The notes below the pieces were generated by a model. It was not told the origin of the DNA. It did not search any database and saw only the letters and a list, made by a program, of their open reading frames with translations. A DNA stretch of 64,000 bases from Rhodococcus qingshengii JCM 15477 (GTDB taxonomy: Bacteria > Actinomycetota > Actinomycetes > Mycobacteriales > Mycobacteriaceae), in assembly GCF_023221595.1 (NCBI RefSeq), contig NZ_CP096568.1, positions 1 through 64,000 of the forward strand, in the 5' to 3' direction. A program made the translations under genes and the position numbers. The first letter of the stretch is position 1, and each line of letters begins with the position of its first letter. Shown in pieces: positions 1 through 64,000 of the stretch.

Positions 1-11
1 CCGCGGCGCTC

Positions 12-34
12 CTCCCGACGCTGCGCGTCGGGAG
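12..34. repeat. Perfect 10-bp hairpin at window edge
   Basis: Arms 12-21 and 25-34 are perfectly complementary around a 3-nt loop. Just downstream the motif gagtcgctgcgctcc (about 45-59) recurs with one change at about 115-129 (gagtcgctccgctcc). This looks like the tail of a palindromic intergenic repeat or a terminator of a gene outside the window. No gene is supported between here and about 550; 390-545 is an unusually A/C-rich stretch with no credible start or ribosome site. Confidence 0.45.
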
Positions 35-550
35 ACGGAAGCGAGTCGCTGCGCTCCCCGCCAGGGAACCGCTGCGCGGCTCGCAGTGGGTCGAGTGCCG
101 TTGCCGTCGATCGAGTCGCTCCGCTCCTCTGAATTCCGAATCTTGGTTTTCACCAATCGAATTCATCGCAACGTCTAAACCGGTACCCGACACCCGAACG
201 AGGCTGGGAAGGAGGGGAGGGGTCACGAAAAGCGCCCCGTCTCGCGTCCACCGCCTCGTCATCATCATGCTCCCAATCATACACCCCCCCGACCGACCAA
301 ACGCAAAACAACCCGAAAACACGAAAGACCGAAACCCTCACCACTGCAAGAATATTCGATGTTGACGAAAAAACCACCGCGCGCAACCCACGAAACCAAC
401 TCAACATCAACATCATACCGAAACCTACTAACACACAACAACATTCAAAAACACCCAAAACGAGCCCACAACACCCCCACCCGACCCGGCACCACTCCCC
501 CACACCACCCAACCCGAACACCCCGCCGGCACCCAAAAACGCCGCCCGCG

Positions 551-1034
551 GTGTTTGCCCACGCGCGTGGAATCCCGTTCATCGACATATCGCTCGCCAC
601 TCCTGCAGATCTCGCACCGCTCTGGACGGGTGGAAGTGTCAAAGGAGGGGGCCTTCAGCTGACTACTGCCGACCCCGCCGCCTGGGTACCTCAGCGACCA
701 GACGACGCGGCCGACGTGCTCCTCGCCGGCGTGCAGGCCGAGAAATACGCATTCGGACACGTCGGCCGAACGAGCGGAGACGGTGATGCGCAGATACTGC
801 GCATGGGCATGGGTTGGGTCACCCCAGAACACGAAACCGAGCTCAAAGGTGCCATCAGCAGATTCGCTTTCGCGACTACGAGAAGATATGCCAGCCCGCT
901 ACGAGACCATCGCGCTAGTCGCCACGGAACTCACCCGCGACGTGAAAGTCGACGATTACGGCGCCTACTCCGACTTCGACGAAAGACCACGTCTGAGTGC
1001 TGAAGAAGTCGCTGCCATCATCGAGAACCACTGA
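551..1034 (+). pseudogene. Decayed hypothetical gene, frameshifted
   Basis: Two plus-strand frames together read like one protein. The first (from the GTG at 551) gives a coding-like stretch including LQLTTADPAAWVPQRPDD and ILRMGMGWVTPEHETE; the second, ending at 1034, gives MPARYETIALVATELTRD and RLSAEEVAAIIENH. Around 860-890 the reading passes through FRDYEK in the third frame before MPARYETI, so at least one small indel has broken the gene. I do not recognise the family. The start is uncertain: an AAAGGAGG-like site at about 639-646 could serve a start nearer 660. Confidence 0.4.
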
Positions 1035-1179
1035 CGATCGCACGGCCCTCGTCGATCTCCATCCGGTCACAAAAACGCGCTCTGCAAGCACCTGCGCTTC
1101 ACTCCGGCAGTTCTTTTCTTGCCGTTCACGCCGCTGATGACCGCATGGCCCGCAACCTCCACCCCTATATATGGAATAC

Positions 1180-2526
1180 CTAGACGATTCTGACGTCCTG
1201 TCGGTCCGTCGCGACCGCGACACCGTCCTTGACGACCCAGACCTGCACCCAATGGGCTCCGACGAAGCTGCTGTGCTCGGTGATTACTTCGCCGTACTCG
1301 TTGATTTCCCCCCGCTCCGCGTTTTGCCGACGGGCTTCCTCCCCGACGTTCCTGACCTTCCAAAACAGCTGGTACGGAGCAGGAGCAGTGCACTCTTCGA
1401 TTTTGAACTTCAGTGACCGCCCGATCGGAACGAGGTTACCTGCCTGCGGCAGCGGCCTGTAGCGGTGGAAACCTGACTTCGTCGGCGACATGCGTCCGAC
1501 CAATCTCACCGTATATGCCGGATCCAGTCGTGTCGGGATACCGAAATGCTGCTCGAGGAACTGCTCCCGGGGCGCGGGCTGTTCGGCATAATGCTGGGCG
1601 ATCGCAGCACTGAGCGCAGAGCGTGAGCCGCCGGCCGCAGCCGATGTCGACGCGGACCCGAAGTTCGTTCCGAAGACCGTCCTCCACGCGTCGACGCTCT
1701 CATCGGCAGGTGCGTCGAGGGCGCTCTGCATGTCTTTCGCCCACGTCGATAGCCTGCTCTTGAAGGTGACGAAAGCTGACTGCGGCCAGCGATCCGCCAG
1801 GTTCTGGCCGGTCTGGTCGTCGACGAACGGCACGAAAAAGTGCGAGTCCAAGTACGTTTTCAGGTCGTTGACCAGCGCGACGAGCGTGCGCGGCAGGTCC
1901 GTGTACGAGGTGAAGGGTTGGACGCGCCCGGCCAGCAGCGAGGACAGCACGACCGACGGTATTTCTGCAGAACTGTTGTCCCGCAGATATTTCATCAGCC
2001 GCACCGTCTTCACCAGATGCCCGCCGGCGGCCTTGTTCTGTCCTACGAACCAGGACGACAGGGCGGTGGGTTCGGCAAGAATGAACTGGTTTTTCGTTCG
2101 GTGAGTGATGTAGGTCAGACCGTCGGCTCGGGTGACGAACGGAACTATGTCGATGTGGAAGTCGCCTGCGTAGTCGATTGTGGCGCAACGCTTCCCTAGT
2201 TTCGCGTTGTCGCCGTAGCGTGCTGAATCATCGAACGCCTTGTGGAGCTTGATGGTGTAGTGCTTGGGTTCCCATCCGTCCACTTCCTTCATCGGCAACA
2301 GCACATCCGCGTCGAAATCGTTGCGTCGTTGCGGTTTGATGATCGTCCGGCTCGCGTAGGACCCTTGTGGAATCAGATCCCCGTCGAGACAGATCTGCAG
2401 ATCGGCGTGTTCGTTGACGAACGAATTGATCGCCTCGACACGAGCATTCAGTTTCTTCGTGCGATCCGGGTTGAGGTTGACGTGATCGTCGAGGAAAGCC
2501 TTGAATTCGTTGTGACGCGGAGTCAT
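1180..2526 (-). CDS. CBASS CD-NTase (cGAS/DncV-like nucleotidyltransferase)
   Basis: 448-aa nucleotidyltransferase predicted to make a cyclic oligonucleotide second messenger on phage infection. Seen: GS motif at residues 55-56 (QGSYASR), the catalytic acidic pair D72/D74 in DFDADVLL, third acid D126 in HIDIVPF, and a C-terminal domain from about residue 345 that resembles the AGS-C sensor domain (GFHRYRPLP, ending QDVRIV). The start chosen is the ATG at 2524-2526: it overlaps the effector stop codon (ATGA) and has GGAGGTGA 5 nt upstream, whereas the longer open frame reads through the effector gene. This pairing with an HNH-SAVED effector is the minimal two-gene CBASS layout; no Cap2/Cap3 ancillary genes are present. 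Clade (CdnD or CdnG) and nucleotide product cannot be assigned by eye. Confidence 0.9.
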   Translation of the reverse strand: MTPRHNEFKAFLDDHVNLNPDRTKKLNARVEAINSFVNEHADLQICLDGDLIPQGSYASRTIIKPQRRNDFDADVLLPMKEVDGWEPKHYTIKLHKAFDDSARYGDNAKLGKRCATIDYAGDFHIDIVPFVTRADGLTYITHRTKNQFILAEPTALSSWFVGQNKAAGGHLVKTVRLMKYLRDNSSAEIPSVVLSSLLAGRVQPFTSYTDLPRTLVALVNDLKTYLDSHFFVPFVDDQTGQNLADRWPQSAFVTFKSRLSTWAKDMQSALDAPADESVDAWRTVFGTNFGSASTSAAAGGSRSALSAAIAQHYAEQPAPREQFLEQHFGIPTRLDPAYTVRLVGRMSPTKSGFHRYRPLPQAGNLVPIGRSLKFKIEECTAPAPYQLFWKVRNVGEEARRQNAERGEINEYGEVITEHSSFVGAHWVQVWVVKDGVAVATDRQDVRIV

Positions 2527-3692
2527 CCGGTCACCTCCAGAACCCGTGTGTAGGTCGCATGGTCCGTACGTTGGTACAGGACCAGGTCCGGTTGCGCGGT
2601 TCTCATCCTGTCCCGCCCCATCTGAATCGCCGCCGTGACCGGGACTGCGGCGATCACATGAATCCTCCGTGCGCTCGGCCATTGCCGCTCGACCTGCACG
2701 ACACACGCGCGCCAGGCTTTGGCGAACGCGTCGAGGGCGCGCGGTGAATCGATCAGACCCGATCGAGGGTCCTCAGTCGTGGGGCGAACTTCGAGAAGAG
2801 GCAGCCCACGGAGAGCATCAGGGATCCGCTCGGTGTTGACATCGGCAGAGACACTGACCATCACGACGATCTCGCTGTCGTCTCCGGCTCCCTCGCTGCG
2901 GACGACGACATCGAAATCCGGTGCCGGATCCGGGTGTTGAGGCCACGTCCACGGACTGCCGGTACTGCCGCGATGACGTTCGAACAGCAATGTTTCCGTC
3001 TTGTCGTCCAGCCTGGAACCGAGATACACCAACAGCGGGATCGGAGCGATTGCAAACACACTGACATGCGTCGTGTCGCCATGGGCGATGGCGTCCTGCA
3101 CCTTCGTCAGCTCCTTGTCGATCGCTGCTTTCCCGCTGTCCCAGAACCACTCCTGCCCCTCGTTGCCGGGAAGCTGTACGAAGAAATCGCCCGTTCGCGT
3201 GTCCTCACCGAATCCCGTCAGGTTCCGATCGAGCAGAGCTTCGGCGAGTTGCCCCGGCGCAACACCGGAGGTGCTCTCGCGTACCGCGCCCACCATCCGC
3301 ACCACGGTGGTCTGACGCAGCGTCGCGAAATCGGTGACCTCACGCACCCGGCGCTCGTGCCGACGTTTCTTGTCCGCCAGATACTCCTCGGTATACAGCG
3401 GGATCAATTCCGCCGAATCGATACTCTTGTGACACGAATGGCACAACAACAAAAGATTCGATTCCGCATTACGATCCGCGACGTCCGCGCTTGTACGCGG
3501 AGACTTTTCACCCGACGTCGCCCCCACATTATGGGCAATCTCCCCGACCAACACAGTGTGCATCGGCGACGAACGCGAATCCAAAAGCCACTGCGAACAC
3601 AGAACACACCGACCAGCAGCACGCGCCCAAATTCTCCGCCGAACCGTCTCGGAGATTTCCTCACGCTTGACCACAGAATTTCTCGCCGCCAC
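2523..3692 (-). CDS. cap5: CBASS effector: HNH endonuclease-SAVED protein (Cap5-like)
   Basis: 389-aa protein with an N-terminal HNH nuclease (C29-x2-C32, H54 in EIAHN, N79, C84-x2-C87-H88) and a C-terminal SAVED domain (about 180-385; FDVVVRSEG, LLEVRPTTEDP, IHVIAAVPVTAAIQMG). In the Cap5 family the SAVED domain binds the cyclic nucleotide and the HNH domain then degrades DNA indiscriminately, killing the infected cell. Translation starts at GTG 3690-3692 with GGTGGGAGAG just upstream. It is the first gene of the operon and is translationally coupled by a 4-nt overlap to the CD-NTase. Zinc/metal ligands look intact, so the effector should be functional. Confidence 0.92.
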   Translation of the reverse strand: MAARNSVVKREEISETVRRRIWARAAGRCVLCSQWLLDSRSSPMHTVLVGEIAHNVGATSGEKSPRTSADVADRNAESNLLLLCHSCHKSIDSAELIPLYTEEYLADKKRRHERRVREVTDFATLRQTTVVRMVGAVRESTSGVAPGQLAEALLDRNLTGFGEDTRTGDFFVQLPGNEGQEWFWDSGKAAIDKELTKVQDAIAHGDTTHVSVFAIAPIPLLVYLGSRLDDKTETLLFERHRGSTGSPWTWPQHPDPAPDFDVVVRSEGAGDDSEIVVMVSVSADVNTERIPDALRGLPLLEVRPTTEDPRSGLIDSPRALDAFAKAWRACVVQVERQWPSARRIHVIAAVPVTAAIQMGRDRMRTAQPDLVLYQRTDHATYTRVLEVTG

Positions 3693-4244
3693 CGAATCTC
3701 TCCCACCTGTATTAGTTCGACGGGATATTACGGCGTACCTACGACATCAATTGGCCCCATTTTCGAAGACAGATTCGCACTATCGAAGATGTTGCCACGT
3801 CAACCGAAGGCAGCCAGTACTTTCGCGAGGAGAATCTATGATGGCTCACTTGATCGTTAGCTACGCGGCACACCGTTCGCGGCCTTGGACTGGGTAGAAA
3901 ACAGCTTGCCGATCCTCTGGAACTTTCCGGGCCCGAGTCGACGCGATATCGGCCGGTATCCCCACCGACGTCGCGGTGCACCACAGGCATTGCCCCACAA
4001 CTTCCCTAAGCGGTTCGGGCTACCGCCGTCCTTCTGCGCACCCCGAACCCTACGAGGTGATTACACACGGTAGCTTGTTGATAGCCACAGGCGATCGATG
4101 TTACCGTCAACCACGATCGTTGATCACGCACGCACTTCATCAGGTCGGGGCCGAATGGAGCACCCGAACCGATGCCAGAACATCCATCTCCGACACCACA
4201 CCGTGTCGTAGACCAACCCCCACACCATCGTGGCGGAGATTCCC
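3693..4244. other. Gene-free stretch upstream of the CBASS operon
   Basis: About 550 bp with no convincing gene. The 3700-3850 part is more AT-rich than its surroundings and presumably carries the minus-strand promoter of the CBASS operon. A GAGGAG-preceded ATG at 3838 on the plus strand opens only an 18-codon frame. Confidence 0.4.
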
Positions 4245-4475
4245 GTGCTCACTAAATTCCGGCGCGAAGCAGCCATACTCGCGGCCTACCTCTCCCAATT
4301 CGAGAACCCCGACACCGACAACGCAGAACACCTTCCCACCGGCGTCACCCCCGAATCACACGCTCAGGCACACGCCGACTATCAGCAGGCCTGCCAATGG
4401 CTCGCCGCAACCGCATGCACCGACGACGACGTCGCCGCCCTCGCACACATGCGCCGCCACTACGGCTTCCCCTGA
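4245..4475 (+). CDS. Small hypothetical protein
   Basis: 76-aa acidic, probably helical protein (starts MLTKFRREAAILAAYLSQFE, ends AHMRRHYGFP). The GTG at 4245 is preferred over the upstream in-frame GTG at 4230 because GGCGGAG lies 7 nt before it. No known domain recognised; no signal peptide or membrane segment. It stands alone between the CBASS operon and another tiny gene. Confidence 0.55.
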   Translation: MLTKFRREAAILAAYLSQFENPDTDNAEHLPTGVTPESHAQAHADYQQACQWLAATACTDDDVAALAHMRRHYGFP

Positions 4476-4696
4476 CCCACGAACCCGGGCCCGACTACGG
4501 CAGCAGACTCCATGGCCCACCGCCGTACATCTCGACGACACCGACACCGACACCGACACCACCGCACCGACCCGTATACGGATCGCCTACGCACACTCCT
4601 GAACGCACCTCTCGGGCCAGCACATCTGGGACGGGACTAGTTGCCGTACAATATAATTCGATTCAGATGTACAACACCTAGAGGACCAGACAGACG

Positions 4697-4891
4697 ATGA
4701 ACGAGGGATACTTCCGCACACAATGCCGACACTGCGGCGACCTCGCCTACGAAGGACCCTGGATCCCACCACAGCGGCGCCACCACATCCATCAACGCCA
4801 CCGGACAACCTGCACCCACAGTGCCCCGAAACAGCATCAGCCACAACCAGTACTCACCCTCGTCGGCGCCGCCTCGGCCGACACCCACTGA
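4697..4891 (+). CDS. Small putative zinc-finger protein
   Basis: 64-aa protein opening MNEGYFRTQCRHCGDLAYEG, with C-x2-C at residues 10-13 followed by a histidine-rich segment (HHIHQRHRTTC); a C2H/C-type zinc site is plausible. A GAGGA ribosome site precedes the ATG by about 9 nt. The tail is low complexity and could reflect a frameshift. Family not recognised. The next 230 bp to 5121 hold nothing I can support. Confidence 0.45.
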   Translation: MNEGYFRTQCRHCGDLAYEGPWIPPQRRHHIHQRHRTTCTHSAPKQHQPQPVLTLVGAASADTH

Positions 4892-5121
4892 CAACCTCTC
4901 AGAGAAATCAACCGGCAACGGCCCGGACGCACTCGCGCCGCCAGCACGGGGGCACACACACCACGCCGCTCCCAGATGGAGGCCACAAATCAGCCGGCCG
5001 CCCAGATTTTCTCGTCCCGACTTCCTCTGTGACACCCTCGAGTGCAACCGGATCAACGGCCGCACCGACAGCGCGTATACCGCGAACTAGGTCACCGCGT
5101 GAACCGTTGCAGCGCAATTAC

Positions 5122-5478
5122 TTAGGGCGCACCGCGGCGGGGCGTATCGGCCGCGCAGCCTTCTTCTCCGTCATGTGAATCGGAGGGCACCAACGACCAG
5201 CCACCTTCTTCGAGCCGGCGAGAGACGCGTTCGATGTCCTCCTCGGACGGTTCTTCATCGATGGTGCCTGCGATCAGATCGCGAACGCGCACATAATCGA
5301 TGTGGCGATCTGGAGTCTCATGGGCACGTTCGACAGACATGGCCACCACTTGGTCCATTTCGTCGTCGCCCAATCTGCGGCGCAGGACAGCCAGCAACGC
5401 GAAATGGTCCTTTTCGGGAATACCCTCCGGGTAACCACTGCGAAGCCAGTCGAGCACCGCTTTCACTGGGTGATGCAC
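5122..5478 (-). CDS. DUF3349 family protein
   Basis: 118-aa protein whose opening (HPVKAVLDWLRSGYPEGIP, then DHFALLAVLRRRLGDDE) matches the DUF3349 family of small mycobacterial and rhodococcal proteins; known members are small helical-bundle proteins of unknown role. Start is GTG 5476-5478 with a textbook AAGGAGG 5 nt upstream. The last 40 residues are acidic and probably disordered. No operon partner; it is read divergently from the plus-strand genes on its left. Confidence 0.8.
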   Translation of the reverse strand: MHHPVKAVLDWLRSGYPEGIPEKDHFALLAVLRRRLGDDEMDQVVAMSVERAHETPDRHIDYVRVRDLIAGTIDEEPSEEDIERVSRRLEEGGWSLVPSDSHDGEEGCAADTPRRGAP

Positions 5479-5712
5479 CTACCCCTCCTTCTACGAGACT
5501 CACGCAGCCGAGTACGAGGACAAAGAGCCTGGCCTGCCTGTCCGTCAGTAACGACCAGACGGTTCGTCCATCACCGTGCCCGCAGGAAGGCCACACCGTT
5601 AGACCCGGCGGGGGATTCGCAGTCCCGAACGGAGGCACCGACGACGCCGACGACCTCCATGCCACGTACAACCGGCGCACCACCGCCCTTGCCGTGCGGT
5701 GGCTGCCGTGAA

Positions 5713-5874
5713 CTACGCCGCGTGCAGAATCCGCAGAGGTGCGTGCTCGACGCGCCGCTCCGGCGTCATCGTCGGCGACGCTGCATCCCTACCGGCTCCG
5801 ACGACCGCGCGCCACCACGCTTCGCGTTCCTCGGATTCGGGCCACACCACGACATCGAAGTCACTGACATCCAT
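5713..5874 (-). CDS. Small hypothetical protein, 53 aa
   Basis: A short minus-strand frame from ATG 5872-5874 to TAG 5713-5715, with AAGGAG 7 nt upstream. The peptide begins MDVSDFDVVVWPESEEREAW and ends EHAPLRILHAA: acidic, tryptophan-rich, no membrane segment. The good ribosome site and G/C-ending codons argue for a real gene. Function unknown. Confidence 0.55.
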   Translation of the reverse strand: MDVSDFDVVVWPESEEREAWWRAVVGAGRDAASPTMTPERRVEHAPLRILHAA

Positions 5875-6038
5875 GCGTCTACTCCTTCACCCATCTTCCC
5901 GCCTGTTACCCAGCTCACATTTCTGTAAACGCTTCACAGTCCCGCAACCGGGCCGCCCACCGCCGACTACGGCATTCAGGCAAAGGCAGGAACTGGTCGG
6001 TGAGGCAAATATGAGGCGGCCTGCGGACACGAATCGCT

Positions 6039-6050
6039 CCCCCCCCCCCC
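6039..6050. repeat. Run of 12 C residues
   Basis: A homopolymer of 12 C in the gene-poor interval between the 53-aa gene and the ORF at 6115. Such a tract is slippage-prone in replication and in sequencing. Nothing else is supported in 5875-6114. Confidence 0.8.
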
Positions 6051-6114
6051 GGTCGAGCGCTGGGTGCCTGTCCGACGAGGCCACCGTCTCTGAGCTAAGT
6101 TCGCCCCCGGCGAA

Positions 6115-6540
6115 TCATTGGCGGATGGCCGGACGCACAGGCGGAGGCGTGTACCGCGAACAGCGCCCCCGCGCAGGACTTCTCCACCGTATCGGCTCGC
6201 TGAACAACTCCACCCGCCTCAGGTCGCGAAGAAACCCACTCACGCACTCCCACAACGCATCAGCACACACCGGAGCAGCGGGGCCCACCAACCCGATCAA
6301 CAAACCGAACACCACATCGTCGTCACCGTCCACGACCGCCTCGTAGGACCCGATCAACACCCCGTCATCGGGAAACCGCCCACGAAGCTGCCTCAACTCC
6401 CGCAGAAACTTCTGCCGGCACACACCAACGCTCACGCGCTTCCGTCCCTCCCCCGCTCGACCGGCCGGACACACCCCACGAACAGACGATAACGATCGCA
6501 CCGCTGCCCACTCGCCTGCGCTCTCCCTGACTGGAACCAC
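6115..6540 (-). CDS. Possible hypothetical protein (weak)
   Basis: Open minus-strand frame of 141 codons from a GTG at 6538. The middle (FLRELRQLRGRFPDDGVLIG, VFGLLIGLVGPAAPVCADAL) looks like folded protein, but the ends are low complexity and no family is recognised. A later GTG near 6440 after GGGAGGGACGGAAG is an alternative start. Kept only as a weak candidate. Confidence 0.25.
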   Translation of the reverse strand: MVPVRESAGEWAAVRSLSSVRGVCPAGRAGEGRKRVSVGVCRQKFLRELRQLRGRFPDDGVLIGSYEAVVDGDDDVVFGLLIGLVGPAAPVCADALWECVSGFLRDLRRVELFSEPIRWRSPARGRCSRYTPPPVRPAIRQ

Positions 6541-6623
6541 GCGTCGCCGCCACCCGCCCGATCCGATATAACTTCATCGAACAAACAAGCGGAGAAAAAG
6601 ATCAGGATCGAAAGGGCATACGA

Positions 6624-7271
6624 GTGTCGACGGCGGACGAAGGAACACTAGGCCCGATCGCGAAAGCCGGTGCCCCACACCGAGTCGGAGGATTCCTCTA
6701 CCACCGCCGCGGCGACCGATGGGAATGGTCCGACACCGTCGCCCGCATGCACGGATACGACCCCGCCACCATCACCCCGACCACCGAACTGCTCCTCTCC
6801 CACAAACACCCCGACGACAGAGCCCACGTCGCCCACACCCTGCACACCATCCGCACCACCGGCGGAGCATTCAGCAGCCGCCACCGCATCATCGACACCC
6901 ACGGGCACACCCGCTCGGTCGTGGTCGTCGGCGACCGCGTCCTCGACGAGCACGGTGAGGTCATCGGCAGTTCCGGCTTCTACATCGACATCACCGACAC
7001 CATCGACACCACTGTCACCGAAGCAGTCGACGATGCCGTCGCCGACCTCACCGCCTCCCGCGGTGCGATCGAACTAGCCAAAGGGATGCTCATGCTCATC
7101 TACCGCATCCCCGCCGACCGCGCCTTCGACGTCCTCGTCTGGCACTCCCAACAAACGAACGTCAAACTCCGCGACATCGCCGAAGGGCTCCTCACCCGAG
7201 TAGCAGCCGACCTCGACGTCCCCACAGCGGTACGCACACACTTCGATCATCTCCTGCTCCACACCACCTGA
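6624..7271 (+). CDS. PAS-ANTAR domain regulator
   Basis: 215-aa protein with a PAS sensor domain (about 18-120; FLYHRRGDRWEWSDTVARMH, FYIDITDTID) and a C-terminal ANTAR RNA-binding domain (about 150-205; AIELAKGMLMLIYRIPADRA and LRDIAEGLL). ANTAR proteins bind tandem RNA hairpins and prevent transcription termination; PAS-ANTAR fusions are common in Rhodococcus and Mycobacterium. Start is GTG 6624 with GAAAGGG about 8 nt upstream. It lies just before an anti-sigma/sigma pair in the same direction, consistent with a general-stress module, although about 230 bp separate them so it is probably its own transcript. Confidence 0.88.
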   Translation: MSTADEGTLGPIAKAGAPHRVGGFLYHRRGDRWEWSDTVARMHGYDPATITPTTELLLSHKHPDDRAHVAHTLHTIRTTGGAFSSRHRIIDTHGHTRSVVVVGDRVLDEHGEVIGSSGFYIDITDTIDTTVTEAVDDAVADLTASRGAIELAKGMLMLIYRIPADRAFDVLVWHSQQTNVKLRDIAEGLLTRVAADLDVPTAVRTHFDHLLLHTT

Positions 7272-7501
7272 CACACGCTGCGACGCGCAGCGCAGCGTGT
7301 GTTCGTCATGGCCGCGAGCACCGGATCACACTGATAGCGAGGATTCGTCCCCAGCAGCATCGCATCGGGCGTGCCCGCCGCTTCTGTCTCCGATCGCGCC
7401 TACCGTACTGCGATAACCTGGCATCGAATGCCCAACATTCCGTGAAGCGCCCTCACCACCTGGGAATACGATGCTCACGACCCCAATCAGGAGCATCCCA
7501 C

Positions 7502-7935
7502 GTGACATCACAGACCCAAGCACTCAACATCCCGGCCGCAGCCACACCGTCCCTCTCCGTCCCCGCGTCCGCTGACCAGCTCGCTTTGTTGCGCGCGATG
7601 GTGCGGGCGGCAGCCGACCACCACGGCATACCCATGGACGCAGTGGCCGACCTCGTCCTCGCCATCGACGAAGCCGCCACCACCCTCATCAACCACGCCC
7701 GCCGCTCCAGCACCCTGGTATGCGCCTTCGCACCGTCGCCGACCCCAACACCCTGCGAGTGGTCCTGACCGCAACAACCTCATCCCCCGTCGACGCCAGT
7801 ACATCCTCGTTCGGTTGGCTCGTCCTCAAGACACTCGTCGACTACGTCGCGCTCGAACAAACACCCGCCACAACCACCGAAGGCGACGCGACTGCGACGA
7901 TCACCTTGGAGAAAACCCTCCCGGCACGCTCATGA
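7502..7935 (+). pseudogene. RsbW-like anti-sigma factor, frameshifted
   Basis: Serine-kinase/anti-sigma fold of the RsbW/SpoIIAB type split over two frames. The first half (GTG 7502, CAGGAG 8 nt upstream) carries the N-box-like LVLAIDEAATTLINHA and runs to a stop at 7766-7768; the second half (VADPNTLRVVLTAT ... SFGWLVLKTLVDYVAL) continues in the -1 frame and stops at 7933-7935. Joining CAFAP to VADPN near 7735 restores one protein of about 144 aa, so one base is missing there, or a -1 frameshift is used. The second frame ends in an ATGA overlap with the sigma factor, showing that the ancestral gene was coupled to it. If truly broken, the sigma factor would lack its cognate inhibitor. Confidence 0.75.
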
Positions 7936-8705
7936 CCGCCGCCCCAGGCAAGGACAACCCCTACACACACCTCACCGCACTCTTCGCGGACATGAGCACG
8001 CTTCCCGCAGGCGATCCCGAACGCGAACGCCTACGCACGCAGATCATCGAAGCAGGGCTGCCGATCGCCGTCAACATCGCCGCCCGATACCGCGGCCGCG
8101 GACAATCTCACGACGACCTCGTCCAGGTCGCCCGCCTCGGCCTGGTCAACGCCGTCAACCGCTTCGACCTCGACAAAGGGAAAGACTTTTTGTCCTTCGC
8201 CGTTCCCACGATGATGGGAGAAGTGCGCAAACACTTCCGCGACAAAGGCTGGGGTGTCCGCGTCCCGCGCTCACTGCAGGAAAACTACCTCGCACTAAAG
8301 AAAGCACAATCCTCGCTCACCCAACGCCTCGGCCGCGAACCCACCACCCCCGAGCTCGCCGACGAGATCGGCGTCGACCCATCCGAGATCGGGCAGATCG
8401 TCGCCGCCGGCGACTCGTACCAGTCGACGTCCCTCGACGTCGAAACCTTCAAAGACGGCGTCGCCATCGGAGACACACTCGGAGACTACGACACCGCCCT
8501 CGACGGCATCGACAACCACGAAACCCTCCGACCGGCCCTCCTTGCCCTCCCCGAACGAGAACGCACCATCCTGCTCTACCGATTCTTCGGCGAACTCACC
8601 CAAGCTGAAATCGCAGCCAAAGTCGGCCTCTCCCAAATGCACGTCTCCCGACTACTCACCCAATCCCTCGACCAACTCCGCATCGAACTCGGAAAACTCA
8701 CCTGA
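7932..8705 (+). CDS. SigF/SigB-family RNA polymerase sigma factor
   Basis: 257-aa group 3 (stress/sporulation type) sigma-70 factor. Region 2 is visible in YRGRGQSHDDLVQVARLGLV and FLSFAVPTMMGEVRKHFRDK, region 3 in REPTTPELADEIGVDPSEI, region 4 helix-turn-helix in LTQAEIAAKVGLSQMHVSRL. The ATG at 7932 lies within an ATGA overlap with the RsbW-like frame, so the longer upstream open frame is not the start. Known relatives direct general stress or stationary-phase regulons and are held by the anti-sigma factor encoded just upstream. Confidence 0.9.
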   Translation: MTAAPGKDNPYTHLTALFADMSTLPAGDPERERLRTQIIEAGLPIAVNIAARYRGRGQSHDDLVQVARLGLVNAVNRFDLDKGKDFLSFAVPTMMGEVRKHFRDKGWGVRVPRSLQENYLALKKAQSSLTQRLGREPTTPELADEIGVDPSEIGQIVAAGDSYQSTSLDVETFKDGVAIGDTLGDYDTALDGIDNHETLRPALLALPERERTILLYRFFGELTQAEIAAKVGLSQMHVSRLLTQSLDQLRIELGKLT

Positions 8706-9345
8706 AACCCGAATTCGCCCAATGTTTTTTGAATCTCCTCCCCGGCTTCGTGATCGCAAAGACAACGCCGGTGTTTGACCTGCCTCTCCGGCGGGAAGCT
8801 TCGGATCGGTCCGCCGGACAGTGCACCCCCACTCCGGCCCGGCGGACCCCACACACCCTCCCCACCGGCACCTCACACCAATCACCTAGGTGTCAGCGAG
8901 ACACCCCACACAGACCGCGCACGGAAACCGTTGCACAGGAATGTAATCGACAGCCGATCTCCCGATCTCATTCAGCTCTTCGGGAGTTCGATCCCAGTCG
9001 ATGCCTGCTCCCTGACGGAGCTCCGTCTTCCTGCACGTGGTCACGCTTGGCAGTTCGAGGGTCGACGGAGTTCCCCAACAGAGGGTTCGGTGCCGACGTT
9101 CTTTGTCCCGGGTACCAACCCATCAACGCCGCTCCGCGCGGCCAATTGCGGGAGAGGCCAAGACGAGTATCGCCCTGCGAGCCGCTGGACGCCCTTCTCG
9201 CTGCCCGGTCCTGCGACGCGCCATACCCAACCCAGGTCCGGGCGGCCGATGTCGTACCATAGTGGATTCACGCCGATCAGATGAATCGAGTTAGCACGGT
9301 TCATATTTCAGTAAATCATCTCGACTAGCACTAGCCGTGCCCAGC
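8706..9345. other. Gene-free stretch with a duplicated segment
   Basis: No gene recognised. The part at about 9088-9195 is a divergent copy of about 61246-61345 (see separate entry). The rest shows no ribosome site or conserved frame. Confidence 0.5.
9088..9195. repeat. Dispersed repeat, copy A (partner at about 61246-61345)
   Basis: The two segments share blocks such as ttctttg(t/c)cccgggtacca, then a GCCGCT-x-CG-x-GCGGCCA stem, GAGAGG, and AGCCGCTGGAC in the same order and spacing, roughly three quarters identical by eye. Neither copy lies in a convincing gene. It could be the end of a lost mobile element or a recombination scar. Confidence 0.6.
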
Positions 9346-10020
9346 TCACGCCGGCAGTCGGTCGCCGCGCTCAGAGGTCAGTGCCAACGATGTGAGCATG
9401 GAGAAGCGTCGGATCGCGTCAGCGTCTCCCTTGATCTCGGCGTGCGAATCACCGCCGCCGCCGGACAATGTCCGGAACACTTTCTCCGACGTACCCTCCA
9501 CGATCACCTCTGCCGGTTCGTGAGCGCTCGCCACCGACGCGCGGACTCCTGACGTACCCGAGACGAGTAGCACACTGTCGCCGTCGGCGTCGATCCGTAC
9601 CGTCACCGTGGGAAAGCCGGTTACCTGTTGCGCTGCATCGGGTTCGGGGTACAACGCCATGACCGCGAAGACCAGCCACCGCCCTCGACTGTGATCCTCG
9701 CCGGCTCCTGTCGACATCAGCGGGACACCCCACCGTGCAAGTTCGACCAGCGAACGCTGCAATCCCTGTCCCCATTCGGTCAGCGAGTACACCCGTGCGG
9801 AGACGGGCGCAGGCGCATCGGTCGATGCGACGACTCCAGCTTCTTCCAATGTGCGTAGCCGAGCGGCCAGGAGATTGGTGGCGATCCCAGGTAGCGCTTT
9901 GTTCAGGTCCGAATACCTGCTCGGGCCGACCAAAAGCTCGCGGACCACCAACATCGTCCATCGATCACCGATCACATCCAACGCCCGCGCAAGTGCGCAG
10001 AACTCCCCGTACGACTTCAT
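9346..10020 (-). CDS. HxlR-family transcriptional regulator
   Basis: 224-aa protein: N-terminal winged helix of the HxlR type (ALDVIGDRWTMLVVRELL, then SDLNKALPGIATNLLAARL; residues about 10-100) and a C-terminal half (100-224) resembling the SCP2-like extension seen in some actinobacterial HxlR proteins. It is divergent from a multidrug-type exporter across 52 bp, so it most likely represses that gene and perhaps itself, with a small ligand possibly bound by the C-terminal domain. The start is the ATG at 10018-10020. Confidence 0.88.
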   Translation of the reverse strand: MKSYGEFCALARALDVIGDRWTMLVVRELLVGPSRYSDLNKALPGIATNLLAARLRTLEEAGVVASTDAPAPVSARVYSLTEWGQGLQRSLVELARWGVPLMSTGAGEDHSRGRWLVFAVMALYPEPDAAQQVTGFPTVTVRIDADGDSVLLVSGTSGVRASVASAHEPAEVIVEGTSEKVFRTLSGGGGDSHAEIKGDADAIRRFSMLTSLALTSERGDRLPA

Positions 10021-10035
10021 GACCCCAGTCTACAC

Positions 10036-10078
10036 TTGACAAATTCATCTTATTGCTTGAAATAATAAAGTTATGAAT
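10036..10078. promoter_or_regulatory. Divergent promoter/operator of HxlR and exporter
   Basis: AT-rich compared with flanks. A TTGACA box sits at 10036-10041 facing the exporter, with AATAAT at 10061-10066. An imperfect dyad has outer arms ATTCAT (10043-10048) and ATGAAT (10073-10078) and inner TTATT/AATAA, which covers the presumed promoter, as expected for a repressor operator. There is almost no leader before the exporter ATG, suggesting a leaderless mRNA. Confidence 0.55.
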
Positions 10079-11695
10079 GTGACTGTGCAGCGCCGCCGGC
10101 CCTCGCGACTATCTGTCCTGCTCGTGTTGTGCGCGGCGACTCTGGCGATCAGCCTCGCCACGACCGCGATCAATGTGGCCCTACCCTCACTCGCACTGGA
10201 TTTTCAGGCGAACAATCGAGAACTGCAATGGATCGTCGATGCCTACAACCTGCTGTTCGCCACCTTCGTGTTGGCGTTCGGCAGTCTCAGCGACCGCTAC
10301 GGACGTAAGGGCGCCTTGCTGCTCGGGCTCACCATCTTCGGCGGCGGAGCCGTAGGGGCCTCGTTCGCGGAGAGTGCAGGCCAGTTGATCGCCTGGCAAG
10401 CGGTGATGGGCCTCGGAGCGGCATTCGTCTACCCGACGACTCTGTCAATCTTGTCCAACGTATTCACCGAACGCACCGACAAGGCGAAAGCCATCGGAAT
10501 CTGGGGCGCCACAACAGGTGTGGGCGTCGCATGTGGCCCCATCCTCGGTGGCTGGTTACTCGAGCACTTCTGGTGGGGAAGCGTCTTCCTCGCCCTCGCC
10601 GCCGGAGCCGCCATCGCCATCGGAGTCTCAGCTGCAGTGGTCACCACCTCACGCGATCCCAGCGCACCACGCATCGACATCGGTGGTCTCGTCCTGTCGG
10701 TGCTTGCAGTCGGAACCCTGGTCTACACCGTGATCGAAGCACCGGAACACGGGTGGGTCAGCACCGCCACCCTGGCCGGCTTCACCCTCGCCGCGGCACT
10801 ACTGTTCGCCATGGTGATGTGGGAACGAAACCAGGACGAACCAATGATCGACGTCCAATTGTTCACGAACATGCGCTTCACCGCAGCAAGCGCCGCAGTG
10901 ACATTCGCCTACTTCGCTTTGTTCGGATTCATCTTCCTCATCTCCCAGTACTTCCAACTCGTTCGCGGATTCGGCCCCCTCGACACAGGCCTCAAGTTCA
11001 TTCCGGTAGCCGCCTCGATCGCAGTGGGTTCCGTCCTCGGAACCATCCTCGCTGTGCGCCTGGGCAACAAACTCATCGTGACAGTCGGACTCATGCTCTT
11101 CAGCACCGCATTCCTCTGGATTTCCACACTGAGCGAGTCGACAAGCTACGCCGAGATCGCCTTGCAGATGACCCCGCTGGGACTGGGACTGGGACTGACC
11201 GCAGCTCCAGCCACCGAGGCCATCATGGGAGCAGTACCGCCCCAGAAAGCGGGCATCGGGTCAGGAATGAACGATGCCACCCGAGAAGTCGGAGGAACAC
11301 TCGGCGTCGCCATCATCGGAAGCGTGTACGCCTCCCTGTACGCGTCATCGCTCGCATCCTCCGACGCCGCGCAAAATCTTCCCGCCCACATCAGATCCAC
11401 CGTCGAAGATTCCGTCGGCGGAGCTGTCATCGCCTCCGAACAACTCCGCACCGCAGGCGACCACAGCGCAGCGCAAACAATCTCGGACGTCGCAAACCAC
11501 GCCTTCCTCGACGGCCTCACAGCCGGATCATATGTCGCTGCAGCAGTAACCGCACTCGGCGCCCTCGTCGCCGCAGCATTCCTCCCGTCACGCCCGAAGA
11601 ACGACCCGCCGTCCCACCGCCTCGACGCCCGAAACAACAACCACCACAACCAAACCTCGCAACGCGCAACACAGGACGAGAGCCCCGTCAGCTAA
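10073..11695 (+). CDS. MFS drug:H+ antiporter, DHA2 (14-TM) family
   Basis: 540-aa membrane protein with the length and motifs of EmrB/QacA-type exporters: WIVDAYNL in TM2 region, motif A GSLSDRYGRKG (70-80), and motif C-like GVACGPILGGWLLEHFWWG near residues 150-168. About 14 hydrophobic segments are visible, ending before a hydrophilic tail from about residue 505. Predicted inner-membrane efflux of lipophilic or cationic drugs, with substrate unknown. Regulated by the adjacent HxlR gene. A 10-bp-stem hairpin follows 18 bp after the stop. Confidence 0.9.
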   Translation: MNVTVQRRRPSRLSVLLVLCAATLAISLATTAINVALPSLALDFQANNRELQWIVDAYNLLFATFVLAFGSLSDRYGRKGALLLGLTIFGGGAVGASFAESAGQLIAWQAVMGLGAAFVYPTTLSILSNVFTERTDKAKAIGIWGATTGVGVACGPILGGWLLEHFWWGSVFLALAAGAAIAIGVSAAVVTTSRDPSAPRIDIGGLVLSVLAVGTLVYTVIEAPEHGWVSTATLAGFTLAAALLFAMVMWERNQDEPMIDVQLFTNMRFTAASAAVTFAYFALFGFIFLISQYFQLVRGFGPLDTGLKFIPVAASIAVGSVLGTILAVRLGNKLIVTVGLMLFSTAFLWISTLSESTSYAEIALQMTPLGLGLGLTAAPATEAIMGAVPPQKAGIGSGMNDATREVGGTLGVAIIGSVYASLYASSLASSDAAQNLPAHIRSTVEDSVGGAVIASEQLRTAGDHSAAQTISDVANHAFLDGLTAGSYVAAAVTALGALVAAAFLPSRPKNDPPSHRLDARNNNHHNQTSQRATQDESPVS

Positions 11696-11713
11696 CCCTC
11701 AAAAGATTGTCGC

Positions 11714-11749
11714 GACCTAGCGGCCGGAGCCCTCCCCCACCGCTAGGTC
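11714..11749 (+). terminator. Hairpin terminator after the DHA2 exporter
   Basis: Perfect 10-bp arms GACCTAGCGG (11714-11723) and CCGCTAGGTC (11740-11749), 16-nt loop, no T tract, typical of actinobacterial terminators. Confidence 0.65.
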
Positions 11750-12538
11750 TCGGCCGAGTAAGTATCGGCCACCATCGACTGCCCCAATCACACATCCAAC
11801 CCACCAAACCGACGCAGAAACCGGCAATGCCGGGAATGCGGCTCTCTCTGCGGCTGATCCCCCGGAGCTCACTCCCGGCGACACCACCGAAAACTCGTTC
11901 CGCCAGGCCGCCGGCCTCGCGTGACGCAGCCCCACCGCCCGCAGACTCACCACATTCACCGCACACCCCAGCTGGAAAAACTACCCGCCATCGTCACATC
12001 CGCCCTCCGCGGATAAAGCATCTCCCCATACGTCTCCCGCCGCCGACACGGCACCCTCACGTCAGCACCGCACCGACAACCCGAGATGCATACTGACCCG
12101 TACGGAACGCAGATCACCCTACGCCGATCCGAGCGAGGCCGAGCGCGCACTGAATTACTGTGAGTCCGGGAGTCGAACGCGGACAATGCATTCGCTACAA
12201 TCAGTCCACGCAGCGCCATCCCGAGATAGCGTTGTACTCGGCCCACCGAACACCGGTCCGCGCGGACCGGCATCCGATGGGTCACCCAGAACTGCGCGCC
12301 TGTCTCCCCAGACACCAGCGCGCACGGCCCATCAGGCAGGACACCTAACCCCCACCTGATGGGCCACCTTGAAGCGTTCCACACACTCGGCGAGCCCGGT
12401 ACCGCCGCTCAACCGCCGTCAATTTCGTACTTAGCGCACGAGGTCGTCCCCGATTTCTCCGCACCCACCCCAAAGGCGGTGCAGCACGCCCGAAATGGTC
12501 GATACAGGACGAACCACTCACCGCGATCAGGACGAACC
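11750..12538. other. Gene-free stretch
   Basis: Nearly 800 bp in which neither strand carries a recognisable product; frames present are low complexity (Arg/Pro-rich). A T-arm-like sequence near 12170-12185 was examined and rejected as a tRNA. Confidence 0.45.
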
Positions 12539-12793
12539 TCACCGTTCTCGGCGCCGATCACCCGTACCGTCGACACGTACACGTGCGGGGAACAGTCGCC
12601 GACGTCTACCAGCCCCGTCGGTCCTCCACTGTGTGGCCGTCGAGGCCGCCCACACCGCGCCGGTGATCCAGTGTTCGTAGGCCCAGACATCGGCGGCTCG
12701 GCGCTGCGGCGCGACGGCAGCCCACTCAGCTCGTTTGCGCAGTCGCCCTGCTGCCCGGCCCCCTGCCGCACGGAATCTGGCTGGTCTCGGCAC
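12539..12793 (-). pseudogene. Degenerate copy of a small basic protein (partner at 58930-59202)
   Basis: Reads PARFRAAGGRAAGRLRKRAE then WAAVAPQRRAADVWAYEHWI, clearly homologous to the gene at 58930-59202 (RSRFRAAGDRAAARLRKRAE, WAAVSAQRRAAHDRAHEQWA). Similarity fades after the first 45 residues; the rest is Arg-rich and likely out of frame. No family recognised. Together with two other repeat pairs it links this part of the window to the 59-62 kb part. Confidence 0.5.
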
Positions 12794-13101
12794 GGAAAAT
12801 GATCAAACGACAGATGAAAGGACGAGCTGGTTTCGACTTGCTCCGCAGACGAATACTCCTCAGCGCTGACCCATTCAACATAGATTACGGAAATTGAGCC
12901 AGAACCTCAGTTTGACTCGTCGTCGACAAGAGCCCCGTTAAACCGCCACAGCCGCTCCGGGAAAGATCCCGAAGCGGTTGCAGAGTGAATACGCGCGATG
13001 GACTATCGAATGCCGACTCGATCAAGGCAGTCCGGTCACGTCCGGATCTGATCGCCGGAGTCGAGCCTTCACACCATCGCAAAAAGCCGAACGGAGACCG
13101 C

Positions 13102-13236
13102 CTACGACCCTCCCCCGGTCCCGAAAAACGTCGCGAGCCCGGCAACACCGGCGATTCCACCGAATATCGCCGCCAACGCACCTGCGACCGTAATGACGCT
13201 GTCGAGCGTTTTGAGATCTGTGTCGGAAGAACCCAT
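13102..13236 (-). CDS. 44-aa hydrophobic membrane peptide
   Basis: Start ATG 13234-13236 with TAGGAG about 7 nt upstream, stop TAG 13102-13104. The peptide has a short polar head MGSSDTDLKTLDS and one long Ala/Gly-rich hydrophobic segment (residues 13-38, VITVAGALAAIFGGIAGVAG and on), ending GTGGGS. Clean codons and a good ribosome site support it. Possible roles are membrane-active toxin, bacteriocin-like peptide or membrane stabiliser, but nothing beyond the single TM helix is seen. Nothing else is supported in 12794-13600. Confidence 0.6.
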   Translation of the reverse strand: MGSSDTDLKTLDSVITVAGALAAIFGGIAGVAGLATFFGTGGGS

Positions 13237-13633
13237 GGCAGTCTCCTAAAAGAGGTTAGTGAATGTGCGCGGAGTGCGCGATGTTTGCCCTGGTCACACT
13301 ACCGGACGCGGGCGCTCAAGATCAATCAATTGCTCGCTAAATCTGTTGCACAGCAACACTTTTCATCGCAGCTTAACGACCACGTTTCAAGCACACAAAT
13401 GCTGCGGGTCAGCAATGCGGACCGGCAGAAATCCGTTCTCGTGCGGCCGAGACTTAAACGCTGCACGCGGTTGCCGTTGGCGATGCCGGCGGCAGCGACC
13501 GTTACCCACGAAGCCGAGCACCGCGAAGGGTTGCTCGAGTTGCTCCGCTTATATATCTCCAGTCAGGCGGGAACAAGTCAGAACTGGCACGAGCCTGCCA
13601 TCTGAGTCGCCCCCGTTGCACAGCCGATTGAAA

Positions 13634-13825
13634 CTCAAAGGCAATCATCACCGCCAGCTGTGCGGCGCTCGCATAGACAGGTGAGTGATGTTTGGCATTG
13701 ATCTTTCCGAGGACGTTGGGCAGTGGGCCGTCGCGGACAAGGGCGACGTGATCGCGGGCAGTATTGCAGCGAAAGGCGAGGAACGTGGCGAACAGGCTGG
13801 TGATAACCGGGACCGCCATCACGTC
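13634..13825 (-). pseudogene. APC-family permease fragment
   Basis: The frame reads MAVPVITSLFATFLAFRCNT then ARDHVALVRDGPLPNVLGKI and HHSPVYAS, which corresponds to the TM8 region and following loop of APC-superfamily amino-acid permeases (compare FN..R....RDG.LP in that family). Both ends are lost, and upstream it runs into a transposase remnant. It differs from the intact permease at 14062. Confidence 0.65.
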
Positions 13826-13859
13826 AGTGGCGCCTTTACCCATAGTAAGTGGCGGCGGA

Positions 13860-14026
13860 TGCTGTCGACGCAGCGGCGTCCGCGTTCGGCGATGACTTTC
13901 GCCAACGGGGTCGGGTTCGAGTGCTGCGGCGATCTCCTCACCGTTCTTGCCTTTCGCGGCCAACTAGTCGGCCCGGCGTACCTTGCGCACGACGTCCTCC
14001 GAGGAAGGGCGTTTGCGTCGCGCCAT
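13860..14026 (-). pseudogene. IS3-type transposase OrfA remnant
   Basis: From the ATG 14024-14026 the frame reads MARRKRPSSEDVVRKVRRAD, then a TAG stop, then LAAKGKNGEEIAAALE, the typical helix-turn-helix start of an IS3-family OrfA. The nonsense codon and loss of the rest make it dead. It directly abuts the permease fragment. Confidence 0.6.
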
Positions 14027-14061
14027 GATCCTTTTCGTTCTCTTCGCCCTCACCACGGAAA

Positions 14062-15525
14062 TCAGGACTCTAGATCAACCTGGACCTGCTCACAGGGGGC
14101 ATGCGGTTGTGAACTGGAAGGCAGCGGCTCATCGGGCTCGCGCAGCCGCAAGGATCCGGGGTCCTGCACCAGGCGGCGATAGAGGTAGAAGGCGATACCG
14201 ACCAGCAGAAGAACCCCCCCGATTGCCACCTCCTTGAAGCTGGCGCCCGCCGCCAGGTCAGGACTCGTGACCCCGACGACCAGGATCACGACGTTGAACA
14301 CCACGAGAAGCATCGCCACCGGAATCCAAGCACGGCCCAACCGGATCGAACGGGGCCATTGGGGGCGGTCCTTGCGGAGCAGCAGGAAGCCTGAGACGGC
14401 GAGCGTGATCGCCACGAGGTAACCAAGGTTGCCTGCGATCAAAACCGCCACGGGACTCGCGACGAAAGCGAGGACGCCGAGGTTGACGAACATGGTGAGC
14501 ACCAGGGCTAACGCCGGCTCGCCCGCCTTGTTGAGTCGACCCAGCTGACGCACCGTCATCCCCTCGTGCGAGATGCCGTAGAGCGAACGGGCGGCATCAG
14601 CAGCGGAAGAGACCATGACCAGGAAGAGCACCGCGCAAAGCACAGCGGCGACCAGTGATGAGGCCGCCGTCCCGAGGATGTCCTGATACGCGATGATGCC
14701 GTAGGTGATCGGGTCCGCCCCCACGACCTCCTCGCCCAGGTGACCCGACGTGGCCAGGGGGACGAGCGCGTAGAGCCCGATGAGGATCAGGGCGATGGTC
14801 TTCATCGCTCTGGCCGTGTCGACGGCAGGGTTCCGGTACTCGGGTGCGAACGAGGCGCACAGCTCGCTGCCGTAGATCGACCAGGCCCCCAGATACAGCC
14901 AGACGATCACGACTTTCGCGCCGCCCCACGGCCCGTCCGCGTGGAAGGAGAGATTGTCCGCCGACCAGTCGCCCATAGCGAACGGCAGAACGATCAAGCC
15001 GATGAGAACGACCACGAACACGGCCCCGACCACCCGGTTGAGGCGGACGGCGAGCTTGATGCCGAGAAGATTGACCACGGTGACCGCAACCAGCGCAACG
15101 GCTGCGATGGCATGGCCGAGCCCCACATCGACTAGTCCGGTCGACACCGTCCAGGCCGAGTCAGCGAACCACTGGGCCTGGATGATCGAGCCCATCGTCA
15201 GGCCCACGATCGTGAGGACCAAACCCCAACCGCACCAATAGCCGAAGGCCGCAACTGCACCCAGGGGAGCGAAGTAGCGCTTCCATGCTTCGTTCGCGAA
15301 GACGGCGACTCCCCCGGCTTTGTCCGGGAACATCGACGCCATCTCAGCGAAGAGATGGTTCTGGAGCAGCGCGATGACTGCCAGAACGACGCAGACGGCA
15401 ATTGTCCCCCAGGTGCCGATCGTGGCTGTAGTGGCCCCAGCGGTGATGAACAGACCGACCGCGATGGGAAGGGCGAGAGCCACACCGTCGTGCCATCGCA
15501 ATCCCTTCTGCAACTCGGGCTTCAC
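14062..15525 (-). CDS. APC-family amino-acid permease
   Basis: 487-aa integral membrane protein with about 12 hydrophobic segments, opening MKPELQKGLRWHDGVALALP. The G-rich first TM region (PIAVGLFITAGATTATIGTW) and WSIYGSELCASFAPEYRNP in the TM6-7 region fit APC transporters. It begins at GTG 15523-15525, overlapping the stop of the DUF1989 gene by 4 nt (GTGA), so the two are co-translated. The polar C-terminal tail carries no domain. Likely imports the amino acid or amide handled by the DUF1989 protein; substrate unknown. Confidence 0.88.
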   Translation of the reverse strand: MKPELQKGLRWHDGVALALPIAVGLFITAGATTATIGTWGTIAVCVVLAVIALLQNHLFAEMASMFPDKAGGVAVFANEAWKRYFAPLGAVAAFGYWCGWGLVLTIVGLTMGSIIQAQWFADSAWTVSTGLVDVGLGHAIAAVALVAVTVVNLLGIKLAVRLNRVVGAVFVVVLIGLIVLPFAMGDWSADNLSFHADGPWGGAKVVIVWLYLGAWSIYGSELCASFAPEYRNPAVDTARAMKTIALILIGLYALVPLATSGHLGEEVVGADPITYGIIAYQDILGTAASSLVAAVLCAVLFLVMVSSAADAARSLYGISHEGMTVRQLGRLNKAGEPALALVLTMFVNLGVLAFVASPVAVLIAGNLGYLVAITLAVSGFLLLRKDRPQWPRSIRLGRAWIPVAMLLVVFNVVILVVGVTSPDLAAGASFKEVAIGGVLLLVGIAFYLYRRLVQDPGSLRLREPDEPLPSSSQPHAPCEQVQVDLES

Positions 15526-16160
15526 AACGGGTCCTGACCATTGAAAATTTCGTACTTCATCGCCTTGGGCTTGAAGTCGTTGATTTCGTTCTTGTCAGGA
15601 CAAGACACGGCAACAACCAGTACATCCATCTCTGCCTCGAAATCAATGAAATCTCCAGTTTCGCAGCTTGGCGGCTCGAAGATAAATCCGCCATCCCCGT
15701 CATAGCTAACCGACATGAACGCGTTAAAGGTTCCTTCACTATCGGTATCGGCCGCCGTTAGACCGAAAGGGCGGAGGGCTTCGTCGTAGAGGTCCCAGCA
15801 TGTACGACCACCCTCAACCACGTTCGCGAGGCCACCGCTGAACTCAGCCCAGCGCTGTGAACAGCTGCCATTCATGAAGTGACGACCGACATCGTCACGA
15901 ACCACCTTCAACATCACGTTCTCGTACGGCGGCTTGGACCAGAGCTTCGCAATGCTGTCTTTTGTGCCGGTACCTTCCAAGGTATTTAGGAAAACCGACC
16001 AAGGACCCGCGAACTGTTCCTTTGGATCGTTACGATTAATGAATTTGATGTCTGCAACTTGAATCCCCTCATGTGCAGTAACCCGTAGCCTTTGCCCCTG
16101 ATCCAGATAGAAGGCGCGTCCCGAGCAAGCGGGAATGATAAATTCATCCAGAAGCGTCAT
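15522..16160 (-). CDS. DUF1989 (urea carboxylase-associated) family protein
   Basis: 212-aa protein; the ATG at 16158-16160 is chosen (GGAAG upstream, and the fold starts at MTLLDEFIIPACSGRAFYLD). Family features seen: QVADIKFINRND, FMNGSCSQRW, GGRTCWDLYDEAL, NAFMSV, and ETGDFIDFEAEMDVLV near the C-terminus with conserved Cys/His that probably bind a metal. Other DUF1989 proteins act as carboxyguanidine deiminase subunits (CgdA/CgdB) or accompany urea carboxylase, but those occur as pairs; this one is single and coupled to an APC permease, so a different nitrogen substrate is likely. A second DUF1989 protein lies at 46349. Confidence 0.85.
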   Translation of the reverse strand: MTLLDEFIIPACSGRAFYLDQGQRLRVTAHEGIQVADIKFINRNDPKEQFAGPWSVFLNTLEGTGTKDSIAKLWSKPPYENVMLKVVRDDVGRHFMNGSCSQRWAEFSGGLANVVEGGRTCWDLYDEALRPFGLTAADTDSEGTFNAFMSVSYDGDGGFIFEPPSCETGDFIDFEAEMDVLVVAVSCPDKNEINDFKPKAMKYEIFNGQDPL

Positions 16161-16268
16161 GTTTCGTTCATCTTCCTTCACGATATGTGGGTGCGGACGG
16201 TCGGCATGAGCGCCGCCCGGGAACGCAAGGCGGGCGATCGGTCGGTTCATCGCTCGCTCACCATACTG

Positions 16269-16308
16269 TGCGCGAGCGCTCGCGCAAGTTTCTTGATCGT
16301 TCGCGCAA
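16269..16308. promoter_or_regulatory. Palindromic operator upstream of the DUF1989-permease operon
   Basis: Perfect 18-bp palindrome TGCGCGAGCGCTCGCGCA at 16269-16286, followed by a half-site repeat (TTCGCGCAAG, to about 16309; compare CTCGCGCAAG at 16279-16288). It lies about 110 bp upstream of the DUF1989 start and is a likely regulator-binding site. Confidence 0.5.
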
Positions 16309-16869
16309 GTCGTCCACTTCTATAAAGCCCTGATCTGTTTCATGGAATCCTGCGAGAATTTTTCGAAAGTAGATTTTTCCGAACCATTCCCCTCCCGTTA
16401 GAGCACGAATCTCTCCAGGTTCATATGCCCGGACACGTCCGTCAGGCGGTCACGTCTGAAAATGACTTAGATATCCTGAAGGCCGGAATTGGTTTACCCT
16501 GCACTCGATCGGTGTCTCCTGTACTGGACCCTTCACACTGCACAATTCCCGCATGTTTTCCCGTGCCGTCACCATTTCGCTTGGCGGCAACCGAGACTTG
16601 CAGATTTATGACTCCCGCAACTGCGAAGCGAAGAACACCGGAATTGGTTGTCGACCAGTCTCTACTCTCCTTTCGACTAAAGCAACTAGCTCGGTCCGCT
16701 CACCGAAACAAGGGCTAATCTCGAACTTTCTCGAGTCCGGCGTGCCGGCCTGAGCGGGGTCGGTTTGATGTTTTATACGGCAGATCCTGCCTACAGGGAT
16801 GAGGCGGCGCCCGACACGGTCGGGTGGCGCCGGGGGCCACCACCCCCGGCCAGAATGATCCGTCCGACG

Positions 16870-17060
16870 GCGATCGATTTAGGCGCTCCTGCGGATTGGT
16901 CGTCCAGGTCTGCTCCAAATCTCCTTCCGAAACTCGTTGAACGCCAACGCGAACGCGCGAGCGCAGTCCAGATAATCGGCCACCGCCGCCAACTTCTCCG
17001 TCAACACAACAAGAACTCGACCATATTGCGCAGCAACAGGTTCCGCATCTGGCTGTAAAT
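16870..17060 (-). pseudogene. IS256-family transposase remnant
   Basis: The minus strand encodes VADYLDCARAFALAFNEFRK then EIW, followed in a shifted frame by QTWTTNPQERLNR, matching the hallmark end of IS256 transposases (FP..IW...NPQERLN). Both sides are lost and a frameshift separates the two motifs. 16310-16869 contains nothing I can support. Confidence 0.65.
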
Positions 17061-17114
17061 TGGATGCAACATTGCCTTCGCCCGTGATCACGATGACTTC
17101 GGCTTCCATCGCGG

Positions 17115-17350
17115 TCAAACACGCACCCCACATGGACGCTCGGCTGGCGGACGAGATCATCGCCGCACTCAGTACGCAAACGCGTGACGGTACCCGGCAG
17201 CAAGTCCGTGGAAATCGTCCTACCGAAACTTGCCGAATCCTTGAAACAGACTCTGCTGCAGTGGAAAAGAATTGGTGACGAGGTCGAGAGGATGCCCGAT
17301 GACCACCCTCTTCCTCAGTACTGATGTCGATGCCGGGCAACCGTGGAGGA
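17115..17350 (+). pseudogene. IS110-family transposase remnant
   Basis: Reads KHAPHMDARLADEIIAALST, then after a frame change VEIVLPKLAESLKQTLLQWK, RIGDEVERMPDDHPLPQ, the linker region between the DEDD and transposase-20 domains of IS110-family transposases. Truncated at both ends. It abuts the IS256 remnant, forming a small insertion-sequence graveyard before the aromatic genes. Confidence 0.65.
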
Positions 17351-17375
17351 CGCACCTTCGACGGACTGAACCTCC

Positions 17376-17615
17376 TTAGTCGTCAGGCTTCCCAGATTCC
17401 TGAGTCTCACGGCCCGTTTCCCCTCGTGCACGGCGTTCCGCAATCGTCTCCTCGCCGGCTGCCCAGTGCGTCGCGGGGACCTCGCGGATGACAACGCGCA
17501 CAGCCTCGATGGGGGCGCCGACCGCGTCGCACGCTGCTTTGACTAAGTTCCGGATGAGCGCTCGAAGCTGCTCGGGGCTGCGCCCCTCGACCAGCGTCAC
17601 TTCGATAAGTGGCAT
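17376..17615 (-). CDS. 4-oxalocrotonate tautomerase family protein
   Basis: 79-aa protein starting MPLIEVTLVEGRSPEQLRAL: the amino-terminal proline (after Met removal) is the catalytic base of this superfamily, and arginines equivalent to Arg11 (EGR) and Arg39 (VVIREVPATHW) are present. Members interconvert 2-hydroxymuconate and 2-oxo-3-hexenedioate in meta-cleavage pathways. It is slightly longer than the usual 60-70 aa because of a charged tail. It lies 4 bp after the decarboxylase-like gene, its natural pathway partner, and is the last gene of the minus-strand operon. Confidence 0.88.
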   Translation of the reverse strand: MPLIEVTLVEGRSPEQLRALIRNLVKAACDAVGAPIEAVRVVIREVPATHWAAGEETIAERRARGETGRETQESGKPDD

Positions 17616-17619
17616 CGCG

Positions 17620-18414
17620 TTAGACTCCGCCGTTGAGGAAAACTGACCCGAGGTTGGTGAAGTGCATCGCGAGGCGCTCTCCCGGGGCTATCGGTACTGC
17701 GTCTGTCATCCCCCCTGTCAGCACGACCCAGCCTGCTTCGATGGCGTGTCCACGCCGGCCCAGCTCATTTGCCGCGAAGGCGAGTGCCTCCCCTGGGTGT
17801 CCTTGCACGGCAGCGCCGGTGGCGGAGTCAACCACGCGTCCGTCGGCCTCGACGAGCACCTCCTCAAGATAAAGGTCCATCTCCTTCGGCGCGCGGCCGA
17901 CGGGGCCGGTGATGTAGACCCCTGACGAGGCATTGTCGGCCACCACGTCACTAGCCTGGAACTGGAAGTTCCGGTAGCGGCTGTCTATGACTTCGGCGCC
18001 CCCCCGAACCTCTTCCACGGCCTCCATTGCGGTCGCGCGGCTAATTCCGGGCCCCTTGAGCCGCTCGCCCATGACGAACACGATCTCTGGCTCAACACGT
18101 GGGTGTATCAGCCGAGACTGTGGCACCGGCTCGCCTGCGGGTAGGACCATCGCGTCGGTCAGCCACGCGACAAGGGGGACATGTATTCCCATTCGCTGCT
18201 GTTTCGCCTTGCTGGTCAGCCCGAGCTTGACGCCGACCAGTCGCTCCCCCCGTGCAAGGCGTACCGCAAGGTTGTGGTCCTGGATCTCATACCCAGTGTT
18301 GAGGTCGAGCTCAGGCCACTCATCAGTGAAGGCGGGGCGGTCGACGCGCTCGTCCTCGCAACGCAGCAGTTCCGCCGCCGCCGTCGCAACGGTCCACGAC
18401 CTCGCCGACGTCAC
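17620..18414 (-). CDS. 4-oxalocrotonate decarboxylase / 2-hydroxypentadienoate hydratase family
   Basis: 264-aa protein of the fumarylacetoacetase-like fold. GVKLGLTSKAKQQRMGI and the metal-binding HPRVEPEIVFVMGE (E-x-E) are typical of 4-oxalocrotonate decarboxylase (DmpH/XylI) and its sister hydratase (DmpE/XylJ). The pairing with a tautomerase gene favours decarboxylase, which makes 2-hydroxypenta-2,4-dienoate. Starts at GTG 18412-18414, overlapping the stop of the preceding 52-aa frame (GTGA). No separate hydratase, aldolase or aldehyde dehydrogenase for the rest of the pathway is intact in this window. Confidence 0.85.
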   Translation of the reverse strand: MTSARSWTVATAAAELLRCEDERVDRPAFTDEWPELDLNTGYEIQDHNLAVRLARGERLVGVKLGLTSKAKQQRMGIHVPLVAWLTDAMVLPAGEPVPQSRLIHPRVEPEIVFVMGERLKGPGISRATAMEAVEEVRGGAEVIDSRYRNFQFQASDVVADNASSGVYITGPVGRAPKEMDLYLEEVLVEADGRVVDSATGAAVQGHPGEALAFAANELGRRGHAIEAGWVVLTGGMTDAVPIAPGERLAMHFTNLGSVFLNGGV

Positions 18415-18569
18415 TGCGCACCTCCTCTGGTGTAAGCGTTCATCAGCAACCCCGCGGCCTTCGCCCTTATTACCTTGTTCATAAGCTTCCTCCTGTCGGC
18501 ACTGCCCAGGCTGGTGACGAATCGGGTTGCTCGTTCACGGAGTTCCTGGGGGTACTTGTAGTTCGCCAT
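18411..18569 (-). CDS. Small basic protein coupled to the decarboxylase gene
   Basis: 52-aa protein (MANYKYPQELRERATRFVTS ... AAGLLMNAYTRGGAQ), strongly basic and probably all-helical. Its stop codon overlaps the decarboxylase GTG by 4 nt, so it is very likely translated. The ATG lies 16 nt after AGGAAGGA; in-frame upstream GTG at about 18608 is an alternative. The opening recalls IS3 OrfA proteins (YPQELRERA), but the rest does not. No family recognised; a small accessory subunit is possible. Confidence 0.5.
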   Translation of the reverse strand: MANYKYPQELRERATRFVTSLGSADRRKLMNKVIRAKAAGLLMNAYTRGGAQ

Positions 18570-18661
18570 GCTGAGTTTGGGGTGATCCTTCCTGGATATC
18601 TGGCTCACCCTCGATAAGACCCGGGACGATTCATCAGGTCTCGACGTAGCACTCCACGCGT

Positions 18662-19561
18662 TCATCGTTCCTGACTCGATCGGCCGGTTGACCGGTCTGT
18701 CGTCAACCACCGACCTACTTCCCGGTTAAAGACTTGCCATTCCTCGTACTGGGGCCACATTCCCGAGTTCGTGAAGAGGAGGAAATCGCCCGACGGAACA
18801 GCCTCGGCGAGCGCCGCGCCCGCCGCTGCGGGCATTAATCGGTTGTGAGCACCCCAGCAGACGAGGAGTGGTGTCTGGATGGCAGAGAGGGCACTCTCTT
18901 CGAACGAACGGACTTCGCGAGCCTGACGAAGGAACGCCAGCATTTCGGTATGCGCCTCGAGGAAGCCGGGCCGCTGCCACATCCTCATTCGCAGCTCGAC
19001 CATTTCGGGTGGTACGGGGGTCGTCGGCGCAAGCAACCATTCGATTCGCTCGCGCATGAGCTCGAAATCAGTAGGGTCGGCGAGTGCCGCAGCCGACAAC
19101 GCTTGGAAACGGAGGACTTCGTCGGAGGGCGGCAACTCGGGCTGAGCATCCGGGATAACAGCATTGATGAGGACTCCCCCGGCAAGACGCTCAGGGGCCG
19201 TGAGCGCCACCCACTCCACGAGCTGGGCGCCGAGTGCCTCGCCGATCCAGATCGACTCGTCGATGCCCAGGCGGTCGAGGGTATTCAGGACATGGTTGGC
19301 GAGGCTATCCCAGTTCTGGGCTTTACCACCCGTGTTCGAGGTGAATCCGTGACCGAATAGATCGATGGCCACTACTCGGTGGAACTCACTTAGCGCGGCG
19401 ATGTTTCGCGCGAATACCTCCAGGTGCCCCCCCGATCCGTGCAGGAGCACACACGTGGTGCCGCCCTCGCCTGATCGCAGGACTCTCGTCCGTACGTCTC
19501 CGACATCGACGAACTCGATGGAGTGCTGCAGGCCGCCGAGATGCGTCCAGATCGTGCTCAT
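18662..19561 (-). CDS. Alpha/beta-hydrolase fold protein lacking the catalytic triad
   Basis: 299-aa protein aligned over its length with meta-cleavage-product hydrolases: oxyanion motif LLHGSGGHLEVF, nucleophile elbow, acid loop and C-terminal His loop are all recognisable. However, the elbow reads IGEALGAQ (Ser replaced by Ala), the acid loop WGAHNRLMP (usual D replaced by N) and the His loop NSGMWPQYEE (His replaced by Met). All three residues are gone while the scaffold is well kept, so it is a pseudoenzyme, a binding protein, or an enzyme with unusual chemistry. ATG 19559-19561 has AGAGGAG 3 nt upstream. First gene of an operon with the 52-aa protein, decarboxylase and tautomerase. Confidence 0.85.
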   Translation of the reverse strand: MSTIWTHLGGLQHSIEFVDVGDVRTRVLRSGEGGTTCVLLHGSGGHLEVFARNIAALSEFHRVVAIDLFGHGFTSNTGGKAQNWDSLANHVLNTLDRLGIDESIWIGEALGAQLVEWVALTAPERLAGGVLINAVIPDAQPELPPSDEVLRFQALSAAALADPTDFELMRERIEWLLAPTTPVPPEMVELRMRMWQRPGFLEAHTEMLAFLRQAREVRSFEESALSAIQTPLLVCWGAHNRLMPAAAGAALAEAVPSGDFLLFTNSGMWPQYEEWQVFNREVGRWLTTDRSTGRSSQER

Positions 19562-20068
19562 AGACTCCTCTTCTCAAGAAATTCAATCACTGCGTGGGCG
19601 TAGAGACGTAACCAAATCGCCTTGTTATAATTGACTCGCTTATAGGGTCACAGCCCAAGTTGTGAGCTCCGAGATCTTCCGGCCGGTACCTGCCACAGGT
19701 AAACCGAGCACCGGGTCTCTCTATCTGCTTCAAGCGCGCCTTGTGCTTCTATCTCGTGCTCAGTCATCGTCAACGTGCACACCCTTGTATCGCTTCTAAT
19801 GTTTGCGACGATTTCATCCCGGACCGCTGATGCCCATTTGCCTCGATTTGTCAGCGACGATCTACATCGCCATCCACCGTTTCCGCGCGGTCCTGATTAC
19901 TCGCCTGCCCAGCATTCGGCCAGAAAAGGGGTGCCGCGTCGGCCGGACGCACCTCTTGGTGTGACACGCGCATAGCCGAATCGGAGGGGCGTCGTTGGAA
20001 GGGAGGAGAAGAGGACTTGACGTCCGCAAGGAGAGCGATTTGCTCCAGACAGCGGCTCGTCGAGCATA
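19562..20068. other. Intergenic region with operon promoter
   Basis: About 500 bp between two minus-strand genes. No gene is supported. It carries the promoter entered separately. Confidence 0.5.
19624..19652 (-). promoter_or_regulatory. Promoter of the pseudo-hydrolase/decarboxylase operon
   Basis: On the minus strand TGTGAC (19647-19652), 17-bp spacer, TATAAC (19624-19629), about 60 bp upstream of the ATG at 19561. Good sigma-70-like match in an otherwise GC-rich region. Confidence 0.5.
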
Positions 20069-21301
20069 TTAACGGGCCGCAACCAGGTGCCGGAGGTCGA
20101 CCGAAGGGTCGGCCAGGCTCGCGGCATCAAGCTGCTGACCAGAGGCGATGAGGCGCATCGCGCCTCGTACGTCGCGTCCGCCGTTTATCGCGAACACACC
20201 ACTCAGTACGCCCTCGCGGAGATGGAACGCCGTGAACGAGGAACTGTCCTCAGCTCCCCGTAGGACGAGCTCGCCATCGGTCGCGAGGTGCCCGGCGGTT
20301 TGAATGTTGTACTCGAACTGGTCCGACCAGAACCACGGCACGTCGCGCTCAGGCAAGGGCTGACCGAGCAGCGCGGCAGCTACCGACTCGGCCTGATCCT
20401 GAGCGTTCTGGAACGACTCCAGCCGTCGACGTCCGATACCGCGCCAGCCAGGTTGATTAGTCACATCTCCCGCCGCGAAGACGTGGGGATTGCTGGTGCG
20501 GCCACCTTCGTCCACCACGATCCCATTGTCGATCGCCAGCGAAGCGTCCAGGGCCAGCTCGACCGCGGGCGTCATACCAACGCCGACGATGACGACATCC
20601 GCGTCAATGCGTTCTCCGTCGGCCAGCTCAACACCGTGAACCCTGTCGCGACCAAGGAATTGGCGAACCGAGGTGTCCGTCCGCACCGTCACACCCTGCC
20701 GGCGGTGCTCCTCCGCCACAAGGGTTCCCCACCGCACGCCCAGACCCCGAATCATTAGAGTAGGCCCGACCTCGAGAATCGTCACATCACACCCTAAAGT
20801 CGCTGCGCTAGCAGCTGTTTCGGCCCCTACGAAGCCGCCTCCCACGATGACGACGCGCGCACGCTCATGGAGCACCGACCTCAGAGCTTCTGCATCTGCG
20901 ATGTCCCGGAGGTGATAGACCCCAGGCAGCCGTTCGCCGGCGATGCCGAGCGGTCGACTCCGGCCGCCCGTGCACAGCACCAGACGATCCGCCGTCAAGC
21001 GGCGGCCGGAAGTGAGCTCCAAGCAGCCCTCGCTGACCGAGACCGCCTCGACCCCCTCGCCGGTGATGAGCTCTATGTCTAGGTCCCTCCATTGTCCTTG
21101 GGGTCGAAGCTGCAAATCCTCGGGTGGCACGCCCTTGGTTAGGAACTCTTTGGAGAGCGCGGGCCGCTCGTAGGGTGGGTATGGCTCTCGTCCGGCTAGC
21201 ACGATCCGCCCGTCGAATCCTCGACTCCGCAGAGCTTCCGCAGTTCGCCCGCCGGCAAGACTTGCACCAACGATGACGACGTCAGAAATGTACGAAGACA
21301 A
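20069..21301 (-). CDS. FAD-dependent ferredoxin reductase
   Basis: 410-aa protein of the rhodocoxin/putidaredoxin/BphA4 reductase type, passing electrons from NAD(P)H to a ferredoxin. FAD-binding VVIVGASLAGGRTAEALR near residue 8, second dinucleotide fold RVVIVGGGFVGAETAASA near 148, FAD ribityl motif NPHVFAAGDVTN near 290 and the reductase C-terminal domain (WFWSDQFEYNIQTAG). Begins at TTG 21299-21301 with GAGGGAG 5 nt upstream. Probable electron donor to the Rieske ferredoxin at 32041-32442, although now 11 kb away. Confidence 0.9.
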   Translation of the reverse strand: MSSYISDVVIVGASLAGGRTAEALRSRGFDGRIVLAGREPYPPYERPALSKEFLTKGVPPEDLQLRPQGQWRDLDIELITGEGVEAVSVSEGCLELTSGRRLTADRLVLCTGGRSRPLGIAGERLPGVYHLRDIADAEALRSVLHERARVVIVGGGFVGAETAASAATLGCDVTILEVGPTLMIRGLGVRWGTLVAEEHRRQGVTVRTDTSVRQFLGRDRVHGVELADGERIDADVVIVGVGMTPAVELALDASLAIDNGIVVDEGGRTSNPHVFAAGDVTNQPGWRGIGRRRLESFQNAQDQAESVAAALLGQPLPERDVPWFWSDQFEYNIQTAGHLATDGELVLRGAEDSSSFTAFHLREGVLSGVFAINGGRDVRGAMRLIASGQQLDAASLADPSVDLRHLVAAR

Positions 21302-21413
21302 TGTTGCTCCCTCTCAGATCGAACGAATGACATGGTGTGCAGTGACTTGCACGGCCGACAGGACAGGTCATCTCGCGCCAATCCACCACGCGCTGCCCTG
21401 ACTCATAGGGCAC

Positions 21414-22271
21414 TTAACCGATTGCAACGGTCGCATGTATGGAACGGTGCGGCACCATCGTTTGCCGTCCCTGCAGCATGCGGCTTGAGAGGTCTGCTCC
21501 GAATCGAGCCGCGTGTATCTTCAGCAACCGTTCAACTTCGGGGATGCTCGCGCCCTTGAGCGGGAGCTCCATCTCGAAGGCCGCCACGGTCCTCCTCAGA
21601 TGATCGACGATCGGCACCCCGATTGACGTCGAGCCGGTGCAGACCTCGTCTCTCACTAGCGAATAGCCGTTCCTGCGGATGCCTTGCATCTGTAGCGCCA
21701 ATTCTCGGGGCGCGATGATGGTGGCGGGCGTCAGAGCTTCGAGCGGCTGCGATGTCACCTGCGTAAACAGTTCTCTCGAACTAAATGCCATGATGGCCTT
21801 GCCCGATGCTGTGCAATGAATCGGCATGCGGCCACCAGTGTTCATCCATCCGACGTGGCCGTATGACGTCCCAGAGACCCGCGCGATGCAACGGACTTGT
21901 GCTTCTTCGAGCACAGACACCCCTACCACCGTCTTGAACCTGGCGAAGAGATCAGCGGCATGGCACTGAGCGAGATCACCAAACGAACCAGGTAAACGAA
22001 CCAGGCCACCCAGTTCCCCCAGGCGGTCCCCGAGCGCGTATCTCCCGTCCCCGATACGCTTCACGATCCCCCAGTCGACCAGGTCGCCACACAGTCGGTG
22101 GACCGTCGCCTTCGCTAGTCCGGCCTCTTGAGCGAGTTCCGACAGTCGGAGCGAGGGGTGAGCCGACAATGTTTCTACGATATGCCGAACCTTCCCGATG
22201 ACCGTCTCGGCGGCATACGCGCCCTGGCTTTGGGCGCACCCCGGTATGTTCAGATTGACAGCGGTACTCAC
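21414..22271 (-). CDS. IclR-family transcriptional regulator
   Basis: 285-aa protein: N-terminal winged helix (LSELAQEAGLAKATVHRLCG, about 44-64) and C-terminal effector-binding domain (CIARVSGTSYGHVGWMNTGG, PIHCTASGKAIMAF). GTG start at 22269-22271. Between the ferredoxin reductase and amidase genes in the same orientation, so probably the regulator of this amidase/aromatic cluster. It is a different lineage from the IclR protein at 42479. Confidence 0.88.
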   Translation of the reverse strand: MSTAVNLNIPGCAQSQGAYAAETVIGKVRHIVETLSAHPSLRLSELAQEAGLAKATVHRLCGDLVDWGIVKRIGDGRYALGDRLGELGGLVRLPGSFGDLAQCHAADLFARFKTVVGVSVLEEAQVRCIARVSGTSYGHVGWMNTGGRMPIHCTASGKAIMAFSSRELFTQVTSQPLEALTPATIIAPRELALQMQGIRRNGYSLVRDEVCTGSTSIGVPIVDHLRRTVAAFEMELPLKGASIPEVERLLKIHAARFGADLSSRMLQGRQTMVPHRSIHATVAIG

Positions 22272-22327
22272 TTGTCTGCCCGCCCCTTCTGGCTGGACTG
22301 ATCTACCATTTCACTTGCGCTACTCGG

Positions 22328-23797
22328 TTACGCGCCGAATCCAGGCACGGCTCCGGCTGGGGTCCCTATCAAAGGGGACTGGCTCTCATATGCGGCTGAG
22401 ACTCGAAGGACAAGGTCATCGCGATTCAAGTCCGCAACGATCTGCATCCCAATGGGAAGACCCTCGGTATCGAGCCCGCATGGGATGCTCGCGGCGGGAT
22501 TTCCTGTGATGTTGAAGGGATAGCAGAAGCCAATAATGGCGCGAGCCGCCTCTCCCCCGCGCGAACAGTCGAAGGACTCCGGCCCTTCAGCGCCCAATGG
22601 AAGCGCGGTGAACGGGACCGTCGGCGTCACGAAGGCGTCATAGCGCCGGAAGAACTCAGACGCCGACGCGTACATCGCCTGGCGCATGCGCGTCGCGTTC
22701 GCAAGTTCGAGGTATGACCAGTCCTTGCTCAGCATGCTTTTGAAACGCGGACTCACGTCGGCCTCGTACTTCTCCACGAGATCTCTGAGAGCTCCTGGAT
22801 CCGCATCCAGGGCAACGAGCGCTCCGAGGGTGTCTCGCGAGGCTGGCCTGTCCGGCGCGTCCTCGAAAACCTCGCACCCCAGCGACTGCAGTTGTATCAC
22901 TGCCCTTTCGAAGGCGCTGCGGACGTCCGGAGATACCTGCTCTTCGCCGGCCCAGTCGCTCGACCAGGCGATCCTAAGCCCGCTTAGGTCACGTTTGTCC
23001 TCGGCTAGCTGTCGCAAGAAGTGGCTGGGACTGTTGGGGAAGCGAAGCGAGTGACGGTCCCGCGAGTCCGGACCGCTCATTACGTCCATGAGGAGGGCCG
23101 CGTCAGCCACGGAGCGTGTCATCGGCCCGATGTGCTCTAATGACTCCCAACCGTTCAGACCAGGGAATCGGCCATCTCGGCACCCTGGATACAGGGGAAT
23201 CCTGCCAAATGTGGGCTTGATCCCGTACAGGCCACATAAGCTGCTGGGGATACGAACCGAACCGCCCCCGTCGCTGGCGATCGCGGCGGGCGCGAGTCCA
23301 GCCGCCACGGCAGCAGCTGAACCACCACTTGAGCCACCGGGCGACCGATCGAGATCCCAGGGGTTGCGCGTCGCTCCAAATAGTTTGTTGGCCGTCTGAT
23401 TGGCCGAGAATCCAAACTCTGCAGTGTTCGTCTTGCCGAGGATGACAGCACCGGCGCGCCGCACACGCTCCACAACGACGTCGTCCTCATCAGGGATGAA
23501 CCCCGAATATATTTCCGATCCGCCGGTGGTGCGCAGATCGCGGGTGAAAATTAAATCTTTTACTCCGAGAGGGACTCCGTGCAACGGGCCCATGTCGCCG
23601 CGCATTTGAGCCTGCTCGGCACGCCTAGCCTGCTCGCGAACTTGATCTTCGTCGACTGTACAAAAGGCACCGATGCGCCCGTCGTATGCACCAATCCGGT
23701 CGAGGAATAGCTCGCTCAGCTCAACAGGGGAGACCGCCTTGCTGTGCACGAGTTTCACGAGTTCCGTTACTTGAGCCGACTCTAGTTGATCTGCCAT
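22328..23797 (-). CDS. Amidase, amidase-signature family
   Basis: 489-aa hydrolase with the Ser-cisSer-Lys triad: K80 in GVPLGVKDLIF, Ser156/157 in GGSSGGSAAA, and S180 in SDGGGSVRIP. It hydrolyses an amide to carboxylate plus ammonia; Rhodococcus relatives act on aromatic and aliphatic amides. Start ATG 23795-23797 with GGGAG upstream. Being first in line with the IclR gene and ferredoxin reductase, it may feed an aromatic acid (for example released from an amide) into the dioxygenase pathway; this is inference. Confidence 0.9.
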   Translation of the reverse strand: MADQLESAQVTELVKLVHSKAVSPVELSELFLDRIGAYDGRIGAFCTVDEDQVREQARRAEQAQMRGDMGPLHGVPLGVKDLIFTRDLRTTGGSEIYSGFIPDEDDVVVERVRRAGAVILGKTNTAEFGFSANQTANKLFGATRNPWDLDRSPGGSSGGSAAAVAAGLAPAAIASDGGGSVRIPSSLCGLYGIKPTFGRIPLYPGCRDGRFPGLNGWESLEHIGPMTRSVADAALLMDVMSGPDSRDRHSLRFPNSPSHFLRQLAEDKRDLSGLRIAWSSDWAGEEQVSPDVRSAFERAVIQLQSLGCEVFEDAPDRPASRDTLGALVALDADPGALRDLVEKYEADVSPRFKSMLSKDWSYLELANATRMRQAMYASASEFFRRYDAFVTPTVPFTALPLGAEGPESFDCSRGGEAARAIIGFCYPFNITGNPAASIPCGLDTEGLPIGMQIVADLNRDDLVLRVSAAYESQSPLIGTPAGAVPGFGA

Positions 23798-24018
23798 AAC
23801 AAACTTCTCCCATCATTCAGTGGAAAGCGCCTTCCATGGCCTAACTCCCTTTGCGAATCCCCGCCAGGGGCGCCATGGGGGCGACAAAAGAGACCTTCAG
23901 GTTGCGGTCTCGGATGTTGAGACTTGCGGCCCGGTTCTTTTCGTCTCTATCTCGTGTGCCACGACACACACAATGATGCAACGCGGCAAACTAGTCAAGT
24001 GCCTAGTATTCTGCACTA

Positions 24019-25401
24019 GAAATTTCGCCAGTTAATTTATGCTTGGTTTTATGTCACGTCGTGGACCTTCGGCAGTCGAGATCACCTTGTCCTCGGCCGA
24101 GCGCGCCGAGCTGACACGTAGAGCCGAGTCGGCGGACCGGCGACAGTCCGAACGGGCACGCATCGTGTTGGCCTGCGCCGAAGGTGCGTCGAACGCCGGC
24201 GTGGCACGCGATCTCAATGCCGCGGTGGCGACGGTGGCGAAATGGCGACGCAAGTTCGCCGCCGACCGGCTCGACGGACTGGCCGATGCCGGGCGCAGCG
24301 GACGCCCGAAGCCAGAGTTGGCGCTGAACGACGACGAACGCGCGCAGCTAGCAGCGTGGGCACGAAGCGCGAAAACCGCTCAGCGCCTTGCGATGCGAGC
24401 CAAGATCGTGCTGCGTTGCGCCGAGGGCAGGACGAACAAGCAAACCGCCATCGATCTCGGTGTCGACGAGTCGACCGTCGATCGGTGGCGGCAGCGATTC
24501 ATCACCGGCCGGCTCGGCGGGCTGGCTGACGAGCCCCGGCTCGGTCGGCCGCCGTCGATCCTGCTCGACCAGGTCGAAGACGTGGTCATCGCGACCTTGG
24601 AATCGACGCCTGGTAGGGGCACTCACTGGTCGCGGGCGGCGATGGCGGAGCGGACCGGTCTGTCGAAATCGACCATCGGCCGGATCTGGCGCAAGTTCGA
24701 CCTCAAACCGCATCTGCAGGACTCGTTCAAGTTGTCCACCGACCCGGTATTCATTGAGAAAGTGGTCGATGTTGTTGGCTTGTACCATAATCCGGCGGAG
24801 AAGGCAGTCGCGCTCTGCGTCGATGAGAAGTCCCAGATCCAGCCTTTCGACCGGTCGCGACCTCCGATCATGCCCGACACTCCGCAATGCGGCACCCACG
24901 ACTATCTCCGTCACAGCATCACCAGCCTGTACGCGGCGTTCGACATCGCCGACGGCACCGTCATCAGCGCCCTGCACCGCCGCCACCGCGCCGTCGAATT
25001 CCGTAAGTTCCTGACCACCATCGACAAGGCTGTACCCTGTCAACTCGACGTGCATCTGGTGTGCGACAACTGCCCCACCCACAACACTCCCGAGATCAAG
25101 GCGTGGCTGGCCCGACATCCCCGCTTCCACGTCCACTTCACCCCGACCGGTTCGAGTTGGATGAATCAGGTCGAACGCTGGTTCGGCCTGCTCACCGCCA
25201 AACTCATCCGCCGCGGCGTTCACACCTCGGTCGAAGTTCTTGAAAAGGACATCGCCGCGTGGATCGACGAATGGAACGACAATCCCCGCCCCTTCCGCTG
25301 GACCAAGACCGCCGACGAGATCCTCGAGTCTCTCGCCGACTACCTGGCCAAGGTCAACCCGAACACCACTAAACAGGTCAATAATTAATGGGGGTAATTT
25401 C
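24019..25401 (+). mobile_element. IS630-family insertion sequence, apparently intact
   Basis: 1383-bp element. Imperfect terminal inverted repeats of about 24 bp start at 24019 (GAAATTTCGCC...) and, on the complement, at 25401 (GAAATTACCCC...), sharing GAAATT and TTAATT blocks. A TA dinucleotide flanks each end (24017-24018 and 25402-25403), the target duplication expected for IS630/Tc1-mariner elements. It separates the amidase operon from the TetR gene. Confidence 0.85.
24039..25388 (+). CDS. IS630-family DDE transposase
   Basis: 449-aa transposase. Two N-terminal helix-turn-helix units (ARDLNAAVATVAKWRRKF, AIDLGVDESTVDRWRQRF) and the DDE catalytic core: ALCVDEKSQIQ, LVCDNCPTHNTPEIKAWL and SSWMNQVERWFGLL supply the three acids. 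Full length with no frameshift, so likely active. An internal ATG at 24051 is an alternative start. Confidence 0.92.
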   Translation: MLGFMSRRGPSAVEITLSSAERAELTRRAESADRRQSERARIVLACAEGASNAGVARDLNAAVATVAKWRRKFAADRLDGLADAGRSGRPKPELALNDDERAQLAAWARSAKTAQRLAMRAKIVLRCAEGRTNKQTAIDLGVDESTVDRWRQRFITGRLGGLADEPRLGRPPSILLDQVEDVVIATLESTPGRGTHWSRAAMAERTGLSKSTIGRIWRKFDLKPHLQDSFKLSTDPVFIEKVVDVVGLYHNPAEKAVALCVDEKSQIQPFDRSRPPIMPDTPQCGTHDYLRHSITSLYAAFDIADGTVISALHRRHRAVEFRKFLTTIDKAVPCQLDVHLVCDNCPTHNTPEIKAWLARHPRFHVHFTPTGSSWMNQVERWFGLLTAKLIRRGVHTSVEVLEKDIAAWIDEWNDNPRPFRWTKTADEILESLADYLAKVNPNTTKQVNN

Positions 25402-25517
25402 TATTGCAGTAGACTAGCTTCGCCTTACTCTGATTTACGAACCCTTTCCGAGCATGAGCTTCGAGACCGCGAGCTACGGTGGGTGTACCGTCGCACTCCC
25501 CGGAGAGATGAGGTGAC

Positions 25518-26198
25518 ATGTCCGCAGCCGACGCCGCGCCAACGGATCGCGCACTTCCCTACGGCGAGGGACGCGCAGCCCTCCTTGCCGCTGTCGTGCG
25601 CATAGTGGCGGAGCGGGGACTGCGGAATCTCACGTACCGCGCCGTGGCGAAGGAGGCGGGAGTCACCCACGGCCTCGTGACGCACCACTTTGGCACACGG
25701 GATGCTCTGATCCACGCGGCTCTGGAGTACTCGCTCGAGACCAGCATCCCGGCCATCAGCACCGAAGCTGGCAGCGGGCGACTGGACAGCCTGTTCGCCA
25801 GCCTGGCCGAGATAGTCGATCAAGATCCCGGCCCACAGGCTTTCCAGTACGAGCTCATGCTCGAGGCGCGGCGCCAACCGGAGCTTCGGCCGTACGTTGA
25901 AGACATTTACACCGTGTTTCATGAAACCGTACGCGGCGAGCTCGAGCGAGCAGGTATCGATTCAGACGAGGCCTTTGTCCACTTGATCTTCTCCGCCCTT
26001 GAAGGCCTGGTATTCCAGCAGACGGCGCTGGGACGGCCCGACGCCACTCGCGCGGCCCTGAAGCGCTTACGCGAGGTGCTGCAGCTGGTCCAGGAGGCCC
26101 GTCGCCCCCTGAGTGAACCCGGTGAATGTTCTTCGCCCGGAATCGTTTCCGGGCCGCGCTCTACTCCTCAAGCCGTCAGCAGCGCCGTCCGCCCGTGA
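25518..26198 (+). CDS. TetR-family transcriptional regulator
   Basis: 226-aa protein with a TetR N-terminal DNA-binding domain (LRNLTYRAVAKEAGVTHGLV, THHFGTRDALIHAAL, about 34-70) and a helical ligand-binding domain. ATG 25518 is preceded by GAGGT. Its target is not obvious: the next gene downstream on the other strand is a dead aldehyde dehydrogenase, and upstream is the IS630 element, so it may be an orphan. Confidence 0.87.
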   Translation: MSAADAAPTDRALPYGEGRAALLAAVVRIVAERGLRNLTYRAVAKEAGVTHGLVTHHFGTRDALIHAALEYSLETSIPAISTEAGSGRLDSLFASLAEIVDQDPGPQAFQYELMLEARRQPELRPYVEDIYTVFHETVRGELERAGIDSDEAFVHLIFSALEGLVFQQTALGRPDATRAALKRLREVLQLVQEARRPLSEPGECSSPGIVSGPRSTPQAVSSAVRP

Positions 26199-26299
26199 GC
26201 GGGCGTGGGAGAGCTACCAGCTCCGAGAAACCTGTAGCTCTTCCACCCGTCACATGGATCTCGTCGGAGACGAGTCCAGAGGACGACATTGACTACCGT

Positions 26300-26935
26300 C
26301 TTCTTGGTGTTAGCGAGGATGCCCCGCTCCAGCCGAGCTCACTACCGATCTCGCTGTTCTTCATGCCTCCCCTTGCCTGGCAGTGCAGCGCCGATCGCGG
26401 TCCAGCCATTGACCCAGACGGCACCGGCCTGCACTTGCGCGGCAAGGGAGTGTGCAGCGGTGACGTCCTTCGTCCACATCGTCACAGCGTGCCGGTATGC
26501 GTTGTGTTGGCGATCCAAACAGCGTCTTCGGAGTCGTCGAGGTATCACGGTGCCGACCAGACCGAAGATCTCCTCGCGGGCGCTCGTCATGACGTTGTCC
26601 GCGTGGGCGAAGATCGGGGGCAATACAAAGAACCTGGCGCCGTCCGGGAGGCCGCCCGGCCACCAGCCGGGCGCCTTTCCGCCCACCCCTTCTCGATGTA
26701 GCCCCGCATCCGCTCCTACTGCATCTCGGTCACTAGCGTGCCCATCGTCGTTGCCAGGTCGAACGGGTCACCGAGCGCCTGCTGGGAGCGGCACCAGCGA
26801 GGGCATCGACGACGTCGAAGTAGAGGAAGCGGTGCGCCAGCACCCGTGTGCCGACCGCACGCACCTCCCCCCTGGTTCAAGAATGGTCCCATGCCGCCCA
26901 CCGCGGCTTCCGCCTCGGTATCCGTCAGTGTCAAG
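26300..26935 (-). pseudogene. Aldehyde dehydrogenase pseudogene
   Basis: Minus-strand pieces match the C-terminal half of NAD-aldehyde dehydrogenases in order: GPFLNQGGGACGRHT (active-site region), LGDPFDLATTMGTLVTEMQ followed at once by a TAG stop, RMRGYIEKGWAE, FVLPPIFAHADNVMTSAREE IFG, then AVTMWTKDVTAAHSLAAQVQ and GAVWVNGW in further frames. At least one nonsense codon and several frameshifts make it non-functional, and the N-terminal half is missing. It probably belonged to the aromatic lower pathway. Confidence 0.75.
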
Positions 26936-27039
26936 TCCCGAGTTGCGTTGGGGGTGAGCGTGTGTTCGCATCTCAGGCCGCAGATGCGGCCGCGGTTGAC
27001 CGCTGCTCGACACGCTGACCAGCATGGAACTGACTGGTG

Positions 27040-27275
27040 CGGCGCTTACCGCCCATGCAATCCCACCCAGCTGGAGCACGTCGCCGACTGCGCCCAGGTC
27101 GCGCGCACTGGGTCCTGTCCGTGAACGGCAACCAGTCACAGCTGCGTCGCAAGCTCGCCGGGCTGCCCTGGCACGGGATCGAGCCTGATGACCGCCTCAC
27201 CAGAGCCATCAACGCCGCCGCCGAACTGCGACATGACAGCCGCGACGCCCCACGGCGGCTCAAAATCATCTGACT
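27040..27275 (+). pseudogene. ISAs1-family transposase fragment
   Basis: The frame contains HWVLSVNGNQSQLRRKLAGL PW, the typical motif of ISAs1/H-repeat-associated transposases (VKGNQP.L...L..LPW). Only some 50 residues survive, between two degenerate metabolic genes. Confidence 0.55.
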
Positions 27276-27294
27276 TTGGCGACTCCCTGCAGCT

Positions 27295-28308
27295 CTACAA
27301 AGTCCGCTCAATAACGATTGCGCGGACGGTGCCGTCGAGTTCGTGTGCAACGACCACGCCGAACACTCCCCCGACCGTCCGCAGGCCGTGCAGGAGCGTC
27401 ACGACGAGCCGAAGCCCGGAGGCGTGACCGGGGGTCCCGAGGGCGATGGCGCCACCCCGGGGGTTCACCAGGTCCCCGTGCACGAGGAACCGTCTCATCC
27501 AGACTGCAGGAGCCGCTGCGAAACGCTCGTCGATCTCGACGTGGTCCAGCTGGGAAGCGAGAACACCGGCCCTGGTCAACGCCCGCGACGTGACGCGTTC
27601 CTGCACCTCCCACACCGTCGCCGCCGTACTCGGCTCGCTCACGACGGCCAGCACCTTGGCGCGCGGACGGAACCCCAGTTCGGCCGCACGGTCGTCCGTG
27701 CACAACAACAGGGCTACTGCGCCAAACGCCGGCGGCGCCACAACGCTAGGGAGGCAGCTAGTCCCGCCGTGGGCCGGACCCACACCGATGCCGGCCGGGA
27801 GGCTCCCGCGCTCGCGGTCGAGGGCCCTGATCTGGTCCCGATCGAGCAGCCTCCCACCGAGCGCGACCGGCACGATCTGGCCCGCGAAGTCCCCCGCCGT
27901 CGCAGCCGCCAGGGCTCGCGCGGTCGACCTGGCGGCGACCCCAGCGATGAGCTCCGGCGCGCTCGGCGGTGAATGTCCGGGCACCAACGGCCCGGAGTCC
28001 GCAGCACGCACCGCCGCCACTAGAGCGAGTGCCCCGGAAGCGCGGCGCGCCTGCTCCTCGAGGACTGCGGTACCCGGCACGGACCGCAGGTCGACAGCCT
28101 CAGGCCCGAAACCGATCCCGACGCTCCTCGACATGCCGCACACGACCACCTCGTCCACCTGGGCGGGGCATGTGCGAGTGCGCGCCAACATTGCCCCGAC
28201 GACCGGCGGTAGGAGGACGCCGGCGGTCGTGCTGCCGGGGAGTCCTCCGGCCTGCTCCGCCACGAGCGGGGAGCGAACTGCCTCGATGATCGCGAGGTGT
28301 CGCCTCAC
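27295..28308 (-). CDS. Thiolase-fold protein lacking catalytic residues
   Basis: 337-aa homologue of acetyl-CoA acetyltransferases (usual about 390-400 aa). The scaffold is clear: AIIEAVRSPL at the start, LDHVEIDERFAAAPAVWMRR and NPRGGAIALGTPGHASGLRL near the end. But the nucleophilic Cys region (usually N-R-x-C-x-S-G) reads QARRASGALAL, the GHP histidine is replaced (ALGTPGH), and the C-terminal CxG cysteine is absent (GVFGVVVAHEL). It cannot act as a thiolase by the known mechanism. The reading frame is intact, so it may be a binding or regulatory protein, or a pseudogene that has kept its frame. Alone, minus strand. Confidence 0.75.
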   Translation of the reverse strand: MRRHLAIIEAVRSPLVAEQAGGLPGSTTAGVLLPPVVGAMLARTRTCPAQVDEVVVCGMSRSVGIGFGPEAVDLRSVPGTAVLEEQARRASGALALVAAVRAADSGPLVPGHSPPSAPELIAGVAARSTARALAAATAGDFAGQIVPVALGGRLLDRDQIRALDRERGSLPAGIGVGPAHGGTSCLPSVVAPPAFGAVALLLCTDDRAAELGFRPRAKVLAVVSEPSTAATVWEVQERVTSRALTRAGVLASQLDHVEIDERFAAAPAVWMRRFLVHGDLVNPRGGAIALGTPGHASGLRLVVTLLHGLRTVGGVFGVVVAHELDGTVRAIVIERTL

Positions 28309-29027
28309 ACGTCCTCCTTCTTCGATGTTTCCTCCCAGCTTCAGCCAGGTCGGACTCGGATCCGTTCGTTCGAACCTCAGGGGTCACGCGGCTCCCGATC
28401 TCGGGCACCCGATCGGACTGAACCAACCTGCCGGGTAGTCGAACCCCTTCCGCCACTTCCACAAGCACGAAGCCCGGCGTTGGGCCAGGGACCACAGCCC
28501 AACATCTCGCTCGAAGCCCTCAAAGGCAGCACCCCCCGACCGCGCCACCTGGCCGCGACCTACGCCATGCCCAGTCACCGCCTGTCCAGGAACTCTATTC
28601 ACGTCGAACGACCGCCGCGCGACGGCAACAAACACCTCTTAAGGCGATGTGCCTCTCCGCCTCAGCCACGCCCGATCTGCCGCGCCTACTATGACCGAAC
28701 GAGAGTCCGCAGTCTGGGGAATCTCGGCCTCAGTCACCCACGAAGGCGGCTCTATCCGTCCGGGCCGCCGCCAGTCACAACGCTTTGGGGCCGTATACCC
28801 GGGCCCGAAAAATGCACACCCCAGTTGAAGTGAATCACCCCGCCCACCGGAGTAATGCCCCAATCGATCGCCACGCTCCAACACGAACGACCGGCGTAAA
28901 AAGCGCAAGCTGCACCCGACGCGTTTTGACTGAAGCTTAGCGTTGAGCACAACGGCACCATCAACAGCCGACAACTCACTCACTAGAGCGCTAACTCGAG
29001 AAGGGGTGTGACCCAATAAATGACGAC
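28309..29027. other. Gene-free stretch
   Basis: About 720 bp with no recognisable gene. Base composition changes here: downstream sequence to about 33.4 kb is visibly richer in A/T than the left side, suggesting this is the border of a separately acquired segment. Confidence 0.45.
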
Positions 29028-29975
29028 TTACGTCCGACCCCGTGCATCACTGAATTGATCGGCTCTTCTGAAGGGTAACGGCGATACTTCATTTCCAACC
29101 AAGTTATGGCCCCATGTATGACCCGTCGTATACTGCTTAACCCCCCAACTACTACCGTTGGGGACTTGCAATGCATCACAGCCGTACTCGACCAAAATTC
29201 CGGATGGGGCACATGCGTAGAACGACAGCATGCGATCGTTGATATGACGGCCGAGGGTCGAGAATAGGGGCACTTCTGCACGAATCACTGCGTCCATGGC
29301 CCGTCCGACATCGTCGATACTCCGCGCCTCAAGCATGATGTGTTCCAGAGTCCCGATCTGATCGGGGCGCCCCTTGCCAAGCGCAATGCTGTGGTGGCGT
29401 GCATTGCAGCGAAGGAAAACCGCATCTATTCCAGCCTCTGGCCAGACGATGTAATCGGTGACTTCAAAGCCTAGAACGTCACAGTAGAACGAGGTGGCAA
29501 CCGTTACGTCCTCTACGTATAGGAAGAGATGTCCCAAGCCTAATTCGCCTGCAACGAAACCATCAGAAGGTCTTGGGGACGCGTACGGTTGGGCAGCGAT
29601 TATGGGAGAGTAGGCGATTTCGGATGGAATTCCGGACGGGTCAACGAAAGCAGCTGTGCGGGCGTAATGTCTCCTGCTATTTACGTCGGCGGAGCCCTCA
29701 ATCACCTTGACGCCGTACGCGGACAGCCGATCCAGAATTATTTCGAAATCCCGCTCTAGCGGAACTTCCCATCCAACGCGCTCTAACGACTCCGACTCGT
29801 CTCGAGAGAGTTCAATCCGGAAGGCTCGCTCATCCATACGAAGCCGGAGGACATCTTCGTCGCCATCCGACGACGCAACCTCAAGCCCTAGGAGGTCTGT
29901 ACCGAAACTTCTCCACTCATTAAGATCCGCAACACGGAAACCAACATATGCGAGTTGGGATATGCGGGGAACCAT
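29028..29975 (-). CDS. Type I extradiol ring-cleavage dioxygenase
   Basis: 315-aa two-domain vicinal-oxygen-chelate protein of the BphC (2,3-dihydroxybiphenyl 1,2-dioxygenase) type. The Fe(II) ligands are visible: H149 in LGLGHLFLYV, H212 in TLEHIMLEA, E263 in GILVEYGCD; the conserved catalytic HH is in ARHHSIAL. It cleaves a catechol next to the hydroxyls to give a meta-cleavage product. ATG 29973-29975 is preferred to the upstream in-frame TTG-type start because AGGAG sits 7 nt before it. Last gene of the dioxygenase operon. The substrate could be any substituted catechol. Confidence 0.9.
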   Translation of the reverse strand: MVPRISQLAYVGFRVADLNEWRSFGTDLLGLEVASSDGDEDVLRLRMDERAFRIELSRDESESLERVGWEVPLERDFEIILDRLSAYGVKVIEGSADVNSRRHYARTAAFVDPSGIPSEIAYSPIIAAQPYASPRPSDGFVAGELGLGHLFLYVEDVTVATSFYCDVLGFEVTDYIVWPEAGIDAVFLRCNARHHSIALGKGRPDQIGTLEHIMLEARSIDDVGRAMDAVIRAEVPLFSTLGRHINDRMLSFYACAPSGILVEYGCDALQVPNGSSWGVKQYTTGHTWGHNLVGNEVSPLPFRRADQFSDARGRT

Positions 29976-29979
29976 TAAG

Positions 29980-30013
29980 ATACTCCTATCCACCTGAAAT
30001 ACTCCTATCCACC
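29980..30013. repeat. Tandem 15-bp repeat containing the ribosome site
   Basis: atactcctatccacc occurs at 29980-29994 and again at 29999-30013 (19-bp period). On the minus strand each copy carries ggataggag, so the ribosome-binding site of the extradiol dioxygenase is duplicated. Confidence 0.85.
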
Positions 30014-30176
30014 AGCAACTTAAGGCTTACAAAATCTTCCATGCAATGTTCGTTGCCGAGGTGCGATTCCCATCCCTCGTTCGTCTACAACGGCCACCAC
30101 CTCCAAGACCGAATGGAAGTTCAGGTGTGCTCATTGAGAGGCCAAGTTCGCGATTACGAAAGCCTAGCTCCAGGGG

Positions 30177-30734
30177 CTAGAAGAAGATACTGAGATTCTT
30201 TGAAAGGACGACATTCTGATCAAGCAGGATGGTCCGTCCAGCGATCTGGAAGCCGTCATCGGTGCATCGCAGGACATCGAACCGCTCGCCGGCCCAAATG
30301 TCAACTTCCGTCTCAAGTCTATTTCGATAAATAATGAAGTTCGACCTCACGTCCAGCAAGTCTCGCGCCGTAGACGAGGCGGCAACGCGAACATTGGTTA
30401 CCAGATGCCGACTCCTCGACGGTGGCTCCTCCGCCCAATGCTTCCCCGTCTCCTTCTGCATGATTCGGATTTCCATTGATTTCTTATCATCGTCGAAGTG
30501 CGCCATCTCGATACCGCGCGGAGCCACTTCGTCCTCAATTCGCTGACGCCGCAGGCGATTCTTCCGAACCGGCATCCAATACCTCAGATCATCTGCCAGC
30601 AGGTTGAACCATTCGCGATAATGCCAATCGTCAAGGAGTTGAGCTTCAAGATACAAGAATTGCTCAACATCGTACTGCCTCTGAAGAATGTCGGCCGTCG
30701 TTCGAATCTCTGACTCTTCCATCTCAGCGGTCAT
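30177..30734 (-). CDS. Ring-hydroxylating dioxygenase beta subunit
   Basis: 185-aa protein of the BphA2/NdoC small-subunit family (cystatin-like fold). Typical features: VEQFLYLEAQLLDDWHYREW FNLLADDLRYWMPVR near the start, SRHLVTNVRV, and the C-terminal AGRTILLDQNVVLSKNLSIFF. It forms the structural half of an alpha3-beta3 hexamer. Its ATG overlaps the alpha-subunit stop by 4 nt (30731-30734). Confidence 0.93.
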   Translation of the reverse strand: MTAEMEESEIRTTADILQRQYDVEQFLYLEAQLLDDWHYREWFNLLADDLRYWMPVRKNRLRRQRIEDEVAPRGIEMAHFDDDKKSMEIRIMQKETGKHWAEEPPSRSRHLVTNVRVAASSTARDLLDVRSNFIIYRNRLETEVDIWAGERFDVLRCTDDGFQIAGRTILLDQNVVLSKNLSIFF

Positions 30735-32038
30735 CGCTCGGGCACCTCTTCGAGTGTCGCAGGGTCTGATACGTGGGGCCAGTCTTTACTAGTCATGAAG
30801 TCCAACCAACGCCGATAGAAGGCTCTTTGGGGACCCTCATTCATATAGAGCTCACTGATCGTGCCAGGAAGGGTTGGGTGATTGTCCGTATCGTGCCCCA
30901 CGCCCATCTGATAATTCCAATTGAGCTGACGCGTCTGGTACCCCTGCTCAAGCATCTGGCCCATCAGGTTCCAGTTCTCCCCGTCATCAATTTCGACAGT
31001 GCCAGCCGCCCCCTCGGTCAATACCGATGACAGTTGCTGTGCCTTCTTCACTTCCTCAGGCGCGTCCTTGTCGACCACCGTCCAGGACCAGATTTCGAAC
31101 GTGTTCGGGCCTTTTGGATGCCACACCCGCAAGTTTGCTTGCCCCGGCAGACCCGACAGATTAGGGAAAACGGTGAAGTTTCCCACGGAGTTTACGCGTT
31201 CCGGTCCCAATCGTTCGATCGCAGTCGCTCTCCGCTGCTCTTTATAAGACGACGTGCCATCCGTGAATCGGTTCGCGTGATCAGTAATTGAGCCGTACCC
31301 ATGTCCCAGCCTCGATGAGTACATATAACCCGCAGGCGAAGGGCCATCATAGATGTCGGTGTCGGTGATCTGAGCCAGCGAGCTCATATGGGTAATGTTC
31401 ACGTGGTAACCGTCGCCGGCGAACTGCTCGGCCGCGATCTTCCAATTTCCTCGAATCGTCCACTTGATAACGCCAGGCAGAACTTCGATTCCTCCTGGGG
31501 TGTGATCCACCCAACTGTCGATATAAAAGGTAGAATCCCCAAGGTAATCAAGAAGGGGGGGCGCTGTCGGGTCAAAGGTGGCGAAGATCAGCCCTTTATA
31601 ACTATCGATCTGCGCCACCTGGACGAGTCCGAACTTCGACTTGTCGAGTTCGTTGTAATAGGCGTCATTTTCGTTGGGAACATTGACCAGATCTCCGGAA
31701 ATATCGTAGGTCCACCCGTGGTACGTGCACATAAAGCGCTTTGCGTTCCCGTCCTCGGCTCGACACACCTTCATCCCGCGGTGACGACAAACATTAAGGT
31801 AGGCCTTGACAGAGCCGTCCTTCTGCCGGGCAACTATGACGGCGTCCCCACCCATATACGTGTTCAGAAAGTCGCCGGGATTCGGGATCATGCTGTCGTG
31901 AGCAAGAAACAGCCACGCCCGGCTGAAAAGCATCTTCAGCTCTCGCTGATAGACCTCTTCTTCAATGAAGATGTCCGCGGCGATCTGGCCGTTCTGCCAG
32001 TCAATCTTCGATGGCAGTGAGTCGAAGTCGTATGCCAT
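30731..32038 (-). CDS. Ring-hydroxylating dioxygenase alpha subunit (Rieske)
   Basis: 435-aa catalytic subunit. Rieske [2Fe-2S] ligands C84-x-H86 and C104-x2-H107 (CRHRGMKVC, FMCTYHGW), bridging D209 and mononuclear iron ligands H212 and H217 (AGDGYHVNITH), third carboxylate further on. It adds O2 across an aromatic ring to give a cis-dihydrodiol, with electrons from the ferredoxin encoded upstream. Length and the pairing with a beta subunit and MCP hydrolase suggest a biphenyl/benzene/aryl-carboxylate type system; the exact substrate cannot be read from motifs. Third gene of a minus-strand operon. Confidence 0.94.
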   Translation of the reverse strand: MAYDFDSLPSKIDWQNGQIAADIFIEEEVYQRELKMLFSRAWLFLAHDSMIPNPGDFLNTYMGGDAVIVARQKDGSVKAYLNVCRHRGMKVCRAEDGNAKRFMCTYHGWTYDISGDLVNVPNENDAYYNELDKSKFGLVQVAQIDSYKGLIFATFDPTAPPLLDYLGDSTFYIDSWVDHTPGGIEVLPGVIKWTIRGNWKIAAEQFAGDGYHVNITHMSSLAQITDTDIYDGPSPAGYMYSSRLGHGYGSITDHANRFTDGTSSYKEQRRATAIERLGPERVNSVGNFTVFPNLSGLPGQANLRVWHPKGPNTFEIWSWTVVDKDAPEEVKKAQQLSSVLTEGAAGTVEIDDGENWNLMGQMLEQGYQTRQLNWNYQMGVGHDTDNHPTLPGTISELYMNEGPQRAFYRRWLDFMTSKDWPHVSDPATLEEVPER

Positions 32039-32040
32039 TG

Positions 32041-32442
32041 CTAATCCTGTCCTTTATCTTCGCCGAGTGGAATAGTGCTCACGTATACTTGCCCGTCTGA
32101 AACTCTAACCGGATAAGTTTTCAACGGGATGACTGCTGGGCGTGTCAGAGCGGCGCCCGTTCTGATACAGAACTTTGCAAAGTGCATTTCGCATTCAACT
32201 GTATCTCCTTCTATAAACCCTTCCGCCAGCGAGGATTCTGCATGCGTGCACGTGTCATCGGTGGAAAGCAGTTCGCCATCAACATTGAAGACAGCGATTG
32301 GCGGTAGTGTTGGTGCCACCGCGGCTTCACCGGGCGTGAGGTCGACAGCCGCACAAACTCGAACCCATCCAGACTCGACTTCGTGATCACGCCGGTCATG
32401 TGATGAGTCCATAACCTCGTCTTCTCCCTTGTCCGCCAACAC
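32041..32442 (-). CDS. Rieske-type [2Fe-2S] ferredoxin
   Basis: About 133-aa electron carrier (BphA3-like): CTHAESSL and VECEMHFAKFC supply the C-x-H / C-x2-H cluster ligands. The start is uncertain: TTG at 32440-32442 has a perfect AAGGAGG 6 nt upstream and is preferred; the open frame extends to a TTG at 32476-32478 overlapping the hydrolase stop (TTGA), and an ATG lies at 32410-32412. Known partners need only about 105 aa. It shuttles electrons from a reductase (perhaps the one at 20069) to the dioxygenase. Two bp separate it from the alpha subunit. Confidence 0.85.
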   Translation of the reverse strand: MLADKGEDEVMDSSHDRRDHEVESGWVRVCAAVDLTPGEAAVAPTLPPIAVFNVDGELLSTDDTCTHAESSLAEGFIEGDTVECEMHFAKFCIRTGAALTRPAVIPLKTYPVRVSDGQVYVSTIPLGEDKGQD

Positions 32443-32474
32443 ATACCTCCTTGGGCGCATAGCCATCCTCTCCC

Positions 32475-33332
32475 TCAATCAGCTTGTAGGAACTTGCGTA
32501 CCAGTGTCGCGAATTCTTGCGGTCGCTCTGCCGGCGGCCAATGGCCGCAGCGGTTCAGAATGGTGAGCTCAGCCTGTGGCAGATAGCTCATTAAAAGCAA
32601 GGCCTGTTCGATCGGCACCATGCGGTCGAACCGTCCTTGTATAATTTTCACGGGTACATCTATCTGCGACAGAAGGCTTAGGTTGCTGTGCGGTGTACTG
32701 ATCGATTCAAGTTCAGCCTCCGCATGTTCGCGATGTGCGCATCGAAATTCGTGGAGTTTCTGGATTAATTCTGGAGTAATAAGATCTTCGTCATACATTA
32801 GTGCGCGAAGCAGTCGAGCGAGGGCAGCTTTATCATCCGGAGCGGATTGCAGCTCCGAATGAAGTCGGAGAACCTCCGATGGAAACGGCGATAATATATA
32901 GGGATCTCCACCCGTTGACGCGTGGCACGCACCAATCACAAGTCGCTCGACTCGGTCCGGAGCCTGAAAAGCCATATCCAATGCAGACGTGGCCCCCATT
33001 GACGTACCAATCACGGGCAAACGTTCGATCCCAAGATGATCGAGTACGCGTACCGCTGCGCGTACAACCAGATCGTGGTACGGCTCGTGATATCGGATAG
33101 GTCCGGAAAGGCCAAAATTTGGCATATCGATTGCGATGCATCGATTTGTATTCGAAAGCACCTCAATTACCTCGCGGTATATCAACCAGGAAGTGACGCC
33201 TGGCTGAGGTCCAAATGCATGGATAAGGAGGATCGGATCGCCTGTACCGATGTCCAGGTAATGTAATGGACCCTCTTCGGTGCCAATCGAATACGAAAAT
33301 TCTTCCGGTGCGTAGAGTTCTGGGCGGAGCAT
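32475..33332 (-). CDS. Meta-cleavage product hydrolase (alpha/beta hydrolase)
   Basis: 285-aa hydrolase with an intact triad: nucleophile S111 in IGTSMGAT, acid in QGRFDRMVP, base in NRCGHWPP; oxyanion HAFGPQPG near residue 38. BphD-like enzymes split the C-C bond of the ring-fission product to a carboxylate and a dienoate. Start ATG 33330-33332 with AAGGAGG 8 nt upstream. It is the first gene of the hydrolase-ferredoxin-dioxygenase-extradiol operon. It contrasts with the triad-less homologue at 18662. Confidence 0.9.
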   Translation of the reverse strand: MLRPELYAPEEFSYSIGTEEGPLHYLDIGTGDPILLIHAFGPQPGVTSWLIYREVIEVLSNTNRCIAIDMPNFGLSGPIRYHEPYHDLVVRAAVRVLDHLGIERLPVIGTSMGATSALDMAFQAPDRVERLVIGACHASTGGDPYILSPFPSEVLRLHSELQSAPDDKAALARLLRALMYDEDLITPELIQKLHEFRCAHREHAEAELESISTPHSNLSLLSQIDVPVKIIQGRFDRMVPIEQALLLMSYLPQAELTILNRCGHWPPAERPQEFATLVRKFLQAD

Positions 33333-33578
33333 CTTTCAGACCTCCTTAATATGTCGAGGCGCTGCTGCTGACTCCCGTAGTATTGCGCCCCACCGCTACT
33401 TAGACCAAGGTTCGGGGTTCACTCATCGGAACGCCGCCTGAACGGCCCCAGGTTCTGTGCCGCGCCTAAACGGGCTGCGACTGAATCGAACCGGAGTTTC
33501 CGGAGACTGATGTACCCCGAGTTTTCCGGAGTTCGTTTGTTTTACTTCAGGCATTGATGCACCCGAGAGAGGTCCACG

Positions 33579-33881
33579 ATGCCCCGACGTTATCTACCCG
33601 AGTTCCGCCGGAAAGTCCTCGATCTGTTGAAGTCAGGCCGCACGGTTGCCGAGGTCGCCTCAGGTCTCGATGTCACCGAGCAGACGATCTACAACTGGCG
33701 CAATCAGGAGCTCATCGATACCGGACAGAAGCCGGGGCTGAGCTCGATCGAGAGCGCGGAACTCGCCGCTGCCCGCCGCCGCATCGCTCAGTTGGAGACC
33801 GAACTGGCCATTGCCACACGGTCCACCGAGTTACTGAAGTCGGTGGTGCTCCCAAAAGGCGGTTCGAAGCGATCGAAGTGA
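33579..33881 (+). CDS. IS3-family transposase OrfA
   Basis: 100-aa helix-turn-helix protein (RRKVLDLLKSGRTVAEVASG LDVTEQTIYNW) with a leucine-zipper-like tail (ELAAARRRIAQLETELAIAT). The stop at 33879-33881 overlaps the OrfB ATG. OrfB lies in the -1 frame and a CCCAAAAGG slip-prone sequence at 33851-33859 could yield the OrfAB fusion transposase. Confidence 0.88.
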   Translation: MPRRYLPEFRRKVLDLLKSGRTVAEVASGLDVTEQTIYNWRNQELIDTGQKPGLSSIESAELAAARRRIAQLETELAIATRSTELLKSVVLPKGGSKRSK

Positions 33882-34729
33882 TGGCCAAGGAAGGACTACC
33901 CGTGCAGACGGCATGCCGGGTTCTGGAGGTGTCCGAGTCCGGTTTCTACGAGTGGCGAAACCGGCCACCCTCGGAACGTTCATTGCGACATGCCTGGTTG
34001 ACGCAGCTGATCACCGAGGTTCACACCGCCTCGCATGGCACCTACGGCGCCCGGCGTGTTCATGCCGAACTTACCCTTGGTCACGGCATTGCTGTTGGAC
34101 ACGGCTGTGTCGAGTTGTTGATGAGAACTGCTGGTGTGAAAGGGCTTCCGGGAAACAAACGTGCGCGCTCCAAGCATCAGACCCCGACTGCGAGCGATCT
34201 CGTGGACCGTAAATTTACCCGCGACGAGCCGAACAAGCTGTGGGTCACGGACATTACGGAACATCCCACGCGCGAAGGAAAAATCTACTGCGCTGTTGTC
34301 TTGGACGCGTTTTCGAGGCGGGTTGTCGGTTGGTCGATTGACAGTTCTCAGACGGCGACGTTGGTGACGAACGCTCTGGGAATGGCTATTTCGAATCGGG
34401 ATCCGACGCCCGGCACGTTGATACATTCTGACCACGGAGTTCAGTTCACATCCTGGGCGTTCACCCGCCGGGCCCACGACTCGGGCCTGGTCCCGTCAAT
34501 GGGATCGATCGGCGATTGCTATGACAATGCCGTCATCGAATCTTTCTGGGGCCGAATGCAAACCGAGCTATTGAACCGGAAACGATGGAGAACAAGGATC
34601 GAACTGGCCAACGCTATGTTCGAATACCTCGAGATCTTCCACAATCGCCAACGCCGGCACAGTGCCCTCGGGATGCTGACCCCGATCGAGTTCGAGAACA
34701 TACACTTCACACGTCAGCCCGTAGCCTGA
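33881..34729 (+). CDS. IS3-family transposase OrfB (DDE integrase core)
   Basis: 282-aa catalytic subunit from ATG 33881. HTH_21 region (THGTYGARRVHAEL-like SHGTYGARRVHAEL), then the rve core with acids in WVTDITEHPT, LIHSDHGVQFTS and DNAVIESFWGRMQ. Complete, without internal stops. Normally made as OrfAB by -1 frameshifting. Confidence 0.9.
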   Translation: MAKEGLPVQTACRVLEVSESGFYEWRNRPPSERSLRHAWLTQLITEVHTASHGTYGARRVHAELTLGHGIAVGHGCVELLMRTAGVKGLPGNKRARSKHQTPTASDLVDRKFTRDEPNKLWVTDITEHPTREGKIYCAVVLDAFSRRVVGWSIDSSQTATLVTNALGMAISNRDPTPGTLIHSDHGVQFTSWAFTRRAHDSGLVPSMGSIGDCYDNAVIESFWGRMQTELLNRKRWRTRIELANAMFEYLEIFHNRQRRHSALGMLTPIEFENIHFTRQPVA

Positions 34730-34805
34730 AGTCAAATATCGCGACTACACGAAACTCGGGGCACATCAAAGTCTCCGGACTCGCCGGTGCGATTCAGACT
34801 CAGCC

Positions 34806-35160
34806 TTGAGGGCCTCGTAATGAACCTGCTCAAGCTCCACCGGCGGCACCATTCTTAGACTCGAGTGCAGCCGCCGATTTCGTACCAATCGACCCATCCG
34901 ACCGCCGCGATCTCAACATCGGCGATCGTCTTGAACTGGCTCTCATGGAACACGGGGCCACATGCACTCGGTCTTGAACAGCCTGTTGATTGACTCCATC
35001 AACGCATTGTCATACGCATCCCCAACACTGCATATCGACGGCGGCCCCTCTTGCACAAAATGATTATTGCAACGGATCGATGCGTATTGGCCTCCCGCGC
35101 CCGAGTGCGCAACGACCTGGCCGCACCGAAGGGCTGGTCCAGACGTTCTTTGTCCCACAA
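34806..35160 (-). pseudogene. Older IS3-type OrfB remnant
   Basis: Minus-strand fragments VPPVELEQVHYEALKA (C-terminus, directly against the intact element), VGDAYDNALMESINRLFKTE, and AHSGAGGQYASIRCNN, WDKERLDQPFG in other frames correspond to the C-terminal half of an IS3-family OrfB of a different group. Broken by frameshifts. Confidence 0.7.
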
Positions 35161-35215
35161 TATAATTCGCAACGGCACCATTACCAGATCACCGTCATCG
35201 ATCAGGAGAAGAATC

Positions 35216-35290
35216 ATGATGATCTGATTCGCCGGTCTCGGCCGCATGGGTCGGCCGATGGCGACCAACCTGGCACGGGCGGTGACACCG
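35216..35290 (+). pseudogene. NAD-binding dehydrogenase fragment (3-hydroxyisobutyrate dehydrogenase type)
   Basis: After AGGAGAAGAATC the ATG reads MMI, a TGA stop, then FAGLGRMGRPMATNLARA, the N-terminal dinucleotide-binding motif of 6PGDH/HIBADH-type dehydrogenases. The stop replaces the usual Gly codon (GGA to TGA) and similarity ends within 25 residues. From here to about 35745 no gene is supported. Confidence 0.55.
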
Positions 35291-35744
35291 TTCTCACCAC
35301 CCGATCAGAAGTCGCTCGCGTTCGTTCCCCACCATGTGAGTAACGCGGCAATCTCCGCCGACGCCAACCTCTGAGGGACTCCACCCGACTCGGACAACTT
35401 CAACAGGCGAACAGAGACCGTACGACACTGCTCACCCCACCCCAGCCGTCCCCCCGCACCCGGTTCTGCAGATACTTCGGCCTGCTCAAACCGATCGATC
35501 GACGCACGGACGGACGGCCCATCCACGGCCGGCCCCGAATCACAGGAACTCACAGGTCGCAGGCATGATCGCGTGGGCAGTCGCATTCGAACGAAACCTC
35601 GGGCTCTCCGCGGCGCGAACTACCTCGCACTACCGGCAGAGTGTTTTCCACCAGCGAGTTCAAGAATCGCGACAGATCATCGAACGGCATCTCCTGCCAG
35701 TCCAAACCGAACGCGCACAATAGAACAGAAACGGCGCGACCCGG

Positions 35745-36436
35745 CTCGCAAGCTTGTCCCGCAGTTCGAGGCGCTGCCGGTCGGTCATTCTCGTACCGAC
35801 GTATCCGATATATATCAGTGCCCCTGAGTCGTCCAGGGCACCGAGGATCGACTATCCCACACCGCCCGCTGCGCCAACCGGTCCAGAGTGGAACCTCACA
35901 ACACCACCTCCCAATTGGCCCTCAACGGGGGTCTTCAGACAATCACGAGATCGATTGTCGGGCTGGTAGACCGAGGAAGTATTTAGCCACTATCGTTTCC
36001 AATTGGTGCTTTTCGCGACTTTCAACATGGTCGGGCCGTTGGCACTTTGACGCGCGGATGTTTGAGGCTGAGATTGGTGAGTGGTTCACGGTGCTCCAGC
36101 TCAGTCGTCGACCTACCTTCGACGTCGAGGACGTAGTACGAGGTTCCGACCCTTTACGAGGTTGCGACCTCTTTGCGGAGCTGCGGGTGGGGGTGCAGAA
36201 CGTGCAGTCGGCGCTGCACATGGAGAAGTACGGCACACCATCTGATCCCCGAGCGACGATCTCGCCGTCGCGGACAACTTCTCGGTGATCGAGCACAGCA
36301 CTGAGCGCGTCGACAATTTCAGGGAATGAATCATTGATACCGTTGCCGTTTCGCGACCAAACGGCGGACCCTTGGAACCTGTTGTGACTATTGCTCTTTG
36401 GACATTCCACTTCGACTCGAATGCCCTTAACTGCAC
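35745..36436 (-). pseudogene. Decayed ATP-dependent DNA ligase copy
   Basis: Matches the gene at 61527-62438 along most of its length: FESKWNVQRAI (catalytic KWDG lost to KWNV), FPEIVDALSAVLDHREVVRD GEIVARGSDGVPYFS, ASNIRASKCQRPDHVE and LETIVAKYFLGLPARQSIS, in several frames. The catalytic motif change, frameshifts and truncation make it dead. The homology starts at the same GTGCAGTTAAGGGCATTC in both copies. Confidence 0.75.
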
Positions 36437-36545
36437 TACTTAGACGTGCTCGCTGCGCGCCTGATACCGGCGCCGACAGGCTTTCTCGACATCGACGCGG
36501 TGCAGCACCTACGGAACGGACCCCAACTGCCGACCGTAACCCACA

Positions 36546-36587
36546 GGAACGGTATTCGGCCTAATCATATGGACCGAATACCGTTCC
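36546..36587. repeat. Perfect 14-bp inverted repeat
   Basis: GGAACGGTATTCGG (36546-36559) and its exact complement CCGAATACCGTTCC (36574-36587) flank a 14-nt AT-rich spacer. It resembles a regulator-binding dyad more than a terminator (long spacer, no T tract), but no gene adjoins it. Confidence 0.75.
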
Positions 36588-36677
36588 CCCGCAGACCATT
36601 GCGTCCCCAGAAGGGAAGGCGAACCGAAAACTCCGGCGACCGTACAGAAATCCCCGCCGGGAAGAATCCATCCCCTA

Positions 36678-36701
36678 CCGTGCTGCTCGAACGCAGCACG
36701 G
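36678..36701. terminator. Perfect 9-bp hairpin
   Basis: Arms CCGTGCTGC (36678-36686) and GCAGCACGG (36693-36701), 6-nt loop. Possible transcription terminator, perhaps for minus-strand traffic from the ureohydrolase gene. Confidence 0.45.
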
Positions 36702-37029
36702 CGAAGCCCCTATTCGAACCGGAGCCGGTCTCTCCGACGGCGCACCAGTGGCGCGGCGGCAGCGGCGAGTCACAATATTTAGTTTTTACCTTATGTGAAG
36801 GCGTGATGCGACCACGGCTCGACGCTTCCGACAAAGAACGCACCGTCTGGGGCTGGAGGACGGCGCTTGTTCGACAACCGCGGCGCTACCGTTCCGCAGC
36901 GCGGCCGTCACAGTTCGCACGGCTCACGAAATCTGAGCGGTCGCGATGCCGCCGGCGGCGAGATGGGCTCCATTACGGCACCCCGAGCCGTCAGAGTTTC
37001 TTCGAGTCGTGATGCACCCTGCTTAATCG

Positions 37030-38025
37030 TTAGTCCTGGTGATTGACCTTGCGGTCGGCGATCAGAGCCACGATCTCATGCATGATGGCCGCTGCGACCA
37101 TCGCGGTGACCTTGCTCGGCAGGTCGCGCGTGGGCATCAAGCAGACGACGTCACCACCGACAACGTTCTTCCCACGCATGGCGCGCAAGATTTCGGTCAC
37201 CTGGTCGACAGTGAATCCGACCGTGCCCGCCTCGATATTGGAAACCCCGGGGGCGACGGTGGCGTCAAGGCAGTCCAGGTCGAAGGTGATGTAAAGCGGA
37301 GTGTCGCCGATGCGGTTCTGAATCATGTCGATGATGTTGGCGGCACCTTCTTCCTGGTAGCGCTTCATCGTGACCACGTCGTATCCGAGTTCGTAGGAGC
37401 GGTCGAGCCATCCCGGGCTGCGTGGGTTGCCGCGCATACCGATCTGGACGCTCTTGCTCGCATCGACGTTGCCCTGGTGTACCAGATATGCGGCCCAGTT
37501 CGCGGCCGACTTCTTCGCGCCGAGCCAGTGATCGAGGCTGTCGTACGCATCGGTATGAGCATCGAAATGAAGCAGTGCCACCTTCTCTCCCAGAGGAGAG
37601 TTCTCGTCCCCTGCAATGCCTTGCACGATTCCGCCCGTGATTCCGTGGTCACCGCCGATAGACACGGTGCGGGCGCCGGCACGGAAAACGCGATCGTAGT
37701 ACGTACTGATCCGTTCGATGCTCTTCTCGTTGTCTGCATACTCCGGTAGCGGGACGTCACCGAGATCCGCGACATTGACTGCGTCCCACGCCATGAAGCC
37801 GAAGGCATCGTGATACCGGCGAGCGTTGGCCGATATGTCGCGCACTGCGCGGGGCCCGTGATGCTGATCGCGGAGAGTCGTGTTGTTGCCCGAGGAGTGT
37901 GGAACACCGATCAGAGCAATATCGACGCCTTCGGGACTCTTGACGTGCGGCGCACGGAACAGTGTCGGAATGCCCCACCACTCAAGCATCTCCACCATCA
38001 TCAAGTCGTTTGCTTCGTTGTCCAT
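37030..38025 (-). CDS. Ureohydrolase (arginase/agmatinase family)
   Basis: 331-aa binuclear-metal hydrolase. Metal ligands: SIGGDHGITG (His), LLHFDAHTDAYD (Asp, His, Asp) and YITFDLDCLDATVAPGVS (two Asp). Members hydrolyse guanidino or amidino groups: arginine, agmatine, 4-guanidinobutyrate, guanidine or formiminoglutamate. Specificity loops do not allow a choice here. ATG 38023-38025 has GGAGG 5 nt upstream, and a perfect 15-bp operator palindrome sits 18 bp before the start. Divergent from the MFS-creatininase-NCS1 operon and, by the shared operator, part of the same regulon. Confidence 0.9.
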   Translation of the reverse strand: MDNEANDLMMVEMLEWWGIPTLFRAPHVKSPEGVDIALIGVPHSSGNNTTLRDQHHGPRAVRDISANARRYHDAFGFMAWDAVNVADLGDVPLPEYADNEKSIERISTYYDRVFRAGARTVSIGGDHGITGGIVQGIAGDENSPLGEKVALLHFDAHTDAYDSLDHWLGAKKSAANWAAYLVHQGNVDASKSVQIGMRGNPRSPGWLDRSYELGYDVVTMKRYQEEGAANIIDMIQNRIGDTPLYITFDLDCLDATVAPGVSNIEAGTVGFTVDQVTEILRAMRGKNVVGGDVVCLMPTRDLPSKVTAMVAAAIMHEIVALIADRKVNHQD

Positions 38026-38042
38026 TGGTACCTCCGAGTGAT

Positions 38043-38057
38043 GTGCGCAGAGCGCAC
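38043..38057. promoter_or_regulatory. Operator palindrome, ureohydrolase gene
   Basis: GTGCGCAGAGCGCAC, a perfect dyad with a 3-nt centre, 18 bp upstream of the ureohydrolase ATG. Same motif as the other sites of this regulon. Confidence 0.75.
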
Positions 38058-38281
38058 GAGTGATCGCTATACGCCCAAAGTGTGACCTTCCCCATGGCGT
38101 CCGTCAAGTGGCTAGCTCCACAAGAAGGATGAATTTCTCCACCCTGGAGTGAAGTTGCAACTTGGTTAGCGAAATCTTGCGGATGCGTAACGCCTGTTCC
38201 CGAGGTAGACGTGAGTCTGTTGTGAGGCTTGACACAGAACGTGCCGCGTGTTCACACTGATGCTTACAAATCCGCCCTAAC

Positions 38282-38296
38282 GGGCGCCTAGCGCAC
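38282..38296. promoter_or_regulatory. Operator palindrome, MFS-creatininase operon
   Basis: GGGCGCCTAGCGCAC, one base from a perfect dyad, just upstream of the MFS gene. Confidence 0.75.
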
Positions 38297-38313
38297 AAAT
38301 GGATGGCATTGAT

Positions 38314-39699
38314 ATGAAGACCGGTTCCGTGATCGACGATTCGCCCATACTCGGGTTTCACCGCAAATTGCGCTTTCAGTGCGCCGGCGGCACCTTCCTC
38401 GATGGGTTTCTACTGAGTTCGATGGCGGTCGCCATCCCGGGCATCAGCGACGAGTTCAAGCTGTCCCCAGTGATGCTGAGCATCATGGCTGCTGCCGCTC
38501 TGGTCGGAATTTTCGGCGGGAGCTTGATCTTCGGCTGGCTCAGCGACCGCATCGGCCGCCACAAGCTGTTCACGATCGACCTCGCTGTGTTCGCGATCGC
38601 TGCGTTCGCGACGTTCTTCGTCACCGATGTGTGGCAACTCATCGTCCTACGCCTGATAGTGGGCTTGGCGGTGGGCGCCGACTATCCGCTGGCAATGACC
38701 ATGGTCACCGAATGGATGCCGACCAAATCCCGTGCTGGGGGCATCGCCATGCTGGTGATGTCCTGGTTTGGAGGCGCTGTAACTGCATACATCGTCGGAT
38801 ATCTCATCGTTGCCGGAGCCGGCGACTCGTCGTGGCGTTGGGTTCTCGGCAGCGCCACGGTCCCGGCCGTGGTCACCTTGCTGCTGCGCGTGGGGATGCC
38901 CGAGTCCCCGCGTTGGCTCCTCTCGAAAGGACGTGGCGACGAAGCGCTGGAGATTTTGCGTACGGTGTACGGACCCGCGGCGACGCTTGCCGGGTTGGCG
39001 GCGGCCGGTGCGGATGAACCGGACCAAGGTCGTCTCAGCGAATTGTTCTCCAGGCGCTACATTCGGCGCACAGCATTCGCAGCCGGGCCGTACACAGCCC
39101 AGACGACCGCGTTCTTCGTGATCTTGACTTTCGAACCGACAATCCTGCTGTCGTTCGGACTCGATCACGGGAACATCAGCTACCTCGGCTCGGCACTGAC
39201 CAGTCTGCTCTTTCTGGTGGGCTGCCTGCCCGTACTCCGGTGGGCCGAGACAGTCGGACGGCGACGCCTTTACATCTGTTCGTTTGCCCTGATGACCCTG
39301 CCGCTATTGGCGCTGAGCGTGTTCCCGATCGAAGCAGCAGCCCTTGTGGTCGCATGTTTCTGCTTCTACGCCTTCGTGTCGGGTCCAACCAACGTGTTGT
39401 CCTGGTCGTATCCGAACGAGCTCTTCCCCACCCACATCCGCGGCAGTGCAGTCGGTTTCGCAACGGCGATGACGCGCATCGGCGCCACCGCAGGCACCTT
39501 CCTGCTACCGATCCTGCTGGAGTCGATCGGAACGCGGCCGACAATGCTGGTCGGCGCGGCCGTGGTCGCCGCGGGATTGGTCATGTGCGTCTTGTGGGCG
39601 CCGGAAACCAGTGGCAGATCACTCGACGAAGCCTCCAGCATGGCCGCGTCCCCAGGCCAGCGCAATACACTCGAACAAGACAGGACCGAGACCGCATGA
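38314..39699 (+). CDS. MFS transporter, metabolite:H+ symporter type
   Basis: 461-aa 12-TM carrier. Motif A-like FGWLSDRIGRHKLF, a conserved ADYPLAMTMVTEWMP after TM4 and PESPRWLL before the central loop place it among SHS/sugar-porter/AAHS-like symporters. The ATG at 38314 is chosen because the paralogue at 54971 starts at the equivalent place (M..SVIDDSPIL); an ATG at 38299 directly abuts the operator. Its stop overlaps the creatininase-family ATG (ATGA). Probably imports the regulon substrate. Confidence 0.88.
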   Translation: MKTGSVIDDSPILGFHRKLRFQCAGGTFLDGFLLSSMAVAIPGISDEFKLSPVMLSIMAAAALVGIFGGSLIFGWLSDRIGRHKLFTIDLAVFAIAAFATFFVTDVWQLIVLRLIVGLAVGADYPLAMTMVTEWMPTKSRAGGIAMLVMSWFGGAVTAYIVGYLIVAGAGDSSWRWVLGSATVPAVVTLLLRVGMPESPRWLLSKGRGDEALEILRTVYGPAATLAGLAAAGADEPDQGRLSELFSRRYIRRTAFAAGPYTAQTTAFFVILTFEPTILLSFGLDHGNISYLGSALTSLLFLVGCLPVLRWAETVGRRRLYICSFALMTLPLLALSVFPIEAAALVVACFCFYAFVSGPTNVLSWSYPNELFPTHIRGSAVGFATAMTRIGATAGTFLLPILLESIGTRPTMLVGAAVVAAGLVMCVLWAPETSGRSLDEASSMAASPGQRNTLEQDRTETA

Positions 39700-40433
39700 T
39701 TTCGCAAGCACCCACGTGGGAACAACTTCGGCAGAGTTTTGCTGCAGGCCGGGCAGCGGTCCTGGCCATCGGGTCCTACGAAGCTCACGGCCCGCACTTG
39801 CCGGTCGACACCGACACAGTGATAGCCACCGCGGTCGTCGGCGAGATCGCCGAGCGTATCGACGGGATAGCACTGCCGGTACTCCCCTACGGCGCTACCT
39901 CGAGACCTCGATCGGGTGGTGGCGACGTCTTCCCACTACCCGCACTGCGAATACCGACACTGTTCGCCGTGGTGTCCGAGTTGGTCGACGGAATCGTTCG
40001 AGCCGGAGCTCGAGAACTGGTCGTCATTACCGGCCACTACGAGAATGCATCGGTGATGTGGGACGCAGTTCAAGAAGCTACCGCTGAGAAAGACTGTCGT
40101 AGCGTCATTTTCGATGCGCCCTGGGAACTTATCGATGACGATGTTCTGACCGAGACCTTCCCTGACGGTGTGAACTGGGCCGCCGACCACGGCGGTCTGC
40201 TGGAGACGGCCCTCATGCTTCATCTCGATCCCGACCGTGTCGGCGAACCGCCGCCGCCGTGGTCGCAGGCACCCCGACAGTACGACGTGTTGCCCACACC
40301 TGCCGATGCCGTACCGCCTAACGGCATCGTGAACGATGCACGCCGCGTCACCGCCTCCGACGGCGCACTTTTGTTCGGTGCCATGATCGACGGTCTCGAA
40401 CGAGCGTTGCACCGCGAGCACATTCACCGCTGA
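39696..40433 (+). CDS. Creatininase-family amidohydrolase
   Basis: 245-aa protein. Metal-binding signature AIGSYEAHGPHLPVDTDT near residue 20 (Glu, His, Asp), ITGHYENAS (His) and DHGGLLETALML (Glu) match creatinine amidohydrolase and relatives such as MftE-type and formamide-lyase enzymes. The family opens cyclic amides or cleaves C-N bonds using two metal ions. Starts within the MFS stop (ATGA). A creatinine-like cyclic guanidine or related lactam is a plausible substrate given the ureohydrolase and carbamoylsarcosine-amidase-like neighbours; this is inference. Confidence 0.87.
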   Translation: MISQAPTWEQLRQSFAAGRAAVLAIGSYEAHGPHLPVDTDTVIATAVVGEIAERIDGIALPVLPYGATSRPRSGGGDVFPLPALRIPTLFAVVSELVDGIVRAGARELVVITGHYENASVMWDAVQEATAEKDCRSVIFDAPWELIDDDVLTETFPDGVNWAADHGGLLETALMLHLDPDRVGEPPPPWSQAPRQYDVLPTPADAVPPNGIVNDARRVTASDGALLFGAMIDGLERALHREHIHR

Positions 40434-40471
40434 CATATCCCTCCCGTCCTGCCTACTCTTCGGAGACACTT

Positions 40472-42073
40472 GTGCCTGAAACACCTATTCCCCCAGACTC
40501 GTCCCCTCTGATCGAGTCGTACGGGGTTGAACCGATCCCACCCGAAGCCCGTACGTCGACCCCATGGGACTTCCTGCGAATCGCCACCGGGTCCGTCCTC
40601 ACCACGGCAACCGTGCTGCTCGGCACCCTTCCGATCGCGCTCGGGCTGAGTTTCGCCGCTGCAGCTACCGCGATCGTCTGCGGCGTCATGATCGGCGCAT
40701 TGCTCCTGGCGCCGCTGGCGTCGATCGGGCAGCGATCGCATACCAACAATGCAGTCTCCTCCGGTGCACATTTCGGAGTCACGGGACGCGTGGTGGGTTC
40801 TGTTCTCTCGCTGCTGGTCGCCGTCACCTTCTTCACGCTGTCGGTATGGGTCTGCGGTGACGCCGTCGTGTCCGCGGTCGGGTTGTTCGCTCCCGGACTC
40901 GCCAACGACGCCACTGCAGCGGTTGCCTACGGATTGGCTGCACTCGCAACCTTCTCGATCTGTATCGTCGGCTACCGTTGGCTGCTCGCGGCCAACAAGT
41001 TCCTGGCGCCCGCCATGCTGATTCTGATGGCCCTCGGATTCGTGGCCCTCGGCGGCCAGATCGACCTCGGTTATCCCGGAACCGGCGAGTACGCAGTCGG
41101 CGGATTCTGGACCACGTGGTTTGCCGCCCTCCTCATCGTCATGGCAAACCCGATCTCATACAGCCCATTCCTGGGCGACTGGTCACGGTACGTTCCGCAG
41201 CGATTCCCGGCACGCCGCCTTCGTCTGGCGGTCGTCGTCGCCCAAATATCGTCTCTCGTGCCGTTCCTGTTCGGTGCCGCCACAGCATCTGTGGTTCCGG
41301 ATGCAGGTGCGTACGTCGCAGGGCTGGTAGACATCTCGCCTGCCTGGTACGTAGCGCCGCTTATCGTGGTCCTCATCGGAGGTAGCCTCGGAGGCAGCGT
41401 CTCCTCGCTGTACGGAACCGGGCTCGATTTCTCGTCGGTGGTGCCGCGCCTGAACCGCATGCAGGCCACCGTCGCGATCGGCGCGGTGTCGATCGTCCTA
41501 GTGTTTCTCGGGCGGTTCGTCTTCAACCTGGTCGACACGGTGAACGCGTTCACCACCCTGATCTTGGTTCTGGCGGCACCGTGGGTGTCGATACTTCTCG
41601 TCGGTTACCTCACACGTCGAGGGCACTACCTCGTCGAGGATCTGCAGGTGTTCAACCGCGGTCAACAAGGCGGTGCGTATTGGTTCACTCGGGGTTACAA
41701 CGTCCGCACGATGATCGCGTGGGGTGTCGGTGCGGTCCTGGGGCTTTCGACGGCCAACACCGCACTCATTGCGGGTCCCCTCAAGGACATCGCTGGTGGT
41801 ATCGATGTCAGCTTCTTCTTGTCGTTCCTGGTCAGTGGCGCTATCTACTACGCAACCCTGCTCGCTTTCCCGGAGCCGGGATACGTCTTTCCCGAAGCCG
41901 GGGGACGATTCGTTCCTTCCGGTCCCGTGTCGGTTCCGGCTCCGCCCATCGTCACCGTGGATGCCGACCTTGCCCGACGCCGCGCACCGTCATCGAGTGA
42001 GCTCATGGAAGAACATGAACAGCACCTCGTTCCTCCCGCCCCGAAAGACTCCGTGAGACCGTCCAGCAACTGA
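40472..42073 (+). CDS. NCS1-family cytosine/purine/hydantoin/allantoin permease
   Basis: 533-aa transporter with about 12 TM segments and NCS1 hallmarks: PPEARTSTPWDFLRI before TM1, AIVCGVMIGALLLAPLASIG QRS, ANPISYSPFLGDWSRYVP in the TM6-7 region and FVFNLVDTVNAF. Starts at GTG 40472 after CGGAG. NCS1 carriers import nucleobases, hydantoins, allantoin or vitamins with H+ or Na+, again pointing to a small N-heterocycle or ureide. Last gene of the MFS-creatininase-permease operon; a strong terminator follows. Confidence 0.9.
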   Translation: MPETPIPPDSSPLIESYGVEPIPPEARTSTPWDFLRIATGSVLTTATVLLGTLPIALGLSFAAAATAIVCGVMIGALLLAPLASIGQRSHTNNAVSSGAHFGVTGRVVGSVLSLLVAVTFFTLSVWVCGDAVVSAVGLFAPGLANDATAAVAYGLAALATFSICIVGYRWLLAANKFLAPAMLILMALGFVALGGQIDLGYPGTGEYAVGGFWTTWFAALLIVMANPISYSPFLGDWSRYVPQRFPARRLRLAVVVAQISSLVPFLFGAATASVVPDAGAYVAGLVDISPAWYVAPLIVVLIGGSLGGSVSSLYGTGLDFSSVVPRLNRMQATVAIGAVSIVLVFLGRFVFNLVDTVNAFTTLILVLAAPWVSILLVGYLTRRGHYLVEDLQVFNRGQQGGAYWFTRGYNVRTMIAWGVGAVLGLSTANTALIAGPLKDIAGGIDVSFFLSFLVSGAIYYATLLAFPEPGYVFPEAGGRFVPSGPVSVPAPPIVTVDADLARRRAPSSSELMEEHEQHLVPPAPKDSVRPSSN

Positions 42074-42112
42074 CTACATAGCCGGTCTGAGGACCTGTTC
42101 GTTTCGAGCCTC

Positions 42113-42184
42113 CATACCGCCCGCGCCCGTAAGCCCCACCCGTGGCTTAAGCCCCACCCGTGGCTTGCGGGCGCGGGCGGTATG
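42113..42184. terminator. Large nested hairpin, bidirectional terminator
   Basis: 17-bp perfect arms at 42113-42129 and 42168-42184 enclose two tandem copies of aagccccacccgtggctt, each able to fold as its own small hairpin. It lies between the convergent permease and IclR genes and should stop transcription from both sides. 42185-42478 holds nothing else supported. Confidence 0.8.
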
Positions 42185-42478
42185 AACATTCGGGGAGTCG
42201 ATTCGACAGCGGCGGTAGTTAGCAGCAGAAGACATTCCGGCAAGCTCAAAGCGCGGCACATCGCTGGGGACACGCAAGAGCTCGACGAGTCTGAGGCACG
42301 TAGCCCATGCAAGGTGATTGAAAACGAGGTCGTGCGATCAGCATCGTCGTCGACCGTTGACTCGCCGCGCGGCGGATCACAGCGCAGTTCAGCGGCCGGG
42401 TGGCGGCGTACCGAATGACCGGCGCGGTGCCTTGGGCGGGCGATGATGGGACAACTCGAACGTGCGTGGCCGCCCGGG

Positions 42479-43300
42479 TCAGATCGAGTGCGCCAGATCG
42501 CTGGGTCCTCGTCGCAACCTCAAGTCAGCTTCGATGCGTGCTGCTGTGTTGGTCATGGCACTGATCAGCGTCGACTCGTACTCGCGGGATCCGGACGAGG
42601 TGTGCATGACCGACAGGTTCAGCGCGGCGACAGGGTAGCGGGATCGGTCATGCACTGGAACTGCATAGGCGCACAGTCGTTCGTCGAACTCTTGGTCGAG
42701 AACCGCCCAACCGCGGTCAGCAGTCTCCCGAATACTGTTGCGTAACTGCGCTTTCGAGGCCACTGTCATATCGGTGTACTGGGTGAGTTCAACAGTTTGC
42801 AGGTACGTGTCAAGTTCCTGTTCGTCGAGTGCGCTCAGCAACACTCGCCCTGTTGAGGCGATCCACGCTGGGTAGCGCGTGCCGGTCGTCACGTTCAACA
42901 TGAAGAGGTTCTCCGCCCGGGTGTGCGCAATGTAGACGATCTCGGCGCCGTGCAGGACCGTCAAGCCTGCATCGAGGATGGACAACGGAGTCTGCTCGCG
43001 GACTGTGGAAATAAGATCAGTCAGGTGCGGTAGCACGGTGGCCGACAGGGGCGCTGAGGTCAGGTAGGAGTAACCCAACTCCAAGATTTTGGGCGTCATG
43101 GTGAAATATCGCCCGTCCGCGCGAAGGTACCCGAGGTCCACCAGCGTGAGAACGAATCGGCGAGCGGCTGCGCGCGTGATACCGGTGGAATCGGCGACGT
43201 CGGTGATGGTCTGGCGATCACGTGAGTCGCTGAACGACTGGATCACGGACAATCCACGCTCGAGTGATTGCACGTAGTAGCGCTCCCGATCGTCCTCCAT
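42479..43300 (-). CDS. IclR-family regulator of the nitrogen-compound regulon
   Basis: 273-aa protein: winged helix (TDVADSTGITRAAARRFVLT LVDLGYL, about 30-57) then the PcaR/PcaU-like effector domain (ILDAGLTVLHGAEIVYIAHT, YPAWIASTGRVLLSAL, VPVHDRSRYPVAALNLSV). The ATG at 43298-43300 (GGGGAAT upstream) is preferred to the 96-codon extension, which is low complexity. Divergent from the oxidoreductase operon; the 248-bp intergenic region contains three copies of the G(T/G)GCGC-NNA-GCGCAC palindrome, making it the prime candidate to bind that motif. Site positions close to start codons suggest repression relieved by a pathway intermediate. Confidence 0.9.
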   Translation of the reverse strand: MEDDRERYYVQSLERGLSVIQSFSDSRDRQTITDVADSTGITRAAARRFVLTLVDLGYLRADGRYFTMTPKILELGYSYLTSAPLSATVLPHLTDLISTVREQTPLSILDAGLTVLHGAEIVYIAHTRAENLFMLNVTTGTRYPAWIASTGRVLLSALDEQELDTYLQTVELTQYTDMTVASKAQLRNSIRETADRGWAVLDQEFDERLCAYAVPVHDRSRYPVAALNLSVMHTSSGSREYESTLISAMTNTAARIEADLRLRRGPSDLAHSI

Positions 43301-43395
43301 CGATATTCCCCTCTGCTTCAGCTGTTCACACGGCGCGGTTGTTTCCAACAACATACCGGCTCCAACCGCCGTTCGGGGAAAACCGCTACCAGGCT

Positions 43396-43514
43396 GTGCG
43401 CTGTGCGTCCATTTGTCCGACCGAATCCATCGATCCCACATGCCTATTGACGGGCGGTGGGACACAAGGCACACTGCAAAGTGCGCAGAGCGCCATACTG
43501 GGCGCACAGCGCGC
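43396..43514. promoter_or_regulatory. Cluster of three operator palindromes between IclR and oxidoreductase genes
   Basis: Sites at 43396-43410 (complement GGACGCACAGCGCAC), 43481-43495 (GTGCGCAGAGCGCCA) and 43500-43514 (GGGCGCACAGCGCGC). The last two are 19 bp apart start to start (about two helical turns). The rightmost ends 34 bp before the oxidoreductase ATG. Confidence 0.75.
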
Positions 43515-43548
43515 AAACAGTGCTTAGTCGCTGAGGACGGAGAATAAA

Positions 43549-44745
43549 ATGGCGAAGACGCGCGTAGCGATCGTGGGCGCCGGCACACTCGGGTTGTCGA
43601 CCGCGCTTCACCTGACGAAGTCGGGGCAGTTCGATGTGACGGTTGTGGAGGCCGAACACATCGCCGAAGGGTCGTCGAGTCGGTCGATCGGCATCATCGA
43701 GACCCAGTACATGAACGAGTTCGACATCGCGGTGCGAGCGTTCGGATTGCAGTTCGCAAAGACCCTGGCTGCCGCCGAGGGACTCCACATAAATGTCAAC
43801 GGCTACCTGCGATTGGGAGACTCCGATCACGCGATCGATCAGTACACCCGCAGCGTCGAGTTGCAGAAAACGTACGGTGTTCACGACGCTCGCGTGCTGG
43901 ACAAAGCGGACATCTCCCGCCTGATTCCGGAACTCGAGATGGGTGATCGTGTCGGAGGGCTGTACGGACCCAGTGATGGATACGTCGACGGCCACCTGTT
44001 CGCAACATCGATGAGCACCGTCGCTCGACGCGGCGGCGCGACGATCCTGCAGAAAGCCAAACTGCTCGGCGTGACGTCCGGCGCCGGCGACGAGATCGTC
44101 CTGGACACCACCCGCGGTTCAATCACCGCAGACGTTGTCGTCAATGCCGCAGGAGGATGGGCGGCACAGGTCGGAGACCTCCTCGGCGCTCCTGTGACAC
44201 TCAATCCCCAACGCCACCAAGCGATCACGGTGACGCTCTCGCGCCCACTGGGATACACCATGCCGTCGGTGATGGACTACGTGCCCGGCAGTGGACGAGC
44301 CGGATTGTACTTCCGGCACGAGAACGACTTGTCGCTCTTCGCCGGCCTCCATACCGAAGAAACCATCCAGGACGCCAGCGATCCCGACACCGTCTCGTAC
44401 ACCGTCGACGAGTCCTTCGTCGAGCAGATCGCCGAGGCGCTCGCTCACCGCTTGCCTGGCCTGGACGAGGCCGGTCTGGGCCGCGGCTGGGCCGGTATGT
44501 ACCCGATGTCGTTCGATCAACAACCGGTGGTCGGGCCGCACCCGACGGACAGCAGGATCGTCTGCGCTCTGGGCGCCGGCGGCAACGGCATTCAGTTGGC
44601 CCCTGCCATCGGCAAAACCGTCGCCGAGTACCTCGAAGGGGTGACCCCCTCGTTGGCCGGCCCCGGATCGAAATGGGATTCGTCCCGACTTTCCACATCC
44701 GATCCGGCCGTCGCCGGATCCAATCTGCAAGGAGCACAACAGTGA
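43549..44745 (+). CDS. FAD-dependent oxidoreductase, DAO/sarcosine oxidase beta type
   Basis: 398-aa flavoprotein. FAD fold AIVGAGTLGLSTALHLTKSG at residues 7-26, DAO-type VVNAAGGWAAQVGDLLG near 200 and C-terminal GAGGNGIQLAPAIGKTVAEY. Relatives oxidise secondary or tertiary amines (sarcosine, dimethylglycine, N-methylproline, proline). ATG 43549 has GGACGGAG upstream. Stop overlaps the aldehyde dehydrogenase start (GTGA), so the amine oxidation product is likely passed to that enzyme. First gene of the long plus-strand operon. Confidence 0.88.
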   Translation: MAKTRVAIVGAGTLGLSTALHLTKSGQFDVTVVEAEHIAEGSSSRSIGIIETQYMNEFDIAVRAFGLQFAKTLAAAEGLHINVNGYLRLGDSDHAIDQYTRSVELQKTYGVHDARVLDKADISRLIPELEMGDRVGGLYGPSDGYVDGHLFATSMSTVARRGGATILQKAKLLGVTSGAGDEIVLDTTRGSITADVVVNAAGGWAAQVGDLLGAPVTLNPQRHQAITVTLSRPLGYTMPSVMDYVPGSGRAGLYFRHENDLSLFAGLHTEETIQDASDPDTVSYTVDESFVEQIAEALAHRLPGLDEAGLGRGWAGMYPMSFDQQPVVGPHPTDSRIVCALGAGGNGIQLAPAIGKTVAEYLEGVTPSLAGPGSKWDSSRLSTSDPAVAGSNLQGAQQ

Positions 44746-46286
44746 GCATCGACGTGAACTACGCCACCACCCGAGCCGACGCAGCCACCTCGGTGGCCTT
44801 CGAGAGTGCACTCGAGAGCGCACGCAACCACAACAGTGGTCCGCTTGCCCACCTGATCGACGGTCAGCAGATCGAAACGGGCGAAGTCTTCGTGCGAGTG
44901 AACCCGGCGCACCCCGGCGAAGTGGTGACCGAGGCGCATGCGGCCGACAGCGCACTCGTCGCCGCCGCTGTGAGCGCAGCAAAACGAGCGCAACGACAGT
45001 GGCGACGGACGTCGACGGTTGCACGCGCGCAGGCTCTGCGTTCCGCGCAGGCCGAGTTCCAGGATCGTCTGGTCGAGATCGCCGGCATCTTGTCCGCCGA
45101 AACCGGCAAGTCGCGACTGGAAGCACTTGGCGAAGCCAAGGAGGTCGTCGATCTCGTCGACACCTACACGACACAGTTCGAAGAATCCGGTGACTTCCGC
45201 AAACGGATGAACACCGCCGATCCCAACGAAGAGAACACCGACCTGCTCCGCCCGTACGGCGTCTTCGCGGTCATCGGACCGTTCAATTTTCCGGCGGCCC
45301 TCAACGTGGGCATGGCGACTGCCGCGCTGCTGATGGGCAATGCAATTGTGATGAAGCCTTCGGACAAGGCACCCCGCTCGGGAGCCACCGTCACCGAGAT
45401 CCTCGCTCGCCATCTTCCGGTCGGTGTGGTCAATCTGATTCACGGTGGTGCCGCTACCGGAAAGGCGCTGACCGACGCATCGGTCGATGGCATCGCATTC
45501 ACCGGATCGGCCGAAATCGGTTGGAACATGGTCCGCTCGCTCGGTGACGGAGCGTTCGGCCGGCCGGTACTGGCCGAGATGGGTGGCAAGAACGTCACGG
45601 TGGTCTCGCGCCACGCTGACCTCGATGCAGCTGCTGAAGGTGTGGCTCGATCTGCTTACGGACTGTCGGGGCAGAAGTGCTCCGCATGCTCACGTGTAGT
45701 GGTCGAGGCCGACGTCCACGACGAGTTCGTCACTAAATTGGTCGAACGAGTCAACGCGTTGCGCGTGTCCGATCCAGAGGATGCCGATGCCTTCATGGGG
45801 CCGGTCATCGACGCCAATGCCGTGGCCCGGTTCGAAGAGGCGGTGGCCGGCGCGCGGGCGGCCGGCGCCCGCATCGAAGCGGGCGGCGATCGGCCCGACC
45901 GGGAGGGGTATTTCGTCAACCCGACCGTGATCTCTGGCCTGCCCATCGGCCACGACCTGACCCGCCGTGAACTGTTCCTCCCGTTCGTCACTGTTAGCCG
46001 GGTCGACTCGTTCGACGACGCTATCGACGAGGCGAACGCGGTCGACTACGGACTCGCCGCCGGCGTGTTCAGCGCCGACAACACCGAAGTCGAGGAATTC
46101 CTCGACCGCATCGAAGCGGGTGTGCTTTACGTGAACCGCCGCAGTGGCGCCACCACCGGTGCGTGGCCGGGCATTCAGTCGTTCTGCGGATGGAAGTCCA
46201 GCGGCTCGTCCGGCAAGGGTGGTCTCGGCCCCTGGTACCTGCAGGGATTCGCTCGTGAACAGAGCCGCACCCTCCCCATCGCCTGA
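44742..46286 (+). CDS. NAD(P)-aldehyde dehydrogenase, RocA/P5C dehydrogenase-like
   Basis: 514-aa enzyme. The catalytic Cys lies in GLSGQKCSACSRVVVE and the Glu in LAEMGGKNVTVV, both in the wording typical of the 1-pyrroline-5-carboxylate dehydrogenase (RocA/PutA) branch; also VIGPFNFPAALNVGM and FTGSAEIGWN. GTG 44742 after AAGGAG. If truly P5C dehydrogenase-like it would give glutamate, which the glutamate dehydrogenase of the same cluster could deaminate. Other semialdehydes remain possible. Confidence 0.88.
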   Translation: MSIDVNYATTRADAATSVAFESALESARNHNSGPLAHLIDGQQIETGEVFVRVNPAHPGEVVTEAHAADSALVAAAVSAAKRAQRQWRRTSTVARAQALRSAQAEFQDRLVEIAGILSAETGKSRLEALGEAKEVVDLVDTYTTQFEESGDFRKRMNTADPNEENTDLLRPYGVFAVIGPFNFPAALNVGMATAALLMGNAIVMKPSDKAPRSGATVTEILARHLPVGVVNLIHGGAATGKALTDASVDGIAFTGSAEIGWNMVRSLGDGAFGRPVLAEMGGKNVTVVSRHADLDAAAEGVARSAYGLSGQKCSACSRVVVEADVHDEFVTKLVERVNALRVSDPEDADAFMGPVIDANAVARFEEAVAGARAAGARIEAGGDRPDREGYFVNPTVISGLPIGHDLTRRELFLPFVTVSRVDSFDDAIDEANAVDYGLAAGVFSADNTEVEEFLDRIEAGVLYVNRRSGATTGAWPGIQSFCGWKSSGSSGKGGLGPWYLQGFAREQSRTLPIA

Positions 46287-46348
46287 GTCGTCCCAGTAGA
46301 TCCCTCCTTCGTAAGAGTCACCAACAATCACATTTCAAGGAGAAAGCA

Positions 46349-47086
46349 ATGACGTTGAACAAAATTGCCGAGCAGCTGGTCGATGCCAAGGGCGGGTACG
46401 CGGGCATCGTCAAGCAAGGACAGATCATTCGACTCACCGACGTCGAAGGCAAGCAGGTCATCGACTTCGTCGTCTTCAACAACGACGATCGTCGTGAGAA
46501 GCTGTCCGCCAGCTACTCGCGCTCTCGCTACTTCGTCGAACCCGGCTCGGAATACTTGCCGCGCAACACCGTCGGCGAGGGGGACTGGCTGATGTCGACA
46601 TCGTGCCGTCCCCTGATGACGATCATCAAGGAGTCGGCGGACCGGAAAGGCGTGCACGATCTGCACCACCGTATGTGCAACCGCTTCATGATGAACAACA
46701 TGAGCGGAGTCGACGAAGACGGCTGCCACGAGATCATCGGCAAGGCTATCGCTCCGTTCGACGTCACCTACGCCGAGATTCCCGACCCGATCAACGTCTT
46801 CATGAACTACCCGTACGACCTCGAGCGGGACGGGTTCTTCATCAACGAGCCGATCACCAAAGCCGGTGACTACATCGAGTTCCGCGCGGAGATGGACGTG
46901 CTCGTCGCACTCGCCAACTGCCCGGAGGACTCGTCGACCGCGTGCAACGGGGGGCACTGCACGCCGATCAAGGTCGAAATCTTCGAAGACACCGATGCCG
47001 AGCAGTTCCCGGTGCTTGATCACTACGAGTGGCTTCATCAGGAACTGGGCAAGCGTGGCCGCCAGGTCGTCAAGACCGGGCTCTGA
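46349..47086 (+). CDS. DUF1989 (urea carboxylase-associated) family protein
   Basis: 245-aa protein, longer than the 212-aa homologue at 15522. Family positions: DVEGKQVIDFVVFNNDDRRE, HDLHHRMCNRFMMN (Cys/His), NVFMNYPYD, ITKAGDYIEFRAEMDVLVAL, CPEDSSTACNGGHCTPIKVE. AAGGAGA precedes the ATG by 7 nt. DUF1989 enzymes known so far remove ammonia from carboxyguanidine; here a deiminase or amide-cleaving role on a guanidino/ureido intermediate is plausible. An 11-bp hairpin follows the gene. Confidence 0.85.
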   Translation: MTLNKIAEQLVDAKGGYAGIVKQGQIIRLTDVEGKQVIDFVVFNNDDRREKLSASYSRSRYFVEPGSEYLPRNTVGEGDWLMSTSCRPLMTIIKESADRKGVHDLHHRMCNRFMMNNMSGVDEDGCHEIIGKAIAPFDVTYAEIPDPINVFMNYPYDLERDGFFINEPITKAGDYIEFRAEMDVLVALANCPEDSSTACNGGHCTPIKVEIFEDTDAEQFPVLDHYEWLHQELGKRGRQVVKTGL

Positions 47087-47103
47087 CACGGGCAACACGC
47101 TCT

Positions 47104-47135
47104 GCGGGCCCGCCGACCAGAGATGGCGGGCCCGC
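47104..47135 (+). terminator. 11-bp hairpin, internal attenuator
   Basis: GCGGGCCCGCC (47104-47114) pairs perfectly with GGCGGGCCCGC (47125-47135), 10-nt loop, between the DUF1989 and amidohydrolase genes. It covers the alternative ATG at 47123, supporting the downstream start at 47174. Confidence 0.7.
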
Positions 47136-47173
47136 TGCATTCGCTTGAACGACGACAAGACTGGATACCGAAC

Positions 47174-47932
47174 ATGATCACTACTCGCGCGAACGCCCCC
47201 CGACCGGCGAACACGCCCGACCAGGCTGCAAGTATCGCTCGCATCACGCCGAAACTGTCCGTTGACAAGACTGCACTGATTCTCATCGACTTCCAGAACG
47301 AGTGGTTCCACGAAGCCGGCGCCTATGCTCGCACCGGTTTCGATATCAGCCACATGACTCGAACGGTGGAACCCACCGTCAAGCTCGTGAACTTCTGCCA
47401 CGAGCAGGGCATACCGGTTGTATGCCTGACCTACGTGTGCCGTGGCCGCGTCGATGGAGGGCCGGTGTTCGACAAGAGGCCCGCACTCCGTGACGACGGC
47501 GGAAAAGGACTACGCGAGAACACTTTCGGGGTCGAGGTCATCCCGGAGTTGCCGTTGTCGGCTGAGAAGTACGGTGACTGGTTCATCGCTCGAAAGCGCA
47601 TGAGCGGCTTTTACCAGACCGGGCTCGAACAGCTCCTGCGTGACCTCGACCGTGACACAGTGCTTATCACCGGTGTCGCCACCGGCTCGTGCTGTGAGTC
47701 GACCGCGCGCGATGCCAACTTCCGGAACTTCAACGCTGTCATGGTGCACGACTGCCTGGGCACGATCGGAGGCACGACGCTGCATCCGATCACCAAGGAG
47801 GAGCACTACGTCAGCGCCGAAGAGATGCATTTCGCGTCGCTCCGAAATTGCCAGATGATCGTGTGCGACGTGCTCGGCAGCGAGGAAATCATGTCCGAGC
47901 TCAGCGACACGTCGGTCGGCAAGACTGCCTGA
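47174..47932 (+). CDS. Isochorismatase-fold cysteine amidohydrolase (N-carbamoylsarcosine amidase-like)
   Basis: 252-aa hydrolase. Catalytic Asp in LILIDFQNEW, Lys in FIARKRMSGFYQTGLEQLL, and Cys in ITGVATGSCCESTARDA. Members include N-carbamoylsarcosine amidase, ureidoacrylate amidase and biuret amidase: hydrolysis of N-carbamoyl or amide groups to ammonia and CO2. ATG 47174 is chosen since the upstream ATG lies within a hairpin. Context (DUF1989, creatininase-like, ureohydrolase) favours an N-carbamoyl substrate. Confidence 0.88.
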   Translation: MITTRANAPRPANTPDQAASIARITPKLSVDKTALILIDFQNEWFHEAGAYARTGFDISHMTRTVEPTVKLVNFCHEQGIPVVCLTYVCRGRVDGGPVFDKRPALRDDGGKGLRENTFGVEVIPELPLSAEKYGDWFIARKRMSGFYQTGLEQLLRDLDRDTVLITGVATGSCCESTARDANFRNFNAVMVHDCLGTIGGTTLHPITKEEHYVSAEEMHFASLRNCQMIVCDVLGSEEIMSELSDTSVGKTA

Positions 47933-47958
47933 CGGCCTCACCCGAACCTCGACCCCCG

Positions 47959-48002
47959 CGGGACCGCATTCGTCGAGCGAGCGGCTGTCGAATGTGGTCC
48001 CG
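47959..48002 (+). terminator. 14-bp hairpin before the aminotransferase gene
   Basis: Arms 47959-47972 and 47989-48002 (CGGGACCGCATTCG / CGAATGTGGTCCCG) pair except one G-T wobble, loop 16 nt. Probable partial terminator separating operon segments. Confidence 0.6.
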
Positions 48003-48073
48003 ATCGTGCAGCGGCACACCTGCCCTCAGCACGTCTCAACGCTCGAAACACACTCCCATGAAGGGGCCCGGAA

Positions 48074-49249
48074 ATGCCAGATACCGACGACCATCAGCTA
48101 TACCAGCGTGCAGTCGCAGTCATGCCCGGTGGCAGTACCCGCTCCACCCTGTTCGTTGCACCGCATCCCCCCTACGCGGTGAGCGGCAAGGGCGCCGAGA
48201 TCACCGATGTCAACGGCCACGTCGTGATCGACTGCAACAACAACTACACCTCGCTTATCCACGGCCACGCCGACCCGGAGATACTCCAGATCGTTAGCGA
48301 GGTAGCTGCCGAAGGGACCGCGTTCGGCCTACCGACCCGCTACGAAGTCGAGATGGCCGAAACACTGCGTGCTCGGACCGACGGTATCGAGCAGTGGCGT
48401 TTCTGCAACTCAGGCACCGAGGCAGTCATGATGTTGATTCGGGCGGCTCGCGCATACACCGGCCGCGACGTGATCGTGCGCTTTGCCGGCAGCTATCACG
48501 GCACCTACGATGCCGTCGTCTCCCCCCAGGCGCAGGGCGTCCCGGCTGCGGTGTCCGAGACAATCGTCGAAGTCCCACAGGGCGACATCGACGCCGTCGA
48601 ACAAGCATTGATCCACCACCGCGGACGAGTGGCCGCGGTGCTGATCGACCTCATGCCCAACCGGGCCGGCCTCGTGCCGGCACGCGTCGACGACGTCGCC
48701 AGATTGGCCGACTTGACCCGCGAACACGGTGCGCTCCTCGCCGTCGACGAAGTCATCACCTTCCGACTCGAGCACGGTGGTCTGCATACCCGCTACGGAC
48801 TGAACCCGGACCTGATCTCACTGGGCAAAGTGATCGGCGGCGGGTTCGCGGTCGGAGCAATCGGCGGCCGCGCAGAAATTCTGTCGTCGTTCAGCCCCCT
48901 GAGCGACGGAGCCGTTGCCTGGGGAGGCACGTTCAGTGCCAATCCGGTGACCATGGCAGCCGGATTGGCTGCACTGCGCCGATTCTCGCCCTCGGCCGTG
49001 CGCGAACTCAACGACCGTGGCGAGGCTCTACGTACGCGGCTGCGGGACAACGGAGTTGACGCCAATGGTAGCGGTTCGCTCATACGGCTGATCGACGACA
49101 ATCCACGCGCACTGTGGTGGAAATTGTACGAAGCAGGTGTACTCACGGGCACGAACGGACTCCTGGCGCTGTCCACCGCCATGACCGACGAACACCTCGA
49201 CGCCATCGGCGACGCGGTCATCACGGTCCGCAACCAGATGTCGGACTGA
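48074..49249 (+). CDS. Class III aminotransferase, glutamate-1-semialdehyde aminomutase-like
   Basis: 391-aa PLP enzyme: VMPGGSTRSTLFVAPHPPYA near the start, FCNSGTEAVMMLIRAARAYT GRD, Asp in LLAVDEVITFRLEHGG and the PLP lysine in LISLGKVIGGGFAVGAIGGR. It is shorter than HemL (about 430 aa) and out of heme context, so a catabolic omega- or alpha-aminotransferase is more likely. ATG 48074 follows GGGGCCCGGAA. It could move the amino group of the substrate to 2-oxoglutarate, with the next gene regenerating 2-oxoglutarate. Confidence 0.88.
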   Translation: MPDTDDHQLYQRAVAVMPGGSTRSTLFVAPHPPYAVSGKGAEITDVNGHVVIDCNNNYTSLIHGHADPEILQIVSEVAAEGTAFGLPTRYEVEMAETLRARTDGIEQWRFCNSGTEAVMMLIRAARAYTGRDVIVRFAGSYHGTYDAVVSPQAQGVPAAVSETIVEVPQGDIDAVEQALIHHRGRVAAVLIDLMPNRAGLVPARVDDVARLADLTREHGALLAVDEVITFRLEHGGLHTRYGLNPDLISLGKVIGGGFAVGAIGGRAEILSSFSPLSDGAVAWGGTFSANPVTMAAGLAALRRFSPSAVRELNDRGEALRTRLRDNGVDANGSGSLIRLIDDNPRALWWKLYEAGVLTGTNGLLALSTAMTDEHLDAIGDAVITVRNQMSD

Positions 49250-49291
49250 CCCGACCACGCGAACATCCAACGGTTTCTGAAAGGCGAATCG

Positions 49292-52200
49292 ATGCACAGC
49301 GCTTCCGTGCCGGACCAACTACCAGAAGGTTTCGTCGCGGACGAATCTCCTTCCGAAGAATTGATCGTCCTCTCCGATCTCGGCGAACGCCTCAGCGCTC
49401 TCCGGCAGGGAGGAGCCGAGCTCTTCTTTCGCCGACGTGGTGACAACCTCGAGCTGGTAACACTGACCGCGACGTCACCGCCGCCCACATTGGGGCAGGT
49501 TCTCCCGATGCTCCAGTGCCTGGATCTGCAGATCGTCGACCGCCGCAGCCAGGCGCTGGTCCGTGGCGACGGTTTGCAATGTCATGTCGTGGCGGTCGGG
49601 TTGGTCAGTACCGGCCGCCTACCCGCTGCGACGTCGCAGCAGCGGGTACGTATGGACGACGCCCTGCACGCGATGTGGCGCCGGGACACCGATGTCGATG
49701 ACTTCAACAAACTTGTGACACACGCTGAACTTACCTGGAAAGACGTCGCTGTGCTGCGGACATACGCGCGCTATCTACGTCAGCTCGGACAACCCTTCAG
49801 CGCACGTTTCGCGTCCTCCGTCTTGGTCGAACACGCCGATATCGCTACCGCATTGGTAGATCTGTTCCGCTCGCAGGTGGTCGGGGCGACGGCGACCGAC
49901 GGCGCCTCGGCACGACGTGAGTACATCACACAGGCCATTCAGGCGGTCCCGCAACTCGACGCCGACCGATTTCTTCGCGCATTACTCGCCGTCGTGTCGG
50001 CCACGACGCGCACGAATGCCGCGGACCCCCTCGTTCCGTCGAGGGATCACCCACTCGCGCTGAAGATCGCACCGCAATCGGTACCGTTTGCACCCGTGCC
50101 TCGCCCACTGTTCGAGATCTATGTTCTGTCACCGGATGTCGAAGGAGTGCACCTGCGGTTCGGGCGCATCGCGCGCGGGGGGCTGCGCTGGTCCGACCGG
50201 TCCGAAGATCTCAGAACCGAAATTCTCGGGCTCGCAACCACGCAGCAAGCCAAGAATGCCGTCATCGTCCCGGTCGGCGCAAAGGGCGGATTCGTTCTGC
50301 GCCGCCCACCCCAAGACAGTCAAGCACGTTCTGCCGCAGCCAAACACGGTTACGAAACATTTGTTTCCGCACTGCTCGATGTCACCGACAACGCTGAGAA
50401 ATCCGCTCTCAACACTCCGGCCGGCGACACCGCGACAGAGGACGGACAAGACTCCTATCTTGTGGTAGCTGCGGACAAGGGCACCGCCACCTTCGCGGAC
50501 ACCGCCAACGACATTGCGTGCGCACGTGGATTCTGGCTCGGCGACGCGTTCGCCAGCGGTGGACGGGCCGGGTACGACCACAAAGAAATGGGCATCACCG
50601 CTCGCGGCGCCTGGATCAGTGCCCAACGCCACCTCAACGAGATCGGAATCGACCCCGACCGAGCACCATTCACCGCTGTCGGTGTGGGCGACATGAGCGG
50701 CGACGTCTTCGGCAACGGCATGCAGCGGTCCAGGTCCATCCGGCTGATCGCAGCCTTCGACCACCGAGACATCTTCCTCGACCCCGACCCCGACCCCGAC
50801 GCGTCTTATCGAGAACGACAGCGACTCTTCGATACCGCCGGATCGAGCTGGCAGGACTACGACCGCACTCGAATCAGCCGCGGCGGCGGGGTATGGTCAC
50901 GCACCACCAAGACCATCGAGCTTTCCGCCGAAATTCGCCGCGCCCTGGGCCTAGCGACCGAGGCGACGTCCCTCACCGCAGACGAGCTGATTCAGGCAAT
51001 TCTCCGCGCCCCCGTCGACATGGTGTGGAACGGCGGGATCGGCACGTACGTGAAGGCGTCCTTCGAATCCCATCTGTCCGTCGGCGACAAGTCCACCGAT
51101 ACGGTGCGAATCGATGCAGATCAACTGCGGGCAAAGGTAGTCGTCGAAGGCGGCAATCTCGGGCTGACACAGGCAGCTCGAATTCAGTACGCCCGCAACG
51201 GAGGGCGAGTCAATACCGATGCTCTGGACAACTCTGCCGGAGTCGACTGCTCGGACCACGAGGTGAACATCAAGATCGCATTGTCGTCCTTGTCCGCCTC
51301 CGGGACGCTCGACTTGGCAGATCGCGATGCGCTCTTGCACGACCTCGAACCCGATGTCGCTCGTAAGGTGCTGGCCAACAATTTCGATCACAACGAGACA
51401 CTGGGAGTAAGCCGTCGAAACGCTGTGGAATTGAACGATGTCCACGCCAGACAGGTTGCGATCCTGCATGATCTCGGTGACCTCGACCGCACAATGACAG
51501 GTCTACCGTCGGCCGAGGAATTCGACGCGATGACGCGCGCCGAACGGGGCCTACTCTCCCCCGATTTGGCGGTGCTGATGGCACATACGAAGTTGTCCCT
51601 CAAGCGGGACCTGGTAGCAGAACCCGCCCTCGACGAGCCGGAATTTGGCGAGTACTTCGTCAACTACTTTCCCCATCGCCTCCGCTCGGCGGTCGCGACA
51701 CACGGGCGAGCGCACCCGCTACGCCGCGAAATCGCCGCTACCGAGATAATCAATCACGTTGTTGCTGTCGCGGGATTCTCCTTCGTGCACCGACTTCGCG
51801 AGCAAACCGGTGCGAGCACGCTCGATTGCGTGCGGGCCCTGCGCATCGTCTCGGAACTGTTCGGCATCGACGACATCAAGCACATACTGGACACCTCGTG
51901 CATGCACGTCGACGTCGCAGACAATGTTCGATTGATCATCCGCCTGCTTCTCGACCGTTGCGCAGCGGTATTGATCAGTCGGCGACGACTGGACTTCAGT
52001 CTGGAAACGACCCGGCTCAAGCCGATTCTGCAACAGATCGGCACGCTGGTCACGGACGAGTCAACCGAACCGGACCGCATTCTCCCTGACCCACTACGGA
52101 CGCTGCTTTGCGACGATGGCGACTCGAACGCAAACCGGATCGCGGACTGGATCCGGTTCGCGCGGTTGGGTCCGGAACTGTTGAATGTCGCTTATCTGGC

Positions 52201-52597
52201 GACGACGACGCAATGCAATGCGTCCGAGATAGCCACGGTGTTCTTCGATATCCATCGCCGCCTGCGCATTGCGGAACTGGGGGATGCCGTCAACCGAATC
52301 AGGATGACCGGATCGCGCTCGCATTTCCTTGCGCGACTTGCGATCGGATTCGAGATAGCAGAAGCCCCGGTCGCGGTGACAGAGTCGCTGCTGATCGCCG
52401 GCCACAGTTCCGCTCCGCTGTTCGATGGAGATCTCGGTACCTCGCACCGATTGCAATTGAAGGAGATCGACAGCGTGACCGCCGCCGTCATCAGTGCGGC
52501 AGAACCCGACATTGACGACCTTCTCGTGCTGATGCACAGGTTGAAGGGTCTGGCCAATCTCGCTGCTGCGATCGGATCCGTGGCAGCGGACACATGA
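49292..52597 (+). CDS. Large NAD-dependent glutamate dehydrogenase
   Basis: 1101-aa enzyme converting glutamate to 2-oxoglutarate and ammonia. The substrate-binding block HLRFGRIARGGLRWSDRSED, TEILGLATTQQAKNAVIVPV GAKGGFVLR (catalytic Lys) and VGVGDMSGDVFGNGM, then NAD domain WNGGIGTYVKA and VVEGGNLGLTQAARI, are characteristic of the large GDH class (GDH180/GDH115). It lacks the long N-terminal ACT regions of the about 1600-aa mycobacterial enzyme, so it is a short-form paralogue dedicated to this cluster. ATG 49292 after GAAAGG; 42 bp after the aminotransferase. Confidence 0.9.
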   Translation: MHSASVPDQLPEGFVADESPSEELIVLSDLGERLSALRQGGAELFFRRRGDNLELVTLTATSPPPTLGQVLPMLQCLDLQIVDRRSQALVRGDGLQCHVVAVGLVSTGRLPAATSQQRVRMDDALHAMWRRDTDVDDFNKLVTHAELTWKDVAVLRTYARYLRQLGQPFSARFASSVLVEHADIATALVDLFRSQVVGATATDGASARREYITQAIQAVPQLDADRFLRALLAVVSATTRTNAADPLVPSRDHPLALKIAPQSVPFAPVPRPLFEIYVLSPDVEGVHLRFGRIARGGLRWSDRSEDLRTEILGLATTQQAKNAVIVPVGAKGGFVLRRPPQDSQARSAAAKHGYETFVSALLDVTDNAEKSALNTPAGDTATEDGQDSYLVVAADKGTATFADTANDIACARGFWLGDAFASGGRAGYDHKEMGITARGAWISAQRHLNEIGIDPDRAPFTAVGVGDMSGDVFGNGMQRSRSIRLIAAFDHRDIFLDPDPDPDASYRERQRLFDTAGSSWQDYDRTRISRGGGVWSRTTKTIELSAEIRRALGLATEATSLTADELIQAILRAPVDMVWNGGIGTYVKASFESHLSVGDKSTDTVRIDADQLRAKVVVEGGNLGLTQAARIQYARNGGRVNTDALDNSAGVDCSDHEVNIKIALSSLSASGTLDLADRDALLHDLEPDVARKVLANNFDHNETLGVSRRNAVELNDVHARQVAILHDLGDLDRTMTGLPSAEEFDAMTRAERGLLSPDLAVLMAHTKLSLKRDLVAEPALDEPEFGEYFVNYFPHRLRSAVATHGRAHPLRREIAATEIINHVVAVAGFSFVHRLREQTGASTLDCVRALRIVSELFGIDDIKHILDTSCMHVDVADNVRLIIRLLLDRCAAVLISRRRLDFSLETTRLKPILQQIGTLVTDESTEPDRILPDPLRTLLCDDGDSNANRIADWIRFARLGPELLNVAYLATTTQCNASEIATVFFDIHRRLRIAELGDAVNRIRMTGSRSHFLARLAIGFEIAEAPVAVTESLLIAGHSSAPLFDGDLGTSHRLQLKEIDSVTAAVISAAEPDIDDLLVLMHRLKGLANLAAAIGSVAADT

Positions 52598-53055
52598 GGG
52601 CTGCCGCCGGGCGCACAATGATGCGCTGACACAGCTGGTGGCCGCACAGCACTTCGGCCTCACGCCCGGTGGCGCTCGGCCGAGGCGCCACTGCCTGCTA
52701 TTCATCAGCACCTCGGCGATGCGTCGAACGCCACGACGATCACCAATTCCTGGCTGTAAATAGTCGTGGCGTGCACACGGCATCAGACGCCCTCGGAGCA
52801 GCTCACGACAGGCTTTGATTTGCGCGGGTGATGGTTCGTTTGATGACGCTGATCATGCCCGGATGCCTTTCCGATGGGCGACGCCGTTGTCGCCCATCGG
52901 CCTGCAAAGAGCACTTCGAGGCAGGCTTGTAATGGGCCATGCTCTCGCGGCAACGGGGACGGGCAGACTCGCTGGCCCGTGAGGAGCTAGGCGTCAGGCG
53001 GATCTCGGGTCGGCCGTCCGAGTTCTGTCACGAAGGGACCATCGACCTGCGTGTC
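52598..53055. other. Convergent intergenic region
   Basis: Between the GDH and SDR stops. No gene supported; contains the terminator at 52871-52900. Confidence 0.5.
52871..52900. terminator. Perfect 12-bp hairpin, bidirectional terminator
   Basis: CCGATGGGCGAC (52871-52882) and GTCGCCCATCGG (52889-52900) around gccgtt. Lies between convergent operons. Confidence 0.75.
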
Positions 53056-53808
53056 CTAACGGCCCCGCAACCGCCCGCCACTGACGTTGTGAATGGCCCC
53101 GCTGACCCAGTCTCCCGTCGAATCGAGAAGATAGCGCACCGAGTCGACGAGTGGTTGTGTACCACCGAACCCCAGAGGGTGCTCCGCAAGATAGACCGGG
53201 ACGTCTTCGGGATCCATCGGCGTGCCGGTGTTGCCCGTCGGGCCGGGCATGAGGCAGTTCACCAAGATCCCGGATTCTTCCAGCTGACTGGCCAGTCCCA
53301 CGGTAAGCCCGACAAGTCCAGCCTTGGCTGCCAGGTATGCCGGCGATATCGTTCGTCCACCGATGTATATCGACGACGAACTCATGAAGATGATCCGGCC
53401 ATATCCACGGGCCTTCATATTCGGTAGGACGGCTTGCGTGCACCACCACTGCCCGGACAAATCTGTGTCAATGAGGGTGTTCCAGTGCGTGGCGTCGATA
53501 TCAGAGGCGAGTCCGGGCTGAGCATCGAGGCCGCCGTTGTTTATCAGAGCGTGAATGTTCCCGTGCCGCTGTAGGACTGTTTCCACCATCGAATTGACCG
53601 AGTCACGATCGGCGAGATCAACGAAGTGCGCCGTGGCATCTCCCCCAGCATGACGGATGTCGGCGGCGACGGACTCAGCGAGATCGAGGTCGATATCAAC
53701 CAACGCAACCGTCGCACCCTGCGCAGCGAGGCCGCGACCGATGGCCTCGCCGATTCCCTGTGCACCACCTGTCACGAGGGCAACACCATCAAATGTGCAG
53801 GTCATCAT
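53056..53808 (-). CDS. SDR-family oxidoreductase
   Basis: 250-aa short-chain dehydrogenase: cofactor motif VTGGAQGIGEAIG near residue 12, ALVDIDL (Asp favouring NAD), NNG, catalytic Ser in SSSSIYIGGR, Tyr/Lys in PAYLAAKAGLVG. Two tandem ATG codons (53808 and 53805) follow the upstream SDR stop by 8 bp; the frame extending further up overlaps that gene and is not used. Probably oxidises an alcohol or dihydrodiol; substrate unknown. Confidence 0.87.
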   Translation of the reverse strand: MMTCTFDGVALVTGGAQGIGEAIGRGLAAQGATVALVDIDLDLAESVAADIRHAGGDATAHFVDLADRDSVNSMVETVLQRHGNIHALINNGGLDAQPGLASDIDATHWNTLIDTDLSGQWWCTQAVLPNMKARGYGRIIFMSSSSIYIGGRTISPAYLAAKAGLVGLTVGLASQLEESGILVNCLMPGPTGNTGTPMDPEDVPVYLAEHPLGFGGTQPLVDSVRYLLDSTGDWVSGAIHNVSGGRLRGR

Positions 53809-53816
53809 CGTCCCCG

Positions 53817-54629
53817 TCACACCGAGTACCACGAAGTGGCGCCGCCGTCGACTTTGATCACTGCGCCCGTGACGAACGAACTGGCAGGCGACGCCAGGAA
53901 CAACGCTGCCGAGGCAATCTCGTCCGCCGTGCCATTGCGCTCGAGGAGGATCAGCCTGTCCTGCGCAGCACCGAGACCATCGTCGGAAGCGAACAACTCG
54001 AGTCCCTTCTCTGTTGCCGTGGGTCCAGGAACGAGGCAGTTGGCCCGGATATTGTCGGCGCCGTGGTCGACCGCCAGGGCACGGGTGAGGTTGATGATTC
54101 CTGCCTTGGCCGCGCAGTAGCCGGCAGATCTGCGCGCTCCGAGAAGACCGTATTCGGATGAGGTCGTGATTATCGATCCGCCGCCGCTCTCGACGAGAGC
54201 AGGGATTCCGTACTTGGTGAGATAGAAGGTGCCGCTCAGGTTGACCGCCAGCATGCGTTCCCACGAGTCGACGGACGCTTCGACAGCGCTACCCCACTCA
54301 TGAGCGCCGACGTTCGCGTAGAGGACGTCGATACGGCCGAAGTCGGCGCTGATCTGGCCGATTGCGCCCTCAACCTGACCGGCGTCACTGACATCCGCCC
54401 GGTATGCGCGTGCGATTGGCCCCCCTGCTGCGGCAATCTGCTCGACAACGGGTTCTCCATCTGCGATATCGACCACCGCAACGCAGGCCCCGGCTCGCGC
54501 GAACTGTATAGCCGCAGCGCGCCCGATACCCGTCGCAGCGCCGGTGATGACGGCAACACGGCCATCAAGAGATAACTTTCCGGCCCCGCGGGGCGGCTGA
54601 TGTAGTTCGGTACTCGACTCAGCGGTCAT
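53817..54629 (-). CDS. SDR-family oxidoreductase
   Basis: 270-aa short-chain dehydrogenase: ITGAATGIGRAAAIQFARAG near residue 28, VVDIADG, YANVG in place of NNAG, Ser in ITTSSEYGLLG, Tyr/Lys in AGYCAAKAGIINL, C-terminal VIKVDGGAT. ATG 54627-54629 with AAAGGG upstream. Two-gene operon with the SDR downstream, divergent from the second MFS transporter across about 340 bp. No copy of the regulon operator lies close to its start, so its regulation may differ. Confidence 0.88.
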   Translation of the reverse strand: MTAESSTELHQPPRGAGKLSLDGRVAVITGAATGIGRAAAIQFARAGACVAVVDIADGEPVVEQIAAAGGPIARAYRADVSDAGQVEGAIGQISADFGRIDVLYANVGAHEWGSAVEASVDSWERMLAVNLSGTFYLTKYGIPALVESGGGSIITTSSEYGLLGARRSAGYCAAKAGIINLTRALAVDHGADNIRANCLVPGPTATEKGLELFASDDGLGAAQDRLILLERNGTADEIASAALFLASPASSFVTGAVIKVDGGATSWYSV

Positions 54630-54935
54630 GGCATCCCTTTGTTATCGACTGAGCGAAGTAGGGGCCTGCAGGCTTCCGGCCGTCGTCAGACGGACACCTT
54701 CGATGACATACAGCATGAACACAGCATCTCAGCGACGAAGCATACGCGCCGTGGCTGAAACAAGCTGTGCCGCAGAATGATCACAGAGAGCGACCTCCGC
54801 GTCAAGGGGCGCCCGGAAGCGCCGCAACCGTCCCGCGCCACAGGGGGGTGAATGTGATGCTCATCAAATTTGAACCCTCATGTGTCTTGACACACGGCGT
54901 CCCCGCGCTAACACTTGTACGGATAGCAACCACTT

Positions 54936-54950
54936 GGGCGCATAGCGCAC
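54936..54950. promoter_or_regulatory. Operator palindrome, second MFS gene
   Basis: GGGCGCATAGCGCAC, 20 bp upstream of the MFS ATG; differs from the 38282 site only at the centre. Confidence 0.75.
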
Positions 54951-54970
54951 ACGAATCTGTGGGAGAGCCC

Positions 54971-56335
54971 ATGCAGGCTTCAGTGATCGACGATTCTCCG
55001 ATACTGCGATTTCACCGAAAACTCCGCCTTCAGTGCGGTGGCGGTACGTTCCTCGACGGATACGTGCTCAGCGCGATCGCCGTTGCGATGCCCGGCATCA
55101 AGGGCGAGTACGACCTATCAGCCGCCGCGTTGAGCTCGCTCGCCGCGGCCGCGATCGTCGGAATATTTGTGGGAAGTCTCATCTTCGGACCACTGAGCGA
55201 CAGGCTGGGGCGCCACAAGCTTTTCACCCTGGATCTCGTTGCGTTCGTGGCATTCTCGGCGCTGACATACTTCGTCACCGATCTATGGCAGCTGATATTA
55301 CTGCGCCTGTTAGCCGGCATCGCCGTCGGAGCCGACTACCCGTTGGCCATGACAATGGTGACCGAATGGATGCCCAGGCGGCATCGAACCGGCGGGATCG
55401 GCATGCTCGTCATGTGGTGGTTCGGAGGTGCCATCGCAGCGTACGTCTTCGGGTATGCAATCGTAGCTACCTTCGGCGACGATGCCTGGCGGCTCGTACT
55501 GGCGAGCGCCACGATTCCAGCAGCGATAACACTCTTACTCCGTGTAGGGATGCCGGAGTCGCCCAGATGGCTGCTCTCACGCGACCGACGGGACGAGGCT
55601 TTGGAAACACTGAAGTCTGTCTACGGCCCGGACGCAACACTGGAAGGACTCGAGACTCCCGCCAAGGACGAGGAACGCGGCCGTCTTCGTGAATTGTTCT
55701 CCCGCAAGTACATTCGGCGCACAATCTTTGCTTCCGGTCCGTACGCGGCGCAAGCGACGGCCTTCTACGTCATCTTGACGTTCGAGCCGACCATCTTGAA
55801 CTCGTTCGGGCTCGGACACGGCCACGCCAGCTACGTGGGATCGGCCGCGACCAGTATCATCTTCTTGATCGGCGTCCTCCCGGTGCAACGCCTAGCCGAG
55901 TCGTTCGGCCGACGTCGACTGTACATCTGGTCTTTCGCACTGATGGTTCTGCCTCTGGCCGTTCTAGGAATCTTCCCCCTGGAGTCCGCGATCATCGTCG
56001 TCGCCTGTTTCTGCTTCTACGCGTTGGTCTCAGGCCCCACCAGCGTCTTGTCGTGGTCATACCCGAACGAACTCTTTCCGACAAAGATTCGAGCCACAGC
56101 AGTTGGTTTTGCGACCTCGATGACTCGAATCAGCGCAGCGATCGGCACCTTCCTGCTACCGATCTCGATCGACTCCCTCGGCATCAGGCCGACAATGCTC
56201 ATCGGTGCTGGTGTCGTCGCCGCAGGATTGCTGATGTGCATTCTGTGGGCCCCCGAGACAAGTGGCCAGTCACTCGACGAGGCCAGCGCACTACCCGCGG
56301 AAGAAACCACCGGACTCAAGGTAAATCCAGCGTGA
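54971..56335 (+). CDS. MFS transporter, paralogue of the 38314 gene
   Basis: 454-aa 12-TM carrier closely matching the protein at 38314 (shared SVIDDSPIL, FHRKLR, GGTFLDG, SDRLGRHKLFT, ADYPLAMTMVTEWMP, PESPRWLLS, SGPTSVLSWSYPNELFPTKI). The ATG at 54971 is chosen by this alignment and by GGGAGA just upstream, rather than the 68-codon extension. Same regulon operator in front. Two similar carriers may differ in affinity or handle related substrates. Terminated by the hairpin at 56364. Confidence 0.88.
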   Translation: MQASVIDDSPILRFHRKLRLQCGGGTFLDGYVLSAIAVAMPGIKGEYDLSAAALSSLAAAAIVGIFVGSLIFGPLSDRLGRHKLFTLDLVAFVAFSALTYFVTDLWQLILLRLLAGIAVGADYPLAMTMVTEWMPRRHRTGGIGMLVMWWFGGAIAAYVFGYAIVATFGDDAWRLVLASATIPAAITLLLRVGMPESPRWLLSRDRRDEALETLKSVYGPDATLEGLETPAKDEERGRLRELFSRKYIRRTIFASGPYAAQATAFYVILTFEPTILNSFGLGHGHASYVGSAATSIIFLIGVLPVQRLAESFGRRRLYIWSFALMVLPLAVLGIFPLESAIIVVACFCFYALVSGPTSVLSWSYPNELFPTKIRATAVGFATSMTRISAAIGTFLLPISIDSLGIRPTMLIGAGVVAAGLLMCILWAPETSGQSLDEASALPAEETTGLKVNPA

Positions 56336-56363
56336 TCTGGGGCCGTAACCGCGCGGCCACACT

Positions 56364-56399
56364 GTGGATCTGACGGCGTAGAAGCGCCGTCAGATCCAC
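56364..56399 (+). terminator. Perfect 15-bp hairpin terminator
   Basis: GTGGATCTGACGGCG (56364-56378) and its exact complement at 56385-56399, loop TAGAAG, 28 bp after the MFS stop. Confidence 0.8.
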
Positions 56400-56568
56400 G
56401 ACGTATCCGAAACACCTCATCGCCCAACCAGAAATCGGTGCACTCAGAGCCGCTCCAGGCGCCGGTGTTGTATGACAACCACTTTCGCTTGTCAAACACT
56501 CACCAGGAAATCCGGGGTCGTCGTTGATTGTCTCCGTCGACACGACAGCAACCTCACGAAGGAGGAAC

Positions 56569-56895
56569 ATGACTGCCGTACCCCACAGCCCCCGCACCGA
56601 CGACCCCATGTGCACCTCCCTCGCCGACAACAAAACAGAACAACACCACCGCTCACGACTACCTGCCGCGTCGATCGCTTTAGGGACACTGTCCATTGCG
56701 GCGTTCTGGTTGGTAGGACTCGGCCTCGCACTCGGAATTGCCGCGACAATCTGCGGCGCCATCGCCACGACACGGCCCGCGGTCACCGACGACGAAGCAG
56801 CATCGCTGCGGGCTCTACTCGGTATTGTCGCCGGCGCCGCAGGGATCACCGTCTCCACGGGCGCCGCCCTGTTCCGCGTGCTGGGGCAACTATGA
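56569..56895 (+). CDS. Small membrane protein, DUF4190-like
   Basis: 108-aa protein with a polar N-terminus and two hydrophobic segments (ALGTLSIAAFWLVGLGLALG IAATI, about 37-65, and LLGIVAGAAGITVSTGAALF, about 82-103), the layout of DUF4190-type actinobacterial membrane proteins. ATG 56569 is chosen for the AAGGAGG at 56559-56565 just before it. No operon partner. Function unknown. Confidence 0.6.
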   Translation: MTAVPHSPRTDDPMCTSLADNKTEQHHRSRLPAASIALGTLSIAAFWLVGLGLALGIAATICGAIATTRPAVTDDEAASLRALLGIVAGAAGITVSTGAALFRVLGQL

Positions 56896-56951
56896 ACCGC
56901 ACACACAGCTTCATGCAGACCGCATCACCCAATGCTACTTACAGGCAACGA

Positions 56952-57770
56952 TTACGAGCCGTGTCCGACCACCGAGAATTCATCACCGTTCCGAGTCCTC
57001 ATAGCCTCGACGAGCGTGTCGATCGAGGCCAGCAACTCCGCTGGCGGCGTGGTCAGGTCGAGGGCGTGGCAGTAGATGGTGATGTCGGCGCCTATAACCT
57101 CGACGGCAGGGGAGGCGGTGTCGCCTTTCGCGTAGATCAGGTGCCCTTCGCGTAGTCCGAGTGCGGTGCAATAGGCGGTCAGTTGGTACATGTCCGCGTT
57201 CGGCCCCCTCTTGCCGGGCGCGGTTGTTTTGTACTTGGCGTCGATCACTGCCACGGGCTTGTCGTCGTTGTCGTACCAGGTCAGGTCAGGTTCGATCGTC
57301 ACGGTGCGGCCGTGATCGAGGTAACGTGTCGGGCCGGATCCGGGACGCACTCCCCTGCCGCCGCGGCGGCAGATCGCAGCAGCGGTGGTGGTCATCAGAA
57401 AATCCTGAAAACACTGTCCACATGTCGAGGACGAAGCCTCGCACGACGACAGTCCCGATGCGGTGCTCGATGGACCGATGCTCGATGATCAGCTCCGACA
57501 ACTGCAATGCCCAGTGGTAGCGCTCGTTCAATCTCGTTCGCGCCGGAGACGGTTCGGCACCAGCGGTGGGCGGTGTGACGTCTGCGAGGGCGCGGCGACC
57601 CCTGGCCAACCTCGTCTGCAGACGGGTTTGCACCACCGCGGACCGGTGTTGACGTCACGATGGCGGCGAGCAGCAGCTGGTTTTCGCCGATGCCTTCTCG
57701 CAGATGTTCGTTGCGTCTCGCTCGCGTGCGCAGAGGCCTCACGTCAGGGATGCGTGTCATGCGGCAACGT
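56952..57770 (-). pseudogene. McrC-like restriction subunit, truncated and frameshifted
   Basis: Minus-strand frames read in order DVRPLRTRARRNEHLREGIG ENQLLLAA, RTRLNERYHWALQLSELIIE, GFVLDMWTVF, then EPDLTWYDNDDKPVAVIDAK YK and NADMYQLTAYCTALGLREGH LIYAKGD. This is McrC, the nuclease partner of 5-methylcytosine-specific McrBC, including the PD-D/ExK site (D...D-A-K). Frame changes occur near 57640 and 57407; the second fits an extra T in a TTTT run. The N-terminal part and any mcrB are absent, so it is a relic. Confidence 0.75.
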
Positions 57771-57834
57771 CCCTGTGAGGGCGCTGACAGTGAGGGCGCT
57801 GGCAGGAGCGGACAGCGCGCCCCCTCGCAACGAG

Positions 57835-57876
57835 GAAAATGCCCATAGCTCCCATATGGGAGCTATGGGCATTTTC
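57835..57876. terminator. Perfect 42-bp palindrome
   Basis: Two 21-bp arms (57835-57855 and 57856-57876) with no spacer. The centre is CCCATATGGG and the outer ends are AAAAT/ATTTT runs, so each strand ends in a short T tract: a bidirectional intrinsic terminator is the simplest reading. It sits just beyond the truncated McrC end. Confidence 0.75.
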
Positions 57877-58178
57877 GGGGCATCGTTGACTATGCGTGCG
57901 TGATGACGTCGAAGCACACCCGAGCTACAGCTCCAGACCTGATACTGCCGCCGTCGGTCAGCACAGGGAACGTGATGCATCCAAATCTACTGGCACTCAA
58001 TATCTTTCGACGTGGGCTCCAGGTGGGGCCCTGCCGGCAATTGGGCGGACAGGAGTTTTCAGTTCATCGGCACATTTCGTGTGCCGGTCGTCGCGGGAAG
58101 GCCGGGACGGCGCAGGATTACTAATTTTCGTGCATCGGCGGAAACCCTCAGATGGCAGCAAAATCGAGCAAGCCGGAA

Positions 58179-58505
58179 CTACTCCGAACGAACTGACGCA
58201 CCCGCCACAGGCCGATGTCCCAGTTCTTCCAGACGGTCGAGCTCAGCGACAAGCGCGTCTCGACTGGTGTACGTCTCAACCGGATCGCGCCGCGATTCAT
58301 CCGGTGCCGGGAAATACACTTTCCAGACCGGAGCACCAGCGTCACGTCCGACAGCGATGTGCATCGGTTGCGCGAATTCACCCCAGGCATCGAATACCTG
58401 CCTGCGGCTTCGACATGGTCCCACGTCGAATCTTCACAGCCGTCCCATTCACGGCGCGATCGCAGCAGCCGCGTGAGAACCGGGTCGATGAGGTCGTACT
58501 CGTTC
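58179..58505 (-). pseudogene. Hypothetical protein gene with a frameshift
   Basis: The frame from 58424 down reads VFDAWGEFAQPMHIAVGRDA, then VWKVYFPAPDESRR and ALVAELDRLEELGHRP, which looks coding; upstream in another frame ENEYDLIDPVLTRLLRSRRE and WDGCEDSTWDHVEAAG continue it, with the switch near 58410. The joined product would be about 105 aa and directly follows the 78-aa gene at 58510. Family not recognised. A sequencing error would restore it. Confidence 0.45.
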
Positions 58506-58509
58506 TCGC

Positions 58510-58746
58510 CTACAACCCTTCCGACGCCACGAGAGCTTGGAACTCCTCGACCGTCAACTCAGGTGCGAGCTCGATGTAGGCGCTCCCCGCGGTGTCATCG
58601 AACGGATTACCGAGTTCCATCGTGCGGACAACAGACCCATCCCCGCCGGGCACATGCGCAGATGCACGACGCCCGGCCTGGCTCGACTTGTTTCGCCGCT
58701 TCTTCGCCAGACGCGTAGCTTGTATTGCTTTCTTCGAGCGCCCCAT
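58510..58746 (-). CDS. Small hypothetical protein
   Basis: 78-aa protein: very basic N-terminus (MGRSKKAIQATRLAKKRRNK) and an acidic C-terminus (ELAPELTVEEFQALVASEGL). ATG with AAGGA 7 nt upstream. The charge split suggests nucleic-acid or protein binding, but no family is recognised. Confidence 0.6.
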   Translation of the reverse strand: MGRSKKAIQATRLAKKRRNKSSQAGRRASAHVPGGDGSVVRTMELGNPFDDTAGSAYIELAPELTVEEFQALVASEGL

Positions 58747-58929
58747 ACGGATTCCTTAGCTAACGAACATCTATCCTCTGTAGCCTACGTAAGATCCGGC
58801 GATGCGCCTGAAAGATCCCGGCGCACGCGTGGTGCACCCCTTGGCTCCCGCTCAGACCCCGGGAGCGTCCTGCGTGAGCGGATAGAAGGACAACCCCGAC
58901 CAGAATCGCCACTATCACTGGGGAGTAGG

Positions 58930-59202
58930 TCATAAAGAAGTTGTGCGCCGTCGACTGCGTGCTCCCGCGCGCCGAATGCAATGTCGACGCCCACGGCCGT
59001 ACAGCTCGGCGGCGTCGAGTGCGCGGGTGATCCGGTACGGGGCCAGCGCGCCGGTGGCCCACTGTTCGTGGGCCCGGTCATGGGCTGCTCGGCGCTGCGC
59101 CGAGACGGCAGCCCACTCGGCTCGTTTCCGCAGACGCGCTGCTGCACGGTCTCCTGCTGCACGAAATCTGGAGCGTGTGGGCATGGTGTGCTCGTCGGTC
59201 AC
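58930..59202 (-). CDS. Small basic protein coupled to the DUF1272 gene
   Basis: 90-aa Arg/Ala-rich, probably helical protein (RSRFRAAGDRAAARLRKRAE, WAAVSAQRRAAHDRAHEQWA). GTG 59200-59202 overlaps the DUF1272-protein stop by 4 nt (GTGA), so the two are co-translated. A degenerate copy lies at 12539-12793. The acidic/Arg balance and the last 20 residues (RRAGARSRRR) hint at nucleic-acid contact. Function unknown. Confidence 0.6.
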   Translation of the reverse strand: MTDEHTMPTRSRFRAAGDRAAARLRKRAEWAAVSAQRRAAHDRAHEQWATGALAPYRITRALDAAELYGRGRRHCIRRAGARSRRRTTSL

Positions 59203-59666
59203 AGCGTCTGCGGTTTCCCGTCGGCGCGACCTGCGTCCTCGTGCGCGTGGCCGGCAGGGGTTCGGAACACGTCTTCCCCACGAAGTGTGAGAACGGTGAT
59301 GAGAGCTTCTCGCGGTGTGCAGTCGGGACGCATATGACGCACCTCGATCGCTGCCAACCTTTCTCCGTCGGTGGCCTTGATCTGCGAGATCAGATTCCGC
59401 TCGGTGTCGGTGAGCTCGAGGACGCCGGAGGGCTTGCGTTGGGCAAGATAGTTACCGATTCGACCTGCCCATCCCCGACGAATCACTCGGGCCCCCGCGA
59501 TGCGACGAGGACGCGCGGTCAACTCGCCGCCGCAGTTCGGGCACTCGTTGTCCATCGCCGCTGAGCAGTCGACGCAGAAGGTGCATTCGTAGCTGCATAT
59601 TGTTGCAGCGGAGGCGTTGTCGAGGCAGGTGCGGCACCTCTCGCAGATTGTTTTCATCGCCAACAT
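59199..59666 (-). CDS. DUF1272 zinc-ribbon protein with a C-terminal extension
   Basis: 155-aa protein. Residues 4-55 are a DUF1272 domain with eight spaced cysteines (MKTICERCRTCLDNASAATI, CSYECTFCVDCSAAM, ECPNCGGELTARPRR), expected to bind two zinc ions. DUF1272 proteins usually end there; here about 100 more residues follow (LELTDTERNLISQIKATDGE, PREALITVLTLRGEDVF). ATG 59664-59666 with AGGAG 6 nt upstream; a second ATG three codons on. Coupled to the small basic protein downstream. Confidence 0.78.
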   Translation of the reverse strand: MLAMKTICERCRTCLDNASAATICSYECTFCVDCSAAMDNECPNCGGELTARPRRIAGARVIRRGWAGRIGNYLAQRKPSGVLELTDTERNLISQIKATDGERLAAIEVRHMRPDCTPREALITVLTLRGEDVFRTPAGHAHEDAGRADGKPQTL

Positions 59667-59856
59667 CGCCGCTCCTGGAGTCGTCTCGCCTTCCGGCACA
59701 GTGCATCTGTCAGCGTCAGAGAACCACACCTGCCCGCATTCGACCTACGGGGTCACAAACCATCATCCCGGCCACTTCACGCGTCCATGAGGCCCGCCCA
59801 GCGCGGTGTTACGGCACGATGATGTGCACGGTCGATCAGTGAATTCGGAGGAAGAA

Positions 59857-60144
59857 ATGAGCAAGGATTTTTACACTGCGTCGGAGCTAGCGGCTCTGGG
59901 CTATGTGCCAGAGCGTCTGACGTCGGTGTTCGGTGAACCCGATTCCGTCGACGGGGAGTTCCGTTGGGATACCGACACCGTTGACGCCGTCGAGCGCGAT
60001 GTACTCGCTCCCGCTGCCCGGATCATGTTCGATGCCTTCGCTCCGGAATGGAACACACGCGTCCAGATGACCGGATCGAACCTCGCTCTCGGATGGCCGC
60101 AGATGGAACAGATGCTCGCCCGCGTGACGCTGCGGGAATCCTGA
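59857..60144 (+). CDS. Hypothetical protein
   Basis: 95-aa acidic protein (MSKDFYTASELAALGYVPER ... MEQMLARVTLRES). The ATG at 59857 is preceded by GGAGG at 6 nt, better than the upstream in-frame ATG. No family recognised; faces the SRAP gene convergently with a 33-bp gap. Confidence 0.6.
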   Translation: MSKDFYTASELAALGYVPERLTSVFGEPDSVDGEFRWDTDTVDAVERDVLAPAARIMFDAFAPEWNTRVQMTGSNLALGWPQMEQMLARVTLRES

Positions 60145-60177
60145 CCTCTCGTCGAGCGCGAAAGCCCAGGACATCAG

Positions 60178-60891
60178 TCAGTGGACCGGTTCGAGCAAAC
60201 TCGGGTCGTTGTTCCTCGGACTATTGACCGCAGTCGAGACTTCGTACGGTTCGAGATGCGGCTCCGGAACGGAATTGATCATGGCCTGGACCTCGCCTTT
60301 GTCGGTGAGGTTCGGATCGAGCCAGTGTTCCCAGAACGATTCAGGCAGGATCAGCGGGGATCTGTCGTGTATGTGTCCCGTGGAATCCGTAGCTGGCCGA
60401 GTCAAGACAGTACAGGTCCATACCCACTTGTTCGGATCGTCTTCTGGAAGTTCGGGATCGGGCCACAACTCGTAGAGTCCAGCCATCGCGATCACGTCGC
60501 CGTCCCCGTGAAGAAAGTACGGAATCTTCTTTCCCTCTTCGCTTTTCATCCATTCGTAGTAGCCGTTCGCGGGAACGATAGCCCGCCGTTTGGAAGCACT
60601 ACTCCTGAATGACGGCTTCTCCGTGACGGTTTCACTGCGGGCGTTGATCAGCTTGGACGCCATCTTCCGGTCTTTTGCCCAGGCAGGGAGCAAACCCCAG
60701 CGGACGGTCCGGAGCTGGCGCTGGGGCTCGGAGCCGGGTTCCTCGCGTGGGGTTCGTTCGAGGATCACCCGGACGGGTTGTGTGGGGGCGACGTTGTAGG
60801 ACGGGGGCAGCTCGTCGCCGACGGTGTGCATGGTGTCGAAGAACGACTGCAATTCCTTGCTTGAGCTTGTGCTGGCGTAGCGCCCGCACAT
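60178..60891 (-). CDS. SOS response-associated peptidase (SRAP/YedK-HMCES family)
   Basis: 237-aa protein opening MCGRYAS, so Met removal exposes the catalytic Cys that forms a thiazolidine crosslink with abasic sites in single-stranded DNA. Other active-site positions: SYNVAPTQPV, WGLLPAWAKD, INARSETV (Asn), ANGYYEW (Glu) and HIHDRSPLIL (His). It protects replication forks from abasic-site breaks. Complete and likely functional. A DNA ligase of the same neighbourhood fits a repair theme. Confidence 0.93.
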   Translation of the reverse strand: MCGRYASTSSSKELQSFFDTMHTVGDELPPSYNVAPTQPVRVILERTPREEPGSEPQRQLRTVRWGLLPAWAKDRKMASKLINARSETVTEKPSFRSSASKRRAIVPANGYYEWMKSEEGKKIPYFLHGDGDVIAMAGLYELWPDPELPEDDPNKWVWTCTVLTRPATDSTGHIHDRSPLILPESFWEHWLDPNLTDKGEVQAMINSVPEPHLEPYEVSTAVNSPRNNDPSLLEPVH

Positions 60892-60928
60892 GGCCTGACC
60901 TCCTCGTAGTCGGTTCCTGTCCCATTGA

Positions 60929-61183
60929 ACAGCGTGGGTCCGACTTCCGCTTCAAACGGCGTGTGATGATCTCGGTGACCACGTCGGCAGCACGGAGAGG
61001 GGTTCTGCGATCAACGGTCCTCGGCCGGCATCTGCTGATGTTGCATTGGCGATCGCAGCCGCCACGGTTCTCGGTGCCACCGTCGGGGTTCTCCTCGCCG
61101 ACGTGATGGCCGGGGTCGCGGTCGGAGCCGGCACCGCGGTGGTCTTCCGCTTCGTACTGCGGATGATCATCACCAGAAGATGA
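60929..61183 (+). CDS. Possible small membrane protein without a clear start
   Basis: The open frame between stops at 60926 and 61181 reads TERGSAINGPRPASADVALA, then two hydrophobic runs (IAAATVLGATVGVLLADVMA, GVAVGAGTAVVFRFVLRM). Codon use looks coding, but no ATG or GTG lies before the hydrophobic part; only a TTG at about 61047. It may be a relic or a mis-sequenced gene. Confidence 0.25.
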   Translation, partial: TAWVRLPLQTACDDLGDHVGSTERGSAINGPRPASADVALAIAAATVLGATVGVLLADVMAGVAVGAGTAVVFRFVLRMIITRR

Positions 61184-61245
61184 GCTTCTGCGCTGGTCAG
61201 CGGCGCGGAATAACTCTGCGGCGGTCTTCGTTGTAGAGGCTGTCG

Positions 61246-61345
61246 GTGTTCGGTTCTTTGCCCCGGGTACCACCCCAGAAATGCCGCTTCGAGCGGCCAC
61301 TTGCCGAGAGGCGCAAGACGCGCACCGACCCTGAGAAGCCGCTGG
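61246..61345. repeat. Dispersed repeat, copy B (partner at about 9088-9195)
   Basis: See the copy at 9088. This one reads ttctttgccccgggtacca, then ATGCCGCTTCGAGCGGCCA, a small hairpin, and AGCCGCTGGAC. No gene is supported in 61184-61526. Confidence 0.6.
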
Positions 61346-61526
61346 ACACCTTCAGGTTCCGGCGGCTTCGTCATATCCACCCGGGCTTCAGTAACACTGT
61401 GTGCCCCCGAACTCGCACGGAGTCACCTCGGAGAGAGCTATCCGCCAGTCCCACGGCAATGGAAGCCACCAGATCCAACCACCTGCGATCATCTGAAAGC
61501 CTCCTCGAACACGTTCCTGCTCCAGA

Positions 61527-62438
61527 TCAGTGACGACCGGGGAGGTCGACCTCATCAGCGGTCTTGTCGTCGCGCAGCCCTCGAAAGGATGGGTGCCGCA
61601 GGCTACCGCCAGTGAACTCCCGGTACTCCACGTCGCACACAAGAACCGGCCTTGACCAGGATGCATTGCGGGTCACAGCTCTCGGCGGCTCGATGGCGAA
61701 CGGGCTGATCGGCTGTTCGAGTTCGACGAGCTTGTCTCGCAGTTCGCGGCGCTGTCGATCGGTCAGGCCCGTCCCAACGTTTCCGATATGGACAAGCGAT
61801 CCGGAATCGTCGTGGGCGCCGAGGATCAACGACCCGACTCCGCCAGCTGCGCCACCCGCTCCAGGGAGGAACCCGCACAATACGGCCTCACAATTAGCTC
61901 TCAACGGGGTCTTCAGCCAGTCCCGAGATCGCTTGCCTGGCTGGTAGATCGAGGAAATATTTTTGGCGACTATACCTTCCAGATGGTGCTTCTTCGCGAC
62001 TTCCAACATGGTCGGTCCGTCGACGTTGAGCCAGTGTGGTGGGACTTTGATGCGCGGATGTTCGAGGCTGAGGTTGGCGAGCGCTTCGCGGCGCTCGAGG
62101 TACGGCAGCTCGGTCGTCGATGTGCCGTCGATGTCGAGGATGTCGAACACATAGTACGAGGTCAGAGCCTCGTTGCGGAGCTGAGCAGTGGGCCGCAGGA
62201 CGTGCATCCGGCGCTGCAACAGGGAGAAGGACGGCACACCGTCGGGTCCGAGTGCGACGATTTCGCCGTCGAGAACGGTTTCGCGGTGATCGAGCACAGA
62301 ACGGAGTGCGTCGAGGATCTCGGGGAACGAGGCGCTGATGTCGTTTCCGTTTCGCGACCACAGCGCCGGATCCTTGGAACCTGTTGTGGCTATTGCCCTT
62401 TGGCCATCCCATTTCGACTCGAATGCCCTTAACTGCAC
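61527..62438 (-). CDS. ATP-dependent DNA ligase, N-terminally short
   Basis: About 303 aa. Nucleotidyltransferase motifs: catalytic Lys in FESKWDGQRAIA (motif I), VLDGEIVALGPDGVPSF (III), HLEGIVAKNISSIYQPGKRS (IV, EGIVAK), DWLKTPLRANCEAVLCGFLP (V, WLK.P), then an OB-fold domain. LigC-type enzymes of actinobacteria have about 15-25 residues more before motif I. GTG 62436-62438 is chosen since homology with the decayed copy at 35745 begins there; a TTG at 62456 is the alternative. Possibly acts in NHEJ-like or base-excision repair if the short N-terminus is tolerated. Confidence 0.82.
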   Translation of the reverse strand: MQLRAFESKWDGQRAIATTGSKDPALWSRNGNDISASFPEILDALRSVLDHRETVLDGEIVALGPDGVPSFSLLQRRMHVLRPTAQLRNEALTSYYVFDILDIDGTSTTELPYLERREALANLSLEHPRIKVPPHWLNVDGPTMLEVAKKHHLEGIVAKNISSIYQPGKRSRDWLKTPLRANCEAVLCGFLPGAGGAAGGVGSLILGAHDDSGSLVHIGNVGTGLTDRQRRELRDKLVELEQPISPFAIEPPRAVTRNASWSRPVLVCDVEYREFTGGSLRHPSFRGLRDDKTADEVDLPGRH

Positions 62439-62475
62439 AAACTGCGAACAGGACAAGTTGTCACGCGTCCGACTG

Positions 62476-62913
62476 TCAAAGTAGCGGCTTGTCGATCTGT
62501 TCGCGGAGGATATCGCCGTGACCCGCGTGCCTGGCGAGCTCTTGGATCATCAGAAGCAGCGTCCATCGCATGCTGACGACCCCTTCTCGGGGAGTGTCCA
62601 TGATGTCGTCGAGGTCGAAACGAGAGGCGATCTCACGTGACCGTCGACTGGCGCGCTCGAACTCGGCGATGACATCCGCCAGCGCCTCGTCGTCGGCAAC
62701 AGCGAAGGTGCCCTCGTCGCGGCGGGAGTATCCATCACACTCAGATTCGCTGAGTCCTGCCCAAAACCGTTGGAACCAGATTCGTTCCGCGGCAGCGGCA
62801 TGCTTGATCAACGAGATCGGTGTCGTCAGCGATAAGACGAGTCGTCGACGAGCGTCGATTTCAGAGAGTCCGCGCACGGTCTCGATCAGCGCTTCGCGGT
62901 TCCGGTCGAGCAT
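62476..62913 (-). CDS. DinB-like / DUF664 family protein
   Basis: 145-aa four-helix protein: MLDRNREALIETVRGLSEID, PISLIKHAAAAERIWFQRFW (first metal His), TLLLMIQELARHAGHGDILR (two further His), the DinB/DUF664 layout. Many actinobacterial members are thought to be mycothiol-dependent S-transferases. Ends 20 bp from the ligase region. ATG 62911-62913; no strong ribosome site seen. Confidence 0.8.
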   Translation of the reverse strand: MLDRNREALIETVRGLSEIDARRRLVLSLTTPISLIKHAAAAERIWFQRFWAGLSESECDGYSRRDEGTFAVADDEALADVIAEFERASRRSREIASRFDLDDIMDTPREGVVSMRWTLLLMIQELARHAGHGDILREQIDKPLL

Positions 62914-63286
62914 GTTCTCAATGATCGATCGCTCCGTGCCGGTAGTAATTATGTTGGTAATAATAGTCTTTCACTCGTTTCAGTCAGGCGGACGGCCAAG
63001 GACCGCCGCTCGCTATCAGTTGGGATGGGTTACGCACAACAGCAACCAAATGCGGGGAGAAGCGAAATGTCCGGCACCGGGAACCGAGCCAGAGAAAGGC
63101 GATGTGATCCGTTTGTCATCAAGGACGATGTGCTTGGGAATGCAAGGATAGGAGCCAGCGTCAACACCGCGGCAAGGTTCTGCAGTCTGCTAGTAGTCTA
63201 TCGCATAATTGCAATTCGGGAGAGGACGACCGCCCGAACCTTGCGCCTGCCAGCGCTTGTCGACACGTCTGACAAGGCGATACCCA
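62914..63286. other. Gene-free stretch
   Basis: No gene recognised; a short AT-rich patch (62940-62970) probably holds the promoter of the DinB-like gene. Confidence 0.45.
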
Positions 63287-64000
63287 TCATGTGTGAGGCT
63301 GAACGGTGTGCGCGACGATGTCCGGGAAGCTGGGCATGTTGAGTTGAACGGCACGACGGGCCCGCCGATCGATGTGGTCCAGTTTTTCCTCGGTTGCCAC
63401 GAGGCTCACGCGGAGTCCTTCTGCTTCGCCGATCCAGCCTTCGCTGTCCGCCTCGGTAATTCGGGCAGTAAGGTTGTCGCGTATCTCGACCAATCGGAAA
63501 CGTTGTGCGGGATCCACACGCAATACGGGGCACCGGATGCAACTGTGTTCGTGTTGGCAGCTGGTGCCGTAGGCGCGGCCGCATTCGCCGAGGGCGAGTT
63601 TACGGCGCTCGAAATGTCCGAGAAACTCATCCCATTCGGCATCTGTCGGGGTGCGGTATTCCTCGCTCGGGCGAAGGGCGCGTCGGCGCGAGATGAAGGC
63701 GCGGTGACCGTTGATCGCTTCCTCCGGGTAGATGGCTTTGTATCCCATGGTTGTGTTGATGTCTTTGTGCCCCAACAGAACTTGAGCTATGTGAGGAGGC
63801 ATGCCGTTCATGATGGCGTCGGTAGCGAAGATTCGGCGCAGATCGTGGGGCTGGAAGTACAGCGGTTCGCCTGCTGCGTCCTTCACTCCTGCCGCATCGA
63901 TGAGTTCGGTCAGTGCATTGCGGATCAAGCCTGCGGATACCGCGCGGTGGTGACCACCGCTTTTCCATTGGAACAAGAGTGGGGCGGGTGCCACCCAGAT
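63287..64000 (-). CDS. Tyrosine recombinase/integrase, C-terminal part (runs off window)
   Basis: At least 238 aa, still open at the window end. Catalytic-domain motifs: HDLRRIFATDAIM (His-x-x-Arg), VLLGHKDINTTMGYKAIYPE (His and nucleophilic Tyr). After the Tyr, an unusual extension of about 150 residues contains GECGRAYGTSCQHEHSCIRC with a Cys/His cluster that may bind zinc, as in the tails of some actinobacterial plasmid/transposon integrases. The N-terminal domain lies outside. It could mark the edge of an integrated element. Confidence 0.85.
   Translation of the reverse strand: MWVAPAPLLFQWKSGGHHRAVSAGLIRNALTELIDAAGVKDAAGEPLYFQPHDLRRIFATDAIMNGMPPHIAQVLLGHKDINTTMGYKAIYPEEAINGHRAFISRRRALRPSEEYRTPTDAEWDEFLGHFERRKLALGECGRAYGTSCQHEHSCIRCPVLRVDPAQRFRLVEIRDNLTARITEADSEGWIGEAEGLRVSLVATEEKLDHIDRRARRAVQLNMPSFPDIVAHTVQPHT

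What the first reader, a model, noticed from the sequence alone, without database searches (positions are those of the whole stretch)
37030..54629. Unassigned catabolic pathway for a guanidino/ureido/cyclic-amide compound
Ureohydrolase, creatininase-family, DUF1989, carbamoylsarcosine-amidase-like hydrolase, DAO-type amine oxidase, RocA-like ALDH, aminotransferase, NAD-GDH and an NCS1 permease are brought together under one putative operator. The end products appear to be glutamate and 2-oxoglutarate. I know of no described pathway with exactly this set; creatinine, N-methylhydantoin, guanidinobutyrate or proline-betaine-like compounds are candidates.
Basis: inference. Interest (0 to 1): 0.85.

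Follow-up and report, generated by a model that had tools for sequence, protein, structure and literature searches.

The report
Unassigned nitrogen-heterocycle breakdown gene cluster
A soil Rhodococcus plasmid carries a self-contained, jointly regulated set of genes that looks built to import a ring-shaped nitrogen compound, open the ring and feed the pieces into amino-acid metabolism; almost the same set sits in two mycobacterial chromosomes, and what compound it eats is still unknown.

Summary
The genes behave as one regulon: five exact copies of KGCGCMNAGCGC lie in three promoter gaps of the module and nowhere else in the window (pattern derived from these sites). Ten of ten core genes recur at 75-94% identity in two genomes taken to be Mycobacterium. 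One operator pair keeps a 239-bp spacing in all three.

Two things change the reading. The 'ureohydrolase' keeps all six metal ligands but has Cys where the solved relatives aligned have Glu, in 120 of 120 relatives listed, and lacks the HGxP His, so its substrate need not be an ordinary guanidino acid. And the module matches a plasmid of R. qingshengii CX-1, from carbendazim-contaminated soil, beside a ring dioxygenase cluster. That cluster was not found at the mycobacterial loci and has no operator copy, so a carbendazim link is possible but not favoured.

Best reading: an uncharacterised, laterally moving pathway for a small cyclic guanidine, ureide or lactam. The substrate is not identified.

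The parts
37030..38025 (-). Arginase-family metallohydrolase, 'Cys-type' clade (331 aa)
   Evidence: PF00491 210 bits; best solved relative by sequence and by fold is 3-guanidinopropionase 3nip/3niq; six metal ligands kept, Cys295 for the usual Glu
38044..38055 (.). Operator copy 1 (TGCGCAGAGCGC), upstream of the ureohydrolase gene
   Evidence: counterparts L111 14946 and L113 14545 match only the looser TGCGCNNNGCGCA, with one and no mismatch
38283..38294 (.). Operator copy 2 (GGCGCCTAGCGC), upstream of MFS1; 239 bp from copy 1
   Evidence: strict counterparts L111 15185 and L113 14784, same 239-bp spacing
38314..39699 (+). MFS transporter 1
   Evidence: PF00083/PF07690; start from annotation of CX-1
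39696..40433 (+). Creatininase-like cyclic amidohydrolase (245 aa); start overlaps the MFS1 stop
   Evidence: PF02633 154 bits; TIGR04448 179.7 bits, under the cut-off of 235; residues aligned with creatininase 1j2t
40472..42073 (+). NCS1-family permease
   Evidence: PF02133 169 bits; no solved relative at E<=0.001 by phmmer
42113..42184 (.). Strong hairpin between the convergent NCS1 and IclR genes, probably a two-way terminator (function inferred)
   Evidence: 91-nt stretch 42105-42195 folds at -59.9 kcal/mol, z -6.0; arms placed
42479..43300 (-). IclR-family regulator, PcaR/PobR-like (273 aa)
   Evidence: PF01614, PF09339; TIGR02431 238 bits, under its cut-off of 284.75; start from CX-1 annotation
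43482..43512 (.). Operator copies 3 and 4 (43482-43493, 43501-43512), between IclR and the DAO operon
   Evidence: the matching mycobacterial gaps have no match to either pattern
43549..44745 (+). DAO-type FAD amine oxidase/dehydrogenase
   Evidence: PF01266 205 bits; best solved relative 1y56_B, 'sarcosine oxidase' of the depositors
44742..46286 (+). ALDH, glutamate-semialdehyde-dehydrogenase-like; start overlaps the DAO stop
   Evidence: PF00171 404 bits; NF002852 390 bits, under the cut-off of 648; GQKCSACSR and LAEMGG motifs
46349..47086 (+). DUF1989 protein
   Evidence: PF09347 124 bits; solved relatives 3oru, 3di4 and TMAO demethylase 9q59
47174..47932 (+). Isochorismatase-type cysteine hydrolase (252 aa)
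   Evidence: PF00857 115 bits; RutB 68.6 and biuret hydrolase 66.4 bits, far under cut-offs
48074..49249 (+). Class III PLP aminotransferase, GSA-aminomutase/beta-transaminase-like (391 aa)
   Evidence: PF00202 153 bits; solved relatives 6k8h, ForI 6ssd, beta-Phe aminotransferase 4ao9
49292..52597 (+). NAD-dependent glutamate dehydrogenase, short form (1101 aa)
   Evidence: PF05088 726 bits, PF21074 142 bits
53056..53775 (-). SDR oxidoreductase 1
   Evidence: relatives of 69% and 46% in the mycobacterial loci
53817..54629 (-). SDR oxidoreductase 2
   Evidence: relatives of 70% and 68% in the mycobacterial loci
54937..54948 (.). Operator copy 5 (GGCGCATAGCGC), upstream of MFS2
54971..56335 (+). 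MFS transporter 2, paralogue of MFS1; extends the module beyond the given interval
   Evidence: operator in front; no separate orthologue in the mycobacterial loci, its best match there is the MFS1 gene at 70-72%

Best explanation
An IclR-controlled, laterally moving catabolic module for a small nitrogen heterocycle (a cyclic guanidine, ureide or lactam of creatinine or hydantoin type), not yet assigned to a substrate. SHOWN by sequence: gene content, operator copies, and conservation of ten core genes in three replicons of two genera. INFERRED steps: (1) the NCS1 permease, helped by the MFS carriers, imports the heterocycle and the IclR protein senses it or a product; (2) the creatininase-like metalloenzyme opens the ring at its amide; (3) the N-C-N part is removed by the Cys-type arginase-fold enzyme and/or the cysteine hydrolase (ureido group), perhaps with DUF1989; (4) the remaining amine is turned into a semialdehyde by the FAD oxidase (secondary amine) or the aminotransferase (primary amine); (5) the adjacent glutamate-semialdehyde-dehydrogenase-like ALDH makes the acid; (6) NAD-GDH recycles glutamate to 2-oxoglutarate and ammonium. 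SDRs (and, in mycobacteria, an amidase and extra NCS1 permeases) bring in hydroxylated or amide relatives of the substrate.
For: Families. Regulon. Conservation: 10 of 10 core proteins in both mycobacterial loci at 75-94%. Rare distribution: creatininase relative at E<=1e-45 only in the own genome among 401 family genomes and in 2 of 297 genomes of one genus; ureohydrolase at E<=1e-80 only in the own genome among 397 and among 394. Ureohydrolase at 94% exceeds the one usable chromosomal control protein at 71%, which fits lateral transfer. Partial sets among 90 loci with distant creatininase relatives: creatininase directly beside an arginase-family gene in 2 (Acetobacter estunensis L033, Rhizobiales MAG L027; Pfam for L033), beside an NCS1 gene in 2 (two Sinomonas, L026, L038), beside DUF1989 in 1 (L037). 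ALDH-aminotransferase-DAO recurs on a Mesorhizobium plasmid. NCS1 carriers can import guanidine derivatives: MetT (PMC13390362, outline with abstract and passages).
Against: No substrate evidence at all. The ureohydrolase lacks the Glu and HGxP His of solved relatives, which argues against a plain guanidino acid in step 3. In Acetobacter the arginase-family genes beside creatininase are of the ordinary Glu type and only 33% and 24% identical to ours, so that pairing is a looser parallel. 50 of the 90 creatininase loci showed no other module gene, 13 showed only SDR matches and 5 showed no match at the thresholds used (ten of the loci have only about 1.5 kb of flank). All ten proteins scanned fall below the curated cut-off of their best family. 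GDH is absent from the G1404 locus. The second chromosomal control had no clear orthologue (best 30-32%), so the transfer argument rests on one control. Mycobacterial DAO/IclR gaps show no operator match.
Confidence: 0.5

Rival explanations
1. The module finishes carbendazim/2-aminobenzimidazole breakdown. The plasmid's Rieske dioxygenase, an SDR and the BphC-like extradiol enzyme would open the benzene ring; cleavage beside the ring junction would leave a 2-aminoimidazol-4-one (creatinine-like) or, after deamination, a hydantoin. The creatininase-like enzyme would open it, and decarboxylation would give a C5 semialdehyde for the RocA-like ALDH.
For: Window DNA matches CX-1 plasmid unnamed2, from carbendazim-contaminated soil, over all 17,701 bases queried at a reported 100.0%. 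A Rieske/extradiol/hydrolase/FAH/tautomerase cluster lies at 17.4-33.3 kb. A review reports hdx (2_orf0061) and edoA (2_orf0059) of CX-1 as acting on 2-AB/2-HB, with later steps unresolved (PMC11349639, passages). No diol dehydrogenase (SDR) is annotated in that cluster; an SDR of the module could supply it (inference).
Against: The ten core genes exist in two mycobacterial genomes with no orthologue of the Rieske alpha subunit anywhere in them (best 39%). Within the two loci of about 39 kb, the other aromatic-cluster genes gave no match at E<=1e-3 (tautomerase, FAH, two hydrolases, reductase, extradiol, beta subunit, ferredoxin) apart from an amidase relative at 33-41% and family-level matches of the second IclR and DUF1989 genes at 24-29%. 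No operator copy lies in the aromatic cluster. An IS3-type element and debris separate the two blocks. The aromatic cluster has its own IclR gene.
Confidence: 0.13
2. Dihydropyrimidine-type route: a 2-amino-pyrimidinone such as (dihydro)isocytosine is opened to 3-guanidinopropionate, cleaved to beta-alanine and urea, and beta-alanine is transaminated.
For: Nearest solved ureohydrolase is 3-guanidinopropionase by sequence and fold; the aminotransferase resembles, among others, beta-amino-acid transaminases; the cysteine hydrolase's best NCBIfam family is RutB; NCS1 is the nucleobase family.
Against: Cys in place of the Glu in 120 of 120 relatives; the ALDH scores higher with glutamate-semialdehyde dehydrogenases (390 bits) than with the methylmalonate-semialdehyde model (228 bits); no dihydropyrimidine dehydrogenase is annotated in the module.
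Confidence: 0.12
3. Arginine-glycation route: a methylglyoxal hydroimidazolone (a substituted aminoimidazolone on ornithine) is opened to carboxyethyl-arginine, split to ornithine and N-carbamoyl-alanine, the latter cut by the cysteine hydrolase, ornithine going through aminotransferase and the P5C-dehydrogenase-like ALDH to glutamate.
For: One enzyme family of the set for each step; an N-substituted guanidine might explain loss of the Glu. All inference.
Against: No evidence that such a compound is transported by NCS1 carriers; the one search run (ten of 70 papers listed, none opened) showed no such pathway; the SDRs and FAD oxidase are unexplained.
Confidence: 0.07
4. Plain creatinine pathway: creatininase, then an arginase-fold enzyme in place of creatinase, then sarcosine oxidation by the DAO enzyme.
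For: Metal and Trp/His residues of creatininase are kept; DAO resembles sarcosine and dimethylglycine oxidases.
Against: TIGR04448 and soxA scores below cut-off; creatininase Asp175 (residue recalled) is Ala here; ALDH, aminotransferase and GDH are not needed for sarcosine.
Confidence: 0.08

Closest known systems
Metformin utilisation genes (metCaCb hydrolase, metT NCS1 carrier) of Aminobacter
   Same: Ureohydrolase-superfamily enzyme with an NCS1 carrier; MetCa also has Asn for the usual catalytic His (PMC11271267, passages; PMC13390362)
   Different: MetCaCb is a heteromer of two arginase-family proteins and MetCa needs a pocket Glu, E320 (that it is the Glu replaced here is my inference); here there is one arginase protein with Cys, plus creatininase, DAO, ALDH, aminotransferase and GDH
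3-Guanidinopropionase GpuA / guanidinobutyrase GbuA / agmatinase
   Same: Fold and all six metal ligands; GpuA is the best match by sequence and fold, 32% identity, TM 0.84
   Different: Glu of EVSP replaced by Cys and the HGTPF motif replaced by SAANW
Creatininase (creatinine amidohydrolase)
   Same: Fold family, metal-binding and Trp/His residues
   Different: Below the TIGR04448 cut-off; no creatinase gene annotated beside it
Proline/arginine catabolism (proline dehydrogenase, RocA P5C dehydrogenase)
   Same: DAO closest to 1y56_B (that this is a proline dehydrogenase subunit is recalled); ALDH closest to RocA-type models
   Different: The ALDH is well below the RocA-type cut-offs; both are surrounded by ring-opening hydrolases
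Carboxyguanidine deiminase CgdAB / urea-carboxylase-associated DUF1989 proteins
   Same: DUF1989 domain
   Different: TIGR03424 99 bits against a cut-off of 285; a single DUF1989 gene and no carboxylase annotated in the module

Membership tests
Guanidino-acid ureohydrolases (GpuA, GbuA, agmatinase, guanidinase) | Six metal ligands of the dinuclear site | tested here: met
   H127, D155, H157, D159, D249, D251 in 120 of 120 listed relatives
Guanidino-acid ureohydrolases (GpuA, GbuA, agmatinase, guanidinase) | Guanidinium-binding Glu (EVSP/EVAP motif) | tested here: not met
   Cys295 in 120 of 120 relatives; Glu in all five solved sequences aligned, two of them agmatinase, and in 4 of 4 other arginase-family rows of A2. 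Role of the Glu is recalled
Guanidino-acid ureohydrolases (GpuA, GbuA, agmatinase, guanidinase) | Non-coordinating catalytic His of the HGxP motif | tested here: not met
   SAANW instead; residue 176 is His in 100 and Asn in 20 of 120 relatives, Asn here. MetCa works with Asn at the equivalent place
Agmatinase (TIGR01230) | Score over curated cut-off 174.3 | tested here: not met
   127.5 bits
Metformin hydrolase type pair | Two adjacent arginase-family subunits | tested here: not met
   One arginase-family gene in the module
Creatininase (TIGR04448) | Score over curated cut-off 235 | tested here: not met
   179.7 bits
Creatininase (TIGR04448) | Metal ligands and Trp154/Trp174/His178 (roles and numbers recalled) | tested here: met
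   E29, H31, D40, H114, E116, E170, W143, W161, H165 align with 1j2t; each kept in 104-120 of 120 relatives
Creatinine-creatine-sarcosine pathway | Creatinase and sarcosine oxidase beside creatininase | tested here: not met
   No creatinase domain among the ten module proteins scanned; soxA_mon 72.6 bits against 479.65
L-glutamate gamma-semialdehyde dehydrogenase (TIGR01237, NF002852) | Score over curated cut-offs 659.65 / 648 | tested here: not met
   352.3 / 390.4 bits
L-glutamate gamma-semialdehyde dehydrogenase (TIGR01237, NF002852) | Catalytic Cys and Glu motifs | tested here: met
   GQKCSACSR and LAEMGG; reading of roles recalled
RutB / biuret hydrolase | Score over curated cut-offs 377.95 / 370 | tested here: not met
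   68.6 / 66.4 bits
UAAP2 DUF1989 (TIGR03424) | Score over curated cut-off 284.7 | tested here: not met
   99.1 bits
Bacterial NAD-GDH | Catalytic and C-terminal domains over gathering score | tested here: met
   PF05088 725.8 and PF21074 141.6 bits; no NCBIfam match
PcaR/PcaU/PobR IclR subfamily (TIGR02431) | Score over curated cut-off 284.75 | tested here: not met
   238 bits
Any of the above, as activity | Turnover of the named substrate | not testable with these tools
   needs assays

The most novel reading that the evidence does not exclude
A previously undescribed pathway for a cyclic guanidine or ureide in which a whole clade of arginase-fold enzymes, lacking both the guanidinium Glu and the HGxP His, performs a reaction other than simple guanidino-acid hydrolysis; in Rhodococcus it may have been recruited beside the carbendazim ring-cleavage genes to mineralise the nitrogen part of the fungicide, a stage that the review read here says is still incomplete.
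Probability: 0.25. Interest if true: 0.72.

Novelty: new variant of a known kind. Interest (0 to 1): 0.55.

Why it matters
It gives a bounded, testable gene set (ten core genes including one regulator, one operator) for an unassigned nitrogen-heterocycle pathway shared by two actinobacterial genera. It exposes an arginase-fold clade with at least 120 listed members, some labelled 'guanidinopropionase' or 'agmatinase' by their sources, whose active site does not fit those labels. And it sits beside ring-cleavage genes on a plasmid from a carbendazim-contaminated site, where the fate of the ring nitrogen is open.

Tried and rejected
Carbendazim link as main explanation: attractive at first, demoted after finding the ten core genes in two mycobacterial genomes without a Rieske orthologue.

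With ten more loci (flanks of about 1.5 kb) that makes 90. At E<=1e-10 and over half the query length: 5 no match, 50 creatininase only, 13 creatininase plus SDR matches only; arginase family in 3 (2 adjacent), NCS1 in 2 (both adjacent), DUF1989 in 4 (1 adjacent), DAO in 3, ALDH in 5, aminotransferase in 1, cysteine hydrolase and GDH in none. Loci may hit several.

Rieske homologue list: none of the 120 rows shown has the contig lengths 842,819 or 6,741,306 seen for creatininase/ureohydrolase relatives, which agrees with independence, but 4165 proteins matched and only 120 were listed.

AlphaFold model of the ureohydrolase: fold clear, but stretches 45-54, 166-172 and 299-301 near the active site have pLDDT under 50, so no statement on specificity.

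NCS1 permease against PDB sequences: no match at E<=0.001. Operator patterns TGCGCNNNGCGCA (<=1 mismatch) and GCGCNNAGCGC were not or barely enriched by count. Whole genome: KGCGCMNAGCGCAC 6 matches, 3 in the module, 3 chromosomal, reversed-pattern control 3; the ORFs round the chromosomal ones were listed and not followed further. Second chromosomal identity control was not an orthologue.

Full report
WHERE IT IS. The window is contig C6:1-64000 of an unnamed 7.5-Mb genome. The 17,701 bases queried (37,000-54,700) match Rhodococcus qingshengii CX-1 plasmid unnamed2, NZ_CP054209.1, in one piece at a reported 100.0%; that record is linear, 288 kb, from carbendazim-contaminated soil in Zhejiang. 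Over the module, positions there are window + 22 (the offset is -1 near the left end). It was the only one of 72,556 plasmid records with 80% or more of the query; one other (Tsukamurella) matched part of the GDH gene at 73% (the tool may leave out records very near the window's own genome).

GENES. The strands and overlaps suggest these transcription blocks: ureohydrolase (-); MFS1-creatininase-NCS1 (+); IclR (-); DAO-ALDH-DUF1989-cysteine hydrolase-aminotransferase-GDH (+); an SDR pair (-); MFS2 (+). The MFS1/creatininase and DAO/ALDH genes overlap by four bases. A strong hairpin (-59.9 kcal/mol, z -6.0) separates the convergent NCS1 and IclR genes. The module ends at about 56,335 and not at 54,629.

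REGULATION. KGCGCMNAGCGC occurs five times in the window, all in the gaps 38,026-38,313, 43,301-43,548 and 54,630-54,970 (0.43 expected, 0 of 100 shuffles with five). The pattern was derived from these sites, and looser forms are not convincing by count, so I looked for independent support. In each mycobacterial locus the ureohydrolase/MFS gap holds two sites 239 bp apart exactly as here: the one next to MFS matches the strict pattern, the one next to the ureohydrolase only the looser TGCGCNNNGCGCA (one mismatch in L111, none in L113). The rest of the gap has diverged apart from a TTGACACA element and a few islands. The mycobacterial gaps before the extra NCS1/IclR genes hold strict matches at L111 12,701 and L113 12,704 and a looser one at L113 3,289. 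The mycobacterial DAO/IclR gaps hold no match. In the whole own genome the longer form KGCGCMNAGCGCAC has 6 matches, 3 of them here; the reversed control pattern has 3. The IclR protein is the natural candidate for the binder (inference).

CONSERVATION. Close relatives are rare: creatininase at E<=1e-45 only in the own genome among 401 family genomes and in 2 of 297 genomes of another genus of that family; ureohydrolase at E<=1e-80 only in the own genome among 397 and among 394 (the samples overlap). The two hits, G1404 and G1553, were opened. All ten core proteins are there (identity G1404 / G1553, percent): ureohydrolase 94/94, MFS1 85/85, creatininase 76/75, NCS1 81/83, IclR 82/82, DAO 79/81, ALDH 85/83, DUF1989 83/84, cysteine hydrolase 89/87, aminotransferase 78 and 85 (two pieces across a locus border) / 77. 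GDH is in G1553 (66 and 56 in two pieces across a locus border) and not in the G1404 locus. SDR relatives are at 69/46 and 70/68; MFS2 has no separate orthologue there. The block of IclR and the DAO-to-GDH operon is inverted relative to Rhodococcus. A conserved chromosomal protein of the own genome is 71% identical in both, so 94% for the ureohydrolase suggests lateral movement; a second control had no clear orthologue. Two homologues, ureohydrolase P0002 (83%) and creatininase P0131 (66%), are each listed with a longest contig of 842,819 bases, probably the same contig.

EXTENDED MODULE. Next to the mycobacterial core lie an amidase, SDRs and one (G1404) or two (G1553) further NCS1 permeases, with a second IclR gene 56-57% identical to ours. 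Several importers of the NCS1 family with oxidoreductases beside them suggest a group of related heterocycles (inference). Partial versions elsewhere, among 90 loci with distant creatininase relatives: SDR, creatininase and two arginase-family genes with LysR in Acetobacter estunensis and creatininase followed by an arginase-family gene in a Rhizobiales MAG; NCS1 directly before creatininase in two Sinomonas; creatininase beside DUF1989 in a Rhodospirillaceae MAG. But 50 of the 90 showed no other module gene, and the Acetobacter arginase genes are ordinary Glu-type ones. ALDH-aminotransferase-DAO occurs on a Mesorhizobium plasmid; DUF1989 with agmatinase genes on a Mesorhizobium ciceri plasmid.

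THE UREOHYDROLASE. Its nearest solved relative is 3-guanidinopropionase, by sequence and fold (TM 0.84, 32%). All six metal ligands are invariant in the 120 best relatives, but the position that holds Glu in the five solved sequences aligned (two of them E. coli agmatinase) is Cys in 120 of 120, and the HGTPF motif is SAA[HN]W; residue 176 is His in 100 and Asn in 20, Asn here. Metformin hydrolase MetCa also has Asn for the usual His, but needs a pocket Glu, E320 (PMC11271267, passages read; that E320 is the same Glu is my inference). For guanidinases, His222 is a required residue and Glu344 is named among residues that might matter (PMC11410670, passages); by my reading of the alignment neither is kept here. 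So this clade is arginase-like in fold and metal site but should not be filed under any characterised guanidino-acid hydrolase. Relatives at 52-54% in Ruegeria pomeroyi and Alisedimentitalea lie beside another arginase-family gene annotated speB (Glu-bearing in the one aligned, Alisedimentitalea) and a betaine-type ABC importer.

OTHER ENZYMES. The creatininase-like protein keeps the metal and Trp/His residues seen in 1j2t, with Ala at the place of Asp175 (residue roles recalled), and falls short of the creatininase equivalog cut-off (179.7 against 235). The ALDH is nearest to glutamate-semialdehyde dehydrogenases but far below their cut-offs. The FAD enzyme is nearest to 1y56_B and dimethylglycine dehydrogenase. 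The aminotransferase is nearest to 6k8h, ForI, GSA aminomutase and beta-phenylalanine aminotransferase.

CARBENDAZIM CONTEXT. At 17.4-33.3 kb lie a HcaE-like Rieske dioxygenase, ferredoxin, reductase, BphC-like extradiol dioxygenase, HsaD/BphD-like hydrolases, a 4-oxalocrotonate-decarboxylase-like FAH protein, a tautomerase, an amidase and an IclR gene. A review reports for CX-1 that hdx (2_orf0061) and edoA (2_orf0059) convert 2-AB/2-HB to a trihydroxybenzimidazole and a ring-opened product, with later steps missing (PMC11349639, passages; one further paper, PMC11767360, passages and discussion section). That these ORFs are the Rieske alpha and extradiol genes here is my inference from gene order. 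The chemistry would fit the module, but the module stands alone in the mycobacteria, shares no operator with the aromatic genes and is separated by an IS3-type element, so I rate this as a rival at 0.13.

NOVELTY. Ten searches of the held open-access library (four on the gene set; six on neighbouring topics) showed in their listings no description of this gene set. Five papers were opened, in outline, passages or sections only. The original CX-1 paper (Long et al. 2021, known here only through the reference list and citing text) was not read. I call it a new variant of a known kind: an ordinary sort of catabolic regulon with an undescribed enzyme set and one enzyme clade that departs from the active-site rules of its family. 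The substrate remains unknown.

Noticed in passing
window 17376-33332: Rieske ring-hydroxylating dioxygenase, BphC-like extradiol dioxygenase, two alpha/beta hydrolases, FAH decarboxylase-like protein, tautomerase, amidase and IclR: probably the hdx/edoA benzimidazole cluster reported for CX-1.
   Followed up: partly
window 1180-3407: DncV-like nucleotidyltransferase next to a SAVED-domain protein in the CX-1 annotation: looks like part of a CBASS-type anti-phage system (function recalled).
   Followed up: no
window 14062-16250: Second DUF1989 gene coupled to an APC permease; both match the TMAO demethylase/permease models (NF053776, NF053774) well below cut-off. The genome has five DUF1989 matches.
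   Followed up: no
window 33554-34729: IS3-type transposase in two overlapping frames between the aromatic cluster and the module (family assignment by eye); an IS630 transposase lies at 24039-25388.
   Followed up: partly
window 26342-28308: A short ALDH remnant (345 bases) and a thiolase-like protein matching mainly the C-terminal model, signs of decayed catabolic genes.
   Followed up: no
CX-1 plasmid NZ_CP054209.1 166171-169659: Another DUF1989 gene, a urease beta-subunit gene and an IclR gene together; possibly a urea-handling neighbour on the same plasmid.
   Followed up: no
L020 14977-16931, L021 14977-16958: In Alisedimentitalea and Ruegeria pomeroyi the Cys-type arginase homologue is paired with a second arginase-family gene behind a betaine-like ABC importer; resembles the unexplained arginase pairs with both metal sites intact mentioned in PMC11271267.
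   Followed up: partly
window 42113-42184: Unusually strong hairpin whose inner part is an 18-base unit present twice, at 42130 and 42148, between convergent genes.
   Followed up: partly
window about 5.3-7 kb against NZ_CP054209.1: The offset to the CX-1 plasmid changes from -1 to +22 between about 5.3 and 7 kb, so the two plasmids are not identical throughout.
   Followed up: no
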